The notes under the pieces: model-generated
The model's input: the letters and a program-made list of their open reading frames with translations, nothing else
Databases searched by the model: none
What the model was told of the DNA's origin: nothing
Shown: in pieces, positions 1 through 64,000 of the stretch
How the letters are laid out: each line of letters starts with the position of its first letter
How positions within the stretch are numbered: position 1 is the stretch's first letter
Assembly: GCA_020847175.1 (NCBI GenBank)
Contig: JADLCM010000003.1
Coordinates: 1-64,000, forward strand
Length of the DNA stretch: 64,000 nt
Direction of reading: 5' to 3'
Source: Phycisphaerales bacterium
GTDB lineage: Bacteria > Planctomycetota > Phycisphaerae > Phycisphaerales > UBA1924
Translations under genes and position numbers: made by a program

Positions 1-3000
1 AGGCCCGCGCCCGGCGTGCCGCCCGCGCCGGCAATGTTGCCGACATCGAGGTCGGTGTTCTCATCCGCCGGGCGGATCGTGAGCACGCCCGTGCCGGTCA
101 CCGAGTCCGCCCCGCCGTTGAAGTCAATCCGGTTGCCGCTGAAGGTCGAATCGAACGCGACGCTGTCGTAGGCGCCGCCGATGGTGATGCCGCCGGTACC
201 CGCGTCGATCTCTCGGCTGCTGTCGGTGACGAGCACATCGCTCACAAAGGAGATGTCGCCGCCGGACGCGAAGGTGCTGAGGTTGCCGCCGAGCTCAACG
301 TTGCCGGTGGCGAGGGTGTCGGTTTGGGCGAAGGACCCGCCGCTGCTGGTGAAGTCGCCGTTGAGGTCGAGCAGGCCCGAGTTGTCGATGTTGAAGTCGC
401 CGAGGGTGACGTCGATCACGCCGAAGTCGGCGTCGGTGACGACGAAGTTGCCGCTTCCGACGTTGATGGACTGACCGTTGGTCGTGAACGAACCGCCGAT
501 CCGGGTGAGGAACCCGACATCGAGCACGCTGAAGATCGAAACGCCCTGGATGGAGATGCCGCCATCGGCGGAGAGGAGGAAGACCTCGGTGAGGCCCGTG
601 GCATCGCTGCCGCCCGAGTTGCCGCTGATCGTGCCGCCGATGGTGATCATGCCGGCGTCCGCGGCCATGGCGATGTCTTCGTCGGCCCCGCCGGTGGTGC
701 CCTGGAGCGTCCCGGTGATCTCGATATCACCGTTGTTGGAATCGAGCGTGATGCTGGCGGCCTCGGCGACGACCACGTTGTCATCGATGAAGATGTCGCC
801 CCCGGCTGTGATGATGTCGGCCGAGAGGGTGGTGGTGGTGCCGGAGCCCAGAATCTCGATGGAGACCTGACGATCGCTGGTGTCGTCGCTGCTGGTGAGG
901 GTGCCGATGATGCGCACCCCGTCGGTCGCGCCGTCCACGGGCGCATGGAACTCGACCGCGTCGGCGAACGTGGACGTACCGACCTGGATGGAGTGCGACC
1001 CGGTGCCCTCGATGCCGATCACGATCTCGAGGAAGCCCTCGGCGAGGGCTGCGATATCGTCCGCATTGATGTCAAGGCCGCCCTGGAGCACGCCGCCCGA
1101 GCCGACCACATCTCCCACGTCGATCGCGGTCGTGGCGGTGGCGGGCGTGAGGACGATGCGGTTGGCTCCGTTGCCGCCCGAGACCGAGCCGACGCCGCCG
1201 TCGAAGTCGATGCCGTTGGCGGCGACCGACAGTGAGAAGCCGTCGGTATTGAGTGTCTCGGAGAAGATGATCGAGTTGATGCCGGCCTCGATGGAGCGAT
1301 CGCCGTTGAAGAGTGTGACGCCGCTCTGGAAGCCGACGCTGCCGGCGTTGTTGGTGTCGATGTCGCCGCCGAGCTCGACCGTGCCGGTGCCGGCGCCGCT
1401 GAGCTGGAAGAATGCTCCCTGGGTGCTCACATCACCGTCGATGCGGAGCAGGCCGTTGTTGTCGATGAAGACATTGTCGCTGGACTCGATGCCCGCGAGG
1501 TCAAAGCCGATGCCCGAGAGGTCCACGATGCCGCCCACGATGTCCTGCCCGTTCGTGGTGAGGTCGCCGGTGAGGCGGTTGCTGGTGTTGAACGTGCCGC
1601 TGATCGCGAGGCCCTGCATGTCCACAATGCCGGCGTTGTTGAACGTGAAGTCGGACAGGCCGGTCGCGTCGGCCGCGCTGCCGTCGCCGGTCACCGAGCC
1701 CGCAATGGTGATGCTGCCCGTGCCGGCATCGAGGATGAGGCTCTCGTTGCCGCCCCCGGTGGTGCCCGCGATCGCTCCCTGGATGTCGATCGCGCCGTCG
1801 CCTGAGTCCACGCTCGCGTCCGCGTTCTCACCGATGATGAGGCCGGTCTGAATGGTGATGGCGCCGCCGGTGGTCGCCACGCTGCCGCCCGCCGAGATGG
1901 TGACGCCGGAGGTGGTGTTCAGGTTGAGCGCATCGCCCGAGCCGGTGAGACCGAGCGCCCCGGTGACATCGATGCCCCCGCTGCCCGCATTGATGTTGAG
2001 CGGCACCCCGAGGGTGAGGTCGCCGACCTCAACATTCCCGCTCTCGCTGCCGCTGCCGACGTTGACGACGTTCCAGTTGGACGACAGTTGGCCGAGCGTG
2101 AGGCCGTCGAAGAGCACGCTTGCGCCGGCGGTGTTGTCACCCACTTCGTAGGCGCCGGTCGCGTCGCCGTTCTGGAAGGTGATGTCGCCGGTGCCGTCCA
2201 CCCCGGCGGCGAAGGAGATGCCGTCATTCACACCGTCGCCGGTGCCGATGAACGTCATGTTGTTCGCGGCTGTGATCGTGCCGGAGTACGCCTGCTGGCC
2301 GGTGCCCGCGTCGATGACCCGGTCGCCGGTGGTCGCGATCGTATCCGCGAAGGTGATGTCGCCGCCGCCGGAGTCAATGTCCGCGTTCAGGATCACGGTG
2401 CCGCCGCCGGACTGAATCAGGACGCCCGCAAGGGTGATCGCGCCGTCGATGGTGAGCACACCGCTGTTGGTGACGGCCATTCCGCCGCCCGTGCTGGTGA
2501 GCGCATCGCCGAGGCTCACGTCGTTGCCCGAAAGAGTGACGTCGCCGCTCACATTCACCGTCGAAGACAGCGTCACGTCATCCGCGCCCGCGTTGATGAT
2601 GATGTTGGCGGCTTCGAACGCGCCCGCGGCGGAGAAGTTGCCGCTGAGCGTGCCGGTGGTGAAATTGCCGGTGATGAAGATGGCCTGGAAGGATGTGGCC
2701 GCGCCGGCGGTGATGCCGATCGTTGCGAGGCCGGTCGCATCGCCCGTCCCCGCGCTGCCGCTGAGGGTGTCGCCGACCGTAATCGTGCCGTCGGGCGCGC
2801 CGCCGCCGTCGAAGGTGAGGCTTTCATCGCCGCCGCCGGTGGTGCCTTCCACCGTGCCCGTGATGGAGATGTCGCCGCCCCCGGAATCGAGCGTGATGTC
2901 GGCGTTCTCGTCGATGACCACGCTGTCGTTGATGATGATGTCGGCGCCGCCCGAGATGATGTCGGCGCTGAGGATGGTGGTGCCGCCCGAGCCTTCGAAC

Positions 3001-6000
3001 GTGAAGGCGCCGGTCGTGACTGCGGAGCCGTCGATGCTGGTCTGTACCCGGAACTCGCCGGCGACAGGCGCGTGGAAGGTCATCGCGCTGTTGAGCACGA
3101 TGTCCTCGTCGTTGTCAAGGAACTGGAAGTCGTGCTCGCCGGTGGTCGCGGTGCCCACGTTGACCGCCGCGAAGCCGCTCTGCACGTTGCCCGCCGACCC
3201 CGTGTCAATCGTGAGATCGCCTGTGGCGTCGTCGCCGATGCCGATGTCGCCTGTCACGCCCGACGCGCTGGTGATGTTGAGCGTGCCGGTGCCGCTGACC
3301 GCGCTGCCGAAGCCCAAGGCCCCGTCGGTGGTCAGGTTCAGCGTGCCGTCGGCGGCATCAAGCGTGCCGCCGAAGTCGATGCCGGAGCTGGCGAGCAGGT
3401 TCACGGTGCTGCCGCCGTCCAGAGTCACGCCATCATCGAAGCTGATCGTGCCGCCGGTGATGTCGGCCCCGTCGGCGATCGTGACCGACCCGCCGCCGGT
3501 CTGGCTGAACGTCGTCCCTGCGGTCACAGTGCCGTTGATGTCGAGCGTGCCCGAGTTGGTGAACATCACGCTGGCGCCCGTGCTCACCGGACCATTGAGA
3601 GTAAAGCCCGCACCGAAGGCGCCAAAGGCGCCGGTGACCGTGACCCCCGAAAGCGTGGTCGTGCCCGAGCCATTGGCCTGCAGGAAGGACCCCGCGTTGA
3701 TATCGCCGCCGAAGTCCGCATCGTCCGCGTCGTTGACCAGCACCTGGTCAAGCGCCTCGATCGCCCCGATGGCGCCATTCACGACGATGTCGCCCAGCCC
3801 ACCGGCAGACATGCCGATATCCCAGGGCCCGTTGCCGTCGCCATCGACGGCGCCGAAGAGGATGTCGTCGCCGTCGAGCGTGCCCTGGTTGATGATCGTG
3901 ACATTGCCGAGCAGCTGCGTATCTGACCCTGACGCATCAAAATCGCCGGTGTTGGCGACGACGTACTGGGCCGTCCCGCCGCTGTTGCCCAGGCGCAGGA
4001 GCGTGGAGGCGCTGTAGGTCTGCGAGAGATCAGTGAATGTGGAATCGGACATCGTGATCGTCGCGCCGGTTACGTCGAGAGCGCTGACGAGGGCCGTGCC
4101 GCCGGCGAGGCCGATCGTGTCGTTGAACGTCACATCGCCGAGGCCCGCGTTGACGGTGAGATTCCGCGCGGTGCCGCCCGTGCTCTCCACATCGCCCGTC
4201 ACGACGATGTCATCGCCCGCAGCGCCCGCGGTCGTCAGCGACGCGTCCGCTCCGAGGAAGATGTCGGTCGCGCTGATCGCGAGTGCGCCGTTGTTGGTGA
4301 AGGTGATGTCATCGCTGATCGTAATGGTCGTCGCCGAGAACGACCCGTCGCCATCGCCCGACCCGGCGATCGTGACATCGGCCCCGCTGCCGACCGTGAT
4401 CGAATCGGTCGCCGTCGCGACGAGGCCCGCGCTCACGCTGACCGAGCCGTTCTCGAAGCTGATCGCCCCGCCCGCCGCCGAGGCATCCAGCGTCAGCGTG
4501 CCGGTCACGCCGGCGAAACTGGCGTTGTCCACGGTGATGGTCGCGGTGTCGGCCCCGCCGATGGTGAGATTGGCCGTGTCGATCGCGCCGAGCACGGTGT
4601 TGTCGAGGGTCAGGTCGCCCGCGCCCGAGCCCAGGCCGATGGTGCCCGCCGCGGAGTGCTGGATGGTGACCGTGCCGCCTGTGTTGGTCAGGGCGGCGCC
4701 CGCGCCAAACGCCACGCTCGCGGCGGTCAGGTCAACCGTGTCCGTCACGATCAGCGCTTCGCCCGCGGCGAGGTCGTACGCGCCACTGTTGTCGCTGTCG
4801 GCGTCGGCGTTGAAGGCCGCCGCCCCGCCTACGGTGACGGTCACGTCCTGGTCGATACCCTCATCGGCGTTCACCTCGAGGTCCGCGGCGAAGGTGCTGT
4901 CGCTGCCGCTGAAGACCACTGTGCCTTCGGTCGTGCCGCCGTCTCCGGTGGCGTTGAGCGTGACGGTGCCGGTGATATTGGCCAGCGCGCCCGCGCCGAG
5001 GCCGTCAACCGTGATCGAGTCGACCTCGCGGCCGCCGGTCGTGCCGCCGATCGTGAGGCTGCCGGCCGTCACGGTGGCGAGCTCCGCGGTGCTGAGGCTG
5101 AACCCCGCGCCCGCGGTGCCCACGAACATCGCATCCGCGGACGAACGCGCGAAGAGCACGTTGAACCCGGAGGCGTCGATCGAGCCGGTGATATCCGCGT
5201 CGTCGCCGATCACGGCCACGTCGCCGCCCGAGACGAGGTTGCCGCTCAGCGTGAAGTCGCCCACGGCGTCGTTGTTGAAGTCGGCGTCAAACGTCGCCGC
5301 GCCGCCTGTGGTCAGGTCCGCGCTCACAACGATTCCGTCGCGTGCCTGGGCGGTGACCGAACCGTCGAAGCCCGAGGCGTTGTTGATGAACTGCACCACG
5401 CCGCCCGCGGCGTTGGCGTTGAAGGTCACGCCCGTGACGCCCGCGAGGTCGGCGATGTCCACATCATCGACCGTCACACTGTCGCTGGTCGCGCCGCTGG
5501 CGGCACCGATGACGAGGCTGCTGCCGGAGATGAGGCTGAGCTCGGCGTTGGAGAGATGCAGCCCGCCGTTGTTCGCGCCCACGCTGATGTCACGGGTCGT
5601 CTGGCTCGTGGTGATCGTGAGCGATGTGCCCCCGATGGTCACGTCGGACGCCCCGGTGATGTCCACGTCGGCGGCCTGGATCGTCGAGGCCCCGCCTGTG
5701 GTTGCGTATGAACCGCCGCCGCTGACCGTGAAGGTGCCGGTGCCGTCGGCGTTGTCGTCGGCATCCAGGGTGGTGGTGCCGCCTGTGGAGAGGGCCACGC
5801 CGCTCACGGTGATGCCCGCGTCCGCGTTGGCGGTGAGCGCACCGAAGGAGCTGTCAGCCCCGCTGAAGACCACGGAGCCTGCGGTCTCAAGGATGAGCGT
5901 GCCGATGCCGCTCAGGTTCGCGCTGTCCACGCCGTCGGCGGTGATGCCGCCGGTGTTGGTGCCGGCGCCCACCGTGAGGCTGGTGCCGGCGGTGATCCGC

Positions 6001-9000
6001 GCCAGCTCGCTGTTGCCGAGCGAGAGCCCGCCCGCGGCGTCCCCGAGCCCGATGGTGGAGCCCGTGGTCGAAGGCGCGATGGAGAGCACGCTGGAGGAAA
6101 GCCTGGTGCCGCTCGAGCCGGCGAGCGACACGTCGCCCGCGAGAATGCTCAGGGCGGACGACCCGGACGAGAAGGTCGCGCCGTCATCCACGGCCAACGT
6201 ACCGGTACCGTCGGAGTCGAAGTCGGCGCGCAGGGTGGTCGTCCCCGCGGTGGTGACGTTGGCGCTGACGGTGATTCCGTTCTCGGCGTTGACCTGGACC
6301 GTCTTGCCGCTGGTGAACGCGCTCGCGGACCCGCTGAACACGACCGTGCCCCCGGCCTGCTGGGCATTGATCGTGACGCCCGTGGTGATGCCGGCAAAGG
6401 CGGTGCTGAGCAGGCCGTCCACCGTGACCTCGCTCATGCGGGTGCTGCTGCCCGTGCCGCCGATCACGAGGTTCTGTGCCGTGATCGTCGCGAGCTCGGC
6501 GCTGCTGAGGGCCATGGTGCCCGTGCCGGACGTGCCGAGATCGATCGAGTCGGTCACCTGCGAGCCGGTGATGGTCGTCGTCTGGCCCGCGTTGGAGATC
6601 GCGCCGCCCAGGTCGGCATCGCGCGCGGTGATGGTGAGCGCCGCGCCGCTGACGGTGAGCGTCTCGCCCGCGTTGATCGTGAAGATGCCGGTGCCCGCGT
6701 CGAGGAAGTCCGCGTCGAGCGAGGCGGTGCCGCTGATCGTCGCGCCCGCGTCAAACGTGATGCCGTTGCCCGCCTGGGCCGTGAGGCCCGCGGGGGTGGT
6801 GGAGTCGGCTCCGGTAAACGTGATGGTGCCGGTGCTCGTGGTCGCGTTGAGGGTCACGAGGCCGGTAATGCCCGCGAAGGATGCGCCGTCGAGCGTGATA
6901 GCGTCCACTTCGGCCACGTCGGGGTTGGTCCCGTCGCCGCCGATCGTGAGCGTCGCCGCCGCGAGCTTGCCCAGTTCCGCCGCCGTGACGCTCATGGTGC
7001 CCGCGCCGCCGCCGAGCCCGATCGACTCGGTGCTGGTCCACTGGCTGATGATGATGTCCTGCGTGCCCGCGTCCACGCGGTTCCCGATGGTGCCCGCGCC
7101 CAGCACGAGATCGCTGGCGATGATGATGATGTCGTTGTTGGCGCTGTCCAGGGTGAAGGAGTCATCCACCTGGAACGCGCCGCCGTCCACCAGCGCATCG
7201 CTGTTGGCGTTCACGAGGACCGCGCCCGCGCTTGTCACGTTGGCGGAGATCGTCACGCCGTCAGCCGCGAGGAAGTTGACCGCCCCGGGAGTGGTCATTT
7301 CGCCCGACACCACGATGTTGCCGCCCGTGCCGCCGGCGTTGAAGGTCACCTCGTTGTTGATGGTGGCGAACTGCAGCCCGTTCACCCCGTCCACGGTGTT
7401 GATCACGATGTCGGTCACAACGTCGCCGCCGACGATGAGATCGTCCGCGACGATGCGGTCGATCTCGTCTTCGTCGAGCACCATGTCCTCGCCCGCATCC
7501 ACGCCGAAGCCGATGCTGCCGGCGCTGGAGCGGTCGATCGTCACGGTGGAGCCCGAGAGTGCGCCGCCCGCGTCGATCGTCACGTCCGCCGCGGCCACGT
7601 CGACGGTGCCCGTCGCGGTGAGTGACCGGCTGCCGCCGATGTTCAGGATGTCAGGGGTGCCGCCGTTGTTGTTGTCGCCGTCGTTGTCGGCGGTGATGGA
7701 GAGATCGCCCCCGACGGTCACGTCGGCGGTGCTGGTGAGATTCACGCTGCCGTCGGCGATGACCGTGAGGTCGGCATCAAAGTCGCTCTGGCTCGACACG
7801 AAGTTCACATCGCCCGCGGCCTGGAGCACCACGTTGCCCGTGATGCCCGACCCGTTGTCGAAGTTCTGAACGCTCAGCGAGGTGGGCGTGATGCCGCCGG
7901 TGCCCACGCTGAACGTGCCTGACGTGGTGATGCGCGCCAGTTCCGCGGCGCTCAGGTTGATCGTGCCCGAAGTGTTGCCCACGCTCGCGCTCACCGAGCG
8001 ACTGGCGTTGAAGGTCACATCGCCCGCGCCGGCATTGATGGTGCCCGTGGCGCCGATGGTCCACTGGCCGCCGGCGATGGTGATGTTCCCGCCGCCGGAG
8101 CTGACCGTCGCGCCCGACGTGGTGTTGAAGACGCCCGTGGCGTCGAAGTCGCTGTTCGCCTCCGCCGTGAACGAGCCGCCGCCCGTGGCCAGGGTGACCG
8201 AGCCCGAGCCGTTGCCGAGCGTGATGCCGTCCACCGCGGACAGGCTGATGCTGCCCCCGTTGGTCGTCACGCCGTGCACCGTCAGCACATCGCCCGAGAT
8301 GTCGAGGTTCGCGCCCTGCGTGCGGATCGTGTCGGTCACGTCCATCGAGAAGTTGCCGCTGCCGTCGGCGTCAAAGTCGGCGGCAAACTGCACCGTGCCC
8401 GCCGCGGCGGCGAAGTCGAGAATGTTGTCGGTGAGGTTGTTGATCGTGATGTTGTCATTCGCCTGGATGACCACCGCGCCGCCGAAACCCTCGAGGAACT
8501 GCTCGCTGATGAAGGCGTTGACCGGCCCTTCGCCCGACAGGATGCTGCCGTCGGAGAAGTCGGCATTGGCGTCGTCCGCGCCGCCCGCGCCGTCGGTGAT
8601 CGTCACGTTGTCGGGATCAAACAGGATCGTGCCCGCCTGCCCGCCCTCGCCCGCCGACAGATCCGCATCACCCACGAAGAGCAGGTTGTGCTTGCCCGAG
8701 ACCTCGGCGAAGCCGCCGCTTCCGGATTCGCCCGCGCCGCGCGCGTTGACCTGCCCGAGGAAGCCCGTGACCTCATCGGCCCAGACAATGACCTTGCCGC
8801 CGTCACCCTGGCCGGTGGCGTTCGCCTGGAGCGTGGTCGCCGCGTCCACGTAGGTGCGGTCGCTGGTGCGGACGTCGCCCTGGCCCTGGAAGTCGCCGCC
8901 GACCAGAATCTCACCGCCCCCGGTCCGTCCGCTGGCGTCGAGGGTTGCGCCGTACAGCGCCACCTTGTCGCCCAGGACCTGGATCTCGCCGCCCTGCCCG

Positions 9001-9824
9001 GCGTCGTTGGTCGCGTCGAGCGTGCCCTTGACGATGGTGGTCGTGCCCGCGCCGCCCTCGACCCGGATGCGCTGGGCCGTGAGGACGGAGGGATCATGCA
9101 GCACCACGCTGTACATGTCGCCCGCGCCCACGATGAGGTCCTGCGCGCTCAGGGTGCCGCTGTTCTCAACCCCGCCCGCGCCCGGGGCTTTGCCCCCGTC
9201 GATCTTGAGGAAGACGTGCCCGCCGCGCTCGCCCACGTACACCCCGTCGCCCGTGGCGAGGGTCACGAGGCCGCCGGGCGCACTGATGGAGCCGTAGTTG
9301 ATGACGCTGCGCCCGAAGAGGCTGACGCCCTGCTCCGCGCGGATGGTGCCGTTGTTCACCACCTCGCCGCTGAGGGTGAAGTTGTCACGCCCCGCGAGGA
9401 AGTCCCGGTTGCTGATGTTGCCCGCCGCCGCGTACAGCTGGCCGACATCGACCACGGCGCCCTGGCCGAAGGTCACGCCCGCCGCGTTGACGAGGTACAC
9501 CCGCCCGTTGGCGAACAGCGAGCCGTCGATCTGCGTCGGCGTCGCGCTCTTGATGCGGTTGAGCACGCGCGAGTCGGCGTCGGGCTGCACGAAGCGCACC
9601 GTCTCGCCCGCCCCGATGTCGAACGACCGGTAGTTGATGATCGTGCGGTCCGCCGCCACGATCGTCGTCACGTCCCCGGCGCGCTGGAACTCGGCATTGC
9701 CGCGCACCACGCGCTCGCCCTCGGGCCCGGCGAGCGCCGGCACGCACATGAGGGTCAGGAGCCCGCCGGTGAGCAGGCCGGAACGGTTGCTGTTGCGAGT
9801 CGCGCGCTTCGATCCCTGCCGCAT
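1..9824 (-). CDS. Giant TpsA-type exoprotein (filamentous haemagglutinin N-terminal domain, beta-strand repeats), C-terminus outside window
   Basis: One reading frame stays open from the start to the left edge, giving at least 3,274 residues. The N-terminus has an export signal with a basic n-region and the hydrophobic stretch GLLTGGLLTLMCVPALAG. A TPS/haemagglutination-activity domain follows, with the hallmark sequence FANGRVYLVNAAGVTFG at about residues 93-109. The rest is low-complexity, rich in Gly, Thr, Asp, Ala and Val, and reads as beta-helix rungs (for example ITLDSGGGDISITG). There are at least two families of long internal repeats, and Cys is very rare. The family is secreted through the outer membrane by a TpsB partner, which here is encoded immediately upstream on the same strand. 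The start at 9824 is chosen because GGGAG lies six bases before it; another ATG at 9830 directly abuts that Shine-Dalgarno sequence. Long plus-strand frames over this region are antisense shadows. The role (adhesin, surface layer or contact-dependent effector) cannot be told without the C-terminus. Confidence 0.88.
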   Translation of the reverse strand, partial: MRQGSKRATRNSNRSGLLTGGLLTLMCVPALAGPEGERVVRGNAEFQRAGDVTTIVAADRTIINYRSFDIGAGETVRFVQPDADSRVLNRIKSATPTQIDGSLFANGRVYLVNAAGVTFGQGAVVDVGQLYAAAGNISNRDFLAGRDNFTLSGEVVNNGTIRAEQGVSLFGRSVINYGSISAPGGLVTLATGDGVYVGERGGHVFLKIDGGKAPGAGGVENSGTLSAQDLIVGAGDMYSVVLHDPSVLTAQRIRVEGGAGTTTIVKGTLDATNDAGQGGEIQVLGDKVALYGATLDASGRTGGGEILVGGDFQGQGDVRTSDRTYVDAATTLQANATGQGDGGKVIVWADEVTGFLGQVNARGAGESGSGGFAEVSGKHNLLFVGDADLSAGEGGQAGTILFDPDNVTITDGAGGADDANADFSDGSILSGEGPVNAFISEQFLEGFGGAVVIQANDNITINNLTDNILDFAAAAGTVQFAADFDADGSGNFSMDVTDTIRTQGANLDISGDVLTVHGVTTNGGSISLSAVDGITLGNGSGSVTLATGGGSFTAEANSDFDATGVFNTTSGATVSSGGGNITIAGGQWTIGATGTINAGAGDVTFNASRSVSASVGNTSGTINLSAAELARITTSGTFSVGTGGITPTSLSVQNFDNGSGITGNVVLQAAGDVNFVSSQSDFDADLTVIADGSVNLTSTADVTVGGDLSITADNDGDNNNGGTPDILNIGGSRSLTATGTVDVAAADVTIDAGGALSGSTVTIDRSSAGSIGFGVDAGEDMVLDEDEIDRIVADDLIVGGDVVTDIVINTVDGVNGLQFATINNEVTFNAGGTGGNIVVSGEMTTPGAVNFLAADGVTISANVTSAGAVLVNANSDALVDGGAFQVDDSFTLDSANNDIIIIASDLVLGAGTIGNRVDAGTQDIIISQWTSTESIGLGGGAGTMSVTAAELGKLAAATLTIGGDGTNPDVAEVDAITLDGASFAGITGLVTLNATTSTGTITFTGADSTTPAGLTAQAGNGITFDAGATISGTASLDADFLDAGTGIFTINAGETLTVSGAALTITARDADLGGAISNAGQTTTITGSQVTDSIDLGTSGTGTMALSSAELATITAQNLVIGGTGSSTRMSEVTVDGLLSTAFAGITTGVTINAQQAGGTVVFSGSASAFTSGKTVQVNAENGITVSANVTTAGTTTLRADFDSDGTGTLAVDDGATFSSGSSALSILAGDVSLAGSSGTRLSSSVLSIAPSTTGSTIGLGDAAGGLSLGNSELARITAGTSLTVGAGTNTGGITADGVDSANLSGIGTLILETAGSVVFSGADSSFGALTANADAGITVSGVALSTGGTTTLDADDNADGTGTFTVSGGGSYATTGGASTIQAADVDITGASDVTIGGTSLTITTSQTTRDISVGANNGGLHLSNAELSLISGSSLVIGAASGATSDSVTVDDVDIADLAGVTGVTFNANAAGGVVQFINNASGFDGSVTAQARDGIVVSADLTTGGAATFDADFNNDAVGDFTLSGNLVSGGDVAVIGDDADITGSIDASGFNVLFARSSADAMFVGTAGAGFSLSTAELATVTAGSLTIGGTTGGREVDSITVDGLGAGALANITGTVTLNATGDGGTTEGTVVFSGSDSTFAADLEVNADEGIDQDVTVTVGGAAAFNADADSDNSGAYDLAAGEALIVTDTVDLTAASVAFGAGAALTNTGGTVTIQHSAAGTIGLGSGAGDLTLDNTVLGAIDTANLTIGGADTATITVDNASFAGVTGTLTLDASAAGGAISFENGSVSVSAGLVATATDSITVGSGADVTIAGSGDGDGSFSATTITISDDITFTNNGALAISATDIFLGADASLTTAGAAGDDIVVTGDVESTGGTARNLTVNAGLGDVTFNDTIGLAGGTALVSALDVTGATITMSDSTFTDLSQTYSASTLLRLGNSGGTAQYVVANTGDFDASGSDTQLLGNVTIINQGTLDGDDILFGAVDGDGNGPWDIGMSAGGLGDIVVNGAIGAIEALDQVLVNDADDADFGGDINAGSFLQANGSGTTTLSGVTVTGAFGAFGAGFTLNGPVSTGASVMFTNSGTLDINGTVTAGTTFSQTGGGSVTIADGADITGGTISFDDGVTLDGGSTVNLLASSGIDFGGTLDAADGTLNLTTDGALGFGSAVSGTGTLNITSASGVTGDIGIGDDATGDLTIDTGSAGNVQSGFAAVNVGTATTGEHDFQFLDNDEDIVLNSAMTFHAPVAGEFRVQTSIDGSAVTTGAFTFEGSGGTTILSADIISGGADIIINDSVVIDENADITLDSGGGDISITGTVEGTTGGGDESLTFDGGGAPDGTITVGDTLSGSAGTGDATGLATIGITAGAATSFQAIFITGNFTTGTLSGNFSAAGAFEAANIIINAGADDVTLSSTVNVSGDVTLSGNDVSLGDALTSTGGGMAVTNSGVLTIDGAITLAGVLIQSGGGTVILNADIDSGGGDITFADTIATTGDRVIDAGTGQQAYSGTITAANNMTFIGTGDGVNDGISFAAGVDGTGDITFQNGDATGAYEVGDNTAGASVLFDGLTLGQLSSNWNVVNVGSGSESGNVEVGDLTLGVPLNINAGSGGIDVTGALGLTGSGDALNLNTTSGVTISAGGSVATTGGAITIQTGLIIGENADASVDSGDGAIDIQGAIAGTTGGGNESLILDAGTGSITIAGSVTGDGSAADATGLSDFTFNNAGIVDMQGLAISGTFNTSNRLTGDLTTNGQDIVGGIVDLSGIGFDLAGIESSDNVFIDNNGLLRIDGDVSTQGAFFQLSGAGTGTVELGGDIDTNNAGSVGFQSGVTLFNGDRSIEAGINSIIFSETLNTDGFSLSVAANGIDFDGGVGSVSGGNGANRIVLTPATATTAIDVGDVVGSGGVLQGGLDINADDIAALAEGFLEIVIGIEGTGSHSIQVGTSTFADAVEFHAPVDGATDGVRIIGTLTSSDDTSDRQVSIEILGSGTTTTLSADIITAGGDIFIDDNVVVAEAASITLDSNNGDIEITGTLQGTTGGADEDIAMAADAGMITIGGTISGNSGGSDATGLTEVFLLSADGGISIQGVSIFSVLDVGFLTRIGGSFTTNGQSINVGSGNFVVTDADFGVIDVTLGDFNIDNSGLLDLNGDFTSSGGSFAQTDTLATGNVELGGNLSTFASGGDISFVSDVLVTDSSREIDAGTGGITIGGAYDSVAFDSTFSGNRIDFNGGADSVTGTGVLTIRPADENTDLDVGNIAGAGGTPGAG
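677..2960 (-). repeat. Second TpsA repeat family with about 1.07 kb period, three copies seen
   Basis: A block reading approximately (D/G)ENADITLDSGxGDIxITG, then a GTTGGGxESLxxD segment, begins near 2821, 1741 and 677 when counted on the plus strand. Spacings are about 1,080 and 1,064 bp. It differs from the roughly 480-bp family further upstream in the gene, so the exoprotein was built from at least two repeat units. More copies may lie beyond the left edge. Confidence 0.65.
4500..8270 (-). repeat. Imperfect tandem repeats of about 480 bp (about 160 residues), roughly eight copies, inside the TpsA gene
   Basis: A recurring protein block contains variants of AELATITAxxLxIGG, then DxITVDG, a xFAGITG-like segment, xGTVxFSG, an xAxxGITxxAxVTTxG segment and TLDADFDxDGTGxF. 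The AELA-like landmark recurs near 7930, 7455, 6965, 6490, 6003, 5533, 5080 and 4580, so the period is about 450-500 bp. Copies are diverged, which suggests an old expansion. Within a TpsA protein such blocks normally extend the beta-helix shaft. Confidence 0.75.
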
Positions 9825-9996
9825 CGCCATCTCCCTGGAGCCCGAGGGCCGTCACGCCCCGGACGAAAAAGGTCTCTTCCTTCCGGCGCCGCCCGCGAAT
9901 CCTTCGCCGGCGGGGCCCCTTATCCCCAGCCCTGGTTCCGGCGCGGCACGGGCCGCGCATTCGTTCAGTTCACACGGCGGACGCCGCCGCCTCACG

Positions 9997-11985
9997 CTAG
10001 TACAGCAGCGTCAGCACGAAGTGCACGTTGTTGTCGCCGCTCTCGTTGTCCGACGCATCCTCAAGCACGTAACCCCAGTCCACGCTCATGGTCACGTTGC
10101 GCTTGAACACCACTTCAACGCCCACGCCCACGCTCCACAGCGTCTCGTCCTCTTCAAACGCGAGCGCCTCGCTGTTGCTCGTGAAGGCGAAGTCGGTAAA
10201 CCCGGAGAGCACGAGATCCCAGTCCGGGCGGCCGAACACCTGCTGCGGCGCCCACTTGAACGAACTCCCGAAAAGCCTCCCCGGCTCCGCCTTGGGCTTG
10301 AACGCCCGGGGCACGTGGTAGCGATACTCCGCGCTGAAGATGTAGGTGTTGTCCGCCGCGGCCACGGACTCGTCGTACCCGCGCACCGTATAGGCGCCGC
10401 CCACGACGCTCTCGAAGTTCGGCACGAGACGATGGTCGAAGGCGTGCTGGCCCTTCGCGGTCAGCGACACCTCGTGCGCCAGCGTCGAATCGGCCCAGGT
10501 GTCAGGGTCGCGCGCCGTATCGGCATCGGCCCATCCCACCGGGTTCAGCAGCGGCTCGAGAAAGAACGAGTAGTTGAAGTCGTAGTTGAGGGTGAACCAG
10601 TCCTCGTCGGGGAAGAGCCGCCCGAGGTTCGTCATTTCCTCCTCGTCCCCGCCGAAGCCCACTTCCACCATCACTTCGCCCGTGAAGCTGTCGGTCTCGC
10701 GGAACCGCTCCAGCCGGACGCCGACGTGCGGCAGCGTGAAGCTCTCGTCGCCCTCGATGTCGACCACTTCGTTCGTGGTGGTGATGTTCTGGTACTTCAC
10801 CCCGCCCACCACGTCCACGAAGAACTCGCGCTCCTGGTAGACGTTCCAGATCAGGTCGCCGCCGAAGCTGTACCCGTCGCCCGTGAAATCCTCCGACGCG
10901 AAGCCCACGTCCGAGGCGGTGTACTCGTTCCACGATGCTTCGACCCGCCAGCGCAGACGCTCCGCCCCCGGGAAGGGCGCCTCGTATGAGCCGATCAGGG
11001 CGTGCGCATCCTCAAAGCCCGAGGTGATGTAGTCAATCGCGAGAATGTCATCGTTGTTGGTCAGCTGGTTGTGGATGAACCCGAACCGTTCGCGCCACTC
11101 CCCCGTGTTCTTCGTGCCCGTGTTCGAGAGCTGGAAATACAGCGTCCACGGCTTGGTCTCATACACCAGGTAGTCGAGCACCGCCTCGCCCGACGCCGCC
11201 CCCGGGGCCAGCGCCGAGTCCACGCGTCGCCCGGGGTGCCGGTTCAACCACGCCGAATAGCGGTCCAGCAGGTCGCGCCGGAGCAGGCTCCGATCCTCGG
11301 GCCCTTCGCCCCCGGGCTGCAGCGGCGAGTTCTTGCGGATGCGGTCGTGCGCCGGGTTGTCCCGGCGCGCCTCCGGAGCGATCCGCGTGCCGCTCGCGAG
11401 CGTGCGCACCATCGACACCCGCGCCGTGCTCACCCGCAATGTCATCGAAGTGTCGCCCTGGCGTGCATCGCTGTTGTCTGCGCGCGCGAGGTAGATGTTG
11501 TCCGGCGCGATGAACACGCCGATGACGCCTCGCCGGTTGAACTCATTCACCAGCGCATTGCACATGGCGACGATCGCGCTGGCGTGAAACGTCCGCGCCA
11601 CGCCCTGGCCGTTGATCTCGGCGATCGTCAGCGTCACGGTCGGCAGGCCGTCGCGCGGCGCCACAAAGCCCGCCGGCGTTTGCAAGAGGTCAAACTCGAC
11701 CGTCTCAAACTCCGCCAGCGAGGGCAGCAGCTCACCCCCCTCGGCGTTCTCCGCCAGCGCGAGCGCGATCTTCGTCACCACGAACGCGCCGCCATCGGAG
11801 GGCTCGGGCATCGCCGGGCGATACAGCGCAGCATCAACCGGCTGCTCCAGCCCCGTCGGCTGCGCCCCGCACACCCCCGCGAGCCCGGCCACCGCAAGCA
11901 TCGAGAGCGCCGCAAGGCCTCCCGAAACTCTGCGACCCCCCTGACCCGCTCCGAACCGGCCTCCGCCGAATGTCTTCGCCTTCAT
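9997..11985 (-). CDS. TpsB outer-membrane transporter (ShlB/FhaC/HecB family)
   Basis: A 662-residue protein with a long signal peptide (hydrophobic segment about residues 23-41, cleavage probably near CGA-Q). A POTRA-like region follows, then a C-terminal half of alternating amphipathic strands typical of a 16-strand barrel. The motif VRGYDE near residue 555 matches the conserved VRGY of the L6 loop that plugs these pores. The chain ends in LTLLY, an aromatic C-terminal residue as expected for a Bam-dependent beta-signal. It lies 172 bp upstream of the giant TpsA gene on the same strand, the usual TPS order, and should translocate that protein. A GGGGAAG Shine-Dalgarno precedes the ATG. Residues about 210-250 (RRDNPAHDRIRKNS onward) form a charged linker before the barrel. 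Confidence 0.88.
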   Translation of the reverse strand: MKAKTFGGGRFGAGQGGRRVSGGLAALSMLAVAGLAGVCGAQPTGLEQPVDAALYRPAMPEPSDGGAFVVTKIALALAENAEGGELLPSLAEFETVEFDLLQTPAGFVAPRDGLPTVTLTIAEINGQGVARTFHASAIVAMCNALVNEFNRRGVIGVFIAPDNIYLARADNSDARQGDTSMTLRVSTARVSMVRTLASGTRIAPEARRDNPAHDRIRKNSPLQPGGEGPEDRSLLRRDLLDRYSAWLNRHPGRRVDSALAPGAASGEAVLDYLVYETKPWTLYFQLSNTGTKNTGEWRERFGFIHNQLTNNDDILAIDYITSGFEDAHALIGSYEAPFPGAERLRWRVEASWNEYTASDVGFASEDFTGDGYSFGGDLIWNVYQEREFFVDVVGGVKYQNITTTNEVVDIEGDESFTLPHVGVRLERFRETDSFTGEVMVEVGFGGDEEEMTNLGRLFPDEDWFTLNYDFNYSFFLEPLLNPVGWADADTARDPDTWADSTLAHEVSLTAKGQHAFDHRLVPNFESVVGGAYTVRGYDESVAAADNTYIFSAEYRYHVPRAFKPKAEPGRLFGSSFKWAPQQVFGRPDWDLVLSGFTDFAFTSNSEALAFEEDETLWSVGVGVEVVFKRNVTMSVDWGYVLEDASDNESGDNNVHFVLTLLY

Positions 11986-12222
11986 GCATGCTTCCCCGTC
12001 ACAACTGGTCGAACGTCACACGGGCTCGCCGCTCCCTCGCGCGGATCGTTCATCCGTGAGGGCCGCAAGGTATCACTCCGGCCCCGAAGCGGCAACCCGC
12101 GCCGGGACAAAGTTCACCTTCGTCGCCTGTATCGTCAACGCCGCGCACAAATCACCACTTTCCAAAAACCTTCCTCAAGTCGCCGACTGATCCGGCTGGC
12201 ATCCCCTATTCAGGTGATGTCG

Positions 12223-15200
12223 TCACTTCGAGCCCGCGCGCCCGGTGTCCGCCATCACGAACGGCGCCTCAGAAAGCCAGCGTCGCACCCGCGCGCTCAA
12301 CGTCGCTTTGCCCGCACCCGCGCCCGCGTCGAACGCAAACCGGACGCCGACGTCCGACCACCCCTTCCCGAGCGAAATCGTGCTGACTGCGCTCACCTGG
12401 TCGAGCGCCAACTCAGGCGGCGACAACGCCGACCCCCCCACCACCCCGAATGACATGCGCCCGTCCGCTCCCGGCGCGCCGACCAGTTCCGCGAGGTTCC
12501 CCACCAGGTCCGCCACGCCATTCCCGCTCTCCGCATCGCGGATCCACAACACCCCGTCGTCCGACGTCTCACCCGGGCTTGCCTTGTCCGCCGAAGGGAA
12601 TTTCGACCCCATGGGCACGAACACGCTCGTGTCCGGCCACGATGGAATCATCTGCGTTTGCGTCTCGACCGTGCGCTTGAGCTGACGCAACCAACGCGAA
12701 TCCCGCAGGTTTCGATTCAACGTCGGATGATGATCGAGGGCCGCCAGGTATTCCGCCGGTGCCGCAAGGCGGCAGCCCGCTCGCCCCGCGAGCGACAACG
12801 CGGCAGTCGGCGACACCCAGTTCAGGGGGGAGTTTCCGGATGGCGGGAGCGGTGCCAGCCCTTCGGCATAGATCGGAACCTTGGGTTTCCCAAGCTCCTT
12901 CGCCAGCCAGCGCTCGTTGGGGACAAGCTGCTCTTTCGCCTCGCTCCAGCCCCACGATCGAATCCCCGTCCAGGTCGTCGAATCCGTCCTGGCGTCACGA
13001 AGCTGCACCCAGGTGGGCTCCAGCGATTTCCACGCCTCGTCCCCCGAGACCAAGGCGTTGACCTGGTCAATTGTCAGTTCCGTCGCAGCCAGATAGAAGG
13101 GTCCATCCACCCCACGTTCCGGGGAGGGTTCGATGCGGACGAACTCTATCGATGTGGAGCCCTGGACGAACCTGAGCCGGGCGCCCCCGTCCATGCTCGT
13201 GCCGCGCCAGCCGACCGTCGCCGGGCCGAGCGTGACCGGATCGACAGCGGGCGCGGTTGATCCGTCATCGTCCAGCGCGGCCTGCCCGGCATCGAGCCAG
13301 GCCCGAGAGATTCCGCTTCCCCGCTGCGCCGCAACGAACGACGAGACCTGGGCGCGTAGTGCTCCGTCGTCACCCTCCGCGATTGCGCCGATCGCGTCGC
13401 GCAGGGCCCTTACCTCCAGGTTGAACCGGGTGCGAGCGGACAATGCCGCGACGTTTGCGTCGCTGGGACGCTCGCGCGCGAGCGCATCCAGCTCATCGCT
13501 GCTCCCGGCCCGCTCCATCGCCGAGACCCAGCGGGCTGCCCCCACCCGGCCGCCTTCCGCCGCGAGTTCCGCCGCGCGCCCGGCATCCCCAAGCGTTCGT
13601 GCCACCGCGGCGATGTGTTCGCCGGCGCGCCGGTCGGCCCTGAGCTCGTCGATGCCCGTGGGCCAATCGCCGAGCGCTCCCAGGCGACGCCAGGCCGCGA
13701 TGCAGAGTGCCGGGTCGCTCTCCTCCAGCGCCACATGGATGAGCCCTTGCCGGTCGCCGGACGTGCTGATCGCCTCGATCGCCCGAACGCGTGCGAGGGG
13801 CTCGGTGAGTGCGTCGTGCAGCGACGCGAAGGCCGGGCTGGCGGACCACTCGGCAATGACGGATCGGGGACTTTCCGCGAGTTCGCCTCTGGCATCTAGC
13901 GCGCCGACATCTCGTCCGACCCGCTCCGCGAGGGCCTTGGCGTGCCCGGCCCAATCGCGCAGCCCCGTTGCCGCCTGCGCTCGGGCGGTTCGTCCCGCTT
14001 CGTCCTGCACGTCGAAGGCGAGGGACCGCCAGGGCGTACCCGCGATTGCCTGCACAATGGCTGCCTCGCGGGCCATGCCCGCCGCGCCGCGAAGCTGCCC
14101 CGCATCGACTCCCGGCACGACGGGAGCCTCAACCGGCGGCATGTCGCTCTCGACGCCGATCAAGAAGGCCCGGAGTTCGTCCGCCCCGCGTTTGAGGGCG
14201 ACAAAGCTGCTCTCATCGGAGTGGACGCTGAGCAGTTCATCGCGATGGCCGGCCCACGCCCGGTCAACCGCGGACGACCCCGAAGGCGAGATGGTGTCCA
14301 GGCCGCGCAGTGTGTCCACCAGGGCCTGGAAGCCCCCGGCGCACTCGGCCTGCACGAGGCCGAGGTCCGACTCGAACGACGCGAGCGAGGCCAGCACATC
14401 CTGAGTTCCGCCGACGATCTCGGCGCGCCGGCCCTGCGTCCAGGGCGCCTCGGCGAGCGACTGCACGCGGCTCTTCGCGGCGCCCAGGCGGGCGCTGAGG
14501 GTGGCGATCTCAGTTCGCTCCTGCCCGGCGCATGCCTGCATCACCTCGTCCAACCGCTTCTCGGCCCGGCTGATCGAGGCCGCGAGCGTTCGGCGCGGGT
14601 CATCGGCGGGATTGAGCGCCAGGTAGCGATCGCGCCGGGCCTCCACGAGCCACGACTCGATCGCCGCGATGCGCATGGGCGCTGGCCCGCCGTCGCCGAG
14701 GGCCGCGTCGCGCGCGAACACGTCGTGATCGACGCGCGTCCACCCGTCCGCGAGGAATCGTTCGACGCGGCCGCCCACTTCCACGGCGCTTCGCACATCG
14801 AGGTTGAACGCGGCGAGCGCATCGGCAAGGCTCTCGGGCGCCGGCGCGCCCGCGGCGCGCCCCGTCTCAACGAATCGCTGAACCACGTCAATCTTGCTTG
14901 CGCTGAGTGCTCCCGCGAGGCGATCAAACTCGCGCAATGTCGCGGCCGCTTCGCCCAGCGCCGGCGACAGGCGGGCGAGCGCGCTCACCGACCGCACGAA
15001 ATCGGCCGGCGCATCGAGCGACAGGCCCGCGTCCAGCTGCGCCAACCCCGCGCTCACCCCCGCCCACCCCATCGCCCCGGCCCGTTCGCGCACCAGCGCA
15101 AGGTCAGCCCGCGCCGGCCATGCCGCCGCCTGGGTGTCGCGCCGGATGCCGTCGAGGAGGTCGTTCACATCGCGGGTGCGCTTGATCCCCTCCGGTGTGG

Positions 15201-16638
15201 CGGCCTTGGATGGCGGTTCACTCGCCAACTGCACCACGCGCACTCCCGAACGGTCGCTCAAGGACCGTGGGTCGAGGCGGGCCGGATCTTGCAGCACGGA
15301 CACGAGCGCGCCCGCAAGGTGCGGATCTGCCCGGAGCGCGTTGATCGCGTCCGGTCGCTGCAATGGACGTATCCACTGCTCGTAGTCGTTGCACCAGCGC
15401 TTCCAGCGTTCGAGTTCGACCCCCGCGAGGCGCGGCTTCTGGTCGTCCTCGCCGCTCCCCTGCGAACCCTTCTCCCCGTCGTCGTCCTCCGGCGCTTCGC
15501 CCGAGCCGGAACCTCCGCCGGAACTGAGCAGCACCATGCCCAGGATGACGGCCCCGACCGCCCCCACCCCGCCCAGGATGAGACCGAGCGGCAGGGGCTT
15601 CCGCGGACGGGCGGGGCTTCGGGCCGGCCCGCTCGCGGGCGAGGGCTCGCGCCGCACCGGGCGCGCCGGCTCGCTCGGCGCCTCCTCGTTCACCGGCCGG
15701 TCGATCAGCGCCTGGGCTTCACGCACGAAGGCATCGTCGAGCGTGTACGGAATGTCGCTGGCGCACGGGATCGCCACTTCGCCCGCCCGCACACAGAACA
15801 GATCTTTCGTCTCCGCGTCACCCACGATCACGTCCAGCCAGCGCTCCCGTTCAGGGGCAATCAACAGCAGCGCGGCGTTGCGGCTCAGGTGCTCCTCGCA
15901 GAAGTACATCCACGCCAGCAGGGCTTCACTCGCCGGCGCGAGCCCCTGCGGCACACGCAGGTGCTGGGCCCTCGCCTCGGCGGCCCGATTGAACATCGCG
16001 GTGCTCCGGCCCGTGAGGGGGCGATAGGCCGCCATGTCGCGCTGCAACTGGTACAGCACCCGGTGCATCCCGAGTCGCTGCGGTCCGAGAGTGTCGCTGT
16101 CGGCCAGTCGCTTGGTGGCGCTGACCGCACGCGGGCCCTCCGGGGGCGCGCTCGCCGCCCGGGCCGCGAGGTCCGCCCGCGCGGTCTCCAGCGCGGCCAC
16201 GACCCCGCCCGGTGAAGTCGCCAGTTTGCACTCGCCTTCAAGTTGGGCCAATCGTGAGAGAACGACGCGGCAGGCGAACTCGACCGAGAGCCCGGAACAC
16301 TCCGCGCACACCACCATCGGGTAGCGGCTGCGCCCCTTGCCGTCCGTGCTCGACCAGAACCGCCCGGCGATCACGCCCCCGGGGGCACGGGCCAGGAAGA
16401 CATGATTGAAGCCCTCCACCGCCGCGCCCGGCGCGAGCGCCTCCCACGTGCCCGCGTCGATATTGCCGTTCATACCTTCGAGGTAGATGACGCGCTTGAT
16501 CTCGATGAGCTCGGGCGTGTCAAGCCCCTGGTCGTCGAGGTGGTCGTCCCACGCAGGATGCTTGCCGAAGGCGCCCAGACGCACCTCGGGGGCCGCGCCC
16601 TCGCCTCGAAGCATGCCCAGTCCGAAACGTTCAGACAC
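12223..16638 (-). CDS. TagF-domain / FGE-like-domain fusion, single-pass membrane protein of the T6SS island
   Basis: A 1,471-residue protein. The N-terminus matches TagF, a T6SS post-translational regulator, with GAFGKHPAWDDH and the later FWSSTDGKGRSRYPM segment, equivalent to the family's 'PSxDxxGRxxP'. A Pro/Arg-rich linker and one membrane span (LGLILGGVGAVGAVILGMVL, about residues 348-368) follow. About 800 largely helical residues predicted to be periplasmic come next. The C-terminus (about 1165-1450) is FGE/SUMF1-like, with GCRLAAPAEY, a NLAEL segment, VGGSALSPPE and SDVGVRFAFD. No Cys occurs in the GGS-to-GFR segment where catalytic FGEs carry their active-site cysteines, so a binding role is more likely than catalysis. 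The GTG start at 16638 has AAGGAG eight bases upstream and lies 30 bp after the tssM stop. The paired architecture with the kinase-like protein at 24771-29126 is striking. Confidence 0.8.
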   Translation of the reverse strand: MSERFGLGMLRGEGAAPEVRLGAFGKHPAWDDHLDDQGLDTPELIEIKRVIYLEGMNGNIDAGTWEALAPGAAVEGFNHVFLARAPGGVIAGRFWSSTDGKGRSRYPMVVCAECSGLSVEFACRVVLSRLAQLEGECKLATSPGGVVAALETARADLAARAASAPPEGPRAVSATKRLADSDTLGPQRLGMHRVLYQLQRDMAAYRPLTGRSTAMFNRAAEARAQHLRVPQGLAPASEALLAWMYFCEEHLSRNAALLLIAPERERWLDVIVGDAETKDLFCVRAGEVAIPCASDIPYTLDDAFVREAQALIDRPVNEEAPSEPARPVRREPSPASGPARSPARPRKPLPLGLILGGVGAVGAVILGMVLLSSGGGSGSGEAPEDDDGEKGSQGSGEDDQKPRLAGVELERWKRWCNDYEQWIRPLQRPDAINALRADPHLAGALVSVLQDPARLDPRSLSDRSGVRVVQLASEPPSKAATPEGIKRTRDVNDLLDGIRRDTQAAAWPARADLALVRERAGAMGWAGVSAGLAQLDAGLSLDAPADFVRSVSALARLSPALGEAAATLREFDRLAGALSASKIDVVQRFVETGRAAGAPAPESLADALAAFNLDVRSAVEVGGRVERFLADGWTRVDHDVFARDAALGDGGPAPMRIAAIESWLVEARRDRYLALNPADDPRRTLAASISRAEKRLDEVMQACAGQERTEIATLSARLGAAKSRVQSLAEAPWTQGRRAEIVGGTQDVLASLASFESDLGLVQAECAGGFQALVDTLRGLDTISPSGSSAVDRAWAGHRDELLSVHSDESSFVALKRGADELRAFLIGVESDMPPVEAPVVPGVDAGQLRGAAGMAREAAIVQAIAGTPWRSLAFDVQDEAGRTARAQAATGLRDWAGHAKALAERVGRDVGALDARGELAESPRSVIAEWSASPAFASLHDALTEPLARVRAIEAISTSGDRQGLIHVALEESDPALCIAAWRRLGALGDWPTGIDELRADRRAGEHIAAVARTLGDAGRAAELAAEGGRVGAARWVSAMERAGSSDELDALARERPSDANVAALSARTRFNLEVRALRDAIGAIAEGDDGALRAQVSSFVAAQRGSGISRAWLDAGQAALDDDGSTAPAVDPVTLGPATVGWRGTSMDGGARLRFVQGSTSIEFVRIEPSPERGVDGPFYLAATELTIDQVNALVSGDEAWKSLEPTWVQLRDARTDSTTWTGIRSWGWSEAKEQLVPNERWLAKELGKPKVPIYAEGLAPLPPSGNSPLNWVSPTAALSLAGRAGCRLAAPAEYLAALDHHPTLNRNLRDSRWLRQLKRTVETQTQMIPSWPDTSVFVPMGSKFPSADKASPGETSDDGVLWIRDAESGNGVADLVGNLAELVGAPGADGRMSFGVVGGSALSPPELALDQVSAVSTISLGKGWSDVGVRFAFDAGAGAGKATLSARVRRWLSEAPFVMADTGRAGSK

Positions 16639-16668
16639 GTGCGCGTCTCCTTGCGCTCTCACGAACAC

Positions 16669-19600
16669 TCATCGGGGCTGAGGCCAGGTCGTCGAACGGG
16701 GCCAGTTGCCGAGGGCCGCGCGAGGGTCGCGCTGCGGGAAGCGGACACCGAGCATGTAGGTGCCCGTCCAGCCCCCGGGCTTGCTCAGGCTCACCGGCAC
16801 GGCATAGACCCCGGGCTTGGTCGCGACCGCCTCCCACTTTCCGGTGCGCAGGGTGCCCAGGATGCTCCACGTCGGGTCGAGACGGACCTCCTGCGTCACC
16901 CCCACGCTCCCGCCGGCCTCGAAGTTCTCGTGGAATTTGATCGTGAGAGGCTGCCCGGGACAGACGCTCAGTCGCACGCCCGTCTGTTCGTTGGCCGCGC
17001 GCGAGGGAATCAGGAAGATCTGACCCAGCCCGCCCCCGGAGACTTCAATCTCCTTGAACTGGTCGGCGGCCTGCCGGTGCGTATCGGAAAGGTCGTAGGG
17101 CAGAATAACGAGTTCCCACGCGGGGTACGCCGGGTTGTCTACGTCGGGCCCGCGGAGGAACTCGACCACCGGCTGCACGCCCTTGGTGAACCAGTCACGC
17201 TCGCGCTGGTCGGTGACGGCCCCACCGCCCCGCATCGCCGCGAGCGCCTCCTCGGCATCGGAGAACCCTTGCGGCAGGCGCGCCCCGTCGCGGATGAGCG
17301 AGCCCGTGGGCGCTCCGCTGGGCGATGGCAGCACAATGCCCTGCACCTCCTTGAACGTCTGCAACATCTCGTCGCGGGTCAGCGAGAGCGTCTCGTCGGC
17401 GCACAGAGGCGCGGCACGCCGGTTGCGCATCAGCGACCGGAAACTCTCCGTCGCGAGGCGGTTGCTCTCCGCCGAAAGGTCGGTGAGCGCCGCCTTGACG
17501 ACGTTGGACCAGTACGGCACGCGCGCCGGCTTGGACCCCTCCCCGTAGACCTTGGCCTCGGTGCCGAGATACTGCTCCGCGAAGTCATCGGGCGTCATGC
17601 CCAGCACCTGGGCGGAAGCCTGGCCCGCGGTCTCGGGGAGTGAGCGCCACTTCGACCGCACCGCGCTGAGCGCCTCGCGGTAGGTCTCGTCCGCCAGGCC
17701 CGCGGCCGCGGCCGAGAGCCTCGCCTTCGCATCCTTCACACCCTGGGGCAGGCGCGAGGCGAACGGCTCGGGCATCTCCAGGGCCTTGACGGCCTCTTCC
17801 GCCAGCTGGCGGAGCGCTCCCGATGTCTCAGTCAGGTTCATCTGGCGCAGCGCCTCGCGGGTGTTGGTCCAGTTGGCGTCCGTGCGCACGGTCATGGCGC
17901 GTTCAAGATCCGTGGACCAGTATGCCCCGTAGGCATTGACATACTCGCCCACCGCGCGCTCCACGTCGGCCACGCCGTCCTTGAGCACCGCGGCATCGAG
18001 GGGCGCGATCGCCCCCGCCGCCCCGGGCTCGATGCGCCCGCGCATGGCGACCACCGCGTCAATCACCGTGCGTGCCACCGCCGGGTGATACGACGCGTCG
18101 AACGCGCCCCCCTGCATGTCCGGGGCGAGCGGAAGCACCGGGCGCTCCACATCCGGCACGCCCGCGGCCTGGGCACGCGCCTTGACCAGTCGTGCGAGCG
18201 CTTCGGCCCCGCTGATCGTTCCGCTCGCCCTCGCGATCGAAGCGTTGGTCTCGAACCGTTGCGCCGCCTGGATCGCCCGCTCGGCGAACGTCTTGGCGTT
18301 CGTCATGGCGGGGGCGCTGGCATCCTGCGGCAGCAGCTGCGGGCCCAGTGTCGCAGATGCCGCCTCGCTTCGGCGCTGCGCGCCCGCCAGCTCGTCGCCC
18401 AGGCTGAAGAGCTCGCCCGATGGGGTGAAGGCCTGCGCTTCGGTGAGACGGTCCGCCGCGGTCTTGTACAGCGCGAAGCGACGCTCAAAGGTGAGCGCAC
18501 TGTTCGCGTCCCGCCGGACGAGTTCGGCCCGCTCCAGCGCGGCAAGCTGTTCGCCCAGCGCCGTCTTGCGGGTGTTCCAGTCGGTCTCAAGGCCCTGCCA
18601 GCCGAGCTCAAGCCGGTCGCGCACGCCCTTGATCGATCCGGGCTCGTCCACGCCCGCTTCGGGCTTGGGCCCGAGCGCGCCCGTGAGCAGGTCATACTCG
18701 GTTCGGGCGGCCCCCCGGGCCTCGGCGATCGCCGCGTCGAGACGGCGCGCCAGGCCGGGTTCGCCGGCGCCGAGATTGAGCGCCCCCACCGCGCCGTCCA
18801 CCCGGGCCTTGGCGCTCTGAAGCGCGCCGAAGCGGCGCAGGTACTCCGCCGAGGCCTCGGTGTACTGCGCCACCGTGTCCACCTTGTCGAACCCGATCAC
18901 CTGCAGAATCTCGCCCTCGATCCGGGTCATCTCTGCAATCGCGCCCTGCAGGTCGCCCAGCTTCTTGAGGGTGTCGGCCCCCGGCAGGTTATTGCCCTTG
19001 ACCGCCGCCTGCGCCCAGTTCTCGATAAAGCGGCCGACGGCGATGCCCGTCGGGTCTCCGTCGTCCATCGATGCATCAACGATGTCGCGGACCTTGCCCG
19101 GGGGCCAGGAGCGCCCGCCGCCCTTGTCGCTGTACGTCCAGTCGATGACATCCTGGAGCTGCTGGATCTGCTGGGGCACCTCGCCGGCCAGTTCTTCGCT
19201 GTCCACGCAGAACGTGGCAACGGCCCGCAGGTCGAAGACGGTTCCCTCCGCCGGCGCACGCCCGGCGCACGCGGCCCGCAGCCGCAGGGCCTGCGCCAGG
19301 GCGTTGGTCTCCGCGGCGCCCTGCCACGGGGCTTTCTCGCCTCGCCTGAATCGATCAAAAAGGGCGCTGGTGCAGGGCTCGAGCACGATCTCGCTCAGCA
19401 CCTGCTCGTGGGCCGGCGTCTCCTTGGCGAAGACATCTCCCCCCGTCAGGCCCGCGATCGGGCGGAACATGAGGGGCGTGTCTTCTCGGGTCGAGGCCAT
19501 GTCGCGCGTGCGCAGGGGCAGCTCGAACTTCTGAAGGTCCTTGCCGTCCTCCCGCACCACCGTGCGCCGGTCGCCCTCGGGCGTGAAGTTGGTATCACCC

Positions 19601-21153
19601 CCCGCGTAGACATACAGGCGATTCACTTCGTCGCGCTGCTTCGGGGGCGTGATGAGCCCGCGGTCCGCCGGATCGACGTCGGGCCCCATGACCTTGGCGA
19701 TCTGGCCCCAGAAATCGCTCGAGGCGCCCACGGCCTTCTCGTGCCCCTTGGCCGCGAACCAGGTCGCTCCCATCAGGCCCATCGTGCCCAGCACACCCGT
19801 GCCCAGGAGCAACCGCCGGCGCGCCTGCTGCTGCTTGCGGATGTTCGTCGCGTTGGTCACCAGGCCCTTCTCCTGGAAGACCTTGGACATGAACAGGTCG
19901 CGCAGAAAGAAGGCGGTGTTGCGCGTGAACCCGCGCCCCTCGGGCAGGCTCTTGACATCCACCTTCAGGGCCTCGGCAATCTCCGCGTCAAGTTCCGCGC
20001 CCTCCTGCATCGAACTGGTGAAATAGATGCCCCGGAGAAAGAGCGGCTTGGCCGACCACTCGCCGGCGACGAAGATCATGTCCAGGTACATCCGCAGTCG
20101 CGGCGCGATCTTCAGCAGGCTGTCCGGAAAGGAGTAGAGCGAGTCCACTTCATCGGTGCGCCGGCCCGCGATCGGATCTTCGGTGTGCACCGGGTCGAGC
20201 AGGATGCCCAGGCGCCGGCGCCGCAGGCGCTCCGCGACCTGGCGCAGGTGGTTCTCGACCTGATCAGCCTTGAACGGCGTCTCCAGGTCGCCGGGGTTGC
20301 TCCACCCCAGGATCTGGCTCTGCATCTGCGGGTCCGTCACGTCCTTGAAGAACTCGCGGAACCCGTTGATGAGGTCGCACTTGGTGATGACCACGAAGAC
20401 CGGGAATCGCACCCCCAGCGCCCGCTGGATCGCGTCAAGCTGCTCCGCGATCCGCCCGCCCTTCTTCTGCAGCGCGTCCGCCGTGTCGGCGATCAGGCTG
20501 TCGGCCGGGATCACCAGCAGCATGCCGTTGATCGGGCAGTTCGGACGCCCGGAACGCAGCAGCGTCAGAAACTCCTTCCACTCGCTCGTCTTCCCGGGCT
20601 CGACCTCCTCAAACATGAGCCGCCCGGCGGTGTCCAGCACGATGGCGTGGTTGGTGAACCACCAGTTCATGTTGAGCGTGCCGCCCGCGCCCTGGAGCTG
20701 GTCCTGAAGGCCCGGCGGGAATCCGACGTTGCAGTGCCTGATGGCCTCGGTCTTGCCCGAACCGGGTTCACCCACGAGCAGGTACCAGGGCAGGGCGTAG
20801 ATGTCCTTGCCGTGCTCGCGGAAGGTCGCGACGCCCTCCTCGAACCGGCGCCGCAGGTCATCCAGGCGCGCCCGGCGCGCCGCGTCGGAGACACCCATCG
20901 GCGCCGCCCCGGCGTTCTCCGCCAGTCGCCTCTCGAAGGGCTTGGCCTTGCCCTTGTCGATCATCTTCAGCACGCCCTTGAAGATGACCAGCGCAAGCCC
21001 CGCAAGCGCCAACCCCAGGATGACCACGCCGACGTACTTCGGGGCCGCGAAATACGTCGCGGCGACGATCAACCCCGCCAACGCCACGAGGCCGCCGCCC
21101 CTCACCGAGGCGGGCAGGCTCTGGATCCTCTGGATCATGCCCACGTTCAGCAT
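16669..21153 (-). CDS. tssM: TssM (IcmF), T6SS inner-membrane core protein
   Basis: A 1,494-residue protein, longer than most TssM proteins. Two N-terminal membrane spans (about 20-37 and 41-58) are followed by a cytoplasmic NTPase-like domain. That domain has an intact Walker A motif GEPGSGKT at 128-135, the TNHAIVLDTAGR motif, and the VITKCDLINGF region, all diagnostic of IcmF. A third span (about 447-468) precedes a long periplasmic helical region and a C-terminal beta-rich domain (GQPLTIKFHENFEAGGSVGV) that in the family contacts the TssJ lipoprotein. TssM is the central column of the TssJLM membrane complex. The start overlaps no upstream gene: ATG lies four bases after the TssL stop, with GGGAG nine bases upstream, which implies translational coupling. 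TssK, TssL, TssM and the TagF fusion form a tight operon. Confidence 0.95.
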   Translation of the reverse strand: MLNVGMIQRIQSLPASVRGGGLVALAGLIVAATYFAAPKYVGVVILGLALAGLALVIFKGVLKMIDKGKAKPFERRLAENAGAAPMGVSDAARRARLDDLRRRFEEGVATFREHGKDIYALPWYLLVGEPGSGKTEAIRHCNVGFPPGLQDQLQGAGGTLNMNWWFTNHAIVLDTAGRLMFEEVEPGKTSEWKEFLTLLRSGRPNCPINGMLLVIPADSLIADTADALQKKGGRIAEQLDAIQRALGVRFPVFVVITKCDLINGFREFFKDVTDPQMQSQILGWSNPGDLETPFKADQVENHLRQVAERLRRRRLGILLDPVHTEDPIAGRRTDEVDSLYSFPDSLLKIAPRLRMYLDMIFVAGEWSAKPLFLRGIYFTSSMQEGAELDAEIAEALKVDVKSLPEGRGFTRNTAFFLRDLFMSKVFQEKGLVTNATNIRKQQQARRRLLLGTGVLGTMGLMGATWFAAKGHEKAVGASSDFWGQIAKVMGPDVDPADRGLITPPKQRDEVNRLYVYAGGDTNFTPEGDRRTVVREDGKDLQKFELPLRTRDMASTREDTPLMFRPIAGLTGGDVFAKETPAHEQVLSEIVLEPCTSALFDRFRRGEKAPWQGAAETNALAQALRLRAACAGRAPAEGTVFDLRAVATFCVDSEELAGEVPQQIQQLQDVIDWTYSDKGGGRSWPPGKVRDIVDASMDDGDPTGIAVGRFIENWAQAAVKGNNLPGADTLKKLGDLQGAIAEMTRIEGEILQVIGFDKVDTVAQYTEASAEYLRRFGALQSAKARVDGAVGALNLGAGEPGLARRLDAAIAEARGAARTEYDLLTGALGPKPEAGVDEPGSIKGVRDRLELGWQGLETDWNTRKTALGEQLAALERAELVRRDANSALTFERRFALYKTAADRLTEAQAFTPSGELFSLGDELAGAQRRSEAASATLGPQLLPQDASAPAMTNAKTFAERAIQAAQRFETNASIARASGTISGAEALARLVKARAQAAGVPDVERPVLPLAPDMQGGAFDASYHPAVARTVIDAVVAMRGRIEPGAAGAIAPLDAAVLKDGVADVERAVGEYVNAYGAYWSTDLERAMTVRTDANWTNTREALRQMNLTETSGALRQLAEEAVKALEMPEPFASRLPQGVKDAKARLSAAAAGLADETYREALSAVRSKWRSLPETAGQASAQVLGMTPDDFAEQYLGTEAKVYGEGSKPARVPYWSNVVKAALTDLSAESNRLATESFRSLMRNRRAAPLCADETLSLTRDEMLQTFKEVQGIVLPSPSGAPTGSLIRDGARLPQGFSDAEEALAAMRGGGAVTDQRERDWFTKGVQPVVEFLRGPDVDNPAYPAWELVILPYDLSDTHRQAADQFKEIEVSGGGLGQIFLIPSRAANEQTGVRLSVCPGQPLTIKFHENFEAGGSVGVTQEVRLDPTWSILGTLRTGKWEAVATKPGVYAVPVSLSKPGGWTGTYMLGVRFPQRDPRAALGNWPRSTTWPQPR

Positions 21154-21157
21154 GTCG

Positions 21158-21841
21158 TTATTCTCCCGCCTTGCTCTGGGGGGCGATCTCGTTGAATGCC
21201 TTGTTGAGGGTTGACGAGCTCCGCTTGTAGAGCACGATGTTGCCCGCGACCAGAGCCACGACCAGCGCCAGCAGCACCACCACGATCGCCATCAGGCTCC
21301 GCCCCGGAGGCTGCACGAGGTTGCGCTTGTCCACGTGCTCGTAGGCCTCCGGGCACAGGCGCGCGCTGTCATTGAGTTCCATCATCCCGCTCAGGCGCGC
21401 CGCCAGCGCCTTCATCCGCTGGCGCAGATACTCCGGCTGCCCGACATACACCCCCGTGAACCCCAGCCCGATGCACACATAGAACACGGCGAGGCGCTCC
21501 GTCGCCGCCTGCGACGACTCCGCCATGGTCTCCTCCAGCAGGTCGAAGAAGTGCTCATCTCCCGCAAGCATGTTCTCGTCGTGCGCCAGTTCCTTGAAGT
21601 CGCGGGCGAAATCGAGCTTGCTCTCCTTCACCATGAAGTCCACGAAGTACACGAGCGGCAGGCGCACCTTCTCATACTGCTCGCCCAGCCCCTGCGCCCC
21701 CGCTTCGCTCCGCATCCGCGCCAGCAGCGCGATCACCTCCGACCGCACCGTGCCCACGTCGATCCGAACGCCCTTGCGGGCCGAACGGTTCAGGCGGCAG
21801 ACATACTGAAACAACGGGTCGCACAGCTCCAGGAGCGTCAT
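21158..21841 (-). CDS. tssL: TssL (DotU), T6SS inner-membrane protein
   Basis: A 227-residue protein with the DotU-family helical cytoplasmic domain. Recognisable segments are LCDPLFQYVCRLN at the start, VDFMVKES, HFFDLLEETM, and FYVCIGLGFTGVY followed by a Leu/Arg-rich segment. A single C-terminal membrane anchor lies at about residues 181-204. It has no OmpA/peptidoglycan-binding extension, so another protein must supply any cell-wall anchoring. TssL dimers pair with TssM in the membrane complex and contact TssK. The gene begins 19 bp after the tssK stop, with GAGGTG upstream, and ends four bases before tssM. Confidence 0.93.
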   Translation of the reverse strand: MTLLELCDPLFQYVCRLNRSARKGVRIDVGTVRSEVIALLARMRSEAGAQGLGEQYEKVRLPLVYFVDFMVKESKLDFARDFKELAHDENMLAGDEHFFDLLEETMAESSQAATERLAVFYVCIGLGFTGVYVGQPEYLRQRMKALAARLSGMMELNDSARLCPEAYEHVDKRNLVQPPGRSLMAIVVVLLALVVALVAGNIVLYKRSSSTLNKAFNEIAPQSKAGE

Positions 21842-21860
21842 GCTCGCACCTCGCCCCCGA

Positions 21861-23228
21861 CTATTGCGGGATGGTCATGTACAACGCGACTTCCTCGAAC
21901 CGGTTCTGCTCCACGCCGTCGAACTTCACCGCCATCACCCGCTCCTGCGTGATCCGCTCCCACATCCGCTGGCTCTCGGCCCGCTGAAGCCGGAAATAGT
22001 TGAGCCCCGAGGGTGAGGGCAGCTGGAGAGGCGGGTGCCGCTCCTCCTTGAGAGAGACGCCGCGCAGGCGGGCCTGCACCAGGCTCTTGGTCATCAGCTT
22101 GAAGTTGTCCGGGTTCTCCACGAGCGCCGCCAGGGCCCGGGGGTCTTCGCCGGTCTTGATGCCGAGAAAATACTCGTTGGGACCGGTGATGTGCTTGTCC
22201 TCGAGGTCGAGCAGCAGAACGCCCCCGTCGAGGCGGAAGACCGCCTTCATCCACGTGCCCGAACGCTCTACCTTCAGGTGGGCGCGGATCTTGTTGCACA
22301 GTTCCACGAAGGACACCGCCGGGTCGTCGTGGTCGTACCGGGGGGCCTCGAAGGGGTCGATGTCCGGGTGCGCCGCGGCGAGCCCCGAGAGGCAGTCCCG
22401 CAGTTCCAGGTACATCTCCACCGGGCTCACCGCGTGCGCCGCCTGCACCAGCGTGGGCAGCCGCCCCGCCGCCCGGTTGAGCGCCCCGAGCTTGAGCATC
22501 TGCTGCACGCCCACGCCCCGGAGCGACTCCACGTTGAACCCGCCCCGGGTCATCTGCACCACCAGTTCCTTGCGGCTGGCCTCGATCTGGTTCGACAGGT
22601 CGCGCACCATCTCGCGCAGCGTCGGTGAGCCCGCGATCACCAGGCACGCGGGGATGAACTGCGGATCCTGCCGGGGCAGGCCCGATTCCTCGCCGAGCCC
22701 GCGGGTGATCCTCAGCAGGGGCATCACCTCCATGTCCGTCCGGTCGTCGGCGTCCAGCATCAGCCGCGCGTTGACCTTGCGCACCAGCACCGGCTGCGGG
22801 TTATCCCCGCCGTTCTCGTCCGCCTGCTCGGTCTCCGCCACGCGGAAAATCCGCTTGGTGCGCCAGTCCGCCCCGCTTCCCGCCTCGATCGAGTTCGCGC
22901 GCCCCGCGTAATACAGAGGCACGCCGAGGCTCACCACGAACCCCCGCGTGCTCGCGTTGAACGCCGCCTCGATGTCCAGCGCGGGCAGTTCCGCCCCCTC
23001 CGGAAACTCCACCACGGCGCCCGAGGGCATCGCGACCCGCAGCCGGTCAAACCGCACCCGCATGTTCTCGAGTTCATCGCGGCTGATCTTCGCCTCGATC
23101 ACGCCGTAGGGATAGGGCCACCCGAGCCCGCGCTCGCCCTGCAGGCGTGCCAGCAGCATGCGCTGCATCGTCTGGAGATGGTGGGGCTGCAAAAAGAGCC
23201 CCTCGTGCCAGTGAACCTGCAGCGTCAT
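21861..23228 (-). CDS. tssK: TssK, T6SS baseplate-to-membrane-complex adaptor
   Basis: A 455-residue protein of usual TssK length. The N-terminus VHWHEGLFLQPHHLQ is the near-invariant TssK signature. Other family segments are LPALDIEAAF, LPTLVQAAHAVSPVEMYLEL and the C-terminal region TGPNEYFLGIKTGEDP, then LPSPSGLNYFRLQR. TssK trimers link the phage-like baseplate to the TssL/TssM membrane complex, so its presence implies that a baseplate exists, although no TssE, TssF or TssG gene is in the window. A GGGAGG Shine-Dalgarno precedes the ATG. It lies in an operon with TssL and TssM downstream. Confidence 0.94.
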   Translation of the reverse strand: MTLQVHWHEGLFLQPHHLQTMQRMLLARLQGERGLGWPYPYGVIEAKISRDELENMRVRFDRLRVAMPSGAVVEFPEGAELPALDIEAAFNASTRGFVVSLGVPLYYAGRANSIEAGSGADWRTKRIFRVAETEQADENGGDNPQPVLVRKVNARLMLDADDRTDMEVMPLLRITRGLGEESGLPRQDPQFIPACLVIAGSPTLREMVRDLSNQIEASRKELVVQMTRGGFNVESLRGVGVQQMLKLGALNRAAGRLPTLVQAAHAVSPVEMYLELRDCLSGLAAAHPDIDPFEAPRYDHDDPAVSFVELCNKIRAHLKVERSGTWMKAVFRLDGGVLLLDLEDKHITGPNEYFLGIKTGEDPRALAALVENPDNFKLMTKSLVQARLRGVSLKEERHPPLQLPSPSGLNYFRLQRAESQRMWERITQERVMAVKFDGVEQNRFEEVALYMTIPQ

Positions 23229-23259
23229 CCGCGCGTCCTCCCGTCCGGTTCAGCCCGCG

Positions 23260-24192
23260 TCATGTCCGCCCCCGGCCCAGCAGCGGCAGCACGTAGTCCG
23301 CCATCGCGTGCATCATCTCCACTTCAAACGAGTTGGGGTCAAGCGACTGGCAGAGCTGCGAGTACTTCTTCCAGTACGCCACCTCCCAGGCCTCCCAGGC
23401 GCGCTTGCCCTCGTCCTTGGCGGCCGCCATCACCGCGTCGGGCTGGAGATTCTGCAATCGCACATAGGCCAGGTGCCCGGCCTGGCTCACCGAGGCGATC
23501 ACCGCCGCGGAGAGCTGGCGCAGGTCTTCAAGTTCCTGCTGAATCTCGTTCTGCGACACGTCCGCCCCGCCGTCGAGCCAGTGTCCGAGCGCCCGCTGCA
23601 ACTGCCCGCGCCGCTTCACGTTGGATCGGGGCGCCATCTGCTGCCAGGTCGCCCACACCACTTTGTCCAGGCGCAGCGTGAACTCGAGCAGCATCGCCAG
23701 CGCTTCCAGCGCACGCCCCGAGTTCGGCTGACCCTTGGGCCCCCCGGCGCAGAGCCCCCGCAGGCGCTGCAACGAGGCTTCCGGCCAGCTCCCCACCCCG
23801 CCCGAACTCAGCCCGGCCTCTTCGAGCGTGCGCCGCACCGCGAGCTTCTTCTCCTCCGGCAGGTCCTTGCAGAGGTCGATGAGTCGCTTGAGCACGAAGC
23901 TCGGGTCGCTCCACTCCTTCTGGTCCGCCGTGCTCCGCGTGCCCCCGGTTGCCGGGGCCGCCGCCCCGCCCCGTGACACGTCGTTGTCCCAGCTCGGAAA
24001 CCGGGCCGCGAGCAGATCGAGAAACTCGGCCCGGCTGTGCGCCACAACCCCCTGCAAAGCCCGCCCGATCTCATCCTCCAATTGCTCCCGGCGCAGGTCG
24101 GGCGCCTCGTCCGCCAGGTCGGACTGGATCGCCCGCAGGCGGGTCGCGAGGTCTTCAACCTTCGCCAGCAGATCGTGGTTGGCTGAACTCAC
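23260..24192 (-). CDS. T6SS-associated protein resembling the C-terminal domain of TagH/Fha (no FHA domain)
   Basis: About 310 residues, hydrophilic, with no signal peptide or membrane span. The C-terminal half (GRALEALAMLLEF, then LAYVRLQNLQPDAVM and RAWEAWEVAYWKKYSQL) has the pattern of the helical domain that follows the FHA domain in T6SS TagH/Fha proteins. The phosphothreonine-binding FHA domain itself is absent. In canonical systems Fha links the threonine kinase PpkA to the apparatus; here the neighbouring kinase-like protein also looks catalytically weak. The GTG at 24192 lies ten bases after AGGAGG and is preferred over the ATG at 24201, which is only one base from it. The gene ends 31 bp before tssK, so it is probably the first gene of that operon. 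The family assignment is by pattern only. Confidence 0.55.
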   Translation of the reverse strand: MSSANHDLLAKVEDLATRLRAIQSDLADEAPDLRREQLEDEIGRALQGVVAHSRAEFLDLLAARFPSWDNDVSRGGAAAPATGGTRSTADQKEWSDPSFVLKRLIDLCKDLPEEKKLAVRRTLEEAGLSSGGVGSWPEASLQRLRGLCAGGPKGQPNSGRALEALAMLLEFTLRLDKVVWATWQQMAPRSNVKRRGQLQRALGHWLDGGADVSQNEIQQELEDLRQLSAAVIASVSQAGHLAYVRLQNLQPDAVMAAAKDEGKRAWEAWEVAYWKKYSQLCQSLDPNSFEVEMMHAMADYVLPLLGRGRT

Positions 24193-24432
24193 GGGCCTCA
24201 TGCCTCCTCTGTCAGCCCTCCGGGGGCAAGGGGCATGATAAGGCCCGATAGCCGCGCGTGCCCGGACCGGTCCGCGCTTCCCGGTCCTTCACACCCGCCG
24301 AAGCGTGCGCCTGCTCCGATTGCGCCGCCCGGTACGTCCGCCCCCGCGCTCCCGCCGACTCTTCCGCTCTGTCCCCGTGCGCGCCCCGTCGATACCAACT
24401 CCGCCGCACGTCGGCTCACGGAGGAACCCGCC

Positions 24433-24708
24433 ATGAAGCGCCAGCGCCTGATGCTCGCCTCGCTTGGTCTGCTCGCCCTCGCCGGTCTCACCGGTTGCCA
24501 GTCCGGATCGGTCGGTCGGTCGTTCGGCCGGGCCAAGTTCCTCCCCAACCCGATGGGCCTCAAGAATGAGTTCGGGCGTCTGAACGTCGGCGCGGGCGAC
24601 GCGCTCGGCGCCGCGGTCTTCGGCCAGGAAGTGACCCTCGCGAAGGCCGAGCAATTCGGTGACAGCCAGTATGCCGCCTTCATCGAGGCGAACGACCTCA
24701 ACGATTGA
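24433..24708 (+). CDS. Small predicted lipoprotein inside the T6SS island
   Basis: A 91-residue protein with a type II signal peptide: MKRQRLML, a Leu/Ala-rich core, then the lipobox LTGC. The mature part is short (GRAKFLPNPMGLKNEFGRL onward) and acidic at the end. A good Shine-Dalgarno (GGAGG, starting 13 bases before the ATG) supports the start. It is transcribed opposite to the surrounding T6SS genes and its end faces the end of the kinase-like gene 62 bp away. It shares the 24193-24432 intergenic region with the TagH-like gene, so the two are divergently expressed. I do not recognise a family. It is far smaller than usual TssJ proteins. Confidence 0.7.
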   Translation: MKRQRLMLASLGLLALAGLTGCQSGSVGRSFGRAKFLPNPMGLKNEFGRLNVGAGDALGAAVFGQEVTLAKAEQFGDSQYAAFIEANDLND

Positions 24709-24770
24709 CCATCTCCGGCCGTCGATGCGCAGCGCCCGGGGGCCTGGCTCTCGGGCGTTCTCGTGCGCGC

Positions 24771-27700
24771 TCAGGGAGTCCAGTCATACACGGGCTCCCC
24801 AAGGACTGGCCGAACTCGATCGGCAAACCCTTGGCGAGCAGGGGCGAGCGCCGCATCGAACGCCAGCCGGAAGCCAACATCCGTGAACGACCTGCCCCGC
24901 ACCAAAGCCGCCGGAGTGCTCTTGAGCGCGATCGCCTCCGTCGCCCCCAGTTCAGGGGGCCACACGGCCGACCCCCCCATCACGCCCGTCTGGTCTGCCC
25001 CCATCGCACCGTACTCCGCGACATTGCCCAGGATGTTCGCGAACACTGATCCGCGGTTGGACGCATCCACCGGGTCGAACCAGAGCGTCCCGTCGCTCGC
25101 CGCCTCTGCGGGCACGGTGGCATCCCCTGCCGTCGGCGGCGTGTCGCTGACCTCCAGCGCCGCCCTGGCCGCCCCGACCGACCCCGAGTCGGGCCACACT
25201 GCCATGCCGAACTGCTGCGTCCGAGCATCTTCCAAGACCTGCAGGCGCGTGTGTTCGAGTTCGGTGCCAAAGACCGCATCCCGTGTGTTCCAGGTCGCCC
25301 CTCCCGCGGAGTTCGCCATCGCGATGCCCGCCGCGAACTCCCCCGGCGACGGCAGGCGGCAGCCGGCCCGCTCTGCCGCCAGGCGGGCCGCTTCGATCGA
25401 CACGCTCTGCATCGGAGAAGAATCGCCTGGTTTCCCAGGATCAAACCCGGCTGGGTAGGTTCCCGCCCCGGCCTGCTCCACGCCGATCCACTGCTGCCCC
25501 GCCTGAATCGTGTTGCCGGCAAACCGCCAGGTACGCGGGTTTCGATGGTCGCGGTCGGGCACCGGCATGGACTGCAGCTCCTTCCAGAAGTTCGGCGCCC
25601 GGAAGGCATCCCAGCCGCCGCTCCCCTCGACGATCGCCCGGAACATGCCCACCGAGACCTCGTTCTCGCCCAGGTACACCGCCTGCGTGGGCGTGCCGAC
25701 GCCCTCGAGTTTCCGGAACACCAGGCGCTGCGTGGCCCCGGTGGAATCTGAACGGGTGTACGTCACGCGCTCTACGGTCGAATCGCCCGACCGGCTCCAG
25801 CCCCTCGCACCCGGGCCGACGCTGTCCAGCGCGTTCACGCTCGGCGCGCCCGAACCTTCGTTGGCCATCCGCTCGCGGATGCGTGCAATCCAGTCGCTCG
25901 TCCCGGCCGGGGCCTCGGCCCCGAGGTCGGCCAGCCCGTCGGCGTAGTCCTCCAGCACCGGGGTGAAGCGCCGCGCGAGCGCTCCGTCATCGCCCCCCTG
26001 CGCCAGCGCCGCGTCGGCGTCGGCGACGAACTTGCGCGTGAGCAGGTTCGCCCGCATGCGCGCAGAGAGCTGCGAAGCCACCCCCGCAAAGTCGTCAAAG
26101 TAGAGCCTGGCGTCATCCAACTGCTGTACGCCCGTCACCTGTTCAACCGCCTCGCGGAAGCGATTGCCGCCCCCGGATTCGATCTCGCGCACCAGCGCCG
26201 TCGCGCGGGCCGGGTCACCCATGCTCCGCGCGTTGCGCCGGACCGACCGGTAGAGTTCGACCTTGGGTCGCAGGCCGTCGGGGCGCATCCAGTCGTCGCG
26301 GGCGACCAGGGCGCGCCATGCGAGCAGGGCTCTCGGAAAATCCGCTACGTTCTGGGCCAGCGATTCGATCTCGGGGATGCTTGCGGGGAGCGAATCGGGA
26401 CGCAGCTGCGCCGCCCGGGCCAGCACGGGGGCGACCAGCGGCTCGAGGTCCGCCCATGCCGGCCGCGCCGCGGCATTCGCGATCACATCACCCCACGCCC
26501 GCCCGCCGGGCCCCGCCTCCGCCGGGCCGTAGGCCCCCTCCATGAGTCCCTCGGCCTCTGCCAGGTCACCCAGCACCGACTGCACGTCGCTGATCCACGC
26601 CGTGTATCCGACCGCCGCGGCAGACGCCGCCGGGTCAAACCCGTCGCGCGGGCGACCGCGGCTCATCTGCGCATCGTCGATCATCGCCTTCGCCGCCGCA
26701 TCGCGCCGGCGCGCCGCCGCCCGGGCGAGCGCATCGCGGATCGCGTCCGTCTGCCCACGCAGACTCCGCGGCAGGACCGACGGCGCGGGCTCGGGCGTCA
26801 GCGGCCTCTCGATCGCGGCGAGCGCCTCCTGGAGCGACTGCATGCCCGACCGGAGCGCATCGTCGTTGCCGTCCGCCTCGTGGAGGTCCAGCAATGAGAG
26901 CTTCTGCTGCTCCAGCGCCGCGTTGACCGACGCGAGCCCAAGGGTCGAGACGTTCCGCACTCCCGCGATGCTCTGGCGCAGGCTCGTGCCCGCCGAGGCC
27001 TTCGCAAGTTCCTGCCCGAATCCCTCCAGCGTGCCCCGCACTCCTTCGTCGAGCCTTCGACGCAGGTCCGCCAGTTCCGCGATGAATGCCGCGCGCGCTG
27101 GTTCGTCCAGCCTCGCCCACCCGTCGATGGCTCCCTGCACCCGCGCGCGAACCTGATCCACGATCTCGCGCTGGTCATTCACCCGACCCTGAAACCCCGC
27201 CCGGCTGGTCGGACTCTCGATGGCCTTGGCACGCTCGGTGAGCTCGCCGAGACGCTCGATCAATCCGTTCGCCGACGCGAGCAGCGTGCGCGCGTCGTCC
27301 GGCAACGGCGTCACGGTCGTCTCCACCGGCCGTTCGGCCAGGGCCCGCGTGATCGATCCTCCGCACGAGGCCAGCCAGTCCGCCAACCCTTCGCCCCCGG
27401 GCATCGGCCCCTCGGGCCATGCGACATTGGGCGGCGCCTTGCCGCCCTCGGCGGCCTGCACGCGCGCGAGCAACTCGTCCGCCGCCGAACGCACGTTGCT
27501 GAGCGCATCCTCGAGCCTTCGCAGCGCCTGGTCACCGGTCGCGCCCGCACCGGCGGCCCCCTCCAGGGCCCGCAGCGCCGGCCTGACCCGTTCATCCACG
27601 GGCAGCCCGGCCTCTTTCAAACTCACAAGCGTGCGGTCCAGCGCTTCGTAACGCTCAAGAACCGTGCGTGCGACCGGCGCGGCACGCACCACGCCCACCA

Positions 27701-29126
27701 GGCCGTCTCCCGCACGTTCCCCGAGATCGTGGATTTCGCCGTACCGCTCGGAGGTGTACAAGCGGGGAGAGTCGCTCTCGCTCCAGACCTTGGTCAAGGC
27801 CTGGTCCACCGCCCGCGCCTCGGCGGCCGCCTGCGGCCACCCGAGCTCCTCGAATCGCGCTGCCGCGTCGATCAGGCTCTTGCGCGTCGGCCACCGCTCC
27901 GGGAGGATCGCACGCCGAATCCTGAGCACGGCCTCTCCGCCCTCGACCGCGAGAGCCTTGGCCTCCCGGCTCGACAGCTTTGATCCCGGCGCGTTTGCGG
28001 AGGCGATGACCGCGATCAGATCAACCTGGACCTTGAACTGGGTCGCGTATGGCCCGGCTTCATTGAGCGGGCTCCACTTCCAACCCGCGTCGCCCTCGCG
28101 GAGCGACTTGAGCGCCTCCTTGAGCTCACTGTCCAGGCCCGGATCCGCGTTCACGGCGTCGATCGCCCCGGAATCGAACGAGGCCATGCCGTCGAGCCAG
28201 ACCGTGCCGTAGTGCCATTCCTTCCACATGGTGCCCGGCGCTTCTTCGGGCACGACCGGCCCGCCGCCTCCGCCCTTGAGCACCCCGGAGAACCAGAGCC
28301 CCGCCCCGGCGCCGGCCAGCAGCACCAGCACCGCGCCGACCTTGATGAGTCCGCCGCCGCCCTTGCCCTTGCGCTCTCGCAGGGGCTTGAGCTCCTGTTC
28401 CACGCTCTCCAGCGTGAGCGAGCCGGGGGTGGCGCCGGGGTTGATGATCCGGTTGCAGAGCTCGCGCCACTTCTTGCCGTTCCTGCCGATCGCGCTCCAT
28501 GCAGGGCTCTCCCCGATCGGCCAGCCCGAGAGTTCGCGATAGGGTGTGAACAGGATCAACTGGTACAGCAACCGCCCCAGCGCCTGTACATCCCCGGTTT
28601 CGTCCGCCCCGGCATTCCCCGATCCCTTCGCCGCCGGATCGGTCAGGATCACCCGGGCCTTGTCCACCTGCCCGACGCGGTCGAGCATGACGTTGGTGGG
28701 CTTGAGCTCGCCGTGCCCGCGCCCGCAGGCCTGCTGAACTTCCCTCAGCCCCTGCACGATGCTCGACACGATGTTGTACAGCGCCGCTCCGTCGAGGCGC
28801 ACCCGCCCGCCGATCAGCCCTTCGAGCGAGCGCGGGTAACGGTCGGTGACGTAGAACGCGCCACCCGAGCCGCTCCCCATCTCGTGCAAGGGGGCCCAGT
28901 GCTTCGCCTTCGCCTCCGTCAGTTTCTGGAGCGCGCCGGCTCGGTCCAGAAAACTCTGGGCCGCCCGCTGCGCGTCGGCCCGGTTCTGCACGGTGTCGCC
29001 GACGTGCATGCTCTTGACGACGAAGTCGTCTTTGCCGCCCTTGCCGCTCAGGCGCGCGATGGACACCGTCCCCAGGCCGCCCCGGAAGAGGTCGCGCGTC
29101 GTTTCATACCGGCCGAACGTCGTCAT
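24771..29126 (-). CDS. Kinase-like / FGE-like fusion, single-pass membrane protein of the T6SS island (PpkA-like, probably degenerate)
   Basis: A 1,451-residue protein. Residues 1-250 have a Hanks-type protein-kinase fold: glycine-rich loop FRGGLGTVSIAR (14-25), ATP-binding Lys in FVVKSM (Lys38), and a catalytic-loop equivalent HGELKPTNVMLD near 139. That loop has Glu where active kinases have the catalytic Asp of HRD/HGD, and the DFG region reads LTDPAA. Activity is therefore doubtful. One membrane span lies at about 255-277, followed by about 850 mainly helical residues predicted to be periplasmic. The C-terminal FGE/SUMF1-like domain (about 1130-1440) has GCRLPSPGEF, NILGNVAEY, MGGSAVWPPE and TDVGFRLAFD, again with no Cys in the segment where the FGE active site sits. 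The layout mirrors the TagF fusion at the other end of the island. PpkA kinases in T6SS control activation by phosphorylating Fha. Confidence 0.8.
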   Translation of the reverse strand: MTTFGRYETTRDLFRGGLGTVSIARLSGKGGKDDFVVKSMHVGDTVQNRADAQRAAQSFLDRAGALQKLTEAKAKHWAPLHEMGSGSGGAFYVTDRYPRSLEGLIGGRVRLDGAALYNIVSSIVQGLREVQQACGRGHGELKPTNVMLDRVGQVDKARVILTDPAAKGSGNAGADETGDVQALGRLLYQLILFTPYRELSGWPIGESPAWSAIGRNGKKWRELCNRIINPGATPGSLTLESVEQELKPLRERKGKGGGGLIKVGAVLVLLAGAGAGLWFSGVLKGGGGGPVVPEEAPGTMWKEWHYGTVWLDGMASFDSGAIDAVNADPGLDSELKEALKSLREGDAGWKWSPLNEAGPYATQFKVQVDLIAVIASANAPGSKLSSREAKALAVEGGEAVLRIRRAILPERWPTRKSLIDAAARFEELGWPQAAAEARAVDQALTKVWSESDSPRLYTSERYGEIHDLGERAGDGLVGVVRAAPVARTVLERYEALDRTLVSLKEAGLPVDERVRPALRALEGAAGAGATGDQALRRLEDALSNVRSAADELLARVQAAEGGKAPPNVAWPEGPMPGGEGLADWLASCGGSITRALAERPVETTVTPLPDDARTLLASANGLIERLGELTERAKAIESPTSRAGFQGRVNDQREIVDQVRARVQGAIDGWARLDEPARAAFIAELADLRRRLDEGVRGTLEGFGQELAKASAGTSLRQSIAGVRNVSTLGLASVNAALEQQKLSLLDLHEADGNDDALRSGMQSLQEALAAIERPLTPEPAPSVLPRSLRGQTDAIRDALARAAARRRDAAAKAMIDDAQMSRGRPRDGFDPAASAAAVGYTAWISDVQSVLGDLAEAEGLMEGAYGPAEAGPGGRAWGDVIANAAARPAWADLEPLVAPVLARAAQLRPDSLPASIPEIESLAQNVADFPRALLAWRALVARDDWMRPDGLRPKVELYRSVRRNARSMGDPARATALVREIESGGGNRFREAVEQVTGVQQLDDARLYFDDFAGVASQLSARMRANLLTRKFVADADAALAQGGDDGALARRFTPVLEDYADGLADLGAEAPAGTSDWIARIRERMANEGSGAPSVNALDSVGPGARGWSRSGDSTVERVTYTRSDSTGATQRLVFRKLEGVGTPTQAVYLGENEVSVGMFRAIVEGSGGWDAFRAPNFWKELQSMPVPDRDHRNPRTWRFAGNTIQAGQQWIGVEQAGAGTYPAGFDPGKPGDSSPMQSVSIEAARLAAERAGCRLPSPGEFAAGIAMANSAGGATWNTRDAVFGTELEHTRLQVLEDARTQQFGMAVWPDSGSVGAARAALEVSDTPPTAGDATVPAEAASDGTLWFDPVDASNRGSVFANILGNVAEYGAMGADQTGVMGGSAVWPPELGATEAIALKSTPAALVRGRSFTDVGFRLAFDAALAPARQGFADRVRPVLGEPVYDWTP

Positions 29127-29230
29127 GCAGAGCCCGAAGGCACCCCCGACACAGCGGCGCGAGCCTGCCAGCCCGCGCCAGTTTCCGGGGCGAGGCCGCC
29201 CCCCGCATCACATGCCGCGTGCACGCTCAA

Positions 29231-29725
29231 TCACTTCTTCTCCGGCACCATCTCGGTGAGCAGCCGCAGCCCGCTGCGATCCACCCGCACCTTGATCCGG
29301 TTCCCGCTCCAGCGGGCCTGGTCGAGGGGCAGCACGAGCCGGCGCGGGTCCGACGCGCCGCCCGCATCGGGCACCGGGAGGTCAGTGAGCACAAAGAGCG
29401 TCTGCGCGCCCTTCCACTGGTTCCACAGGTCGTCCCCCGCCGCGAGTTCATCCGACGCCTTCGCCGACGACAGGTAGAACGTCTTCTTGGCGGCGTCGCG
29501 CCGCATGGCGCTCGACGGATAGGTGTTCATGTCCTGGCCCAGCCAACGCCCCACCTCGGCCTCGTTGCACGCCACGACATCCACTTCGACATTGCCGCCG
29601 GTGCCCACAGCCTCGCCGAGCATCACCTCGACGTTGTAGCGTCCCATGCGCGGCCCGCCGCCGCACCCCACGCCCGCAAGCCCCATCACCGCCACGACCA
29701 CGCTGAAGATCACGCGAAATGCCAT
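29231..29725 (-). CDS. T6SS-island lipoprotein, candidate TssJ
   Basis: A 164-residue protein with a lipoprotein signal ending in the lipobox AGVGC (Cys21). The mature domain is predicted mostly beta (GRYNVEVMLGEAV, FYLSSAKASDEL, RRLVLPLDQARW, IKVRVDRSGL), in keeping with the transthyretin-like sandwich of TssJ. Size, lipidation and position beside the T6SS genes fit TssJ, the outer-membrane lipoprotein that binds the TssM C-terminus. Classical TssJ sequence signatures are not clear to me, so this is a contextual call. It lies 12 bp downstream of the 675-residue unknown and 104 bp upstream of the kinase-like gene, all on one strand. Confidence 0.55.
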   Translation of the reverse strand: MAFRVIFSVVVAVMGLAGVGCGGGPRMGRYNVEVMLGEAVGTGGNVEVDVVACNEAEVGRWLGQDMNTYPSSAMRRDAAKKTFYLSSAKASDELAAGDDLWNQWKGAQTLFVLTDLPVPDAGGASDPRRLVLPLDQARWSGNRIKVRVDRSGLRLLTEMVPEKK

Positions 29726-29737
29726 GATGCACGCTCC

Positions 29738-31765
29738 TTACGGTCCTCGCCTCGCGGGGGCGCTCCGGTCCACCGCCGGAGTGACCATCGTGGCCGGCTC
29801 CCGGCGGGCGTCTTTGCCCCCTCCGCCAAGTCCCATCGCGAAGCGCCGGATCACGCCCGACACCTCGCGGTTGTAACTCCAGTCGATCAGGATCAGGCTC
29901 CGCGTCCGCACCAGCAGCGCCCGCAGCGCCGCCAGCACGGGCTCGAACACCGTGTGCAGCCCGCCCGCCCGCGCGGCACCGAAGTCCGGGCACGTCGAAT
30001 CCGGCCCCATGCCGGGGAACATCGACACCAGCAGCCCCAGCACCTCGCGCCACAGCTCCGCAGGCACCAGGTTGAGCGCCGACTGCGGGTCAAGTTCCTC
30101 GTGCAGCAGTCGCTGCGGCCCGAGCGAGAGCACCAGCCCGGGGTCCGAGGCCAGCGCCGCCCCGACGCGGTCCGCGAGCGGGGTGTCCGGCGAGTACGCC
30201 TCCGCCACCTTCCGGGCGAGGCTCAGCAGTTCGTCCAGGGCCACCGCGAGCGTGTTGCGCGGGTTGACAAGCAGCGTCCGCACCCCCAGCACTCCCAAGG
30301 CAAAGAGGTCGCAGGGCGAACTCGTCACCGGGATGACCTCGAAGGGCACCTCGCTCAGCACCACCCCCTCGCCGGCCTTCAGCGCTCCCTCCGCCGCGGG
30401 CGGCAGGCGCATCTCGATCGACTTGAGGCGCCATTCTCCTGCCGCCAGGGCCTTGTCGGCATCCAGCCGTGCGTACAGCGCAAACCTCGCACCCGCGAGA
30501 TTGATGGCCAGGCTGAGCAGGTCGTTCTTTGACGGGCTGATGCGCTCCTGCGTCAGGAACGTCCCCTCGACGAACTTCGCGCCGCCCTGCCCGTCGATCA
30601 CCTTGCGCAGGCGCAGCGTGCCGCGCCCCGAGGCGACCGCGTGCCCGAAGTCCGGCTGGTACACCCCGCCGGCCCCTGCGCCTGCGCCGACGAAGAACTT
30701 CGCTTCGCTCCCCGGGATTGGCAGTTCCGCCGCTTCACCCGGCCGGGCGAGCCCGGTGCGGGCGGACCAGTACGCGGGGAGCCCGCCTCCGCCGTCATTG
30801 AGATGCGTGCGAAACGACTCGGCGCTCACATTGAGCAGCGGGCACTGGGTGCGCTTGGTGAGCAGGTAGACCTCATCCACGGCGCTCGCCAGCGCCCGAA
30901 GCCGCAGGTGCAACCCCTCGAGCACGCGCCCGCTCCGCCCGTGCCGCCCCAGAAAGATGCCCGTTTCAAAGCCCTCATCACCGGCGCTCGCGGCGAACGG
31001 CACGCCGAGCTTGCCGTACTGGGGCCCGCTCCACGTCGCGCCCCCGAGCGCATCGACATACTGCTCGTATGACATCGGCGCGAACACCCGAGCGCCCATC
31101 CTCCCCGCGCCCGGGTTGAAGGGCACGAGGTCGCGCTGCTCCCCGGTCGCGGCCTCGAACGATGCCGCAGCGCCCGTCATGGGTGAATCGGGCGTCGCGG
31201 GCACGAACGGGGATTCCAGGCCGAGCGCCGGCGACCAGAGATAACGCGAGAGCGACGAGGCATACCCCTCCAGCCCCACTTCCTTGAGCAGCGATTCGTC
31301 GGTGCAGAGTTCGAGCACATGCTCAGTACCCTGAACTTTCGGGCGCACCAATTCCCGCTTCCGCGGATCGACGTAGAGCGCCACCTGCGGCTCGCGACCG
31401 GTGTCACAGGCCACGACCAGCCGAGGGTCCGCATTCGCGCCTCGCTCCCAGAGCTGCTGCCAGCGCCGGTCCAGCGCAGAGTTCGTCAGGGCCTCGCGGA
31501 ACGCTCGCGCGGTGGATGCCACGCCTTCGGGGTGCTGCACCCACACTTCAAGCCACTTGTGAACCACCCCGGAGGCATCCTGCAGCGCCCCGAGATACAC
31601 CCGCGCCTCGGCAGTCTCACGCAGCACCACCAGCGGCCCGGCCATCGGGTCCGGTCGCTCCGAAATGACCAAGGACACCCGCATCGGGCCGCCGCCATGC
31701 AGCGTCACGCCCGCAAAACCCTTGGGCAGCGCCGAACCCAAATCAGACAGCACCGGGGCGGCCAT
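29738..31765 (-). CDS. Uncharacterised 675-residue protein at the head of the T6SS island
   Basis: I do not recognise the family. The ATG at 31765 (MAAPVLSDLGSALPKG) is preferred because GGAG lies upstream at good spacing and sequence before it is not protein-like. It has no signal peptide or clear membrane span, so it is probably cytoplasmic. There is a Gly-rich stretch in the middle (GAGAGAGGVYQPDFGH). The C-terminal half contains SSPCDLFALGVLGVRTLL, a helical RKVAEAYSPDTPLADRV segment, and LIDWSYNREVSGVIRR near the end. It is followed after 12 bp by the candidate TssJ lipoprotein, so the two are surely co-transcribed. The Leu-rich LFALGVLGVRTLLVNP stretch resembles kinase C-lobe-like segments, but no catalytic motifs are present. 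A T6SS-associated role is inferred from context. Confidence 0.6.
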   Translation of the reverse strand: MAAPVLSDLGSALPKGFAGVTLHGGGPMRVSLVISERPDPMAGPLVVLRETAEARVYLGALQDASGVVHKWLEVWVQHPEGVASTARAFREALTNSALDRRWQQLWERGANADPRLVVACDTGREPQVALYVDPRKRELVRPKVQGTEHVLELCTDESLLKEVGLEGYASSLSRYLWSPALGLESPFVPATPDSPMTGAAASFEAATGEQRDLVPFNPGAGRMGARVFAPMSYEQYVDALGGATWSGPQYGKLGVPFAASAGDEGFETGIFLGRHGRSGRVLEGLHLRLRALASAVDEVYLLTKRTQCPLLNVSAESFRTHLNDGGGGLPAYWSARTGLARPGEAAELPIPGSEAKFFVGAGAGAGGVYQPDFGHAVASGRGTLRLRKVIDGQGGAKFVEGTFLTQERISPSKNDLLSLAINLAGARFALYARLDADKALAAGEWRLKSIEMRLPPAAEGALKAGEGVVLSEVPFEVIPVTSSPCDLFALGVLGVRTLLVNPRNTLAVALDELLSLARKVAEAYSPDTPLADRVGAALASDPGLVLSLGPQRLLHEELDPQSALNLVPAELWREVLGLLVSMFPGMGPDSTCPDFGAARAGGLHTVFEPVLAALRALLVRTRSLILIDWSYNREVSGVIRRFAMGLGGGGKDARREPATMVTPAVDRSAPARRGP

Positions 31766-31851
31766 GCACGCTCCGCTCAAGAACCCGGGGGGTCGAGCCC
31801 GCCCCCAAATCGCCGGCGAGCCTCCCGCCGGCTTACCCAGTTTACACACTT

Positions 31852-33261
31852 TCAAGTCGAATCACCAACTCCTCGGCTCTCGATTGCGCGCTCCCCCTCC
31901 GCCATCACGCGATCCTCTCTTTCCATCGACGCCACAATCGGGTTCTCTTCAGGAACCGCATTGAGCCTGGCGCCCAGCGACCGCAGCACGACGCGCCCTG
32001 CGGGCACGCGCAGGGGTCTGACCCGCGCCAGCATCACCAGGCACACCACCCGCAGCACCGACGAGATCAGGAAGAGCGCATGGAAGCCCTCGACCGACTC
32101 ATCCATCGCGTGCAGAATCTACGCCCCGGCGAGCGACCCGAGCACGATCATCAGCGAATCGGCCAGATTGAAGACGGTGAGCACTCGAATCCGCCGTTCC
32201 ACCGGGATCGTCTCGAACAGCAGCAGAAACGTCGCGATCTCGTAGCACCCCCACACCAGCCCTGCGAGCACCTGCACGCCCAGCAGAAACCAGAAGTCAT
32301 GGCTCACGACCCAGAGCCCCGCCGTGGGGATGATCCCGATCCCGCCCGCCCACAGCACCGCGTACGGACCCACCCTTCGGATGATCCTCCCTGTCAGCGG
32401 AACAGAAACGCTCTTGGCGACATACGCCGTGCTGATCAGCACCATGAACTCGCCGTACCCCATCGCGAGCTCTCTCTTCATGAACGGCGCAAAGTACGGG
32501 CCCGACACCTGCACCGAGACCTGCACACACAGCATGAACAGCAGCAGGCGCCCACCCGGCCCCCGGGCCGCATCACGCACCATCGACCCGAGCCCCCCTT
32601 GAACCAGGCGCGCCGGGCGCGACGGTTCGCTCTGGGCGGCCAGGCAGAAAGTCGAACCGAAGCGCATCAGCCCGGCAACCCCGAACAGCACCGCGAAGAG
32701 CCACAGGTGCCGGTCCCCGTCGCCGAACTCAAGAATCAATCCCCCCGCGACCAGTCCCGCCAGCGTCCCCAGCTGGAGCGGCCTCCATCGCCGGGCGAAG
32801 TACGCCGCCCTCACCCGGGCGGGCACGAGCGTCGTCACCCACGAGTTCCAGGCGGGCCCCGTGGCAAGCCCGGAGGTCCAGTACACACCGATCGCGACGA
32901 ACGCCGCCCACACCGGCATCCACCCGGAGGCCGCCCCGATGACCAGGGGCGCGAAACTGAGCGACTGGACGAACGCGCACCCCACGACCCACGCCCGGTT
33001 TGACCCGATGCGCCCCACAGCCCAGGGCGAGAGCAGTTGCAGCACGCCGCCCGCCACGCGGGGTAACGTCGCGGCCAGCCCCGCCAACGCCTCTCCTGCG
33101 CCCAGAGCGAGCACGAAGAGCACAAAGTACGTCTCACCCACGCCGACCATCACGCTGTAGCCGGTGCCGTCGAGCGTGCACAGGCGCAGGTCGCGCCGGA
33201 TCGACCGGGGCGCGCGCCTCCCTGCGTCGGGCGCGCGGGAGCTGGATGTCGTCGGGTCCAT
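31852..33261 (-). pseudogene. MFS transporter interrupted by an in-frame TAG codon
   Basis: The start at 33261 (MDPTTSSSRAP) opens a frame with about ten hydrophobic segments of a major facilitator superfamily protein, including PLTGRIIRRVGPYAVLWAGG. It is closed after 380 residues by TAG at 32119-32121. The same frame continues without another stop to 31852 and encodes 88 more residues. Their first part (EGFHALFLISSVLRVVCLVM) is an ordinary last MFS helix, and the remainder is a charged tail. A full protein would have about 469 residues. The stop is therefore a nonsense mutation, a sequencing error, or a read-through/recoded codon; no selenocysteine or pyrrolysine context is evident. It is divergent from the methyltransferase gene across an 86-bp intergenic region. 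Confidence 0.8.
32119..32121 (-). other. In-frame amber codon splitting the MFS gene
   Basis: On the minus strand the codons read GGG GCG TAG ATT CTG CAC GCG ATG GAT. Protein homology-like sequence continues on both sides in the same frame: LGSLAGA before, ILHAMDESVEGFHALF after. A single base change would restore the gene. Confidence 0.85.
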
Positions 33262-33347
33262 GACGTGCCCAGGGGTCTTCGGGACGGGCAGCGTAGGAAC
33301 GCCCGCGGCTACACTCGCGCCGCCCCACCCGGGCCCGGAGCCTCCCC

Positions 33348-34139
33348 ATGAGCGTTGCGCGCCCCGCGCTCCCCCGTGAAGATTTCTACACCGACCAGGT
33401 TGCCGATGTCTACGACATCCTCTTCCCGCCCGACGGCCCGCAGGTTGACGAAGAGTTCTTCGCCCGGCGCCTCGCGCACAACCGGGGCCCGGCGCTCGAG
33501 ATCGGTGTCGGCACGGGGCGCCTGCTGCTGCGCCTGCTCGCACGCGGCCTGGACGTCGAAGGGCTCGACCTGGCCCAGGACATGCTCCGGATCTGCCGCG
33601 AGCGCGCGCACGCCAAGGGTTTCTCCGCCGTCCTCCATCATGCGTCGATGGTGGACTTCGACCTCGGGCGATCCTTCGCGACGGTCTTCGTGCCCTTCTT
33701 CTCGTTCCAGGTGCTGACCAGCCGCGCCGATGCGCAGGCCTGTCTCGGTTCCCTCTTCCGGCACACGCGCCCCGGGGGCGAAACGATCATCACCACGTGG
33801 ACGCACTGGGAAGACCTCGGCCCCGAGCGCCCGTGGAAACTCATCCGCGACGGCTCATGCCCGCGCACAGGGCTCTTCGTCACCTCCAGCGCGGCGTCGC
33901 GCATCGACCGCACCGAGCAGCTCCAGACCAACTGGTTCCGCTATGACACGTGGCGCGAAGGCAAACTCGTCGATTCGGTCAGCCGCGTCGAGACGATCCG
34001 TTTCTATCACAAGCACGAGATCGTGATGATGTTCGAGCGGGCGGGGTTTGTCGACGTGCGCGTGTGGGGGGATGAGAGCGAGGACGAGGCCACCGATGCC
34101 CATGCATCCTGGAGCGTGCTGGGCCGGAGGCCGGGATAA
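33348..34139 (+). CDS. Class I SAM-dependent methyltransferase
   Basis: A 263-residue cytoplasmic protein. It has the SAM-binding motif I ALEIGVGTGRLLLRLL (about residues 49-64), the acidic motif II VEGLDLAQDML, and a post-motif region FATVFVPFFSFQVLTSRAD characteristic of the Methyltransf_25/UbiE-like group. The substrate cannot be told. GGAG precedes the ATG, and a -10-like TACACT at 33310-33315 lies in the short intergenic region shared with the divergent MFS gene. Confidence 0.85.
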   Translation: MSVARPALPREDFYTDQVADVYDILFPPDGPQVDEEFFARRLAHNRGPALEIGVGTGRLLLRLLARGLDVEGLDLAQDMLRICRERAHAKGFSAVLHHASMVDFDLGRSFATVFVPFFSFQVLTSRADAQACLGSLFRHTRPGGETIITTWTHWEDLGPERPWKLIRDGSCPRTGLFVTSSAASRIDRTEQLQTNWFRYDTWREGKLVDSVSRVETIRFYHKHEIVMMFERAGFVDVRVWGDESEDEATDAHASWSVLGRRPG

Positions 34140-34162
34140 CGTGCCGCGCTGAGATCGCCGAT

Positions 34163-34284
34163 CCCGCCGGTCGACGGCCAGGAATCCGGCGGCACCGGAT
34201 GACGGCCGCTTATGGCTGCTGCGGTCAAGCCCTGACCAGGTTCACGGGCCACCCGTGCACCGGCCCCGGCCGTCGACCGACGGG
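34163..34284 (-). ncRNA. ffs: Signal recognition particle RNA (small bacterial 4.5S type)
   Basis: The minus strand contains the universally conserved SRP core: GAACCTGGTCAGGGCTTGAC followed by CGCAGCAGCCATAAG. It aligns base for base in length with the standard GGUCAGG-tetraloop-AGCAGCC element. The apical tetraloop reads UGAC, which fits the URRC class rather than the commoner GGAA. The ends pair strongly: GGTCGACGGCC near the 5' end is the exact complement of GGCCGTCGACC near the 3' end, giving a terminal helix that sets the boundaries within a few bases. The product scaffolds Ffh for co-translational targeting. A possible -10 (TACCAT) lies a few bases upstream of the proposed 5' end. Confidence 0.88.
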
Positions 34285-34320
34285 ACGAGCGGGCGATGGT
34301 AGCGCCCCGGGGCGCGCCCG

Positions 34321-34326
34321 TACACT
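34321..34326 (+). promoter_or_regulatory. -10-like TACACT six bases before the PIN-TRAM gene start (leaderless)
   Basis: TACACT is followed by six bases and then the ATG at 34333, with no Shine-Dalgarno between. Transcription would begin at or next to the start codon. Confidence 0.5.
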
Positions 34327-34332
34327 CACACC

Positions 34333-35574
34333 ATGAGCGAGCATCGCCCCGCGCTGCACCCCCAGGAGCACGCGGAGAAACAGCGCCTCCTCCTCCTGCG
34401 CATCCTCCGCGTCGTGTTCCTTGGCGCGTTTGTCGTGGTGACGGCCCTCTCCGTGCTCGGCGGGGGCGCGCAGGGCGAGGCGCTCAACCCCGCGTGGCAG
34501 GTCGTGCTCGGGTGCGCCGTGGGCCTCGCGCTCGTCGTCGGCCTCGTCGATTTCTTCACCCCGCGCAAGAAGATCGCCACGCTCGCCACCGTCTTCTTCG
34601 GCCTGCTCATCGCGCTCCTCGCCACCGTGATGATCGGCTACGTGCTCGACCAGCTCGGCGAGCGATGGGAGATCTCCCCGGCGATTCTCGGCCCCGTGAA
34701 GGTGCTCCTCGGCATCGCCCTCGCCTACATCGCCGTCGTCACGGTGCTCCAGACGCAGGACGACTTCCGCCTCGTCATCCCCTATGTCGAGTTCGCCAAG
34801 CAGATCCGCGGGGCGCGCCCGATGCTCCTCGATTCCTCGGCCCTGATCGACGCGCGCCTTGTCGAAGTGGGCGAGACCGGGCTCATCCAGGCCCCCGTCA
34901 TCATCCCGCGCTTCGTCATCGCCGAACTCCAGCTCCTCGCCGACGCCTCGGACAAGCTCAAGCGCGCCCGCGGCCGGCGCGGCCTCGATGTCATCGCCCG
35001 CCTGCAGCGCTCCGCCCGCCTCGATGTCTCCATCGACGAACGCCCCGTGCCCGGCAAGGCCGTGGACCAGATGCTCATCGAGCTCGCCCGCACCATGCCC
35101 GCGGTCATCGTCACCACCGACATGGGTCTCACCCGCGTGGCCCGCATCCAGGATGTCAGCGTCCTCAACATGCACGACCTCGCCGGCGCGCTCAAGCCCT
35201 CCGTGATCCCGGGCGAAGAACTCACCCTCACGCTCATCCGCCCCGGCGAACAGCCCACGCAGGGCGTCGGGTACCTCGAAGACGGCACGATGGTCGTCGC
35301 CGAGAACGGCGCGGCCCACCTCGGGCAGTCCGTCTCGCTCGTGGTCACCAGCTCGCTCCAGACCTCGGCAGGCAAGCTCATCTTCGCGCGCCTGCGCGAT
35401 GAAGCGACGCAGCCCGGGACGGGCCACGGCGCGCCGGGCGCCGATGCATCGACCTCCGACGCGCCCCCGGCCCCGGAACCCGAGGAGGCGCGCGAGCCCG
35501 AGGCGAGGCGCGCCCCCATGCCTCCCCGCAGCATCAAGCCGCCTTCCTCACCCCGCAATCCGCGCCGGTCGTAG
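34333..35574 (+). CDS. YacL-like membrane PIN-TRAM domain protein
   Basis: A 413-residue protein. Four membrane spans occupy the first about 135 residues. A PIN domain begins at MLLDSSALIDARL (about 164) with the acidic residues of the nuclease site (D..., E in FVIAELQ, D in VVTTDMGLTR). A TRAM domain follows (GEELTLTLIRPGEQ, about 295-355), and the tail is a disordered Pro/Glu/Arg-rich segment. This TM-PIN-TRAM order is that of Bacillus YacL and planctomycete relatives, presumed membrane-bound RNases or RNA-binding proteins. The SRP RNA lies just upstream on the other strand. Confidence 0.88.
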   Translation: MSEHRPALHPQEHAEKQRLLLLRILRVVFLGAFVVVTALSVLGGGAQGEALNPAWQVVLGCAVGLALVVGLVDFFTPRKKIATLATVFFGLLIALLATVMIGYVLDQLGERWEISPAILGPVKVLLGIALAYIAVVTVLQTQDDFRLVIPYVEFAKQIRGARPMLLDSSALIDARLVEVGETGLIQAPVIIPRFVIAELQLLADASDKLKRARGRRGLDVIARLQRSARLDVSIDERPVPGKAVDQMLIELARTMPAVIVTTDMGLTRVARIQDVSVLNMHDLAGALKPSVIPGEELTLTLIRPGEQPTQGVGYLEDGTMVVAENGAAHLGQSVSLVVTSSLQTSAGKLIFARLRDEATQPGTGHGAPGADASTSDAPPAPEPEEAREPEARRAPMPPRSIKPPSSPRNPRRS

Positions 35575-35663
35575 TGCGTATCGACACCCGCGCCGCGCTC
35601 GCCCCCGTACACCCGTCCCGGCGCCCGTGCAACCCTCGCGCCGCCCTCGCTGAATAACGCGGC

Positions 35664-36722
35664 ATGAACGCAACCCTCCGGCGCGCCCTCCTCGCCCTTG
35701 CGGGCTCGTGTGCGCTTTGCCCGGGCGCCCACGCGAAGGCTCCGCCCTCGGTCCCGAGCGCGGAAAAGGCCGCCGTGCGCGAACCCGCCGGCGGCGTTGA
35801 AGCGCTCACGCTCGAAGCGGAGCGCCTGCGCGACCTTGCCCGCTCCGAAATCGCCCGCGCGATGCTGGACGAAGTGCCGCGCCTGCCCCGGATCGAGCCG
35901 CGCCCCATGTTCGTCGACCGTCAGGCGCGCCGGTATTACGCCCCCAGGTCCGTCGAGGGCATGACTGAGGAGCAGAAGAAGCGACTCGAACCCTTCGACG
36001 CCGACGAGAACCTCTACTACACCACCAAGTACGGCTCGCCCCTGGCTTACCTCCGCGCGTTCGACCTTCTCGGCGCGCAGATGCCGACCCTCCGAGGGGC
36101 TCGCCTCCTCGACTACGGCTACGGCACCATCGGTCACCTCCGCCTCGCGGCGCAGTGCGGCGGCGAAGCGGTCGGCGTTGATGTCGATCCCTTCCTCACC
36201 GAACTCTACTGCCGCCCGGAAGACCAGGGCGCACTGCCGGGCGGGGGCCGCCTCCGGCTCGTCAACGGGTCATGGCCCGGCGACGCGGCCGCGCGCGAGC
36301 AAGTGGGCGCCGGCTTTGACGTGTTCCTCTCCAAGAACACGCTCAAGAAGGGCTATGTGAATCCGGACGTAGAGATCGACGACCGCATCCGGCGCATGAT
36401 GCTCGAACTCGGCGTGGACCGGCTTGACTACCTTCGCGCCGTCCACGACGTCCTCAAGCCCGGGGGCATCTTCCTCATCTACAACATCTGCGGGCCGCAG
36501 GCTCCGGAAGACCAGCCGTATCTCCCGATGGCCGACGGCCGCTGCCCCTGGACAGTCGATGAACTCAATGCCGCGGGGTTTGACGTGATCTTCCATGACA
36601 TCGACGACCACCTGAGCATCCGCGCGCAGTCACGCGCCCTCGGCTGGGACCAGCCCCCCTATTCCATGGACCTCGACCACGACACCTTCGCGTGGTACAC
36701 CCTCGCCAGGCGCAGGCCCTGA
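35664..36722 (+). CDS. Methyltransferase-like protein with an apparent signal peptide
   Basis: A 352-residue protein. The N-terminus (NATLRR, then ALLALAGSCALCPGA, then HAKA) looks like a Sec signal peptide. The body has a Rossmann methyltransferase pattern: LLDYGYGTIGHLRLAAQ as motif I, VGVDVDPF as the acidic turn, and DVLKPGGIFLIYNICG as the typical post-motif strand and helix. Export of a SAM-dependent enzyme is unexpected because SAM is not available outside the cytoplasm, so the start or the catalytic status is open. A shorter start (for example the Met at residue 68) would remove the signal but also conserved-looking sequence. It is followed after 80 bp by an FMN reductase on the same strand. 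Confidence 0.65.
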   Translation: MNATLRRALLALAGSCALCPGAHAKAPPSVPSAEKAAVREPAGGVEALTLEAERLRDLARSEIARAMLDEVPRLPRIEPRPMFVDRQARRYYAPRSVEGMTEEQKKRLEPFDADENLYYTTKYGSPLAYLRAFDLLGAQMPTLRGARLLDYGYGTIGHLRLAAQCGGEAVGVDVDPFLTELYCRPEDQGALPGGGRLRLVNGSWPGDAAAREQVGAGFDVFLSKNTLKKGYVNPDVEIDDRIRRMMLELGVDRLDYLRAVHDVLKPGGIFLIYNICGPQAPEDQPYLPMADGRCPWTVDELNAAGFDVIFHDIDDHLSIRAQSRALGWDQPPYSMDLDHDTFAWYTLARRRP

Positions 36723-36802
36723 GCCGACTTCGGACAACGAACGCAAGAATTGGTCGCTGGTGCCGCGCCTACCTTCACCGGCCCCTTCCCAAGGAGTCGG
36801 TC

Positions 36803-37378
36803 ATGGCCGCCCGAATTCTCGCCTTCGCCGGAAGCGCCCGAAAGCACTCGTTCAATCGCCGGCTCGTCGGCGTCGCGGCGGAGGTCGCCCGCTCGCTCGG
36901 GGCCGAGGTTTCGCTTATCAACCTGGGCGACCTGAATCTGCCCATCTTTGACGAAGACGCCGAGAGCGCCCAGGGTCTCCCGCCCGGCGCCCGCAAGCTC
37001 AAGGACCTCATGATCGGCCACGACGGGTTTCTTCTCTCCTGCCCGGAGTACAACTCGTCGATCACGCCGATGCTCAAGAACGCCATCGACTGGGCCTCGC
37101 GCCCTGTGCCCGGCGAATCACCCCTCGCCTGCTTCAAGCACAAGACCTGCGCCCTGCTTTCCGCCTCGTCGGGTGCGCTTGGCGGGCTGCGCGGGCTGGT
37201 TCACGTCCGGGCCATCCTCGGCAACATCGGCGCCATCGTCCTCCCCGACCAGTTCGCCCTCGCCAAGGGGCACGAGGCCTTCGACGAACAGGGCAGGTTG
37301 AAGGATGAAAAGCACCGCGCCGCGGTCGAAGGGGTGGTCAAGGCGCTCGTCAGCTTCACGGGGCGTCTGAAGGGCTGA
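36803..37378 (+). CDS. NADPH-dependent FMN reductase family protein
   Basis: A 191-residue flavodoxin-fold protein. It has the FMN phosphate loop FAGSARKHSFNRRL at the N-terminus (family GSxRxxSxN), the flavin-contacting SCPEYNSSITPMLKNAIDW, and a later SASSGALGGLRG segment. These are the standard signatures of azoreductase/chromate reductase-type enzymes that transfer electrons from NADPH to FMN and then to quinones or other acceptors. AAGGAG seven bases before the ATG fixes the start. The physiological substrate is unknown. Confidence 0.9.
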   Translation: MAARILAFAGSARKHSFNRRLVGVAAEVARSLGAEVSLINLGDLNLPIFDEDAESAQGLPPGARKLKDLMIGHDGFLLSCPEYNSSITPMLKNAIDWASRPVPGESPLACFKHKTCALLSASSGALGGLRGLVHVRAILGNIGAIVLPDQFALAKGHEAFDEQGRLKDEKHRAAVEGVVKALVSFTGRLKG

Positions 37379-37536
37379 GCAGCGCTTTCATCCCCGTTCG
37401 GATTCTCGGTTTTCGCACCCAAGGGCCCGATTTCTTCCCGCAGAAGTGTCTGGGGTTGCTTTTGCCTTGGATTGAGGCAGCCTAGAACCACAGGCTCGGG
37501 GTGCTCCCGCAGCCATGGTTCTCGGACGGAGCGCCC

Positions 37537-39075
37537 ATGCCCCCAGGCCGGTTTCAGATCGTTGTCCCGCCGTGTCTCCCGCTTGCGCTCGCATTGGGGG
37601 CGGGGTCTTGCCTCGCCCAGCCCCTGACTCCCCTTCGCGAGGACGTCGGGCCGGGCTCGAACATCAGCAACCTCATCAAGTCCGGCGACTGCCGCCTGCT
37701 GCTGATCGGCGACAGCATCTCCAACCGCAACACCGACACGCCGAACCAGTCGAGCATGTACTGGGGCATCATCCGGCGCTGGAGCCCGGACCGCTGGGTG
37801 GGCATCTGCACCCCCACCAACGCGCACGGTCCCACCACGACCATCAATTTCCCCAGCGGCGCCGCCGCGTCGACTCGGATCAAGAGCCTGTCGAATGTCC
37901 CCGGCCAGCGCGAGTTCTCATACGGGTACGAGCGCTTCAGCGGCGCGCCGACGGTCGATGCGCTCTGGTTCGCCGATTCTCCGCCCGGCCGGACCATCGC
38001 CGGCACCGGGCTCGGTGCCGCAGGGCAGTGGCGCGACGGCGACTGGTTCGCCGGAGTGGACCTCGCGGCGAGCTTCATCGTGCTCCGCACACCGGAGGGA
38101 ATCCCGAGCGTCCGCATGGAGAGCCGCCGGGGGGTGAATCAGTTCACGGGCGACCCCACCAGCCTCGCGGGCCCCGTCGAGGTCGTGCAGGTGCCCGCCC
38201 CGCTCGCGCCCGCCGGCGGCACGCAGGCCGAGTTCCGCATCCTTGCCGAGGGAGGCCACAACGAGGGCCTGCTGCCCAATCACCTGCTCTGGCTCACAAC
38301 CCGCATCTACGCCCCCGGGCAGACCGGCTTTCAACTCGACACCCTCGCGGTGGGCGGGTCGCGCCTGCGCGACTGGCTGGCCAACGGCGACTTCGCCTCC
38401 GACACCCACCTGCGCGAGTACCTGGCCGCGACGGGCAACCCCAACCTCATCATGATCCAGCTCGGGGCCAACGACGGCGGGTTCGACATCTTCTGGAAGC
38501 GCGACCTCGAGCGTCTCATCAACCGCTTCGCGTCGCTCTCGCAGGCCAACGGCGCCGACATCCCGTACTACCTTCTTGTGACGCCGTACGGCACGCTCAA
38601 CAGCATCCGCCACTTCCGCGTGCTCGATGCAGCCCAGTTTGAGCACGAAGTGGCCGTGAGCGGCACCGACATCGTCGCCGGCACGCACATCGGGCACATC
38701 AATGTGCCCGGAATCCTCAACGGACCGATCGACCAGGCCCTGCTCGTTGACAACATTCACCCGCGCCCCGAGGGGGCCGATTTCATCGCCTCACTCCTGT
38801 GGCAGGCGATCAGCGATGAGGTCTACGACGGTCGCTGCGTCGCCGACATGACCGGCACCAACGAGCCATCCGACCCCCACTTCGGCGTCCCCGACGGTTT
38901 GGTCGACGCGACCGACTTCTTCTACTTCCTCGACCGCTTCGTCGAGAACAATCTCGCCCGCGCCGACCTCTCCGGTTCGGCTGACCCCAACGATCCCGCC
39001 TACGGGCTGCCCGACGGGGCCATCGACTCCAACGACTTCTTCTACTACCTTGATGTGTTCGTTGAGGGATGCTGA
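37537..39075 (+). CDS. Secreted SGNH/GDSL-like hydrolase with C-terminal GC-type dockerin-like module
   Basis: About 512 residues from the ATG at 37537, which has GGAG five bases upstream. A signal peptide (PCLPLALALGAGSCLAQ) is followed by an SGNH-hydrolase-like domain: block I LLIGDSISN, a later IMIQLGANDGG (GxND block), and the C-terminal DNIHPRPEG block supplying the Asp/His pair. The last about 80 residues hold two copies of an EF-hand/dockerin-like unit (DGLVDATDFFYFLDRF and DGAIDSNDFFYYLDVF) and end in Gly-Cys. This matches the planctomycete 'GC-type dockerin domain-anchored' proteins, where the end is thought to be a sorting signal. It converges on a second protein with the same ending. 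Confidence 0.85.
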   Translation: MPPGRFQIVVPPCLPLALALGAGSCLAQPLTPLREDVGPGSNISNLIKSGDCRLLLIGDSISNRNTDTPNQSSMYWGIIRRWSPDRWVGICTPTNAHGPTTTINFPSGAAASTRIKSLSNVPGQREFSYGYERFSGAPTVDALWFADSPPGRTIAGTGLGAAGQWRDGDWFAGVDLAASFIVLRTPEGIPSVRMESRRGVNQFTGDPTSLAGPVEVVQVPAPLAPAGGTQAEFRILAEGGHNEGLLPNHLLWLTTRIYAPGQTGFQLDTLAVGGSRLRDWLANGDFASDTHLREYLAATGNPNLIMIQLGANDGGFDIFWKRDLERLINRFASLSQANGADIPYYLLVTPYGTLNSIRHFRVLDAAQFEHEVAVSGTDIVAGTHIGHINVPGILNGPIDQALLVDNIHPRPEGADFIASLLWQAISDEVYDGRCVADMTGTNEPSDPHFGVPDGLVDATDFFYFLDRFVENNLARADLSGSADPNDPAYGLPDGAIDSNDFFYYLDVFVEGC

Positions 39076-39167
39076 GCCGGGCTGTGAATCGTGAGCGCGC
39101 TCGGCGCGCCGACCCGCCGGTCCCCGGCTTGACCACTCGACCATGCCCCGGCCCGCGAGCAAGCGCC

Positions 39168-41480
39168 CTAACACCCGAGCACGAACAGGTCCAGGAAGTA
39201 GAAGAAGTCCGCCGCGTCGACCACGCCGTCCGGCACGCCATACGCCGGATCGTTCGGGTCGCTCGCCCCGGTCAGGTCCGCCGCGTCGAGGTTCGCCCCG
39301 GTGAACTGGTCGAGGTAGAAGAAGAAGTCCGCGGCATCAACGCTCTGGTCCGGTTCGCCGTACATGGCGTTGTTCGGGTCGCTTGAACCCGACACGTCCG
39401 CCGGGCAGGGAGAAATCGCGATCTCCCACACCCCGCGCCCCTGCGTCGCGGCGATGATCCGGTTTCGCTCCGGCTCGATCACGAGGTCGATCACGGCGCA
39501 GCGCGGCATGCCGACGCCCAACCGCTTCCACGATCGACCATCGTTCGCGCTCACAAACACGCCCCCGTCGGCGCCGGCAAAGAGGCGGGGCGGGTTGAGG
39601 CGGACGTCCGCCGCCACGGTGTTCACCGGCAGGTCGGGCAGGCCCGCGTCGAGCGCTTCCCACGTCGCGCCGCCGTCGGTGGTGCGCTGCACCTGCGCGG
39701 CCCCGTACCCCGCGCCGGCGAGCAGCGCCGTCATCGGTGCATCCGGGTGCACGAAGATCTCGCGCGTCACGCGCACCCAGCCCGGATGCCCCGACAACCC
39801 GAGCGTAAACGTCGCGCCGCCGTCGCTCGACGCCAGCACGCGCCCGTCGTTCGTCGCCGCGTAGACCCATCCCGGGTCTGAAGGCGCGATCGCCAGGGTA
39901 CGGATCGCCCACGGCGCGCCGAGCGTGAGGTCGTCGGAGAGCGCCGTCCAGGATCCTCCGCCCACGGTGCTCACGAACACCCGCTCGGTCGCGTAGAGCA
40001 TCCGGTTGGGGTCGGCGGGGTCGATCAGGTAGGGCGGAAGGAAGCAGTTGCGACCGGAGATCCCTGAGCCGATGCCGCTCCACGACGCCCCGCCGTTGGT
40101 CGAACGGCTAATCGCCCCCGTGCCCTGCGACTCGCCGAACAGCCGCTGCGGGTTGGTCTGGTCGATCTGCGTCCAGCCCCCATCACCCCCGAGCCGGCTC
40201 GTCCAGACGGTCGTGTCGCCCAGGCGCTGCGCCGTACCGTTGTCCTGCAGGCCCACCATCATGATCTCAGGGTCGGTCGGGTGCGTACTCAGCCCCGCGT
40301 AGCACTGCGTCACGGTCAGCCCGGTGTTGAGAATGTCCCACCCCGTTCCGTTGTACCGGTGGACGCCGCCGTCGTCCCCGACCACCAGCCGTCCGGTCGC
40401 GTCCCAGCCGAAGGCGTGCACATCCGGGTGCGGCAGGTTCATCGTGGTGAAACTTGCGCCCGCATTCTGCGAGCGGTAGGCATTGAGCGCCCCGAACCAC
40501 ACCTCGTCCGGGTTCGTCGGGTTCACGGTCACGAACGTGAACCACCAGCCGTAGGTCGATTGCACCGAACCGATGTTGACGCTCGTCCAGGTGTCGCCCC
40601 CGTTGTCGGTGCGGAACCCCCCCAGCGTGGTCGAACCGCCTCCGGAGGCGTCCGCCGCCCGCGCGAGGAACACGTAGAGGCGGTCCGGGTTCGAGGGGCT
40701 GATCGCGATGCCCCCCCGCCCGATCAAGGCCGGATCGGGCAGGCCGCCCGCCAGGCGCGCCCACGTCGCGCCGGCGTCTGTTGAGCGATACACGCCGTTC
40801 TCGGGCGCGCCGAAGATCCGCCCCACGCAGGCGTACAGGATCGCCGAGTTCGTGGGGTGCATCGCCGCGTCGGTGACTTCGAGGTCAGGCAGGCCCGTCA
40901 GGCGGGTCCAGGTTTCACCCCGATCCTCTGAAACCCACATGCCGCGCGAGCCGTTGCGGCCCGGGTGCCCCTTGGCCGCGGACATCTCCGGAAACCCTCC
41001 CGCCCGAGTCACGCAGGCGTAGACCCGGTCGGGGTTCGCATGATCGACAAGGATGCGGGAGATGCAGCGCCCCGCGAACTCCGCGATGCCCAGGCGCCTC
41101 CAGGTCGCGCCCCCGTCTTCAGAGCGGTAGATGCCCTCTCCCGGACGTGAGTGATTGGAAAAGTTGGCTTCGCCGCTGCCGAAATACACCCGCTGCGGAT
41201 TCGCCGGGTCGAGGGCGAGCGCCCCCGACGCGGAGGTCTCCAACTGATCGGTGAGCGGCGTCCAGCTTGACCCCGAATCAACCGACTTCCACACCCCGCC
41301 GTCCGCGCCCGTGACGTAGTAGACGCCGGGTTCGGCGGGCGAGCACACGACGGCTGACACACGACCGGTCGCCCCGCTGTGGGCGGTGATCTGAGATGGC
41401 CCGATTGAACGCCAGGTCTGGGCGACTGCGCCGGGCGCGCACAGCATCGCCGCCATCCCCAACCAGCGAAGCGTGTTCAT
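39168..41480 (-). CDS. Secreted VPS10/BNR-repeat (sortilin-like) beta-propeller protein with GC-type dockerin-like module
   Basis: A 770-residue protein with signal peptide MNTLRWLGMAAMLCAPGAVA. The body carries many Asp-box-type repeats, for example SVDSGSSWTPL, RSEDGGATWRRLG, RSTDAGATWARL and RTTDGGATWEALD, typical of VPS10/BNR beta-propellers. The C-terminus holds two dockerin-like units (DQSVDAADFFFYLDQF and DGVVDAADFFYFLDLF) and ends in Leu-Gly-Cys, matching the neighbouring hydrolase. It is predicted to be an exported, possibly surface-anchored, propeller of unknown ligand. The start has no Shine-Dalgarno but has a -10-like box six bases upstream. Confidence 0.88.
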   Translation of the reverse strand: MNTLRWLGMAAMLCAPGAVAQTWRSIGPSQITAHSGATGRVSAVVCSPAEPGVYYVTGADGGVWKSVDSGSSWTPLTDQLETSASGALALDPANPQRVYFGSGEANFSNHSRPGEGIYRSEDGGATWRRLGIAEFAGRCISRILVDHANPDRVYACVTRAGGFPEMSAAKGHPGRNGSRGMWVSEDRGETWTRLTGLPDLEVTDAAMHPTNSAILYACVGRIFGAPENGVYRSTDAGATWARLAGGLPDPALIGRGGIAISPSNPDRLYVFLARAADASGGGSTTLGGFRTDNGGDTWTSVNIGSVQSTYGWWFTFVTVNPTNPDEVWFGALNAYRSQNAGASFTTMNLPHPDVHAFGWDATGRLVVGDDGGVHRYNGTGWDILNTGLTVTQCYAGLSTHPTDPEIMMVGLQDNGTAQRLGDTTVWTSRLGGDGGWTQIDQTNPQRLFGESQGTGAISRSTNGGASWSGIGSGISGRNCFLPPYLIDPADPNRMLYATERVFVSTVGGGSWTALSDDLTLGAPWAIRTLAIAPSDPGWVYAATNDGRVLASSDGGATFTLGLSGHPGWVRVTREIFVHPDAPMTALLAGAGYGAAQVQRTTDGGATWEALDAGLPDLPVNTVAADVRLNPPRLFAGADGGVFVSANDGRSWKRLGVGMPRCAVIDLVIEPERNRIIAATQGRGVWEIAISPCPADVSGSSDPNNAMYGEPDQSVDAADFFFYLDQFTGANLDAADLTGASDPNDPAYGVPDGVVDAADFFYFLDLFVLGC

Positions 41481-41486
41481 CCGATC

Positions 41487-41492
41487 ACGCTA
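41487..41492 (-). promoter_or_regulatory. -10-like TAGCGT six bases before the BNR-protein start (leaderless)
   Basis: On the minus strand TAGCGT is followed by GATCGG and then the ATG at 41480. No Shine-Dalgarno is present, which is consistent with a leaderless transcript. Confidence 0.4.
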
Positions 41493-41568
41493 CCGGAAGT
41501 CCCCACCCGGAGCAATGGCTTTGTCCCCTGTTCGGGGGTATCCACGGCCTGCGATGCCGGTGCGTTGC

Positions 41569-42576
41569 TCAGTCAATGCGCGGGTCAATCCAGCGGTAGA
41601 GCACGTCCACCGCGAGGTTGAACAGGACGAGCATGGTCGCAAAGACGAGCACGACGCCGATGATGAGAAAGAGGTCCTTGGTCTGCACGGCATTGACGAA
41701 GTGCTGCCCCATCCCCGGCACGCGGAAGACCCGCTCCACCACGAACGATCCGGTCATCGCGAGGGCCGTCGCCGGGCCGAGGTAGCTCAGCACGGGCAGA
41801 AACGCGTTCTTGAGCGCGTGCTTGAAGAGCACGCGATTCTCGGCGAGGCCCTTGGCCCGGGCGGTGCGCACGTAATCGCTGGTGAGCGCATCGAGCATGC
41901 CCATCCGCGTCAGGCGCGCGATGTACGCGGCGAAAGGCAGGCTCAGCGTCAGCGCCGGCAGCACGAGCCCGACGGGCGACTGGAGCCCCCCCACGGGGCA
42001 CACGCCCAGCCATACGCCGAAGGTAAGCAGCAGGCCCGTCCCGATCACGAAGTTGGGCAGGCTGATGCCGATGAGCGCAACGGCGAGCGTCGAGGCATCA
42101 ATCCACGAGTTCGGCCGCGCCGCCCCGATGACCCCGGCGCACAGTCCGAGCACCAGCGCAATGAGAATCGCCAGCGCGCCCAGCGTTGCCGAAACCGGCA
42201 GGCTCGACCTGATGATCTCGTTCACCCGCCAATCGGGAAGGCGAAGGGACGGCCCGAGGTCGAACACCTGGCGCACCGGCGGAGCGATCCCTTCTTCTTT
42301 CGCCCGTGCCCGTTCCGCGGCGATCGCGCCCGACGCGCTTTCGACCGCGAACCGAGCCCCCGATGCGCTGTAGAGATACGACCCGTAGAACTTCCAGTAG
42401 TTGTCCAGGTTGTACTGCTTGCGCATCTGCTCGCGGATCTCGGGAGGGGGCTGGCGACCCTCGGGGTTGTCCAGCGGGTTCCCCGGAACCGCCCACGCCA
42501 ACGTCAGCGTCAACGTGTAAATCACCGCCAGAATCAGCGGCAACTGCAACAGACGTCGGCCGATCAATCCGAGCAC
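41569..42576 (-). CDS. OppB/DppB-type ABC transporter permease (orphan)
   Basis: A 335-residue protein starting at GTG 42576, where GGAGG lies five bases upstream. It has an N-terminal span (LIGRRLLQLPLILAVIYTL) followed by the usual NPLDNP segment of OppB-type permeases. A periplasmic insert of about 100 residues and five further spans follow. The EAA-loop cytoplasmic motif is seen in DYVRTARAKGLAENRVLFKH, and the end reads DVLYRWIDPRI. It would import or export oligopeptide-like substrates together with an OppC partner, ATPases and a binding protein. None of these lies beside it, which is unusual for the family. The periplasmic insert is longer than usual. Confidence 0.9.
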   Translation of the reverse strand: MLGLIGRRLLQLPLILAVIYTLTLTLAWAVPGNPLDNPEGRQPPPEIREQMRKQYNLDNYWKFYGSYLYSASGARFAVESASGAIAAERARAKEEGIAPPVRQVFDLGPSLRLPDWRVNEIIRSSLPVSATLGALAILIALVLGLCAGVIGAARPNSWIDASTLAVALIGISLPNFVIGTGLLLTFGVWLGVCPVGGLQSPVGLVLPALTLSLPFAAYIARLTRMGMLDALTSDYVRTARAKGLAENRVLFKHALKNAFLPVLSYLGPATALAMTGSFVVERVFRVPGMGQHFVNAVQTKDLFLIIGVVLVFATMLVLFNLAVDVLYRWIDPRID

Positions 42577-42834
42577 CCGCACCTCCGCCCGGGCAACCCA
42601 TGACCCGAGCCCTTCCAGAATACCCGGATCAACCCAGCCTGAGCGACGAGCCCGGAACGATGCCCGCCCAGGCATGGGCCGCACTTCGACCGGCAACATC
42701 ACCAGGCGGCCGGGGCGGTGGCGCTCACTTTCGACCCGGAGGGGGTTCTGCCGCTTCGTTCCGATGAAGTCACGATGCGTCCCGGGCCGGCGCACACACG
42801 CGCCCGACACGCTCCCGCGTGCTCCGGTTCGCAC

Positions 42835-43539
42835 TCAGCCCTGGGGCTTCTTGGGCGCAGGGGCGTCACCCCCGCCGCCCCCGAAGAGCAGTCGATCGAG
42901 AGAAAGTGCCCCCGCCCCCGCGAACAGCGTTGCGATGCTGCACCCGAGCAGGGCGACCTGCCACCCCAGGCTCTTCCAGGCTCCGATGTCGAACGGAGCG
43001 CGGTCGGGCAGGAAACCCCACACCGTCGTGCCGTTCTGGATCGCCGGCCCGATCTCCGTGAGCCACATCGCCGAGAGCATCACGCCCGCGAGGGCCACCG
43101 CACTCAGGCGAGCCACAAACCCGAGCAGCAGGAACCCACCCGCGAACACCTCGGTCAAGGCCGCGGCCCGGGCCAGGTACACCGGCGTCTTGCCCGAGGC
43201 CGCGAATCCCGGCACAAGGGCCATCTTCTTCTCGCCCGCCCGGGCGTGTCCTGGCTCAAAGTCTCCCGGGGCCGACGCCGACTTGAGCAGGAATGCGAGC
43301 GAATACAGGCGCGGCACCTTGGGGCCCTGCACCGTAATGTCCGTGCCGGGGGCGAGCATGGGGTCCACCTCGCTCTGCGCGACAGCCCCCCACTCCACCA
43401 ATTGCTGGGCATTGGCAGGCGTCACCTGCACGTCCCGCTCGATCACCTTGCCCAGCCCCGCCCAGACAAACGTCAACCCCAGCACCAGCCGCAGCATGAG
43501 CGGCGAGATGTTGCACGCAAGCCTCTGACGAAACGTCAT
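42835..43539 (-). CDS. DoxX family membrane protein
   Basis: A 234-residue protein with four membrane spans. The first contains LMLRLVLGLTFVWAGLGKV, the DoxX signature of a helix ending in GxxK. A soluble insert of about 90 residues follows, then VFAGGFLLLGFVARLSAVAL, a third span, and ALLGCSIATLFAGAGALSLD. DoxX-like proteins are small quinone-linked or redox-associated membrane subunits, and the precise role is unknown. GGAGG precedes the ATG. It is divergent from the DNA glycosylase gene across 195 bp and is followed 258 bp downstream by the permease on the same strand; that gap shows no clear feature. Confidence 0.82.
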   Translation of the reverse strand: MTFRQRLACNISPLMLRLVLGLTFVWAGLGKVIERDVQVTPANAQQLVEWGAVAQSEVDPMLAPGTDITVQGPKVPRLYSLAFLLKSASAPGDFEPGHARAGEKKMALVPGFAASGKTPVYLARAAALTEVFAGGFLLLGFVARLSAVALAGVMLSAMWLTEIGPAIQNGTTVWGFLPDRAPFDIGAWKSLGWQVALLGCSIATLFAGAGALSLDRLLFGGGGGDAPAPKKPQG

Positions 43540-43734
43540 CGCAGCACCTCCATGCTCGGCGCGGCATGCCCGCGCCCCTGCCCCGGGCGCGCGTCTGGTT
43601 CGCGCCCACCCCGGCCTCATGATACCGACCAAGAATATCGGCCAAGGGTCTCCCCCGGGTTCTTTGGAATCCGCCTCATTCCTTCTCGCGTGACGCCCCC
43701 GACCCGCTACCGTGCCCGCAACCGGAGCATTCCC

Positions 43735-44796
43735 TTGGCCCACCATGTTCCCGTCCCCGCCGATTTTCTCCTGCACCGAGACGCCTGCTCCTACGGGTAC
43801 TTCCGCCTCGCACCCAACCTCTGGACACCGGACACTCGGACGCTCACCCGCATCCTCGACCTCCCCGCCGGGCCCGTCACACTCCATCTGACCCAGCCCC
43901 CCGGCGGGGGCCGGGGCGACGCCGCGCTGCGAGGCAGGCCCCTGCGGATCGTGCCCTCACGCCCGCTTGATGCCGGTGAACGCGCCGAGGTCTCCCGCGC
44001 CGTCGAGCGCATGCTCCGGCTCACCGAGACCGATGCCCACCTGCGCGCCTTCCACAAGGCCGACCCGCGATGGAAGGCCTCCGGTCGAGGCCGGCTCTTC
44101 CGCTCCCCTTCACTCTTCGAAGATGTCGTCAAGACGGTCACGAGTTGCAACGTCACCTGGCCGGGCACCATCGCCATGAACCGGGCGCTCTGCGCGGTGC
44201 TGGGCCGAGGGGGGGCGTTTCCTTCTCCTGAGCGCCTGCGCCGGGCCCGCCCTTCGACGCTGCGGGCCCGCTGCCGCGTCGGCTACCGGGACACGCGCCT
44301 CATCGCGCTGGCTGACCTGTTCGCGCGAGGCGCGATAGACGAAGCCGCCCTGTGCGACCCTGCCCGCCCGGACGACGCCGTGTTCAAGGAGCTCCAGGAG
44401 CTGCCCGGAGTCGGGCCCTACGCCGCCGCGAACATCATGCAGCTGCTCGGTCGCTACGCCTTTCTGCCCCTGGACTCCGAAGCCCTGCGCCACGGCCGCA
44501 CCGTGCTCGGGCACTTGGGCACCGATCGCGAAGTCCTGAACGCGGTGCGCGCGCACTTCGCCCCCTTCGGGGCCCACGCCTTCCGCAGTTACTGGCTCGA
44601 ACTCTGGGCCCATTACGAGGCCAAGGAGGGCCCGGCGTGGGAGTGGCCCCTGCCCCGACCCCCCAAGACCCCCGCCCCTCGCGCCGGCCGGCGCCCGGGC
44701 GCACGCGCCGCCAGGAGGCCCCCGTCCGAGAAGCCCGGCGCCCACACCGGCGCCGCGGCTCGACAGGGCAACCCGCGCACCCCGCGCGGCGAATGA
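43735..44796 (+). CDS. HhH-GPD DNA glycosylase (3-methyladenine/8-oxoguanine type)
   Basis: About 353 residues from TTG 43735, which has GGAG upstream; no in-frame ATG lies nearby. It has an N-terminal beta-rich domain and a helical HhH-GPD domain. The hairpin motif ELPGVGPYAAANIMQLLG is followed by the conserved acidic position in FLPLDSEALRHG, as in base-excision glycosylases that remove alkylated or oxidised bases. There is no iron-sulfur cluster motif. The C-terminal about 70 residues are a basic, Pro/Arg-rich disordered tail. The APH-like kinase gene begins six bases after its stop. Confidence 0.82.
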   Translation: MAHHVPVPADFLLHRDACSYGYFRLAPNLWTPDTRTLTRILDLPAGPVTLHLTQPPGGGRGDAALRGRPLRIVPSRPLDAGERAEVSRAVERMLRLTETDAHLRAFHKADPRWKASGRGRLFRSPSLFEDVVKTVTSCNVTWPGTIAMNRALCAVLGRGGAFPSPERLRRARPSTLRARCRVGYRDTRLIALADLFARGAIDEAALCDPARPDDAVFKELQELPGVGPYAAANIMQLLGRYAFLPLDSEALRHGRTVLGHLGTDREVLNAVRAHFAPFGAHAFRSYWLELWAHYEAKEGPAWEWPLPRPPKTPAPRAGRRPGARAARRPPSEKPGAHTGAAARQGNPRTPRGE

Positions 44797-44802
44797 TCTC
44801 CC

Positions 44803-45882
44803 GTGGGCCCTCCTGCGTACACCGGGCTGGAAGCCGTCGCACTGACCGGGCTGCGCGAACCCTTCGGTCGCGCGCCCGCGGCAGGCGAAGGCGCCTCCCC
44901 CGGCGTGATCTCTCCGGGCGAACTCGCGCGGGTGCTCGAGCACTACGACCTCGGGCGCGTTGAATCCGCCAGGCCCCTCCACAAGGGTTCGCCGGAGGCC
45001 CCCAAGCTCGTCATCCGCACCGAGCGGGGCACGTTTCTTCTCAAGCGCCGCGCTCCGCAGGCCAGCGACCCCGTGCTCGTGGCGGCGGGCCACCATGTCA
45101 CGCTCCACCTGCTCGACCGCGACTACCCCACTCCCGAACTCGTCGGCACCCGCGCGGACAACAACTCGATGCTCCAGGTCGGACGCGCGGTGTACGAGAT
45201 GTTCACGTTCGTCCAGGGTTCCCCGTTTGATGGCTCTATCGCCCAGGCGCAGGCCGCGGGCGCGTCCCTCGCGCATCTGCACGCCTGCCTCGCCGTCTGC
45301 CACCCGCCTGTGGAAGTTCAGAGCGGCAGCTTCCACGCCTCGCCCCTCGCCCAGGCCCGCCTCGGCGCGGCCCGCGCCCGGTGCTCCGGCCCGGCCCTGG
45401 TCGCCCTTGATGAACTCGAGTTGCTGGCCCGTGATGCGGCCGAATCGGTCGATCGCCTCGGCTACGCCGGCCTCTCGCACCAGTTGATCCACGGGGACTG
45501 GCACCCGGGCAACCTCGTGTTCGACGGGGCGCGGGTCGCATCGGTCTTTGATTTCGACTCCCCCCGGCGGGCCCCGCGCGTGGTTGACCTCGCGGCGGGG
45601 GCACTCCAGTTCGCGCTCGCCCCGCGCGATCACGCGCTCGACATTGACCCGGGTCGCCTCGGCGCGATCGTGGGCGCCTATCACGCCCGCGCCCCGCTCA
45701 TCGGGGCCGAGCGAGCCATGCTCGCGCCGCTCATGGTTGAATCGCTGGTGGTGGAGGGCGTGACGCCCGTGGCCTGCACCGGGCGGTTCGGAGCGATCGA
45801 GGCCGACGTCTTTCTGCCCCGCGTTGCATCCTGCGCGCGATCGCTCCGCCGCGCGGTCGAAGGCTGCCTTCCGGCCACGTGA
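44803..45882 (+). CDS. APH/choline kinase-family phosphotransferase
   Basis: A 359-residue protein starting at GTG. It is a kinase-like fold with the ATP-lysine region KLVIRTERGTFLLKRR, the catalytic loop LIHGDWHPGNLVFDG (HGDxHxxN) and the metal-binding Asp in VFDFDSPRR. These are intact active-site motifs of the aminoglycoside phosphotransferase / homoserine kinase-II clan. The substrate is a small metabolite but cannot be named from the sequence. It is probably co-transcribed with the glycosylase upstream, and it ends seven bases from the convergent pseudopilin gene. Confidence 0.85.
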   Translation: MGPPAYTGLEAVALTGLREPFGRAPAAGEGASPGVISPGELARVLEHYDLGRVESARPLHKGSPEAPKLVIRTERGTFLLKRRAPQASDPVLVAAGHHVTLHLLDRDYPTPELVGTRADNNSMLQVGRAVYEMFTFVQGSPFDGSIAQAQAAGASLAHLHACLAVCHPPVEVQSGSFHASPLAQARLGAARARCSGPALVALDELELLARDAAESVDRLGYAGLSHQLIHGDWHPGNLVFDGARVASVFDFDSPRRAPRVVDLAAGALQFALAPRDHALDIDPGRLGAIVGAYHARAPLIGAERAMLAPLMVESLVVEGVTPVACTGRFGAIEADVFLPRVASCARSLRRAVEGCLPAT

Positions 45883-45889
45883 GCCGCGC

Positions 45890-46456
45890 TCAACCCTCGC
45901 CCGCGGCCCCGTCCAGCGTCAGCACGTTGCGACCGTGCGAGGCCGCACCCTTGCGCGGCCGATCATGCCGTGCCTCGTGATCCCACATCACCGGCTCTCC
46001 CGGGCGCAGTTCATACCAGCGCGTGACGGTCTGCTGCGGGCTGCGCAGCGAGTAGAAGAACATGAGGTCCCACGGGAGGTAGGAGTAGCTCCACCCGTCG
46101 GCCAGCGACTCCTCGCGGTCGGCCGGGCATCGCCACGGCGCCCGCGATGTCGTCTCGCCCGTTCGCGAGTCGTAGCGAGGGAGGGACACATCGAGGTATT
46201 CGGCGATGGCCGGCAGCGGCGCCAGGGCGCCGTGCCGCACGTCCACGGCTCGGAACGCCGCCGGGAGCAGGCCCGAGTGCTGGTTGCGGTAGCCCGCGAG
46301 ACCCTGCCCGATGGAGCGCAGGCCGGCAAGACACGATGCCCGGCGCGCCTCGGCCCGCGCGCCCGACAGACCGGGCAGCGCAATGGCGATGAGCGTCGCG
46401 ATCACGGCCATGACCACGATGAGTTCGACCAGCGTGAAGCCGGGGCGGCGTCTCAT
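45890..46456 (-). CDS. Type II secretion/type IV pilin-like protein (pseudopilin)
   Basis: A 188-residue protein. It has a prepilin leader cut at G^FTLVELIVVMAVIATLIAIA (Phe methylation and Glu5 present), followed by the amphipathic helix. The C-terminal domain is globular (WRCPADREESLADGWSYSY). This is the planctomycete class of single-pilin proteins that are numerous in these genomes. Its ATG overlaps the upstream stop (ATGA), so it is the last gene of a four-gene operon with a Cys-rich secreted protein and two membrane proteins, not part of a recognisable Gsp operon. Confidence 0.85.
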   Translation of the reverse strand: MRRRPGFTLVELIVVMAVIATLIAIALPGLSGARAEARRASCLAGLRSIGQGLAGYRNQHSGLLPAAFRAVDVRHGALAPLPAIAEYLDVSLPRYDSRTGETTSRAPWRCPADREESLADGWSYSYLPWDLMFFYSLRSPQQTVTRWYELRPGEPVMWDHEARHDRPRKGAASHGRNVLTLDGAAGEG

Positions 46457-47037
46457 CGCCCGCCCCCCGCGGCCAGCGCGACGTGCGGATCTTCGTCACC
46501 CGCAAGGAGTGCTCTGGCACCCGCAACCGACGAGCCTGAGGCGCCCGCATCCGCGATGGCTGAGAGCACCATCGCCGTGCCGTACCGCAACGTCACTTCA
46601 GGGTCGGTCGCGAGACTGACCAGGGCGTCAATCACATCTTCGGAAGGCTGCTCACCGGTGCGGTCAATGCGGCCTCGCAGACAGTTCAACGCTGCGCCGG
46701 CGAGGCGGAGTTGCTCTGCGGGATCCAAAGCCCGTCCAGGGGTAGGCGCGCGGGTTGCCCAGGCGCACCAAGTCACGATATCCGAATGACTCCAAGGCTC
46801 GGGGCTCCACGTAAGTTCGTGCAACGCACGCCGCGCAGCCGTCATTGCTTCAGACTCGCCCGGCTCCGGCGTGAATGCGGGGCGCGCGCCCCCGCATGAG
46901 GCACACGGTGCCACGGCGCTGCTGTATTGACTCTCCTCAATAATCGGGACACGCCGACTGCGGTGTTGTGATGCGATCACAACCATCGCGCCGGAGCACG
47001 CCAATGCGCCAATGATGGCGGATCGCCCCGCGATCAC
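46453..47037 (-). CDS. Single-pass membrane protein with HEAT-like helical domain
   Basis: A 194-residue protein. The GTG start at 47037 has GGAGG seven bases upstream and overlaps the previous stop (GTGA). It has one N-terminal span (SAIIGALACSGAMVVIAS), a short CASCGG motif, then helical hairpins such as DVIDALVSLATDPEVTLRYG and LAGDEDPHVALAAG that resemble HEAT-type repeats. I do not recognise the family. It is translationally coupled on both sides in the pseudopilin operon. Confidence 0.72.
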   Translation of the reverse strand: MIAGRSAIIGALACSGAMVVIASQHRSRRVPIIEESQYSSAVAPCASCGGARPAFTPEPGESEAMTAARRALHELTWSPEPWSHSDIVTWCAWATRAPTPGRALDPAEQLRLAGAALNCLRGRIDRTGEQPSEDVIDALVSLATDPEVTLRYGTAMVLSAIADAGASGSSVAGARALLAGDEDPHVALAAGGGR

Positions 47038-47663
47038 TGCCGATCCTCCGGTCGTGCTCTTCCCCGCCCTTCGGCCCAGGCCAGGTGACGACGCGCGTTG
47101 TCGGACACCCAGGTGTCGGGATCGCGGGTCAGTTCCATCAACCTCGCGCGGCAGACTTCGTCTCCAAAGAGCCCTCTCCCGGCCAGTGCCGCGCACGCAT
47201 GGTGACGACGACTCCGTGACATCGACCGAGAGGAATCCAACACGACGTCAAGCAGAACCCTGCGCGCCTGCGGATCGATCGGCGCCAAGGCATTGAGCCG
47301 CGCCTCGATCACGTGCAGCGCATCCATGGACAGCAGCCACGACTCAACTTCCGCTTCGGCTGCATCGTCCCTCGGCGTGGCGTCGAACGATGCCCTTCGG
47401 GCGATCATCGCCAGTTCAGCCGCGACGGCTTCGTCCCATCGTTCCTCGTGCAGCACGTCATTCCACATGCGGGCGCGCGTTGACGTGTACTCGGCGCTGA
47501 ACCGCGGCCCCGGCGTGGACCTTACATGCGGCATGGTGGAGAGCGACGTGCGCCATTCGGGAACGTCGCGATCCCGTCTCGATGCATACGTCCACAACAC
47601 GAGCGACGAACTGGCCACCACCGCCCCGCCGACGGCGAGGAGGGTGAGTCTTGAAGTTACCAT
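47034..47663 (-). CDS. Single-pass membrane protein with HEAT-like helical domain (second of pair)
   Basis: A 209-residue protein with one N-terminal span (LTLLAVGGAVVASSSLVLW). The rest is soluble and helical, with Arg/Asp-rich pairs (ARRVLLDVVLDSSRSMSRSR, then a LMELTRDPDTWVSDNARRHL helix), like the next gene's product. The two are probably diverged partners facing the same compartment. ATG 47663 lies three bases after the stop of the Cys-rich secreted peptide gene. No known family was recognised. Confidence 0.7.
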   Translation of the reverse strand: MVTSRLTLLAVGGAVVASSSLVLWTYASRRDRDVPEWRTSLSTMPHVRSTPGPRFSAEYTSTRARMWNDVLHEERWDEAVAAELAMIARRASFDATPRDDAAEAEVESWLLSMDALHVIEARLNALAPIDPQARRVLLDVVLDSSRSMSRSRRHHACAALAGRGLFGDEVCRARLMELTRDPDTWVSDNARRHLAWAEGRGRARPEDRQ

Positions 47664-47666
47664 GAC

Positions 47667-47957
47667 TCATTCGCCCCCGTTGTTCCACGCCTCCCAGTTC
47701 ACGCTGTCGCAGTACCCGAGGCACTGGTCCAGCCACGTGGGAGTCTCGAAGGCTTCCTGGTATCGCTCGTTGCAGCACTCGTAGCATTCTTCCGCCGAAC
47801 GCAGGCCTGCGGTGTGGGGGCCACAGTTGTCACGCCCCCAGTTGTACCCGGGATCCCCGGGCGAACCGGGATGGTCCTGCGCAAAGACAACGCCGGCGCT
47901 CGCGATCACCGCAAGCGCCGACGCCTGAAGCACACGCTCGAACCATGGACTTGTCAT
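47667..47957 (-). CDS. Small secreted Cys-rich protein
   Basis: A 96-residue protein from ATG 47957, with AAAGG upstream. It has a signal peptide (ASALAVIASAGVVFAQ). The mature about 70 residues contain a cluster of six cysteines (DNCGPH, EECYECCNERY, LDQCLGYC), so a disulfide-bonded exported protein is likely. It is the first gene of the operon continuing to the pseudopilin, about 110 bp below a clear promoter. The family is not recognised. Confidence 0.75.
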   Translation of the reverse strand: MTSPWFERVLQASALAVIASAGVVFAQDHPGSPGDPGYNWGRDNCGPHTAGLRSAEECYECCNERYQEAFETPTWLDQCLGYCDSVNWEAWNNGGE

Positions 47958-48069
47958 GGCTGGCCTTTCGAAAAGTGACGACACCACTCTCCGCCGGATG
48001 AAATCCATCGGCGGTCCATCGCCGTCACCAAGAATAGGATGCCGCAAAACCGCGCGTACGACCTAAAAC

Positions 48070-48097
48070 AGTATAATACGCAAACCTTGAGGTCCAA
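48070..48097 (-). promoter_or_regulatory. Sigma-70-type promoter for the Cys-rich/pseudopilin operon
   Basis: On the minus strand TTGGAC (48092-48097) and TATACT (48070-48075) are separated by 16 bases, close to the housekeeping consensus. They sit in an unusually AT-rich stretch about 110 bp before the ATG at 47957. The surrounding 47958-48275 interval has no other supportable gene; a 70-codon minus-strand frame there has no ribosome-binding site and crosses the promoter. Confidence 0.6.
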
Positions 48098-48275
48098 GAA
48101 AATTCATGCATGACACTGTCTTTGTGCGCGCCGGCGGTTGGTCCAAGCGTGCCGAGGTAACTTCACCTGCAAGGGTCTCGGCCCCCAAGGCCGTTGTCAA
48201 ACTGGCCGGCCTTGTGGACAAACAGTGGATAGGTCCGAGAACCGCTGTTCCAGGCTTCCTGCAGCCAACCTCCAC

Positions 48276-50060
48276 CTACCGACGCCCGCTCCTGGCTCGT
48301 CCGAAGAGACGCCTCTCAGGCAACTTGGTCGGCACGATGCCCCCGGGGAACTTCGCCTCAAGCCGTGCCTTGTCCTGTTCCGCCGCAACTTCCGCCGCGG
48401 GCGGGGGCGGCGGCGCGAAGCGGCTGGGCACCTTGGGTGCTTCCTCGACTTCACCCTCCGGGGCACGTCGCGGGCGCGTCGAGGCCCGGCCGGCACTCGG
48501 CGTGTCATCGCGGAAGTGCTCGGGCCGCGGAGAGGGCTTGAAATCCGGATACGCGAGCAGCGGAATCTCAAGGTTGATGAGCGACTCGATGTCGGTGAGC
48601 AGCCGTCCCTGGTCCGGCGTCACCATGCTCCACGCGATGCCGTCGCGCCCCGCGCGGGCGGTGCGCCCGATGCGGTGCACGTACACGTCCGGGTCTTCCG
48701 GCAGGTCGTAGTTGATGACATGCGTGATGCCGTCCACGTCGAGCCCGCGGCTGGCGAGGTCGCTCGCGATCACCACGCCCAGGTGCCCGGCCCGCAGCTT
48801 GCGGATCACCGTCTCGCGCCGGCTCTGGCGCATGTCGCCGTGCATCGCGAAGGCCGCGATCCCGTGCTTTTCCAGGTATTCAGCCAGGTTGTCCACCGTC
48901 CGCTTCAGGCGACAGAAGACCAGCGTCAGCGCCGGCTCCTCGTGCGTCAGCAGGTGGAGCAGCAGTTTCTTCTTGTCCCACGGCTCCACCGTGAGGTAGT
49001 GCTGCTGCACCATCTTCACCGTGAGCGAGCCCGAACTCGTCACGATCTTCTCGGCGTCGCGCATGTGCTTGCGCGCGAGTTCTTCAATCTCCTTGCTGAT
49101 CGTCGCCGACACCATCATCGTCTGGCGCTCCGCCGGGCACTGGCGCAGAATCTTCCGAATGTCGTCGCGGAAGCCGATGTCGAGCATCCGATCAACCTCG
49201 TCCAGCACGACGAACTTGAAGTTGTCGAATCGCATCAGCCGGCGCTCGACCATGTCCATCACGCGCCCCGGCGTGCCCACGATGATCTCGGGGTTCTTCG
49301 CCAGGCGCTCCGCCTGTCCCCGGATGCTCGCGCCTCCGTAGATCGGCAGCACCGTCAGGCCCGTGTGACGCCCCAGGACTCTCAGGCTGTCGGCGATCTG
49401 CGTCGCCAGCTCACGCGTTGGCGCCAGCACCAGCGCCTGAAACGCCTCCCCGCGCACCACCTTGGAGAGCAGCGGCAGGCCGAAAGCCGCAGTCTTTCCG
49501 GTGCCCGTCTTCGCCTGGCCCAGCAGGTCGCGCCCCGCGATGGCGGGGGAAATCAGTTGCGACTGGATCTTCGTCGGGTACACAAACCCCGCGTCCCGAA
49601 GCCCCTTCTGCACGCCCGCCGAGAGCTCGAACTCCGCCCACGTCCGCGTGAGGTCGAACAGGTCCGGGTCCCGTTCCGTGTACGCGATCGGCGCGCGGGG
49701 CTCGTGGTCCGATTCATCCTCCTCGTCGTCCTGCGCCCGAACTGCCGGCGCGGGCGGCGGCTCGCCCCCCTCGGGCCGTGCCTCCTCGCCCCGACCCCGG
49801 CCGCGCCCGCCACGCCGACGCCGGCGCTTGCGCGGCCCCGCCTCCCCGGTCTCACCGGTCTCGCTCCCGCCGGTCCCAGCGGTGGCCGCGCCCTCCGGCG
49901 CAGCGCCTTCCGGCGCGCCGGCCTGGTCTGCGCCGTCACCCGACTCTCGACGCGGTCCGCGCCGACGGCGACGCCGGCGCCGTCCGTCTCCGGAGGGCGA
50001 CGTGGAACCGTCATTCGCAGGGCTAGAGTCGGGTGAAGGCGCGTCGGGTTCGCTGATCAC
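48276..50060 (-). CDS. DEAD-box-type RNA helicase (RhlE-like) with long disordered N-terminus
   Basis: About 594 residues if started at GTG 50060. The first about 150 residues are disordered, rich in Arg, Gly, Pro and Glu (PRKRRRRRGGRGRGRGEE). The helicase core has the Q motif, motif I AKTGTGKTAAF, APTRELATQI, GTPGRVMDM, motif II VVLDEVDRMLD, motif III SATI, and the C-terminal VIASDLASRGLDVDG and HRIGRTARAG. Motif II is DEVD rather than DEAD. Such proteins unwind RNA duplexes in ribosome assembly and mRNA decay. The C-terminus is a basic tail. The exact start is uncertain because the 5' region is low-complexity. Confidence 0.9.
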   Translation of the reverse strand: MISEPDAPSPDSSPANDGSTSPSGDGRRRRRRRRGPRRESGDGADQAGAPEGAAPEGAATAGTGGSETGETGEAGPRKRRRRRGGRGRGRGEEARPEGGEPPPAPAVRAQDDEEDESDHEPRAPIAYTERDPDLFDLTRTWAEFELSAGVQKGLRDAGFVYPTKIQSQLISPAIAGRDLLGQAKTGTGKTAAFGLPLLSKVVRGEAFQALVLAPTRELATQIADSLRVLGRHTGLTVLPIYGGASIRGQAERLAKNPEIIVGTPGRVMDMVERRLMRFDNFKFVVLDEVDRMLDIGFRDDIRKILRQCPAERQTMMVSATISKEIEELARKHMRDAEKIVTSSGSLTVKMVQQHYLTVEPWDKKKLLLHLLTHEEPALTLVFCRLKRTVDNLAEYLEKHGIAAFAMHGDMRQSRRETVIRKLRAGHLGVVIASDLASRGLDVDGITHVINYDLPEDPDVYVHRIGRTARAGRDGIAWSMVTPDQGRLLTDIESLINLEIPLLAYPDFKPSPRPEHFRDDTPSAGRASTRPRRAPEGEVEEAPKVPSRFAPPPPPAAEVAAEQDKARLEAKFPGGIVPTKLPERRLFGRARSGRR

Positions 50061-50113
50061 GGAGAAAATGTCCTCGCACGAGAAGACCCGGCCATGCCGC
50101 CGGGCCGACGATT

Positions 50114-50926
50114 CTAGGCCCCGCCCGTCCCTGGGCCCGGGTGCGCCCGCTCGCGCGCGGCCCGGTCGAGGTCGAGCAGCATCGCGTGTTTCATCAGCGC
50201 CCCTGCCGCCGCGGACCCCGCGGCGCACCAGCCTCGCCAGCCGTCGAGAAAGGCCCGCTTCATCACGATCTGCTTGACGAACGCGCCGGGAGGCGACGCG
50301 ATGAGCCTCCACCGACTGCCGCGACGCCCCGCCGCGTGCAGGCTGCGCGCCGACGCCTGCGCGAGGCTGACCTGCGCCGCGAGAAACCGCCCCAGCCCGC
50401 GCACCGTGTCATGCCGCATGGTCCCTGCGACCCGTTCGACGCGCCCCTGCACTTCGAGCTTGTCGTGCGGATCGACGCCCCCCCAGCGCGCCTGCCCGGG
50501 GACCAGCGCCCGGCGCACCAGTCGCAGCCGCCACTCGGGTTGCCATGCGTGATCCAGATACCGCCCGTCGTACCACACCTTGCGGTTGACCATCAGGCCC
50601 GCGAGATCATCCGCAGCCCCGGCGAGCGATGCGCGAATCGACGCCGCAAGGTCCGGCTCGATGCTCTCATCGCTGTCGATGCAGAGCACCCACGGCTGCG
50701 TGCACGACTCAAGCGCCGCCTGCTTGGTCGCGATGTGACCGCGCCACGATACCCGATCCACCCGAGCTCCGAAGCGCTCCAGCAGCCCGATCGTGCCGTC
50801 CGTCGAGCCGGAGTCGAGCGCCACGATCTCGGCGCACAGCGGCCGCACCGAGGCGAGGGTGCGCTCGATGGTGTCATCGTTGTTTCTGCACACGATTGCC
50901 GCCGAGAGGGGCAGTGGCTCGCTCAT
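50114..50926 (-). CDS. Family 2 glycosyltransferase (WaaE/KdtX-like)
   Basis: A 270-residue protein, GT-A fold. It has the N-terminal LSAAIVCRNNDDTIERTL (nucleotide-sugar binding), then VALDSGSTDGT and the acidic catalytic segment CIDSDESIEPDLA. The two-residue ATKQAALE-like stretch is typical of the lipopolysaccharide-core WaaE group, so a role in surface glycan assembly is likely. A C-terminal hydrophobic helix may bind the membrane. A -10-like TACCAT lies six bases before the ATG. Confidence 0.87.
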   Translation of the reverse strand: MSEPLPLSAAIVCRNNDDTIERTLASVRPLCAEIVALDSGSTDGTIGLLERFGARVDRVSWRGHIATKQAALESCTQPWVLCIDSDESIEPDLAASIRASLAGAADDLAGLMVNRKVWYDGRYLDHAWQPEWRLRLVRRALVPGQARWGGVDPHDKLEVQGRVERVAGTMRHDTVRGLGRFLAAQVSLAQASARSLHAAGRRGSRWRLIASPPGAFVKQIVMKRAFLDGWRGWCAAGSAAAGALMKHAMLLDLDRAARERAHPGPGTGGA

Positions 50927-50932
50927 GCCCCG

Positions 50933-50938
50933 ATGGTA
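50933..50938 (-). promoter_or_regulatory. -10-like TACCAT six bases before the glycosyltransferase start (leaderless)
   Basis: Minus-strand TACCAT is followed by CGGGGC and the ATG at 50926. It has the same spacing as the boxes before the genes starting at 34333, 41480 and 61985. Confidence 0.4.
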
Positions 50939-51123
50939 CAGGGGCCCCGCGCGCCCGATCCGTTGTACATGACCCCCAACCCCGATCGCCGGTCGGCGCC
51001 CCCAACACCGCGGGCGCGGGCAGCCCCCCGCGCACGTCTTGCGCCCCGCGCGATTTCTCATGCTCCAAAGTGCGCTTCACCGACACTCAGACGCGGCGCG
51101 CTGCGCCCGCACGGAACAGTCGC

Positions 51124-51417
51124 ATGGACCGCACCGATCCCATCCCCTTCCACGTCGCCCGCGCCTACGGCCTTGCCGCGGCCCGCCCGGCCCAGGTTCG
51201 CTCGGCGCCGGTCAACCCCGCGCCCGGCACGGCTCCCGCCCGCAATCCGGATGCGATTGACCGACTCGTCGCGGCGGTGGTCCCCGGCCGGGTTGACTTC
51301 TCCGGTGAGTCACCTCGTCCGGCTTCGGCCATGCCCAGCCTGTACCGGCACCCCGCCGACCGCAACGCGGCGGCAACCGGCGTCGCCGCGGGGCGCGCCA
51401 TCGACGTGCAGGGCTGA
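51124..51417 (+). CDS. Small hypothetical protein, 97 residues
   Basis: It begins MDRTDPIPFHVARAYG and ends PADRNAAATGVAAGRAIDVQ plus a final Gly. It is hydrophilic, Pro/Ala/Arg-rich, with no signal or span. The conserved-looking parts are DRLVAAVVPGRVDFSG and the C-terminal segment. The family is not recognised. The gene is isolated between two minus-strand genes, 16 bp from the end of the HD-GYP gene. Codon use is like its neighbours, and the frame looks like real protein. Confidence 0.5.
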   Translation: MDRTDPIPFHVARAYGLAAARPAQVRSAPVNPAPGTAPARNPDAIDRLVAAVVPGRVDFSGESPRPASAMPSLYRHPADRNAAATGVAAGRAIDVQG

Positions 51418-51433
51418 TTGGCGCGGCAGTGCC

Positions 51434-53056
51434 TTACGCCGCCGCGGCGACCTTGAACACCCGCTGGGCCGGCGCATCCGCGACGGTCTGGTCATACAGG
51501 GTGAAGTCGAGGCCGAGGAAGGCCGGCACTATCGCCGGGTCAAACTGGGCCCCCGCGCAACGCGCGATCTCCGCGAGCACCGTATCGCGCGACATCGCCG
51601 AGCGATATGCGCGGTTGCTGCTCATGGCATCAAACGTGTCCGCCAGCCCGATAATCCGCGCGCACCGCGGGATCGCCTCGCCCGCCAGCCCGTGCGGGTA
51701 CCCCCGCCCGTCCCAGCGTTCGTGGTGGTGCAGCACGCCCGGCAGCACATCCTGCAGCAGCGGGATGTCTCGCAAGATCCGATGGCCGATCTCAGGGTGA
51801 AGCTTGATCGCGGCAAACTCCTCGTCGGTCAGCCTGCCGCTCTTGCCGAGCACGTGCTCGGGCACGCCGATCTTGCCCACGTCGTGCACCAGCCCGGCGA
51901 TGTGGATCCGGTCCACAAGGTCGCGCTCGATGCCGAGCGTCTCGGCGAGCTGCGCCGAGAGCAGCGCCACGCGCTCGGAGTGTCCGCACGTGTAGGGGTC
52001 CTTCGCGTCGATCGCCGACGTGAGCGCCTTGAGCGTGCCCATGAACATCGCCGACTGGTCGGCGTAGAGCCCGGCGTTCTCGAGGAAGGGCCCGATGTAC
52101 CCGGCCGCGGCCTCCAGGGCCTGCGTGTCGTAACTGCTGACCTGCGGATCCAGGCCCTTCTTCTCGCCGCACATCAGGTACCCCGCGGCCTTGCTGTCGC
52201 GCAGCACGGGCTGCACAATCACCTGCGGTCCGCCGTCGGGCAGGAACCCCGGCACGTCGCTGCCGATCATCCGCGCGACCGGCCTGCCGAGGTCGATGAT
52301 GTGCCGGCGCATCGCCGCGATGAGCGCCGGGCGCGTCATCGAGGGCGCGCCCACCACGAAGGTCCGCCCGTGCACCACGGGCGCGATCCGGGCGTCGTCT
52401 TCGAAGTGCGCGCCGACCCACGCGAAGTCCATGTTCGCCCGCAGGCGCTCCAGCGCCCGCGTCACGAACTGCTCGGGGTCGTTCGGTTCGTTCATGGCGC
52501 GCCCGAGCGCGTAGAGCAGGTCGATGGTCTCGTAGGCGCCCGTGAGCTGCGTCGTGAAGCCCTCGATCGTGCTGTGCTGGTCATGCCGCTCGCGCAGGTC
52601 TTCGAGCATCCATTCCAGCGTCAGGCGCACCCGCTTCGCCGACGCTTCGTCGTAGTTCGCATACTCGCGCATCACGTGGCGCGTGGTGGCCACGTCGATG
52701 TGCGCCGCTTTGCACGTCGCGACGAACGCTTCGCTCTCCAGAAACCCACGCGACATCGCCAGCGCGCCCAGGTACCCGCCGACCCGGCGACGGCGCATCT
52801 GCGCGAGGCCGATCAGCCAGCATCCCGGCATCACGGCCTGAAGTTCGGGCTTCTCCGCTCCGCTCCAGTCCGTCACCGCCCGCGACACCAGGCGCGCCAC
52901 TTCACCGCTGCGCAGCCACAGCCCCGCGAGGCTCGCCTCCGAGGGCTCCGCGAGCACCAGCCCGGCCGGGTTGAGCAGCCACGTGGGCAGCCCGAGCTGC
53001 GCGCACCGCTCCCGCAGCAGGCGCGCTGCGTCCAGGATTTCCCCCGCAGCCGTCAC
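51434..53056 (-). CDS. HD-GYP domain protein, probable cyclic-di-GMP phosphodiesterase
   Basis: A 540-residue protein. The N-terminal about 170 residues resemble a PocR/sensor-type domain (AARLLRERCAQLGLPTWLL, PGCWLIGLAQM). A GAF-like middle follows, and the C-terminus is HD-GYP: YTCGHSERVALLSAQ, the metal dyad LVHDVGKIG (His391-Asp392), HHHERWDGRGYPHGL (GYP motif near 452) and ADTFDAMSSNRAYR. All metal ligands look intact, so degradation of c-di-GMP is expected. The start overlaps the stop of the response-regulator gene (ATGA), which shows a two-gene operon and suggests the regulator feeds signals into it. Confidence 0.92.
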   Translation of the reverse strand: MTAAGEILDAARLLRERCAQLGLPTWLLNPAGLVLAEPSEASLAGLWLRSGEVARLVSRAVTDWSGAEKPELQAVMPGCWLIGLAQMRRRRVGGYLGALAMSRGFLESEAFVATCKAAHIDVATTRHVMREYANYDEASAKRVRLTLEWMLEDLRERHDQHSTIEGFTTQLTGAYETIDLLYALGRAMNEPNDPEQFVTRALERLRANMDFAWVGAHFEDDARIAPVVHGRTFVVGAPSMTRPALIAAMRRHIIDLGRPVARMIGSDVPGFLPDGGPQVIVQPVLRDSKAAGYLMCGEKKGLDPQVSSYDTQALEAAAGYIGPFLENAGLYADQSAMFMGTLKALTSAIDAKDPYTCGHSERVALLSAQLAETLGIERDLVDRIHIAGLVHDVGKIGVPEHVLGKSGRLTDEEFAAIKLHPEIGHRILRDIPLLQDVLPGVLHHHERWDGRGYPHGLAGEAIPRCARIIGLADTFDAMSSNRAYRSAMSRDTVLAEIARCAGAQFDPAIVPAFLGLDFTLYDQTVADAPAQRVFKVAAAA

Positions 53057-53439
53057 GCGGCCTCCTGGGCTCCGCTCATGCCCAAGAGCGCACGCACCCG
53101 TTCCACGAGGTGCCGCACGCTGAATGGCTTGGGATGCATCTCCGTGATCCCGGCCTCCGCACGTTCACAACCATCGACGACGTACCCACGCGCCGTCAGC
53201 ATGATGAGCGGCGTCTTCGCCGTGGGCCCGTATCCCCGAAGCGCCTTCGCCAGGTCAAGCCCGCTCATCACGGGCATCTGAAGATCGGTCACCACCAGGT
53301 CGGGCGCCTGCTCCTGCGCCAGTTCCCACGCCTCCTCGCCGTCGCGCGCACACACCACCTCGAAGCCCTCGCGCCGCAGGCGCTCCGAGAGCATCCGGCT
53401 GATGTGCGCCTCGTCATCGGCAAGGAGAATGCGCTTCAT
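53053..53439 (-). CDS. Single-domain response regulator (CheY-like)
   Basis: A 128-residue receiver domain. It has the acidic pair Asp8-Asp9, phosphoacceptor Asp52 in VVTDLQMPVMSG, Thr82 in LTARG and Lys104 in HPKPF, so all key residues are present. There is no output domain. It is translationally coupled to the HD-GYP protein, so it probably acts by protein contact with it. No histidine kinase is nearby. Confidence 0.93.
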   Translation of the reverse strand: MKRILLADDEAHISRMLSERLRREGFEVVCARDGEEAWELAQEQAPDLVVTDLQMPVMSGLDLAKALRGYGPTAKTPLIMLTARGYVVDGCERAEAGITEMHPKPFSVRHLVERVRALLGMSGAQEAA

Positions 53440-53609
53440 GGCCGCTCCGTGCCCCGGGGCCTTCCCGGGCAACCGAGGTCCATCGTCGCATTCCTGCCCA
53501 CCCTTGAGAGCAGCCCCGGCAAAGTCCCGGAGCAAGCCCTGCTCCGTCCCTCCGCTTGTCTGTGTGGTGCCGCGTGCGCCGGCGCGCGATCCGTCCGAGA
53601 ACGCCCCCG

Positions 53610-53615
53610 TATCCT
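53610..53615 (+). promoter_or_regulatory. -10-like TATCCT five bases before the WaaP-like kinase start
   Basis: TATCCT then CAGCC then the GTG at 53621. No Shine-Dalgarno is present, which is compatible with a leaderless start. Confidence 0.35.
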
Positions 53616-53620
53616 CAGCC

Positions 53621-54436
53621 GTGCTCCTGCCCCCTCAAGGCTCCGTCCGCGTCCGCTGGCCTCGCCTCCCGGAGGCCCGCGCGCTCGCCGAGGCGGTCGC
53701 CCGCGCCGACTTCTCCCGCGCAGCACCCCTGAAGGTGAGTGAATCGCGCTCCGTGCTCATGGCCCGGCTCGGCCCCGCCGGGGCGCCCCTGGTCTTCAAG
53801 ACCAGAACCTTTCCCTCGGCCCTTGACCTCGCGCGTGCCGCGCTGGGGCGGGGAGCGTTTGATCGCGAACGCCGAGCCTCGCTCTGGCTGAGCGCGCGAA
53901 AGTTCTCCACCCCGGTGCTGTGCGCCCACCTCGCCGGGACGCGATCCGGCCGGCGCATCGAAACCCTGGTCTTCCAGGGGCTCGAAGCCCCCTCGCTCCT
54001 CTCGCTCATCCGCGATCGCGACCCGCTCCTTGACGATGTGGCCGGGCCCCTGGGCGCCCTCTGGGCGCGCCTCCTGCGTTCCAATCGCTATCTCGCCGAC
54101 GCCAAGCCCTCCAACCTGCTGGTGCAATCGGGCGACCCCGCGCGCGCCGATGGGCCGGCCTGCCGCCTCTGGCTCGTGGATGTCGGTTCGCTCCGTCGGC
54201 TGCCCCCCGTCGGCGAGGGGCGGGCCCTCGTCCGCATGATCCGCGACCTGTCCCTGGAGCCCATCGGCCTCGGCGCCCCCGCGCCCGAGCGCTGGCTCGC
54301 CAACGTGGCCGCGTGGACCATCCACGCCCTTGTCGGCGCGCCGCCCTCGCAGGCGTTCGTGGCGGGCATCATGGGCCGCGTGCGGCTGGCCGTCTCGCGC
54401 CACCCCGACCCCACACCCCGCGACACCCCCATCTGA
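53621..54436 (+). CDS. WaaP/Kdo-kinase-like lipopolysaccharide kinase family protein
   Basis: About 271 residues from GTG 53621. A kinase-like fold is suggested by LVFKTRTF (ATP lysine), YLADAKPSNLLV as catalytic loop (DxKPSN) and LWLVDVGSLRRL as the DFG equivalent. The length fits the lipopolysaccharide-core kinase clan. No in-frame ATG lies near the start. Its neighbourhood contains two glycosyltransferases and a methyltransferase, so an envelope-sugar substrate is plausible, but specificity is unknown. Confidence 0.7.
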   Translation: MLLPPQGSVRVRWPRLPEARALAEAVARADFSRAAPLKVSESRSVLMARLGPAGAPLVFKTRTFPSALDLARAALGRGAFDRERRASLWLSARKFSTPVLCAHLAGTRSGRRIETLVFQGLEAPSLLSLIRDRDPLLDDVAGPLGALWARLLRSNRYLADAKPSNLLVQSGDPARADGPACRLWLVDVGSLRRLPPVGEGRALVRMIRDLSLEPIGLGAPAPERWLANVAAWTIHALVGAPPSQAFVAGIMGRVRLAVSRHPDPTPRDTPI

Positions 54437-54530
54437 GCCCCGGCGCACGCAGGAGCCCCGACCCTGCACCGGCGCATCCACAGTCCTGCGCGCCGAATAC
54501 CCGCGCGCATCGTCAGGACCTGCCCGCGAT

Positions 54531-55537
54531 TCAACCCGCCCGCTTGCGCAGCACGATCACGTCCTGGTAGTACGCGCCCTGCCGATGAATCGCCTGGATC
54601 TCGAACAGCCGCCCCCACTCGCGCTCGATGTACGCCGTGCTCTGAAACACGTTGCGCCCGTACGCCCGCGCGCCGGGCAGGCTGAACACCACCCGCTCCG
54701 CCGGCATCGGGCGTGTGAGCATCGCGGGCTCGATCACCATCGCCGGCGCCGCCCTGAACGGCAGCGAGAACAAATTGCGGTAGATCGCGTGCTCGCTGCC
54801 CAGGATGCCCCACGTGTGCTCGGTGTGCGTGGACAGGTACGCATACCCGCCCGGCCTGAGCACCCGGCGCAACTCTTCCAGCCAGGGCATCTCCTGCTCA
54901 TCGATGTGGCTGAAGACGCTGAAGGCGTACACCAGGTTGAGCGAATCACGCTCCAGCGGCAGAGGCGGCACGGCCCGGTTGTGAAACACCTCGATCGACC
55001 GTGCACCCGGCACCGCCCCTTCCGGGGGGGGGGGGACACATGGTTTGCTTTCGGCCCGCAGCGCGAGGCGATGTGGGTCTCAACCCACCGGACGTGGGCC
55101 GGCGCGATGTCGCAGCCGATCACCTCCAGCCCATCGCCCTGGCAGGCGAAGTGCCGCAGCACACGCCCCGAGGCGCATCCGAAATCGAGCACCCGCCAGC
55201 CCCTGGGGGGCCCGCCCGCGGGGTTCGCCGGCACGCCCAGGGCGCGCAGGCGCTGGGTGATCAGCAGGTAGTCCTTGAGCCCCGAGAGCCAGTAGTCGTA
55301 ATGGCGCTCGCCGTGGTAGCCCTCGCGGTCTTTGGTCGCCGGAATCGGGAAGGGGTCGCACGGCTCGTACGCGTGCCGATTGGTGAACCCGCCCGCCCCG
55401 GTGTCAACGCCGTCAAACTTCGTCCAGGGTGTCGCGTGAGCGACCGACGAGACCGCACCGACGAGGTCTGAATGGGACCAGTCCGGCCGGGCATCGACCG
55501 AACGATCGGGCTGCGAGAACTGTGCGGAGTTCGGCAT
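54531..55537 (-). pseudogene. SAM-dependent methyltransferase with a frameshift at a poly-C tract
   Basis: From ATG 55537 (MPNSAQFSQPDRS) the frame encodes a methyltransferase N-terminal half with motif I VLDFGCASGRVLRHFAC and VIGCDIAPAHVRWV. Shortly after, the frame turns into nonsense at a run of 12 C. The downstream half continues in another frame to 54531 with SLNLVYAFSVFSHIDEQE, then ELRRVLRPGGYAYLSTHT, a normal methyltransferase second half. A run of 13 or 10 C would join the two into one protein of about 335 residues. The cause is a sequencing error, a real mutation or slipped-strand phase variation. Family members often act on surface glycans or lipids. Confidence 0.8.
55024..55035. 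repeat. 12-base homopolymer (G on plus strand, C in the gene)
   Basis: An uninterrupted run of 12 G lies within a coding region. The two halves of the methyltransferase lie in different frames on either side of it. Such tracts are the classic substrate of slipped-strand mispairing, and also of sequencing errors. Confidence 0.95.
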
Positions 55538-55772
55538 CGTGCCCCCGAGCTTGGCTCTGCCTCAAAACAATTTGCGTTGTCTTGCGGGCGCTCGGCCTTC
55601 CGGGCGCGCCTCCGAGTTCGCGCACGCACCGGGCAACGCGTGAACCGCAGGCAGGGCACGTGCTTCGGTCTCTCGGGCTCACTCTGCGGGGGCGCCTGCC
55701 CGGCGGAACGACGCACCCCGCCACTTCCGCACTCCCGCACTGCTTCACTGCTCTACTTCTTCTCCGCCCCGC

Positions 55773-56570
55773 TCACCCCGTCTTCTTGCCGATCACGAAC
55801 CCGAGCAGGCCAAAGACCACAAGGCACCCCGCGAGGCCGCCGGCAATGGGCATGAGGTTCTTCGCGACCATGTCGAACATGTCGCCCGCTCCGCCCGAAG
55901 CCGAGCCTCCCGACCCGATGCCCGTCAGGGCCATGACCAGCAAGGCGCACGCAGCCAGGCAGGCGATGATCGAACCGATCGCCAGCCCGCAGGCAAGGCC
56001 CGAGGCGCCCCCCTGGATCGGGGCGACGGCCATCATGAGCGGGGCCGCGGCTGCGGCGGGCTCCGCCACGCCCGACGACTCGAACAGGTCGCCGGTGGGC
56101 GTGGGCGACGCCTGGTCGCCTTGGCCGTAGACATCCTTGATGAGGTCTTCGCCGAGGCCGGTGTCGTCCGCTTCGCGGGTCAGGTTCATCAGGCCCGAGC
56201 CGCTGGAGGCCGGGTCCATGGCGAAATCCGGGGACGAGGCCGTGCTGCTCACCACGGTCTTGGAGTTCTCATCCGCCTCTTCGGTGACGTCAAAAATGCT
56301 GATGCCCGATCCTTCTTTAGGGGCGTCATCCGCCACCCGCATCGCCGAGCCGGAGCCGCTGGAGGCCAGAGAGATCGGTTCGAGGTCGTCTTCGAGACTG
56401 ATGCCGTCGCCCGCGCCCGAGAGGAGGTCAACCTGGTCGCGCTTGAACATCAGCCGGTCGCGATCGCGGAACTCCTGGAGCTGCCCGCTCTTGACGAGGG
56501 CCTTCACCTCATCGCTCGACTTGCCGAGTTTCTCCGCGGCTTCCTCGAGCGTGTAAAACATCTTCGCCAT
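55773..56570 (-). CDS. HTH/excisionase-like domain protein with C-terminal membrane spans
   Basis: A 265-residue protein. It begins MAKMFYTLEEAAEKLGKSSD, a MerR/excisionase-type helix-turn-helix, with EVKALVKSGQLQEFRDRDRL as the following helix and wing. A long acidic Ser/Gly-rich linker follows, then two membrane spans (about 190-215 and 238-260). Such 'helix-turn-helix plus membrane' proteins are common in planctomycetes. A membrane-tethered regulator is the likely role but is not shown. GGAG precedes the ATG. The 55538-55772 interval after it has no supportable gene. Confidence 0.75.
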   Translation of the reverse strand: MAKMFYTLEEAAEKLGKSSDEVKALVKSGQLQEFRDRDRLMFKRDQVDLLSGAGDGISLEDDLEPISLASSGSGSAMRVADDAPKEGSGISIFDVTEEADENSKTVVSSTASSPDFAMDPASSGSGLMNLTREADDTGLGEDLIKDVYGQGDQASPTPTGDLFESSGVAEPAAAAAPLMMAVAPIQGGASGLACGLAIGSIIACLAACALLVMALTGIGSGGSASGGAGDMFDMVAKNLMPIAGGLAGCLVVFGLLGFVIGKKTG

Positions 56571-56671
56571 GCGCCAACTCCAGTGTGCCCGGGCGACACC
56601 CGCGCCGGACAGGAAGGATAGTCTATCGCGGCCCGCCGGGTCTTGCCCGGGACGCGCGGGCCGGGGGAACG

Positions 56672-57508
56672 ATGCCCAGCGCCAGCCAGAATCACCCCTC
56701 GATGCGGGCCCGGTTCCGGTCGCCCACCCCCCCCGCGCCCATCGAAGCGTACGAAGTGCGGCACCCCGCGGTTCCCGCCCCGCTCGACGGGCTGTCTGTG
56801 CTCCACATTGCCGACCTCCACACCCGCCGGCCCCCGCGGTTCAATCACCCGGTTCGGACGCTCATCCGGGCGCTCCCGCGCTGGCCCACTGACCTGGTCT
56901 TTCTCACCGGGGATTTCATGGACGCCCCGGGCGACGAGCGGGTGGCCCTGCGTGTGCTGCGCGACGTGCTCGACGCCTGCCGCGCCCGAATCGGCGTGTT
57001 CGGGGTCTTCGGCAATCACGACTCGATCGCCTTTCAGCGCGCCGCCCGGGCTCAGGGGGGTGTGCGCTGGCTGATGAACGACCAGTGCACCGTCGAGGGG
57101 ATCAGGCTGGTGGGGGCGAGTTTCCCGGAAGACCTGCCCCGCGCCATGCTCCGATCGGCGAGTGACACCCGCGCCGACCTCACCCTCGGGCTGCTCCACT
57201 ACCCCACCGAAGTCTTCGCGGCGTCGGAGTTCAACATTCCGCTGTGCTTCGCCGGACACACCCACGGCGGGCAGGTACGGCTCTCCCCTCGCCTTGCCCC
57301 GCACACGTCGAGCGACCTGCCCATGGACCAGGCGTCGGGGGTGCTGCGGGTCCGCCAGACCCTCTGCTGCATCAGCCGAGGGTTGGGAGAAGGCGTGGTC
57401 GAAGTGCGATGGAACTGCCCGGCGCAGGCGCCGCTCTATCGCCTGCGCCGGGGAGATCTGCCCGCCTCGCCCCGAGGCGGAGGCGTCACGCGGCTGGCAT
57501 CGTGGTAG
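56672..57508 (+). CDS. Metallophosphoesterase (YkuE-like)
   Basis: A 278-residue calcineurin-type phosphoesterase. All metal motifs are intact: LHIADLHT, TGDFMD, FGNHDSIAF, LLHYP and CFAGHTHGGQ. These coordinate two metals that hydrolyse phosphoesters. There is no clear signal peptide or span, unlike many YkuE proteins, so it may act in the cytoplasm. A GGGGGAA Shine-Dalgarno precedes the ATG. The substrate is unknown; relatives act on UDP-diacylglucosamine or cyclic nucleotides. It converges with the next gene. Confidence 0.9.
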   Translation: MPSASQNHPSMRARFRSPTPPAPIEAYEVRHPAVPAPLDGLSVLHIADLHTRRPPRFNHPVRTLIRALPRWPTDLVFLTGDFMDAPGDERVALRVLRDVLDACRARIGVFGVFGNHDSIAFQRAARAQGGVRWLMNDQCTVEGIRLVGASFPEDLPRAMLRSASDTRADLTLGLLHYPTEVFAASEFNIPLCFAGHTHGGQVRLSPRLAPHTSSDLPMDQASGVLRVRQTLCCISRGLGEGVVEVRWNCPAQAPLYRLRRGDLPASPRGGGVTRLASW

Positions 57509-57524
57509 AACCGTCCGACTCGCC

Positions 57525-58160
57525 TCAATGCTTCGAGGCGCGTTCCACGGCATCCACCCGCCCCCGCACATCAGCGACCGCGTGATCAGTCTCGGCCTGG
57601 ATCGCCTCGCGCTGCGCGACGTCGCCGAGCAGAGGCAGGTTGACGCGGATGTTCCACGCGGCGCTCCTCGCCGCGGCCTCGCACATCACGCCCGCGACCC
57701 CGAGGTCGCTATGCAGGTGGACATTGGTGATCGGCGCCAGGGTTTCGAGCAGGCGGGCCACATCCACCGCCGCGGCGAGCACGCTGCGGGGGGCCTGCAC
57801 GCAGCGCTGGATCGCCCCCGGCAGTTCACGGATTCGCCTCGGATCGTCCGGCGGCAGTTTCGAGAGTTCGCTGTACAGGTCATACGCGCTGGCATCTTCC
57901 TGCGCGAGGCGCAGAAAGAGATTGCGGGCCACGACCAGGCGGCGCGAGGCCGTCTCCAGCGCCTCGGCGTGCTGGGCCAGAGATTTCTTCCCGATCGAGT
58001 AGGCGATCACCATGCTGCCGAGAGCGGCCGCGAGGCCGCCGGACATCGAGGCCGTCGCCCCGCCTCCCGGCGCGGGGGTCTTGGCGCCCAGTTCATCGAG
58101 CAACTCGCGCACCGACATGGACTCAATGGGCTGCATGAGGGTTGTAACCTGAAAAGGCAT
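57525..58160 (-). CDS. Cyclodeaminase / cyclohydrolase family protein (FtcD C-terminal-like)
   Basis: About 211 residues, all helical. It carries the family signature GAKTPAPGGGATASMSGGLA, then GSMVIAYSIGKKS, and GVAGVMCEAAARSAAWNI. This is the formimidoyltetrahydrofolate cyclodeaminase fold, and stand-alone members occur in folate one-carbon metabolism. No FtcD transferase domain or histidine-degradation gene is nearby. The start may also be the Met at 58136 (MQPIESMSVREL). Confidence 0.85.
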   Translation of the reverse strand: MPFQVTTLMQPIESMSVRELLDELGAKTPAPGGGATASMSGGLAAALGSMVIAYSIGKKSLAQHAEALETASRRLVVARNLFLRLAQEDASAYDLYSELSKLPPDDPRRIRELPGAIQRCVQAPRSVLAAAVDVARLLETLAPITNVHLHSDLGVAGVMCEAAARSAAWNIRVNLPLLGDVAQREAIQAETDHAVADVRGRVDAVERASKH

Positions 58161-58220
58161 GGCTGAGAAAGACCAGGCCGGCACGGATCGGCGCGCCGGA
58201 CCCGCGCCGGCGATGCTTGC

Positions 58221-59174
58221 TCATTCTTGGCCCGCAGTTCTCAGACCATCGGGCCGAGGGGAGCCCCGTGCCCGCAAACGCCGCTTGAGGCGCAGCAGTT
58301 GGCGGAGCGCCGGGCCGCGCTGGGTGACGCTCGCGGGCAGGCGCGGCGCAGGGCGAAAGAGACCCGCCCACGCCCCGGCGAAGGCGCGAGCGTGGGCCCG
58401 CGGGCGCCGCCCCGCCAGACGATGCGCCCACGCCCAACCCAGCACGATGCCCTCCCAGCGCGTGAAGCCCCGGGCGTGGCGCCGGCACATCCACACCCAG
58501 TTCCGCGTCGAGAGAAAGAACCAGCGCAGGCTCTTGGTCCGGGCCGCCGGGCTGTCGTGCAGGGCGATCCAGCCGGGATGGAAGTGAACCGCGCCCCCTG
58601 CCCCCAGGAGCTTGAGCGCCAGGTCGGTGTCATTGCGGTAGAGAAAGAACGCCGATTCGTACCCCCCCACCGCCTGCCACGCGCTGCGGCGCACCAGGTT
58701 TGCGCACCCCATGTCGGGCCAGGGCTCCCGCGCTCCGGGCACGCGCCCGAAGGGCCACTCGAACTCCCCTGTTGCCGGGTGTCTCCTGTGCAGCATCACG
58801 CCCGCGAGTTCCGGGCGCGCTGCAAAGAGCGCGATCGCCGACCGGAGCGCCTCCGGCTCGGGCCAGGCATCGTCGTCAAGGATAAGGAGCACGTCGCGGC
58901 TCGCGAGCGCCGCTCCGCGGTTGAACCCCTCCACCCCGAGGTTTCTGTCCAGACGCTCGACCCGCGCCCACGGGGCGGCCTCGCGCGCGACGGCAAACGA
59001 ATCGTCGGCGCTGGCGTTGTCAATGACGATGACTTCGGCCCCGGCCCGGGCATGGGGCTCCACCTCGCGCAGCGTGCGCCGCAGAGCATCGCGCCGGTTG
59101 TAGACGAGGATCACGATGGAGAGGGTGCGCAGGTCGGCACCGGGATCAGACAGGTTGGCCGGGGCGTCGGGCAT
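58221..59174 (-). CDS. Family 2 glycosyltransferase
   Basis: A 317-residue GT-A enzyme. It has TLSIVILVYNRRDALRRTL, then VIVIDNASADDS and LLILDDDAWPEPEAL, the acidic DxD-type site. GVEGFNRGAA and the DMGCANLVRRSAWQAVGGY acceptor region follow. The C-terminus is very Arg-rich with a possible amphipathic helix that could bind the membrane. It is related to rhamnosyl/mannosyl transferases of surface polysaccharide synthesis; specificity is unknown. Confidence 0.87.
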   Translation of the reverse strand: MPDAPANLSDPGADLRTLSIVILVYNRRDALRRTLREVEPHARAGAEVIVIDNASADDSFAVAREAAPWARVERLDRNLGVEGFNRGAALASRDVLLILDDDAWPEPEALRSAIALFAARPELAGVMLHRRHPATGEFEWPFGRVPGAREPWPDMGCANLVRRSAWQAVGGYESAFFLYRNDTDLALKLLGAGGAVHFHPGWIALHDSPAARTKSLRWFFLSTRNWVWMCRRHARGFTRWEGIVLGWAWAHRLAGRRPRAHARAFAGAWAGLFRPAPRLPASVTQRGPALRQLLRLKRRLRARGSPRPDGLRTAGQE

Positions 59175-59269
59175 CGCGCGAGCGACCGTAGGGACGATCT
59201 GGCCCGCGCGCCGCGTCGCCGCCGGCGTTCCTGGGCCGGCCAATCACCATTGCTCGCCGCAGTCCGCAC

Positions 59270-59899
59270 CTACCGGCGCGACCCCTCGAACGCCGCCAGG
59301 ATCGTCACTTCGTCACCCACTGCGCCCGCCGCGACGCCGTAGGTCATGCCGAACTCTGAACGCTTGACGGCGAAGACGGCCTCGATGCCGGCGCGATATC
59401 CCATCTGCCCGCCCACGTCCCGGTCGCCGACCCACTTCAGCGTCGCCTCGATGGGCTTCGTGACGCCCAGCATCGTGAGTTTGCCCTTGAGCAGGTACTT
59501 GCCCTCGTCCTCGGTCTTCTCGATCGACGTACTCGAGAAGGTGATCTCCTCGAACTGCTTGGCGTTGAAGAAGTCGGGCTTGCGGAGGTGCTCATCGCGC
59601 ATGTCATTGCCCGAGTCCACGCTCTGGGCCTTCACCGTCATCTCCACGCTCGACCCCGCGAGGTCCGCAGGGTCGATCGCAAACGTGCCGGACACGTCGT
59701 TGAATCGTCCGTAGACGTTCGACACGCCCATGTGTTGAATCTTGAAGATCACCGCCGAGTGCACCGGGTCCACGTCAAAGACCGACACGCCGGTCTTCTC
59801 GCGGGCTGGCGCCGGCGTCGTCGGGCGGGTGCCCGCCGCCACGAGGGCGACCGAGCCGGCGGCGGTGGCAACGAACGCGGCGAGAGCAAGTTTGCGCAT
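59270..59899 (-). CDS. YceI-family periplasmic protein
   Basis: A 209-residue protein with signal peptide MRKLALAAFVATAAGSVALV. The YceI lipocalin-like barrel begins FDVDPVHSAVIFKIQHMG, with SVEMTVKAQSVDSGN, RDEHLRKPDFFNA and KGKLTMLGVTKPIEATL. The family binds long-chain lipids or isoprenoids in the periplasm and is often tied to redox or acid stress. AAGGAG eight bases before the ATG fixes the start. It is divergent from the DUF1080 gene. Confidence 0.92.
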   Translation of the reverse strand: MRKLALAAFVATAAGSVALVAAGTRPTTPAPAREKTGVSVFDVDPVHSAVIFKIQHMGVSNVYGRFNDVSGTFAIDPADLAGSSVEMTVKAQSVDSGNDMRDEHLRKPDFFNAKQFEEITFSSTSIEKTEDEGKYLLKGKLTMLGVTKPIEATLKWVGDRDVGGQMGYRAGIEAVFAVKRSEFGMTYGVAAGAVGDEVTILAAFEGSRR

Positions 59900-60038
59900 G
59901 CGGATTCTCCTTGGTGGTCGCTCCAACCACCCTGTTCGGTTCACTATTCCCTCGGGTCACGGGCCACGCGCCCGCAGCAGGCGGCTATGCTCCCCCGAGG
60001 GGGGCGGCCGCGCCGCCCGTACCCGTGGAGGTAGCCGC

Positions 60039-61316
60039 ATGCGCCCGCTCGCGATCGCTTCGGTTCTGGTTCTGGCCGCTCCTGCTCTGGCCGACGGGCT
60101 TTCCGCCGCTGACAAAGCCGCCGGGTGGGTCTCCCTCTTCGACGGCGACGATGTCGATGCCTGGCGCGGCTACCGCCAGGAGGGCTTTCCCCAGAAGGGC
60201 TGGGAGGTCGTTGACGGCACGCTTCACGTGATCGGCGGGGGCGGCGGGGGCGACATCATCAGCCGCGAGCAGTACGGCGATTTCGAACTGGAGTTTGAGT
60301 TCAAGGTCGGCCCCAAGAGCAACAGCGGCGTCATCTTCCGCGTCACCGAGCGCCACGGCGCAACCTGGCAGACCGGGCCGGAGTTCCAGGTGCTCGACGA
60401 TGTCGGGTACGGCGTGGACCCGTTGGAGCCCCACGCCGCCGGGGCGCTCTACGACCTCGTCAGCCCCTCGGGCAACAAGGTCTCCAAGCCCGCGGGCGAG
60501 TGGAACCAGGGGCGCATCCGGCTGCACGACGGCCTCCTTCAGCACTGGCTCAACGGCGTCAAGACCGTCGAGATCCGCACCGATGGGCACGAGTGGCGCG
60601 AACTGATCGCGTGGAGCAAGTTCCGCGGGTACGAAGGCTTCGGCGTCGAGCCGCGCGGGCACATCGCGCTCCAGGAACACGGCGACAACGTCTGGTACCG
60701 CAACATCCGGGTGCGCGACCTTGACGCGCCCCTCCCCGGTGAAGTTCGCCTCTTCAACGGGTCGGACCTGACCGGCTGGAAGGCCGTGGTCCCCGACCTG
60801 GCGGCGCAGAACCAGGATCAGTCCGCCCCCTGGCGCATCCAGGACGGCGTGCTGGTCTGCTCCGGCGACCCCGCCGGGTACATCCGCACCACCGATCGGT
60901 TCACCAACTACGTCCTCAAGTTCGAGTGGCGCTTCAACCCCGTGACCAAGAAGCCCGGCAACAGCGGCGCGCTCCTTCGTGTTCAGGAGCCGGACATGGT
61001 CTGGCCGCGCAGCATCGAAGCGCAGCTCATGAGCGGCAACGCCGGCGATTTCTGGAACATCGAAGCGTTCACGATGAAGACCGACGCCGCGCGCCTCAAC
61101 GGACGCAACACCAAGAAGACCCACGGCGCCGAGTTCGCCATCGGCGAATGGAACGAGTACGAGATCATCGTCGCCGGCGGCGATGTGACGCTCAAGGTCA
61201 ACGGCGAGGTGGTGAACCACGCCTGGGATGCCGAAGAAATCGCCGGGTTCATCGCGCTGCAGTCCGAAGGCGCCGAGATCCACTTCCGCAATATCCGCCT
61301 CGCGCCGATCAATTGA
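60039..61316 (+). CDS. Secreted DUF1080 protein (two 3-keto-disaccharide-hydrolase-like domains)
   Basis: A 425-residue protein with signal peptide MRPLAIASVLVLAAPALA. It has two tandem jelly-roll DUF1080 domains. The first contains WVSLFDGDDVDAWRGY and SGVIFRVTE; the second contains VRLFNGSDLTGWKAV and NSGALLRVQEPD, each ending in a strand that reads xxFRNI(R). DUF1080 proteins are abundant in planctomycetes and are linked to degradation of 3-keto-glycosides and other sugars. Double-domain members are common. GGAGG precedes the ATG. Confidence 0.9.
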   Translation: MRPLAIASVLVLAAPALADGLSAADKAAGWVSLFDGDDVDAWRGYRQEGFPQKGWEVVDGTLHVIGGGGGGDIISREQYGDFELEFEFKVGPKSNSGVIFRVTERHGATWQTGPEFQVLDDVGYGVDPLEPHAAGALYDLVSPSGNKVSKPAGEWNQGRIRLHDGLLQHWLNGVKTVEIRTDGHEWRELIAWSKFRGYEGFGVEPRGHIALQEHGDNVWYRNIRVRDLDAPLPGEVRLFNGSDLTGWKAVVPDLAAQNQDQSAPWRIQDGVLVCSGDPAGYIRTTDRFTNYVLKFEWRFNPVTKKPGNSGALLRVQEPDMVWPRSIEAQLMSGNAGDFWNIEAFTMKTDAARLNGRNTKKTHGAEFAIGEWNEYEIIVAGGDVTLKVNGEVVNHAWDAEEIAGFIALQSEGAEIHFRNIRLAPIN

Positions 61317-61442
61317 CCGGCCCGATGACCGCCCTGCGGGCGGCCCGGCACGATCGCATCGACGTATGACGACGGGCGAGCGCCCGCGCGGGCCCGCCCG
61401 GCGGATCGAGGCGGAGTGCTCTCCCGCGCACCCGGGTTCTCG

Positions 61443-61985
61443 CTAAAAGCAATCCGCGCCGGTCAGGGCCGATGACTGGCGGATCCACGCCGCGAGCAGG
61501 GGACCGCCGAGAATCTCCTTTCGGTCGTGCTCGAAGATGTGCAGGTAGCGCACGTGCGTCATCTTCGATTCAATCGGCGGCGCCGGGTCCAGGTACGCCC
61601 CGTTGAAGAACGAGACCTTGACGTACTTCGTGATGCAGTGGAAGGCCATGAACCAGCCCTGGCCCTTGACGCCGTAGAACGGCGTGTTCCAGCGCACGGC
61701 CTTCTGCACCCCGGGGACGAGCCGCATCACAAGGGCGTCGAGGTCCGCCCCGACCTCGCGCTTCCAGCCCGGCATCGCGCGAACGTATGCCTGAACGGGC
61801 GCATCCCCGTCCGCCTTGCCGATCTGCGGGTTCCCGCCCGAAAGCAGCCTCGGGGTATCGGCTTTCTTGGGCGAAGCCGCGGGCTTCGCCTGCCCACGAC
61901 GACCCTGCGGCCTCTTCTCTGTCGTTCGCTGCCGGGGGTTCCCGCTCGAAACTCTGTCACGACTCGGTTTCGGTCGTTTGCCCAT
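61443..61985 (-). CDS. DUF1801 family protein
   Basis: A 180-residue protein. The N-terminal about 60 residues are basic and disordered (NPRQRTTEKRPQGRRGQAKP). The DUF1801 domain follows: VQAYVRAMPGWKREVGADLD, then VRWNTPFYGVKGQGWF and KVSFFNGAYLDP. These small soluble proteins (YdhG-like) have no established reaction. The start codon has a -10-like TATTCT six bases upstream and no Shine-Dalgarno. Confidence 0.88.
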   Translation of the reverse strand: MGKRPKPSRDRVSSGNPRQRTTEKRPQGRRGQAKPAASPKKADTPRLLSGGNPQIGKADGDAPVQAYVRAMPGWKREVGADLDALVMRLVPGVQKAVRWNTPFYGVKGQGWFMAFHCITKYVKVSFFNGAYLDPAPPIESKMTHVRYLHIFEHDRKEILGGPLLAAWIRQSSALTGADCF

Positions 61986-61991
61986 GACCCC

Positions 61992-61997
61992 AGAATA
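61992..61997 (-). promoter_or_regulatory. Extended -10 (TGC-TATTCT) six bases before the DUF1801 start (leaderless)
   Basis: On the minus strand TGC precedes TATTCT, giving an extended -10 match; GGGGTC and the ATG at 61985 follow. The start of transcription should fall on or beside the ATG. Confidence 0.5.
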
Positions 61998-62101
61998 GCA
62001 GAAGTCGGTGCCGGGCGGGGGTATATTCGGCTTACGATTGGTATTTGAGGACAACAACAGGAGATTATTTGTAAATCTGGCATCCGGACACTGATGTCTG
62101 C

Positions 62102-62130
62102 TTGATAAAGACGATAAATCGCTCTATCAA
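62102..62130 (+). promoter_or_regulatory. Promoter-like TTGATA-N17-TATCAA upstream of the cytochrome c/nosZ genes
   Basis: TTGATA (62102-62107) and TATCAA (62125-62130) are 17 bases apart and about 27 bases before the ATG at 62158. They fit -35 and -10 boxes (five and four matches to consensus). The pair is also an inverted repeat, so it could double as an operator. The region is AT-rich for this genome. It is not a standard FNR/DNR site, which would need half-sites four bases apart. Confidence 0.4.
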
Positions 62131-62157
62131 TCTAGATATCTGTTGAGGAGTTGCCGG

Positions 62158-63087
62158 ATGAGCACGCACGAGCAAGGCAAAGCGAACTCGGGGCAGGAAG
62201 TCTGGCGCCAGCCGCGCACCGACGGGTACCGCGAAGCGGGCCTCGCGTCGCTGTGGGCCTGTCTCCTTGCGTTCCCGTTCTTCGCCGTGGGCGGCGGGTT
62301 GATCTACGTCGATTGGGCCGACCGACAGGCCGCGATCCGGGCCGAAGCCGAGGCCGCCCAGGCCTGGGAGCACCTCGTCGCGGCATCCCCCGAGCCGGTG
62401 GTCGGTCTCGAGACCGCCGTGCGTGGGCGTGAAGTCTTCGTCACGGTGTGCGCGGCCTGCCACGGGCAGGACGGCAAGGGCATCGAGGGGTTGGGAAAGA
62501 ACCTGGTCGAGAGCGACTTTGTCGCACGCCAGACCGACGCGCAGTTTCATGCCTACGTGATCGTGGGGCGTCCGGACGCCAAGCCGATGCCCATGCCGCC
62601 CCGGGCCGGTCGCCCGGACCTGACCGATGCGCAGATCGACGACGTGGTGACGTACGTGCGCGGGCTCCAGGACCCGCGCCGGATGCCCGAGCTGCCCGCG
62701 TACGTGGTGGACACGACCCCGACCGCAGACCAGCAGGCCGCGGCCCTTGAGGCCGCCGGAGGCGACGCGGAACTGGCGGCGTGGATCGCAAGCGGCAACA
62801 AGCTCTTCCACACCACCTGCGTGGCGTGCCACGGCCAGGGAGGGATTGGCATCGCGGGCAACGGCAAGCCGCTCATCGAGAACGCGTTCATCAACTCGCT
62901 CGATGATGAGGGGTTGCTGGCCTTCATCCAGAAGGGGCGCCTGCCGACGGACCCCGCGAACACCACGGGGATCCTGATGCCCCCCAAGGGCGGCAACCCG
63001 GCGCTGAGCGAGGATGACATCCTCGACATCATCTCGTACCTGAGGACGCTCAAGGGCAATCACCCCGTGGGCGACGGCTCGAACTGA
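62158..63087 (+). CDS. Membrane-anchored di-haem cytochrome c upstream of nosZ
   Basis: A 309-residue protein. One N-terminal membrane span (about residues 28-50) anchors two cytochrome c domains facing the periplasm. Haem sites are CAACH (Cys98, Cys101, His102) and CVACH (Cys221, Cys224, His225); Met ligands are likely in PMPMPPRAG and GILMPPKGG. The order and linkage to nosZ 70 bp downstream imply that it delivers electrons from the quinol/bc1 side to nitrous oxide reductase, as expected for nos-linked cytochromes. AGGAG eight bases before the ATG supports the start. Confidence 0.92.
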   Translation: MSTHEQGKANSGQEVWRQPRTDGYREAGLASLWACLLAFPFFAVGGGLIYVDWADRQAAIRAEAEAAQAWEHLVAASPEPVVGLETAVRGREVFVTVCAACHGQDGKGIEGLGKNLVESDFVARQTDAQFHAYVIVGRPDAKPMPMPPRAGRPDLTDAQIDDVVTYVRGLQDPRRMPELPAYVVDTTPTADQQAAALEAAGGDAELAAWIASGNKLFHTTCVACHGQGGIGIAGNGKPLIENAFINSLDDEGLLAFIQKGRLPTDPANTTGILMPPKGGNPALSEDDILDIISYLRTLKGNHPVGDGSN

Positions 63088-63156
63088 ATCCGCGAGAGGC
63101 ACTTCCGCGGGGAGCGCACGTGGCGCTCCGCCGCGTTCTCAGACTGGAGGTTTCCG

Positions 63157-64000
63157 ATGATGCGTGGCTCGAAAGTGGCGGGCGCTCGGGGCGCGTGGAG
63201 GCTGACGCTGGTGGGTGGGCTGGCGCTCACGATGCTGGCGCCGGAGGCGTGGGCGCAGCAGCCGGGTCGACGGCGGCGCGGCGGCGGGGCCGAGGCGGCG
63301 CCCATTGAGATCACCGCCGAACAGACGGCGCAGCTCACGCGGATCGCCAACGACCGCAAGCTGAACTTCGACGATCTCATGGCCGCGGCCAAGACCTTCA
63401 TGCCCAGCGGACGGCACGACGAGTACGTGCTCTTCGCCTCGGGCGGGCAGAGCGGCCAGATATTCGCCATCGGCGTGCCGAGCATGCGCCTGCTGCGCTC
63501 GATCGCCGTCTTCACGCCCGAGTCGTGGCAGGGCTACGGCTTCGGGGGCGACACCGACCCGGTGCGCGAGCGCCTGCGGATCAACGGGCGCGATGTGCAG
63601 TGGGGCGACACCCACCACCCCGCGCTCTCCGAGACCAAGGGCGACTACGACGGGCAGTTCCTCTTCATCGGCGACAAGGCCAATGCCCGCCTCGGCGTCA
63701 TCGACCTGCGCGACTGGGAAACCAAGCAGATCGTCAAGAACCCGCTGACGCTCAGCAGCCACGGCGCGGCCTTCGTGACGCCCAACACCGACTACATCAT
63801 CGAGGGCGGGCAGTACCCGACGACGCTGGGGAGTTCGTACGCCCCGATCTCGGAGTACAAGGAGAAGTACCGCGGCATGGTCACCATGTGGAAGTTCGAC
63901 CGCATGAAGGGCCGGATCGACGAGTCGCAGTCGTTCGCCCTCGAACTGCCCCCGTACTGGCAGGACCTGGCCGACGCGGGCAAGCTCGCAAGCGACGGGT
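63157..64000 (+). CDS. nosZ: Nitrous oxide reductase, clade II-like, 3' end outside window
   Basis: The first 281 residues are present. The start at 63157 has GGAGG six bases upstream. The N-terminus is a Sec-type signal peptide (LTLVGGLALTMLAPEAWAQ) with no twin-arginine motif. This is typical of the 'atypical' clade II NosZ, whereas clade I uses Tat. The propeller region shows NosZ signatures: SGGQSGQIFAIGVPSMRLL, the copper-binding GDTHHPALSETKGDYDG (the adjacent His pair is a Cu-Z ligand region), FIGDKANARLGVIDLRDWET and LSSHGAAF. The enzyme reduces N2O to N2 in the periplasm. The CuA domain and C-terminus are not in view. Confidence 0.95.
   Translation, partial: MMRGSKVAGARGAWRLTLVGGLALTMLAPEAWAQQPGRRRRGGGAEAAPIEITAEQTAQLTRIANDRKLNFDDLMAAAKTFMPSGRHDEYVLFASGGQSGQIFAIGVPSMRLLRSIAVFTPESWQGYGFGGDTDPVRERLRINGRDVQWGDTHHPALSETKGDYDGQFLFIGDKANARLGVIDLRDWETKQIVKNPLTLSSHGAAFVTPNTDYIIEGGQYPTTLGSSYAPISEYKEKYRGMVTMWKFDRMKGRIDESQSFALELPPYWQDLADAGKLASDG

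What the first reader, a model, noticed from the sequence alone, without database searches (positions are those of the whole stretch)
12223..31765. Twin giant 'signal module - membrane span - periplasmic helices - FGE-like domain' proteins flank a T6SS membrane complex
Two proteins of about 1,450-1,470 residues share one plan: a TagF domain or a kinase-like domain in the cytoplasm, one span, about 800 helical residues, then an FGE/SUMF1-like C-terminus. The plan also resembles TssM. TagF, PpkA-like kinases and SUMF1 proteins are known T6SS accessories. Their fusion into two parallel envelope-spanning proteins beside TssK-L-M and a lipoprotein suggests an extended, perhaps planctomycete-specific, trans-envelope regulatory assembly. 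That last step is inference.
Basis: partly seen in the sequence, partly recalled or inferred. Interest (0 to 1): 0.78.

Follow-up and report, generated by a model that had tools for sequence, protein, structure and literature searches.

The report
Paired envelope sensors on T6SS regulators
In a group of Planctomycetota, two giant inner-membrane proteins carry the same sensor-like outer part, one on a dead kinase and one on the brake protein TagF; they sit in a toxin-injector gene cluster, and 18 related genomes have lost the injector's tail but kept the membrane parts, both regulators and a neighbouring surface-protein secretion pair.

Summary
Window proteins 24771-29126 (1451 aa) and 12223-16668 (1481 aa) are paralogues over ~1,075 residues (30% identity, E=6e-32). 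Each has a cytoplasmic signalling domain, one membrane span, ~800 helical residues and an FGE/SUMF1-like end lacking the catalytic cysteines. Corrections: (1) the 'kinase' is a pseudokinase: the HRD aspartate is missing in 51 of 54 homologues, and the neighbouring Fha/TagH-like protein has no FHA domain. (2) The helical middles are not TssM relatives (profile E 0.06-0.1; no TssM in the fold search). (3) The pseudokinase-FGE protein is the constant part, also in Verrucomicrobiota; TagF-FGE occurs in a subset, probably formed more than once; TagF is more often a stand-alone gene. (4) A two-partner secretion pair, TpsB and a giant TpsA, lies next to TagF. (5) Unexpected: 18 relatives have no T6SS tail gene tested (TssB and TssF 0/18, TssC and TssK 0/17), yet keep TssL, TssM with an intact P-loop, TagF, the pseudokinase-FGE protein (17/17 examined) and TpsB (15/15 covered loci). 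Best reading: twin signal-gated regulators of the TssL-TssM membrane complex, doing a job that does not need the tail. The mechanism is inferred.

The parts
28362..29126 (-). P0002 cytoplasmic pseudokinase domain (residues 1-255): K in beta3 (VVKS), HGELKP instead of HRDLKP, TDPA instead of DFG
28278..28334 (-). P0002 transmembrane span (residues 265-283)
25827..28277 (-). P0002 extracytoplasmic helical region (about 800 residues)
   Evidence: AlphaFold2 model; homologous to the P0001 middle
24771..25826 (-). P0002 C-terminal FGE/SUMF1-like domain (residues 1101-1451), catalytic Cys absent
15634..16668 (-). P0001 N-terminal TagF-like domain (residues 1-345; FGKHPAWDDH and DGKGRSRYPM motifs)
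   Evidence: follows tssM with no gap
15526..15582 (-). P0001 transmembrane span (residues 363-381)
13279..15525 (-). P0001 extracytoplasmic region, paralogous to that of P0002
12223..13278 (-). P0001 C-terminal FGE/SUMF1-like domain
16669..21153 (-). tssM (1494 aa, IcmF-related, P-loop GEPGSGKT)
21158..21841 (-). tssL / DotU (227 aa, short form)
21861..23228 (-). tssK (455 aa)
23260..24201 (-). Fha/TagH-like protein (313 aa): matches only the C-terminal region of TagH, no FHA domain
   Evidence: hhalign 1.7e-6; T6SS_FHA_C in 8 of 38
29231..29725 (-). TssJ-like lipoprotein (164 aa)
29738..31765 (-). conserved 675-aa protein of unknown fold ('P4'), present with tail-bearing clusters and absent from tail-less ones
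9997..11985 (-). TpsB/ShlB-family outer-membrane transporter (662 aa)
   Evidence: PF03865 E=1e-10
3..9830 (-). giant TpsA-like exoprotein, open at the contig end (3276 aa here, appears to continue on contig C25)
   Evidence: PF05860 TPS domain E=4e-21

Best explanation
P0002 and P0001 are paired, single-pass receptor-type regulators of the TssL-TssM membrane complex. Each has a periplasmic helical stalk capped by a non-catalytic FGE-like domain that reads an envelope state; the ligand is unknown, with the TssJ-like lipoprotein or the neighbouring TpsB/TpsA pair as candidates. In P0002 the signal reaches a pseudokinase, which acts by binding, not by phosphorylation, probably on the FHA-less Fha-like protein, and takes the place that PpkA plus TagR have in Pseudomonas. 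In P0001 the same ectodomain gates TagF, the brake. The activating and braking arms thus see the same or related signals through related receptors. Because 18 relatives keep this set without any tested tail gene, the target should be the membrane complex, and the module does a job that does not need the contractile tail, most likely together with the giant TpsA surface protein. Shown: anatomy, paralogy, lost catalytic residues, lost FHA domain, gene order, repeated absence of the tail with retention of the rest. Inferred: sensing, direction of the signal, binding partners, and any functional link to TpsA.
For: Paralogy over ~1,075 residues. A family-specific N-x-R-D motif in both receptor types (N in 48/51 and 26/26; D in 48/51 and 26/26). 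FGE fold without the Cys pair: 72 of 77 have no Cys between GGS and DVGfR. Pseudokinase: HRD Asp in 3 of 54, replaced by N in 28, whereas PpkA-type kinases from proteobacterial T6SS clusters read HRD...DFG (alignment A14). Fha-like protein with a TagH C-terminus but no FHA. No kinase, PP2C or FHA hit among the cluster ORFs scanned in one relative and none evident in the gene lists of the others. Gene order FhaC-TssK-TssL-TssM-TagF is that of proteobacterial tagH-tssK-tssL-tssM-tagF. In known systems TagF blocks membrane-complex assembly (PMC6082577) or binds Fha (PMC5995506), and outer-membrane TagQ with periplasmic TagR activates PpkA (PMC6657622), so an ectodomain on each arm fits. Tail-less genomes: TssC and TssK 0/17, TssF and TssB 0/18, against 7/7 tail-bearing controls for each. 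They keep pseudokinase-FGE in 17/17 examined, TssM P-loop intact, TpsB in 15/15 covered loci vs 23/36 in tail-bearing ones (Fisher p=0.0055). Tail status needs 8 changes on the TssM tree, at least 4 forced by well-supported branches.
Against: No experiment. No ligand or partner identified. TagF matches are weak. Pseudokinases can retain activity, and 3 of 54 homologues have the Asp. Most relatives are metagenome-assembled genomes; completeness is known here only for two tail-less ones (97% and 98%). The window's own genome does have a tail (TssC on C25, TssF on C39), so a tail-independent role in this organism is inference from relatives. TpsB is also absent next to TagF in 13 of 36 covered tail-bearing loci, so it is not needed for the T6SS form. 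The Fisher test ignores phylogeny.
Confidence: 0.5

Rival explanations
1. Structural scaffold: the two proteins are extra trans-envelope struts that widen or anchor the TssJ-L-M complex, with the FGE-like domains as docking pieces, as FGE-like GldK/PorK are part of the type IX secretion ring. This is.
For: Length and helical stalk; FGE-like T9SS proteins PorK and a GldJ-type model appear among the weak hits; constant neighbourhood of TssM.
Against: The cytoplasmic ends are signalling-type domains, not structural ones; TagF carries the stalk in only a minority of loci (21 fused vs 33 stand-alone), odd for a structural part; no relation to TssM.
Confidence: 0.2
2. Classical threonine-phosphorylation pathway in one polypeptide: P0002 is an active PpkA fused to a TagR-like activator.
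For: Kinase fold and similarity to PpkA-type kinases (1.8e-14); beta3 Lys in 33 of 54 and DFG Asp in 37 of 54.
Against: HRD Asp absent in 51 of 54, DFG Gly not kept, no FHA domain in the partner, no PP2C found in the cluster.
Confidence: 0.1
3. FGE-like domain as immunity: the periplasmic FGE-like end binds and neutralises incoming T6SS effectors, as described for FGE-like T6SS immunity proteins (Lopez et al. 2021, known here only as a citation in PMC13340143).
For: Same fold class and compartment; T6SS context.
Against: Constant placement beside TssL/TssM rather than beside effectors; fused to regulators; kept in genomes without tail genes; duplicated on the TagF arm.
Confidence: 0.08
4. Tail-less clusters are decaying T6SS remnants, and retention of the membrane part and regulators is a slow loss, not function.
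For: Joint absence of TssK, sheath, baseplate and P4; N-terminal half of the Fha-like protein often lost.
Against: At least 4 forced changes of tail status with the same retained set; mostly full-length TssM ORFs of 1,400-1,700 aa; P-loop intact in all; TpsB always kept where covered.
Confidence: 0.12

Closest known systems
PpkA-TagQRST branch of the threonine phosphorylation pathway (Pseudomonas aeruginosa H1-T6SS)
   Same: A transmembrane kinase-fold protein receives a periplasmic signal and acts on the Fha step of T6SS assembly. TagR is, from memory, also FGE-like (its paper was not held).
   Different: Receptor and kinase fold are one chain; the kinase lacks the HRD Asp; the Fha-like partner has no FHA domain; no PppA, TagS or TagT seen in the cluster.
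TagF and the TagF-PppA fusion of Agrobacterium tumefaciens (PMC5995506)
   Same: TagF-like domain encoded directly after tssM; TagF as a fusion partner has precedent.
   Different: Here TagF is fused to a membrane span and a large ectodomain, not to a cytoplasmic phosphatase.
FGE/SUMF1-like domains of secretion machines (GldK/PorK of T9SS) and sulfatase-modifying enzymes
   Same: FGE fold; like non-enzymatic members, no Cys pair.
   Different: Own N-x-R-D motif, ~800-residue helical stalk, membrane-anchored signalling domain.
Type VI secretion system (TssJ-K-L-M with TssA-B-C-Hcp-E-F-G-H-VgrG)
   Same: Core genes present in the window's genome and most relatives.
   Different: Giant TpsA and TpsB lie inside the cluster; in 18 relatives the tail genes tested are missing while the membrane set stays.

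Membership tests
TagF (PF09867/TIGR03373) | Clear single-sequence match to the family model | tested here: not met
   Window domain has no hit; best member E 1.3e-4 and 1e-4; PF09867 genome search 0 of 14
TagF (PF09867/TIGR03373) | Remote homology and gene position after tssM | tested here: met
   Only recurring family in 14/45 and 19/45 members; hhalign 1.7e-4 to 8.6e-4 on the shared G-K-x-P and D-x-x-GR-x-(F/Y)-P stretches; directly after tssM
PpkA-type Ser/Thr kinase | Protein-kinase fold | tested here: met
   Profile vs PDB kinases E=4e-10; vs PpkA-type kinases 1.8e-14
PpkA-type Ser/Thr kinase | Catalytic HRD Asp and DFG | tested here: not met
   Window HGELKP and TDPA; HRD Asp in 3 of 54
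PpkA-type Ser/Thr kinase | Phosphotransfer activity | not testable with these tools
   needs biochemistry
FGE/SUMF1 domain | Fold and family profile | tested here: met
   PF03781 15 of 19 (best 8e-12), PDB profile 3e-9, Foldseek FGE top hits
FGE/SUMF1 domain | Catalytic cysteine pair | tested here: not met
   72 of 77 have no Cys in that stretch
Fha/TagH | FHA domain | tested here: not met
   313-aa protein matches only the TagH C-terminus; no FHA hit in 38 members
TssM-like | Sequence or fold relation of the ectodomain to the TssM periplasmic region | tested here: not met
   hhalign 0.057 and 0.099; no TssM among the 50 structural hits listed
T6SS | Sheath and baseplate genes in the window's genome | tested here: met
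   TssC on C25 (1e-135), TssF on C39 (1e-222), TssA, TssB and Hcp beside TssC
T6SS | Sheath and baseplate genes in the 18 TssK-less relatives | tested here: not met
   TssC and TssK 0/17, TssF and TssB 0/18
Two-partner secretion | TPS domain plus ShlB/FhaC transporter as neighbours | tested here: met
   PF05860 4e-21 and PF03865 1e-10

The most novel reading that the evidence does not exclude
A tail-independent trans-envelope machine: TssL-TssM, controlled by two related receptors (pseudokinase and TagF) without phosphorylation, drives or licenses surface display or release of a giant TpsA protein through TpsB. The contractile T6SS is then only one of its outputs and has been lost several times.
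Probability: 0.3. Interest if true: 0.87.

Novelty: new variant of a known kind. Interest (0 to 1): 0.72.

Why it matters
How an envelope signal turns a T6SS on or off is an open question even in Pseudomonas. Here receptor and regulator are one chain, the kinase is dead by sequence, and the activating and braking arms carry related receptors, so signal reading can be studied apart from phosphorylation. The tail-less relatives give natural separation-of-function cases: they ask directly what TssL-TssM and TagF do when there is no tail to fire, and whether they serve a two-partner secretion pair.

Tried and rejected
Search of TagF vs PDB profiles: nothing. TagF tblastn vs plasmids: no match. Ectodomain vs TssM: no relation. 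P4 (675 aa): good model (pLDDT 82) but no confident structural relative, best E 0.04, weak ULK1/PINK1 hits only. TssJ-like lipoprotein vs PDB: nothing; TpsB vs PDB only weak CdiB 0.024, later settled by Pfam. One origin of the TagF-type receptor: AU test p=0.02 against, on a quick tree with long branches. L123 was first counted as tail-less for lack of TssK in the locus, but its genome has TssF and TssB and was removed. 'No Kin although covered' in 19 loci was mostly gene order: a pseudokinase-FGE or long FGE protein lies elsewhere in most of those genomes; only weak, short matches in three. No paper describing these systems in Planctomycetota was found in the held library.
Full report
What is there. 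On the minus strand the window carries, in order, a 675-aa protein (P4, 31765-29738), a TssJ-like lipoprotein (29725-29231), the pseudokinase-FGE protein P0002 (29126-24771), a 313-aa Fha/TagH-like protein (24201-23260), TssK, TssL, TssM, the TagF-FGE protein P0001 (16668-12223), a TpsB/ShlB-family transporter (11985-9997) and a giant TpsA-like protein that runs off the contig end (9830-3). A TpsA end, then TssA, TssB, TssC and Hcp, are on contig C25, whose first codons nearly repeat the last residues of the window's ORF, so C25 is probably the continuation; TssF is on C39.

The twins. P0002 and P0001 are paralogues from the ectodomain to the end (E=6e-32). Both have one span, a long helical region (modelled for P0002) and an FGE-like end. 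The FGE assignment rests on Pfam, PDB profiles and fold comparison. The catalytic cysteines are missing and a clade-specific N-x-R-D motif is shared by both receptor types. TagF is a remote but consistent assignment backed by its position after tssM.

Pseudokinase and missing FHA. In 54 homologues (four are duplicate records) the HRD Asp is present in 3. PpkA-type kinases from proteobacterial T6SS clusters keep HRD and DFG (A14). The Fha-like neighbour matches TagH only at its C-terminus. No kinase, PP2C or FHA family was hit among the cluster proteins scanned.

Distribution. A TssM-profile scan of 84,980 species genomes gave 149 relatives; the 80 best are from Phycisphaerae and other Planctomycetota, and Verrucomicrobiota, apart from a few records named as other phyla, which are probably mislabelled bins. 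Pseudokinase and FGE are in one ORF in 34 Planctomycetota-type and 5 Verrucomicrobiota loci. TagF is fused in 21, split in 2 and alone in 33 Planctomycetota-type loci. On the TssM tree the fused state needs 7 changes, at least 3 forced, and a single clade of TagF-type receptors is rejected at p=0.02. Fusion was therefore repeatedly gained or lost.

Tail-less relatives. Eighteen genomes have no TssK in the locus and no tail gene found. Genome-wide, TssC and TssK are absent from all 17 tested and TssF and TssB from all 18, while 7 of 7 tail-bearing controls have each. Two of the tail-less genomes are stated to be 97% and 98% complete. All 17 examined keep the pseudokinase-FGE protein, in the locus or elsewhere. 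TssM keeps its P-loop; TpsB is next to TagF in 15 of 15 covered loci, against 23 of 36 tail-bearing ones (p=0.0055, not corrected for phylogeny); P4 is absent in 11 of 11 with enough upstream DNA; the median Fha-like match shrinks from 305 to 170 residues (that call's tail-less set still held L123, which does not enter the TpsB count, but its pseudokinase lies behind TpsA, so at most 10 of 10 for P4 without it). Tail status changes 8 times on the tree, at least 4 forced. The tree is unrooted, so loss rather than gain is inferred from the rest of the T6SS.

Mechanism. From the literature, TagF blocks membrane-complex assembly in Serratia (PMC6082577) and binds Fha in Agrobacterium and Pseudomonas (PMC5995506); TagQ-TagR relay envelope signals to PpkA (PMC6657622; PMC10482370). 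A receptor on each arm fits this logic, with binding in place of phosphorylation. Since the set survives without a tail, its target should be the membrane complex. A link to TpsA is suggested by gene order and co-retention only.

Limits. No experiment; mostly draft genomes; quick trees; Hcp, VgrG and ClpV not searched in the tail-less genomes; P4 unexplained.

Noticed in passing
window 3-11985 (minus): Two-partner secretion pair (TpsB plus giant TpsA) inside the T6SS cluster, conserved next to TagF in 34 Planctomycetota-type loci.
   Followed up: yes
L078, L080, L089, L091, L092, L095, L101, L108, L109, L112, L114, L119, L124, L147, L148, L149; genomes G056, G071: TssL-TssM clusters without TssK; the genomes lack TssB and TssF (all 18) and TssC and TssK (17 tested).
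   Followed up: partly
window 29738-31765 (minus): Conserved 675-aa protein with a confident model but no known relative; present in tail-bearing clusters, absent in tail-less ones.
   Followed up: partly
window 24433-24708 (plus): Small 91-aa lipoprotein-like ORF on the opposite strand, between the pseudokinase-FGE gene and the Fha-like gene.
   Followed up: no
G000:C5, G044:C1, G040:C4, G033:C1, G068:C1: Second, weaker TssC/VipB-family hits (E 1e-32 to 1e-50) away from the cluster; possibly another contractile system.
   Followed up: no
L104, L123, L132, L150: Gene order varies: P4 or the pseudokinase gene inverted, or a pseudokinase gene behind TpsA.
   Followed up: no
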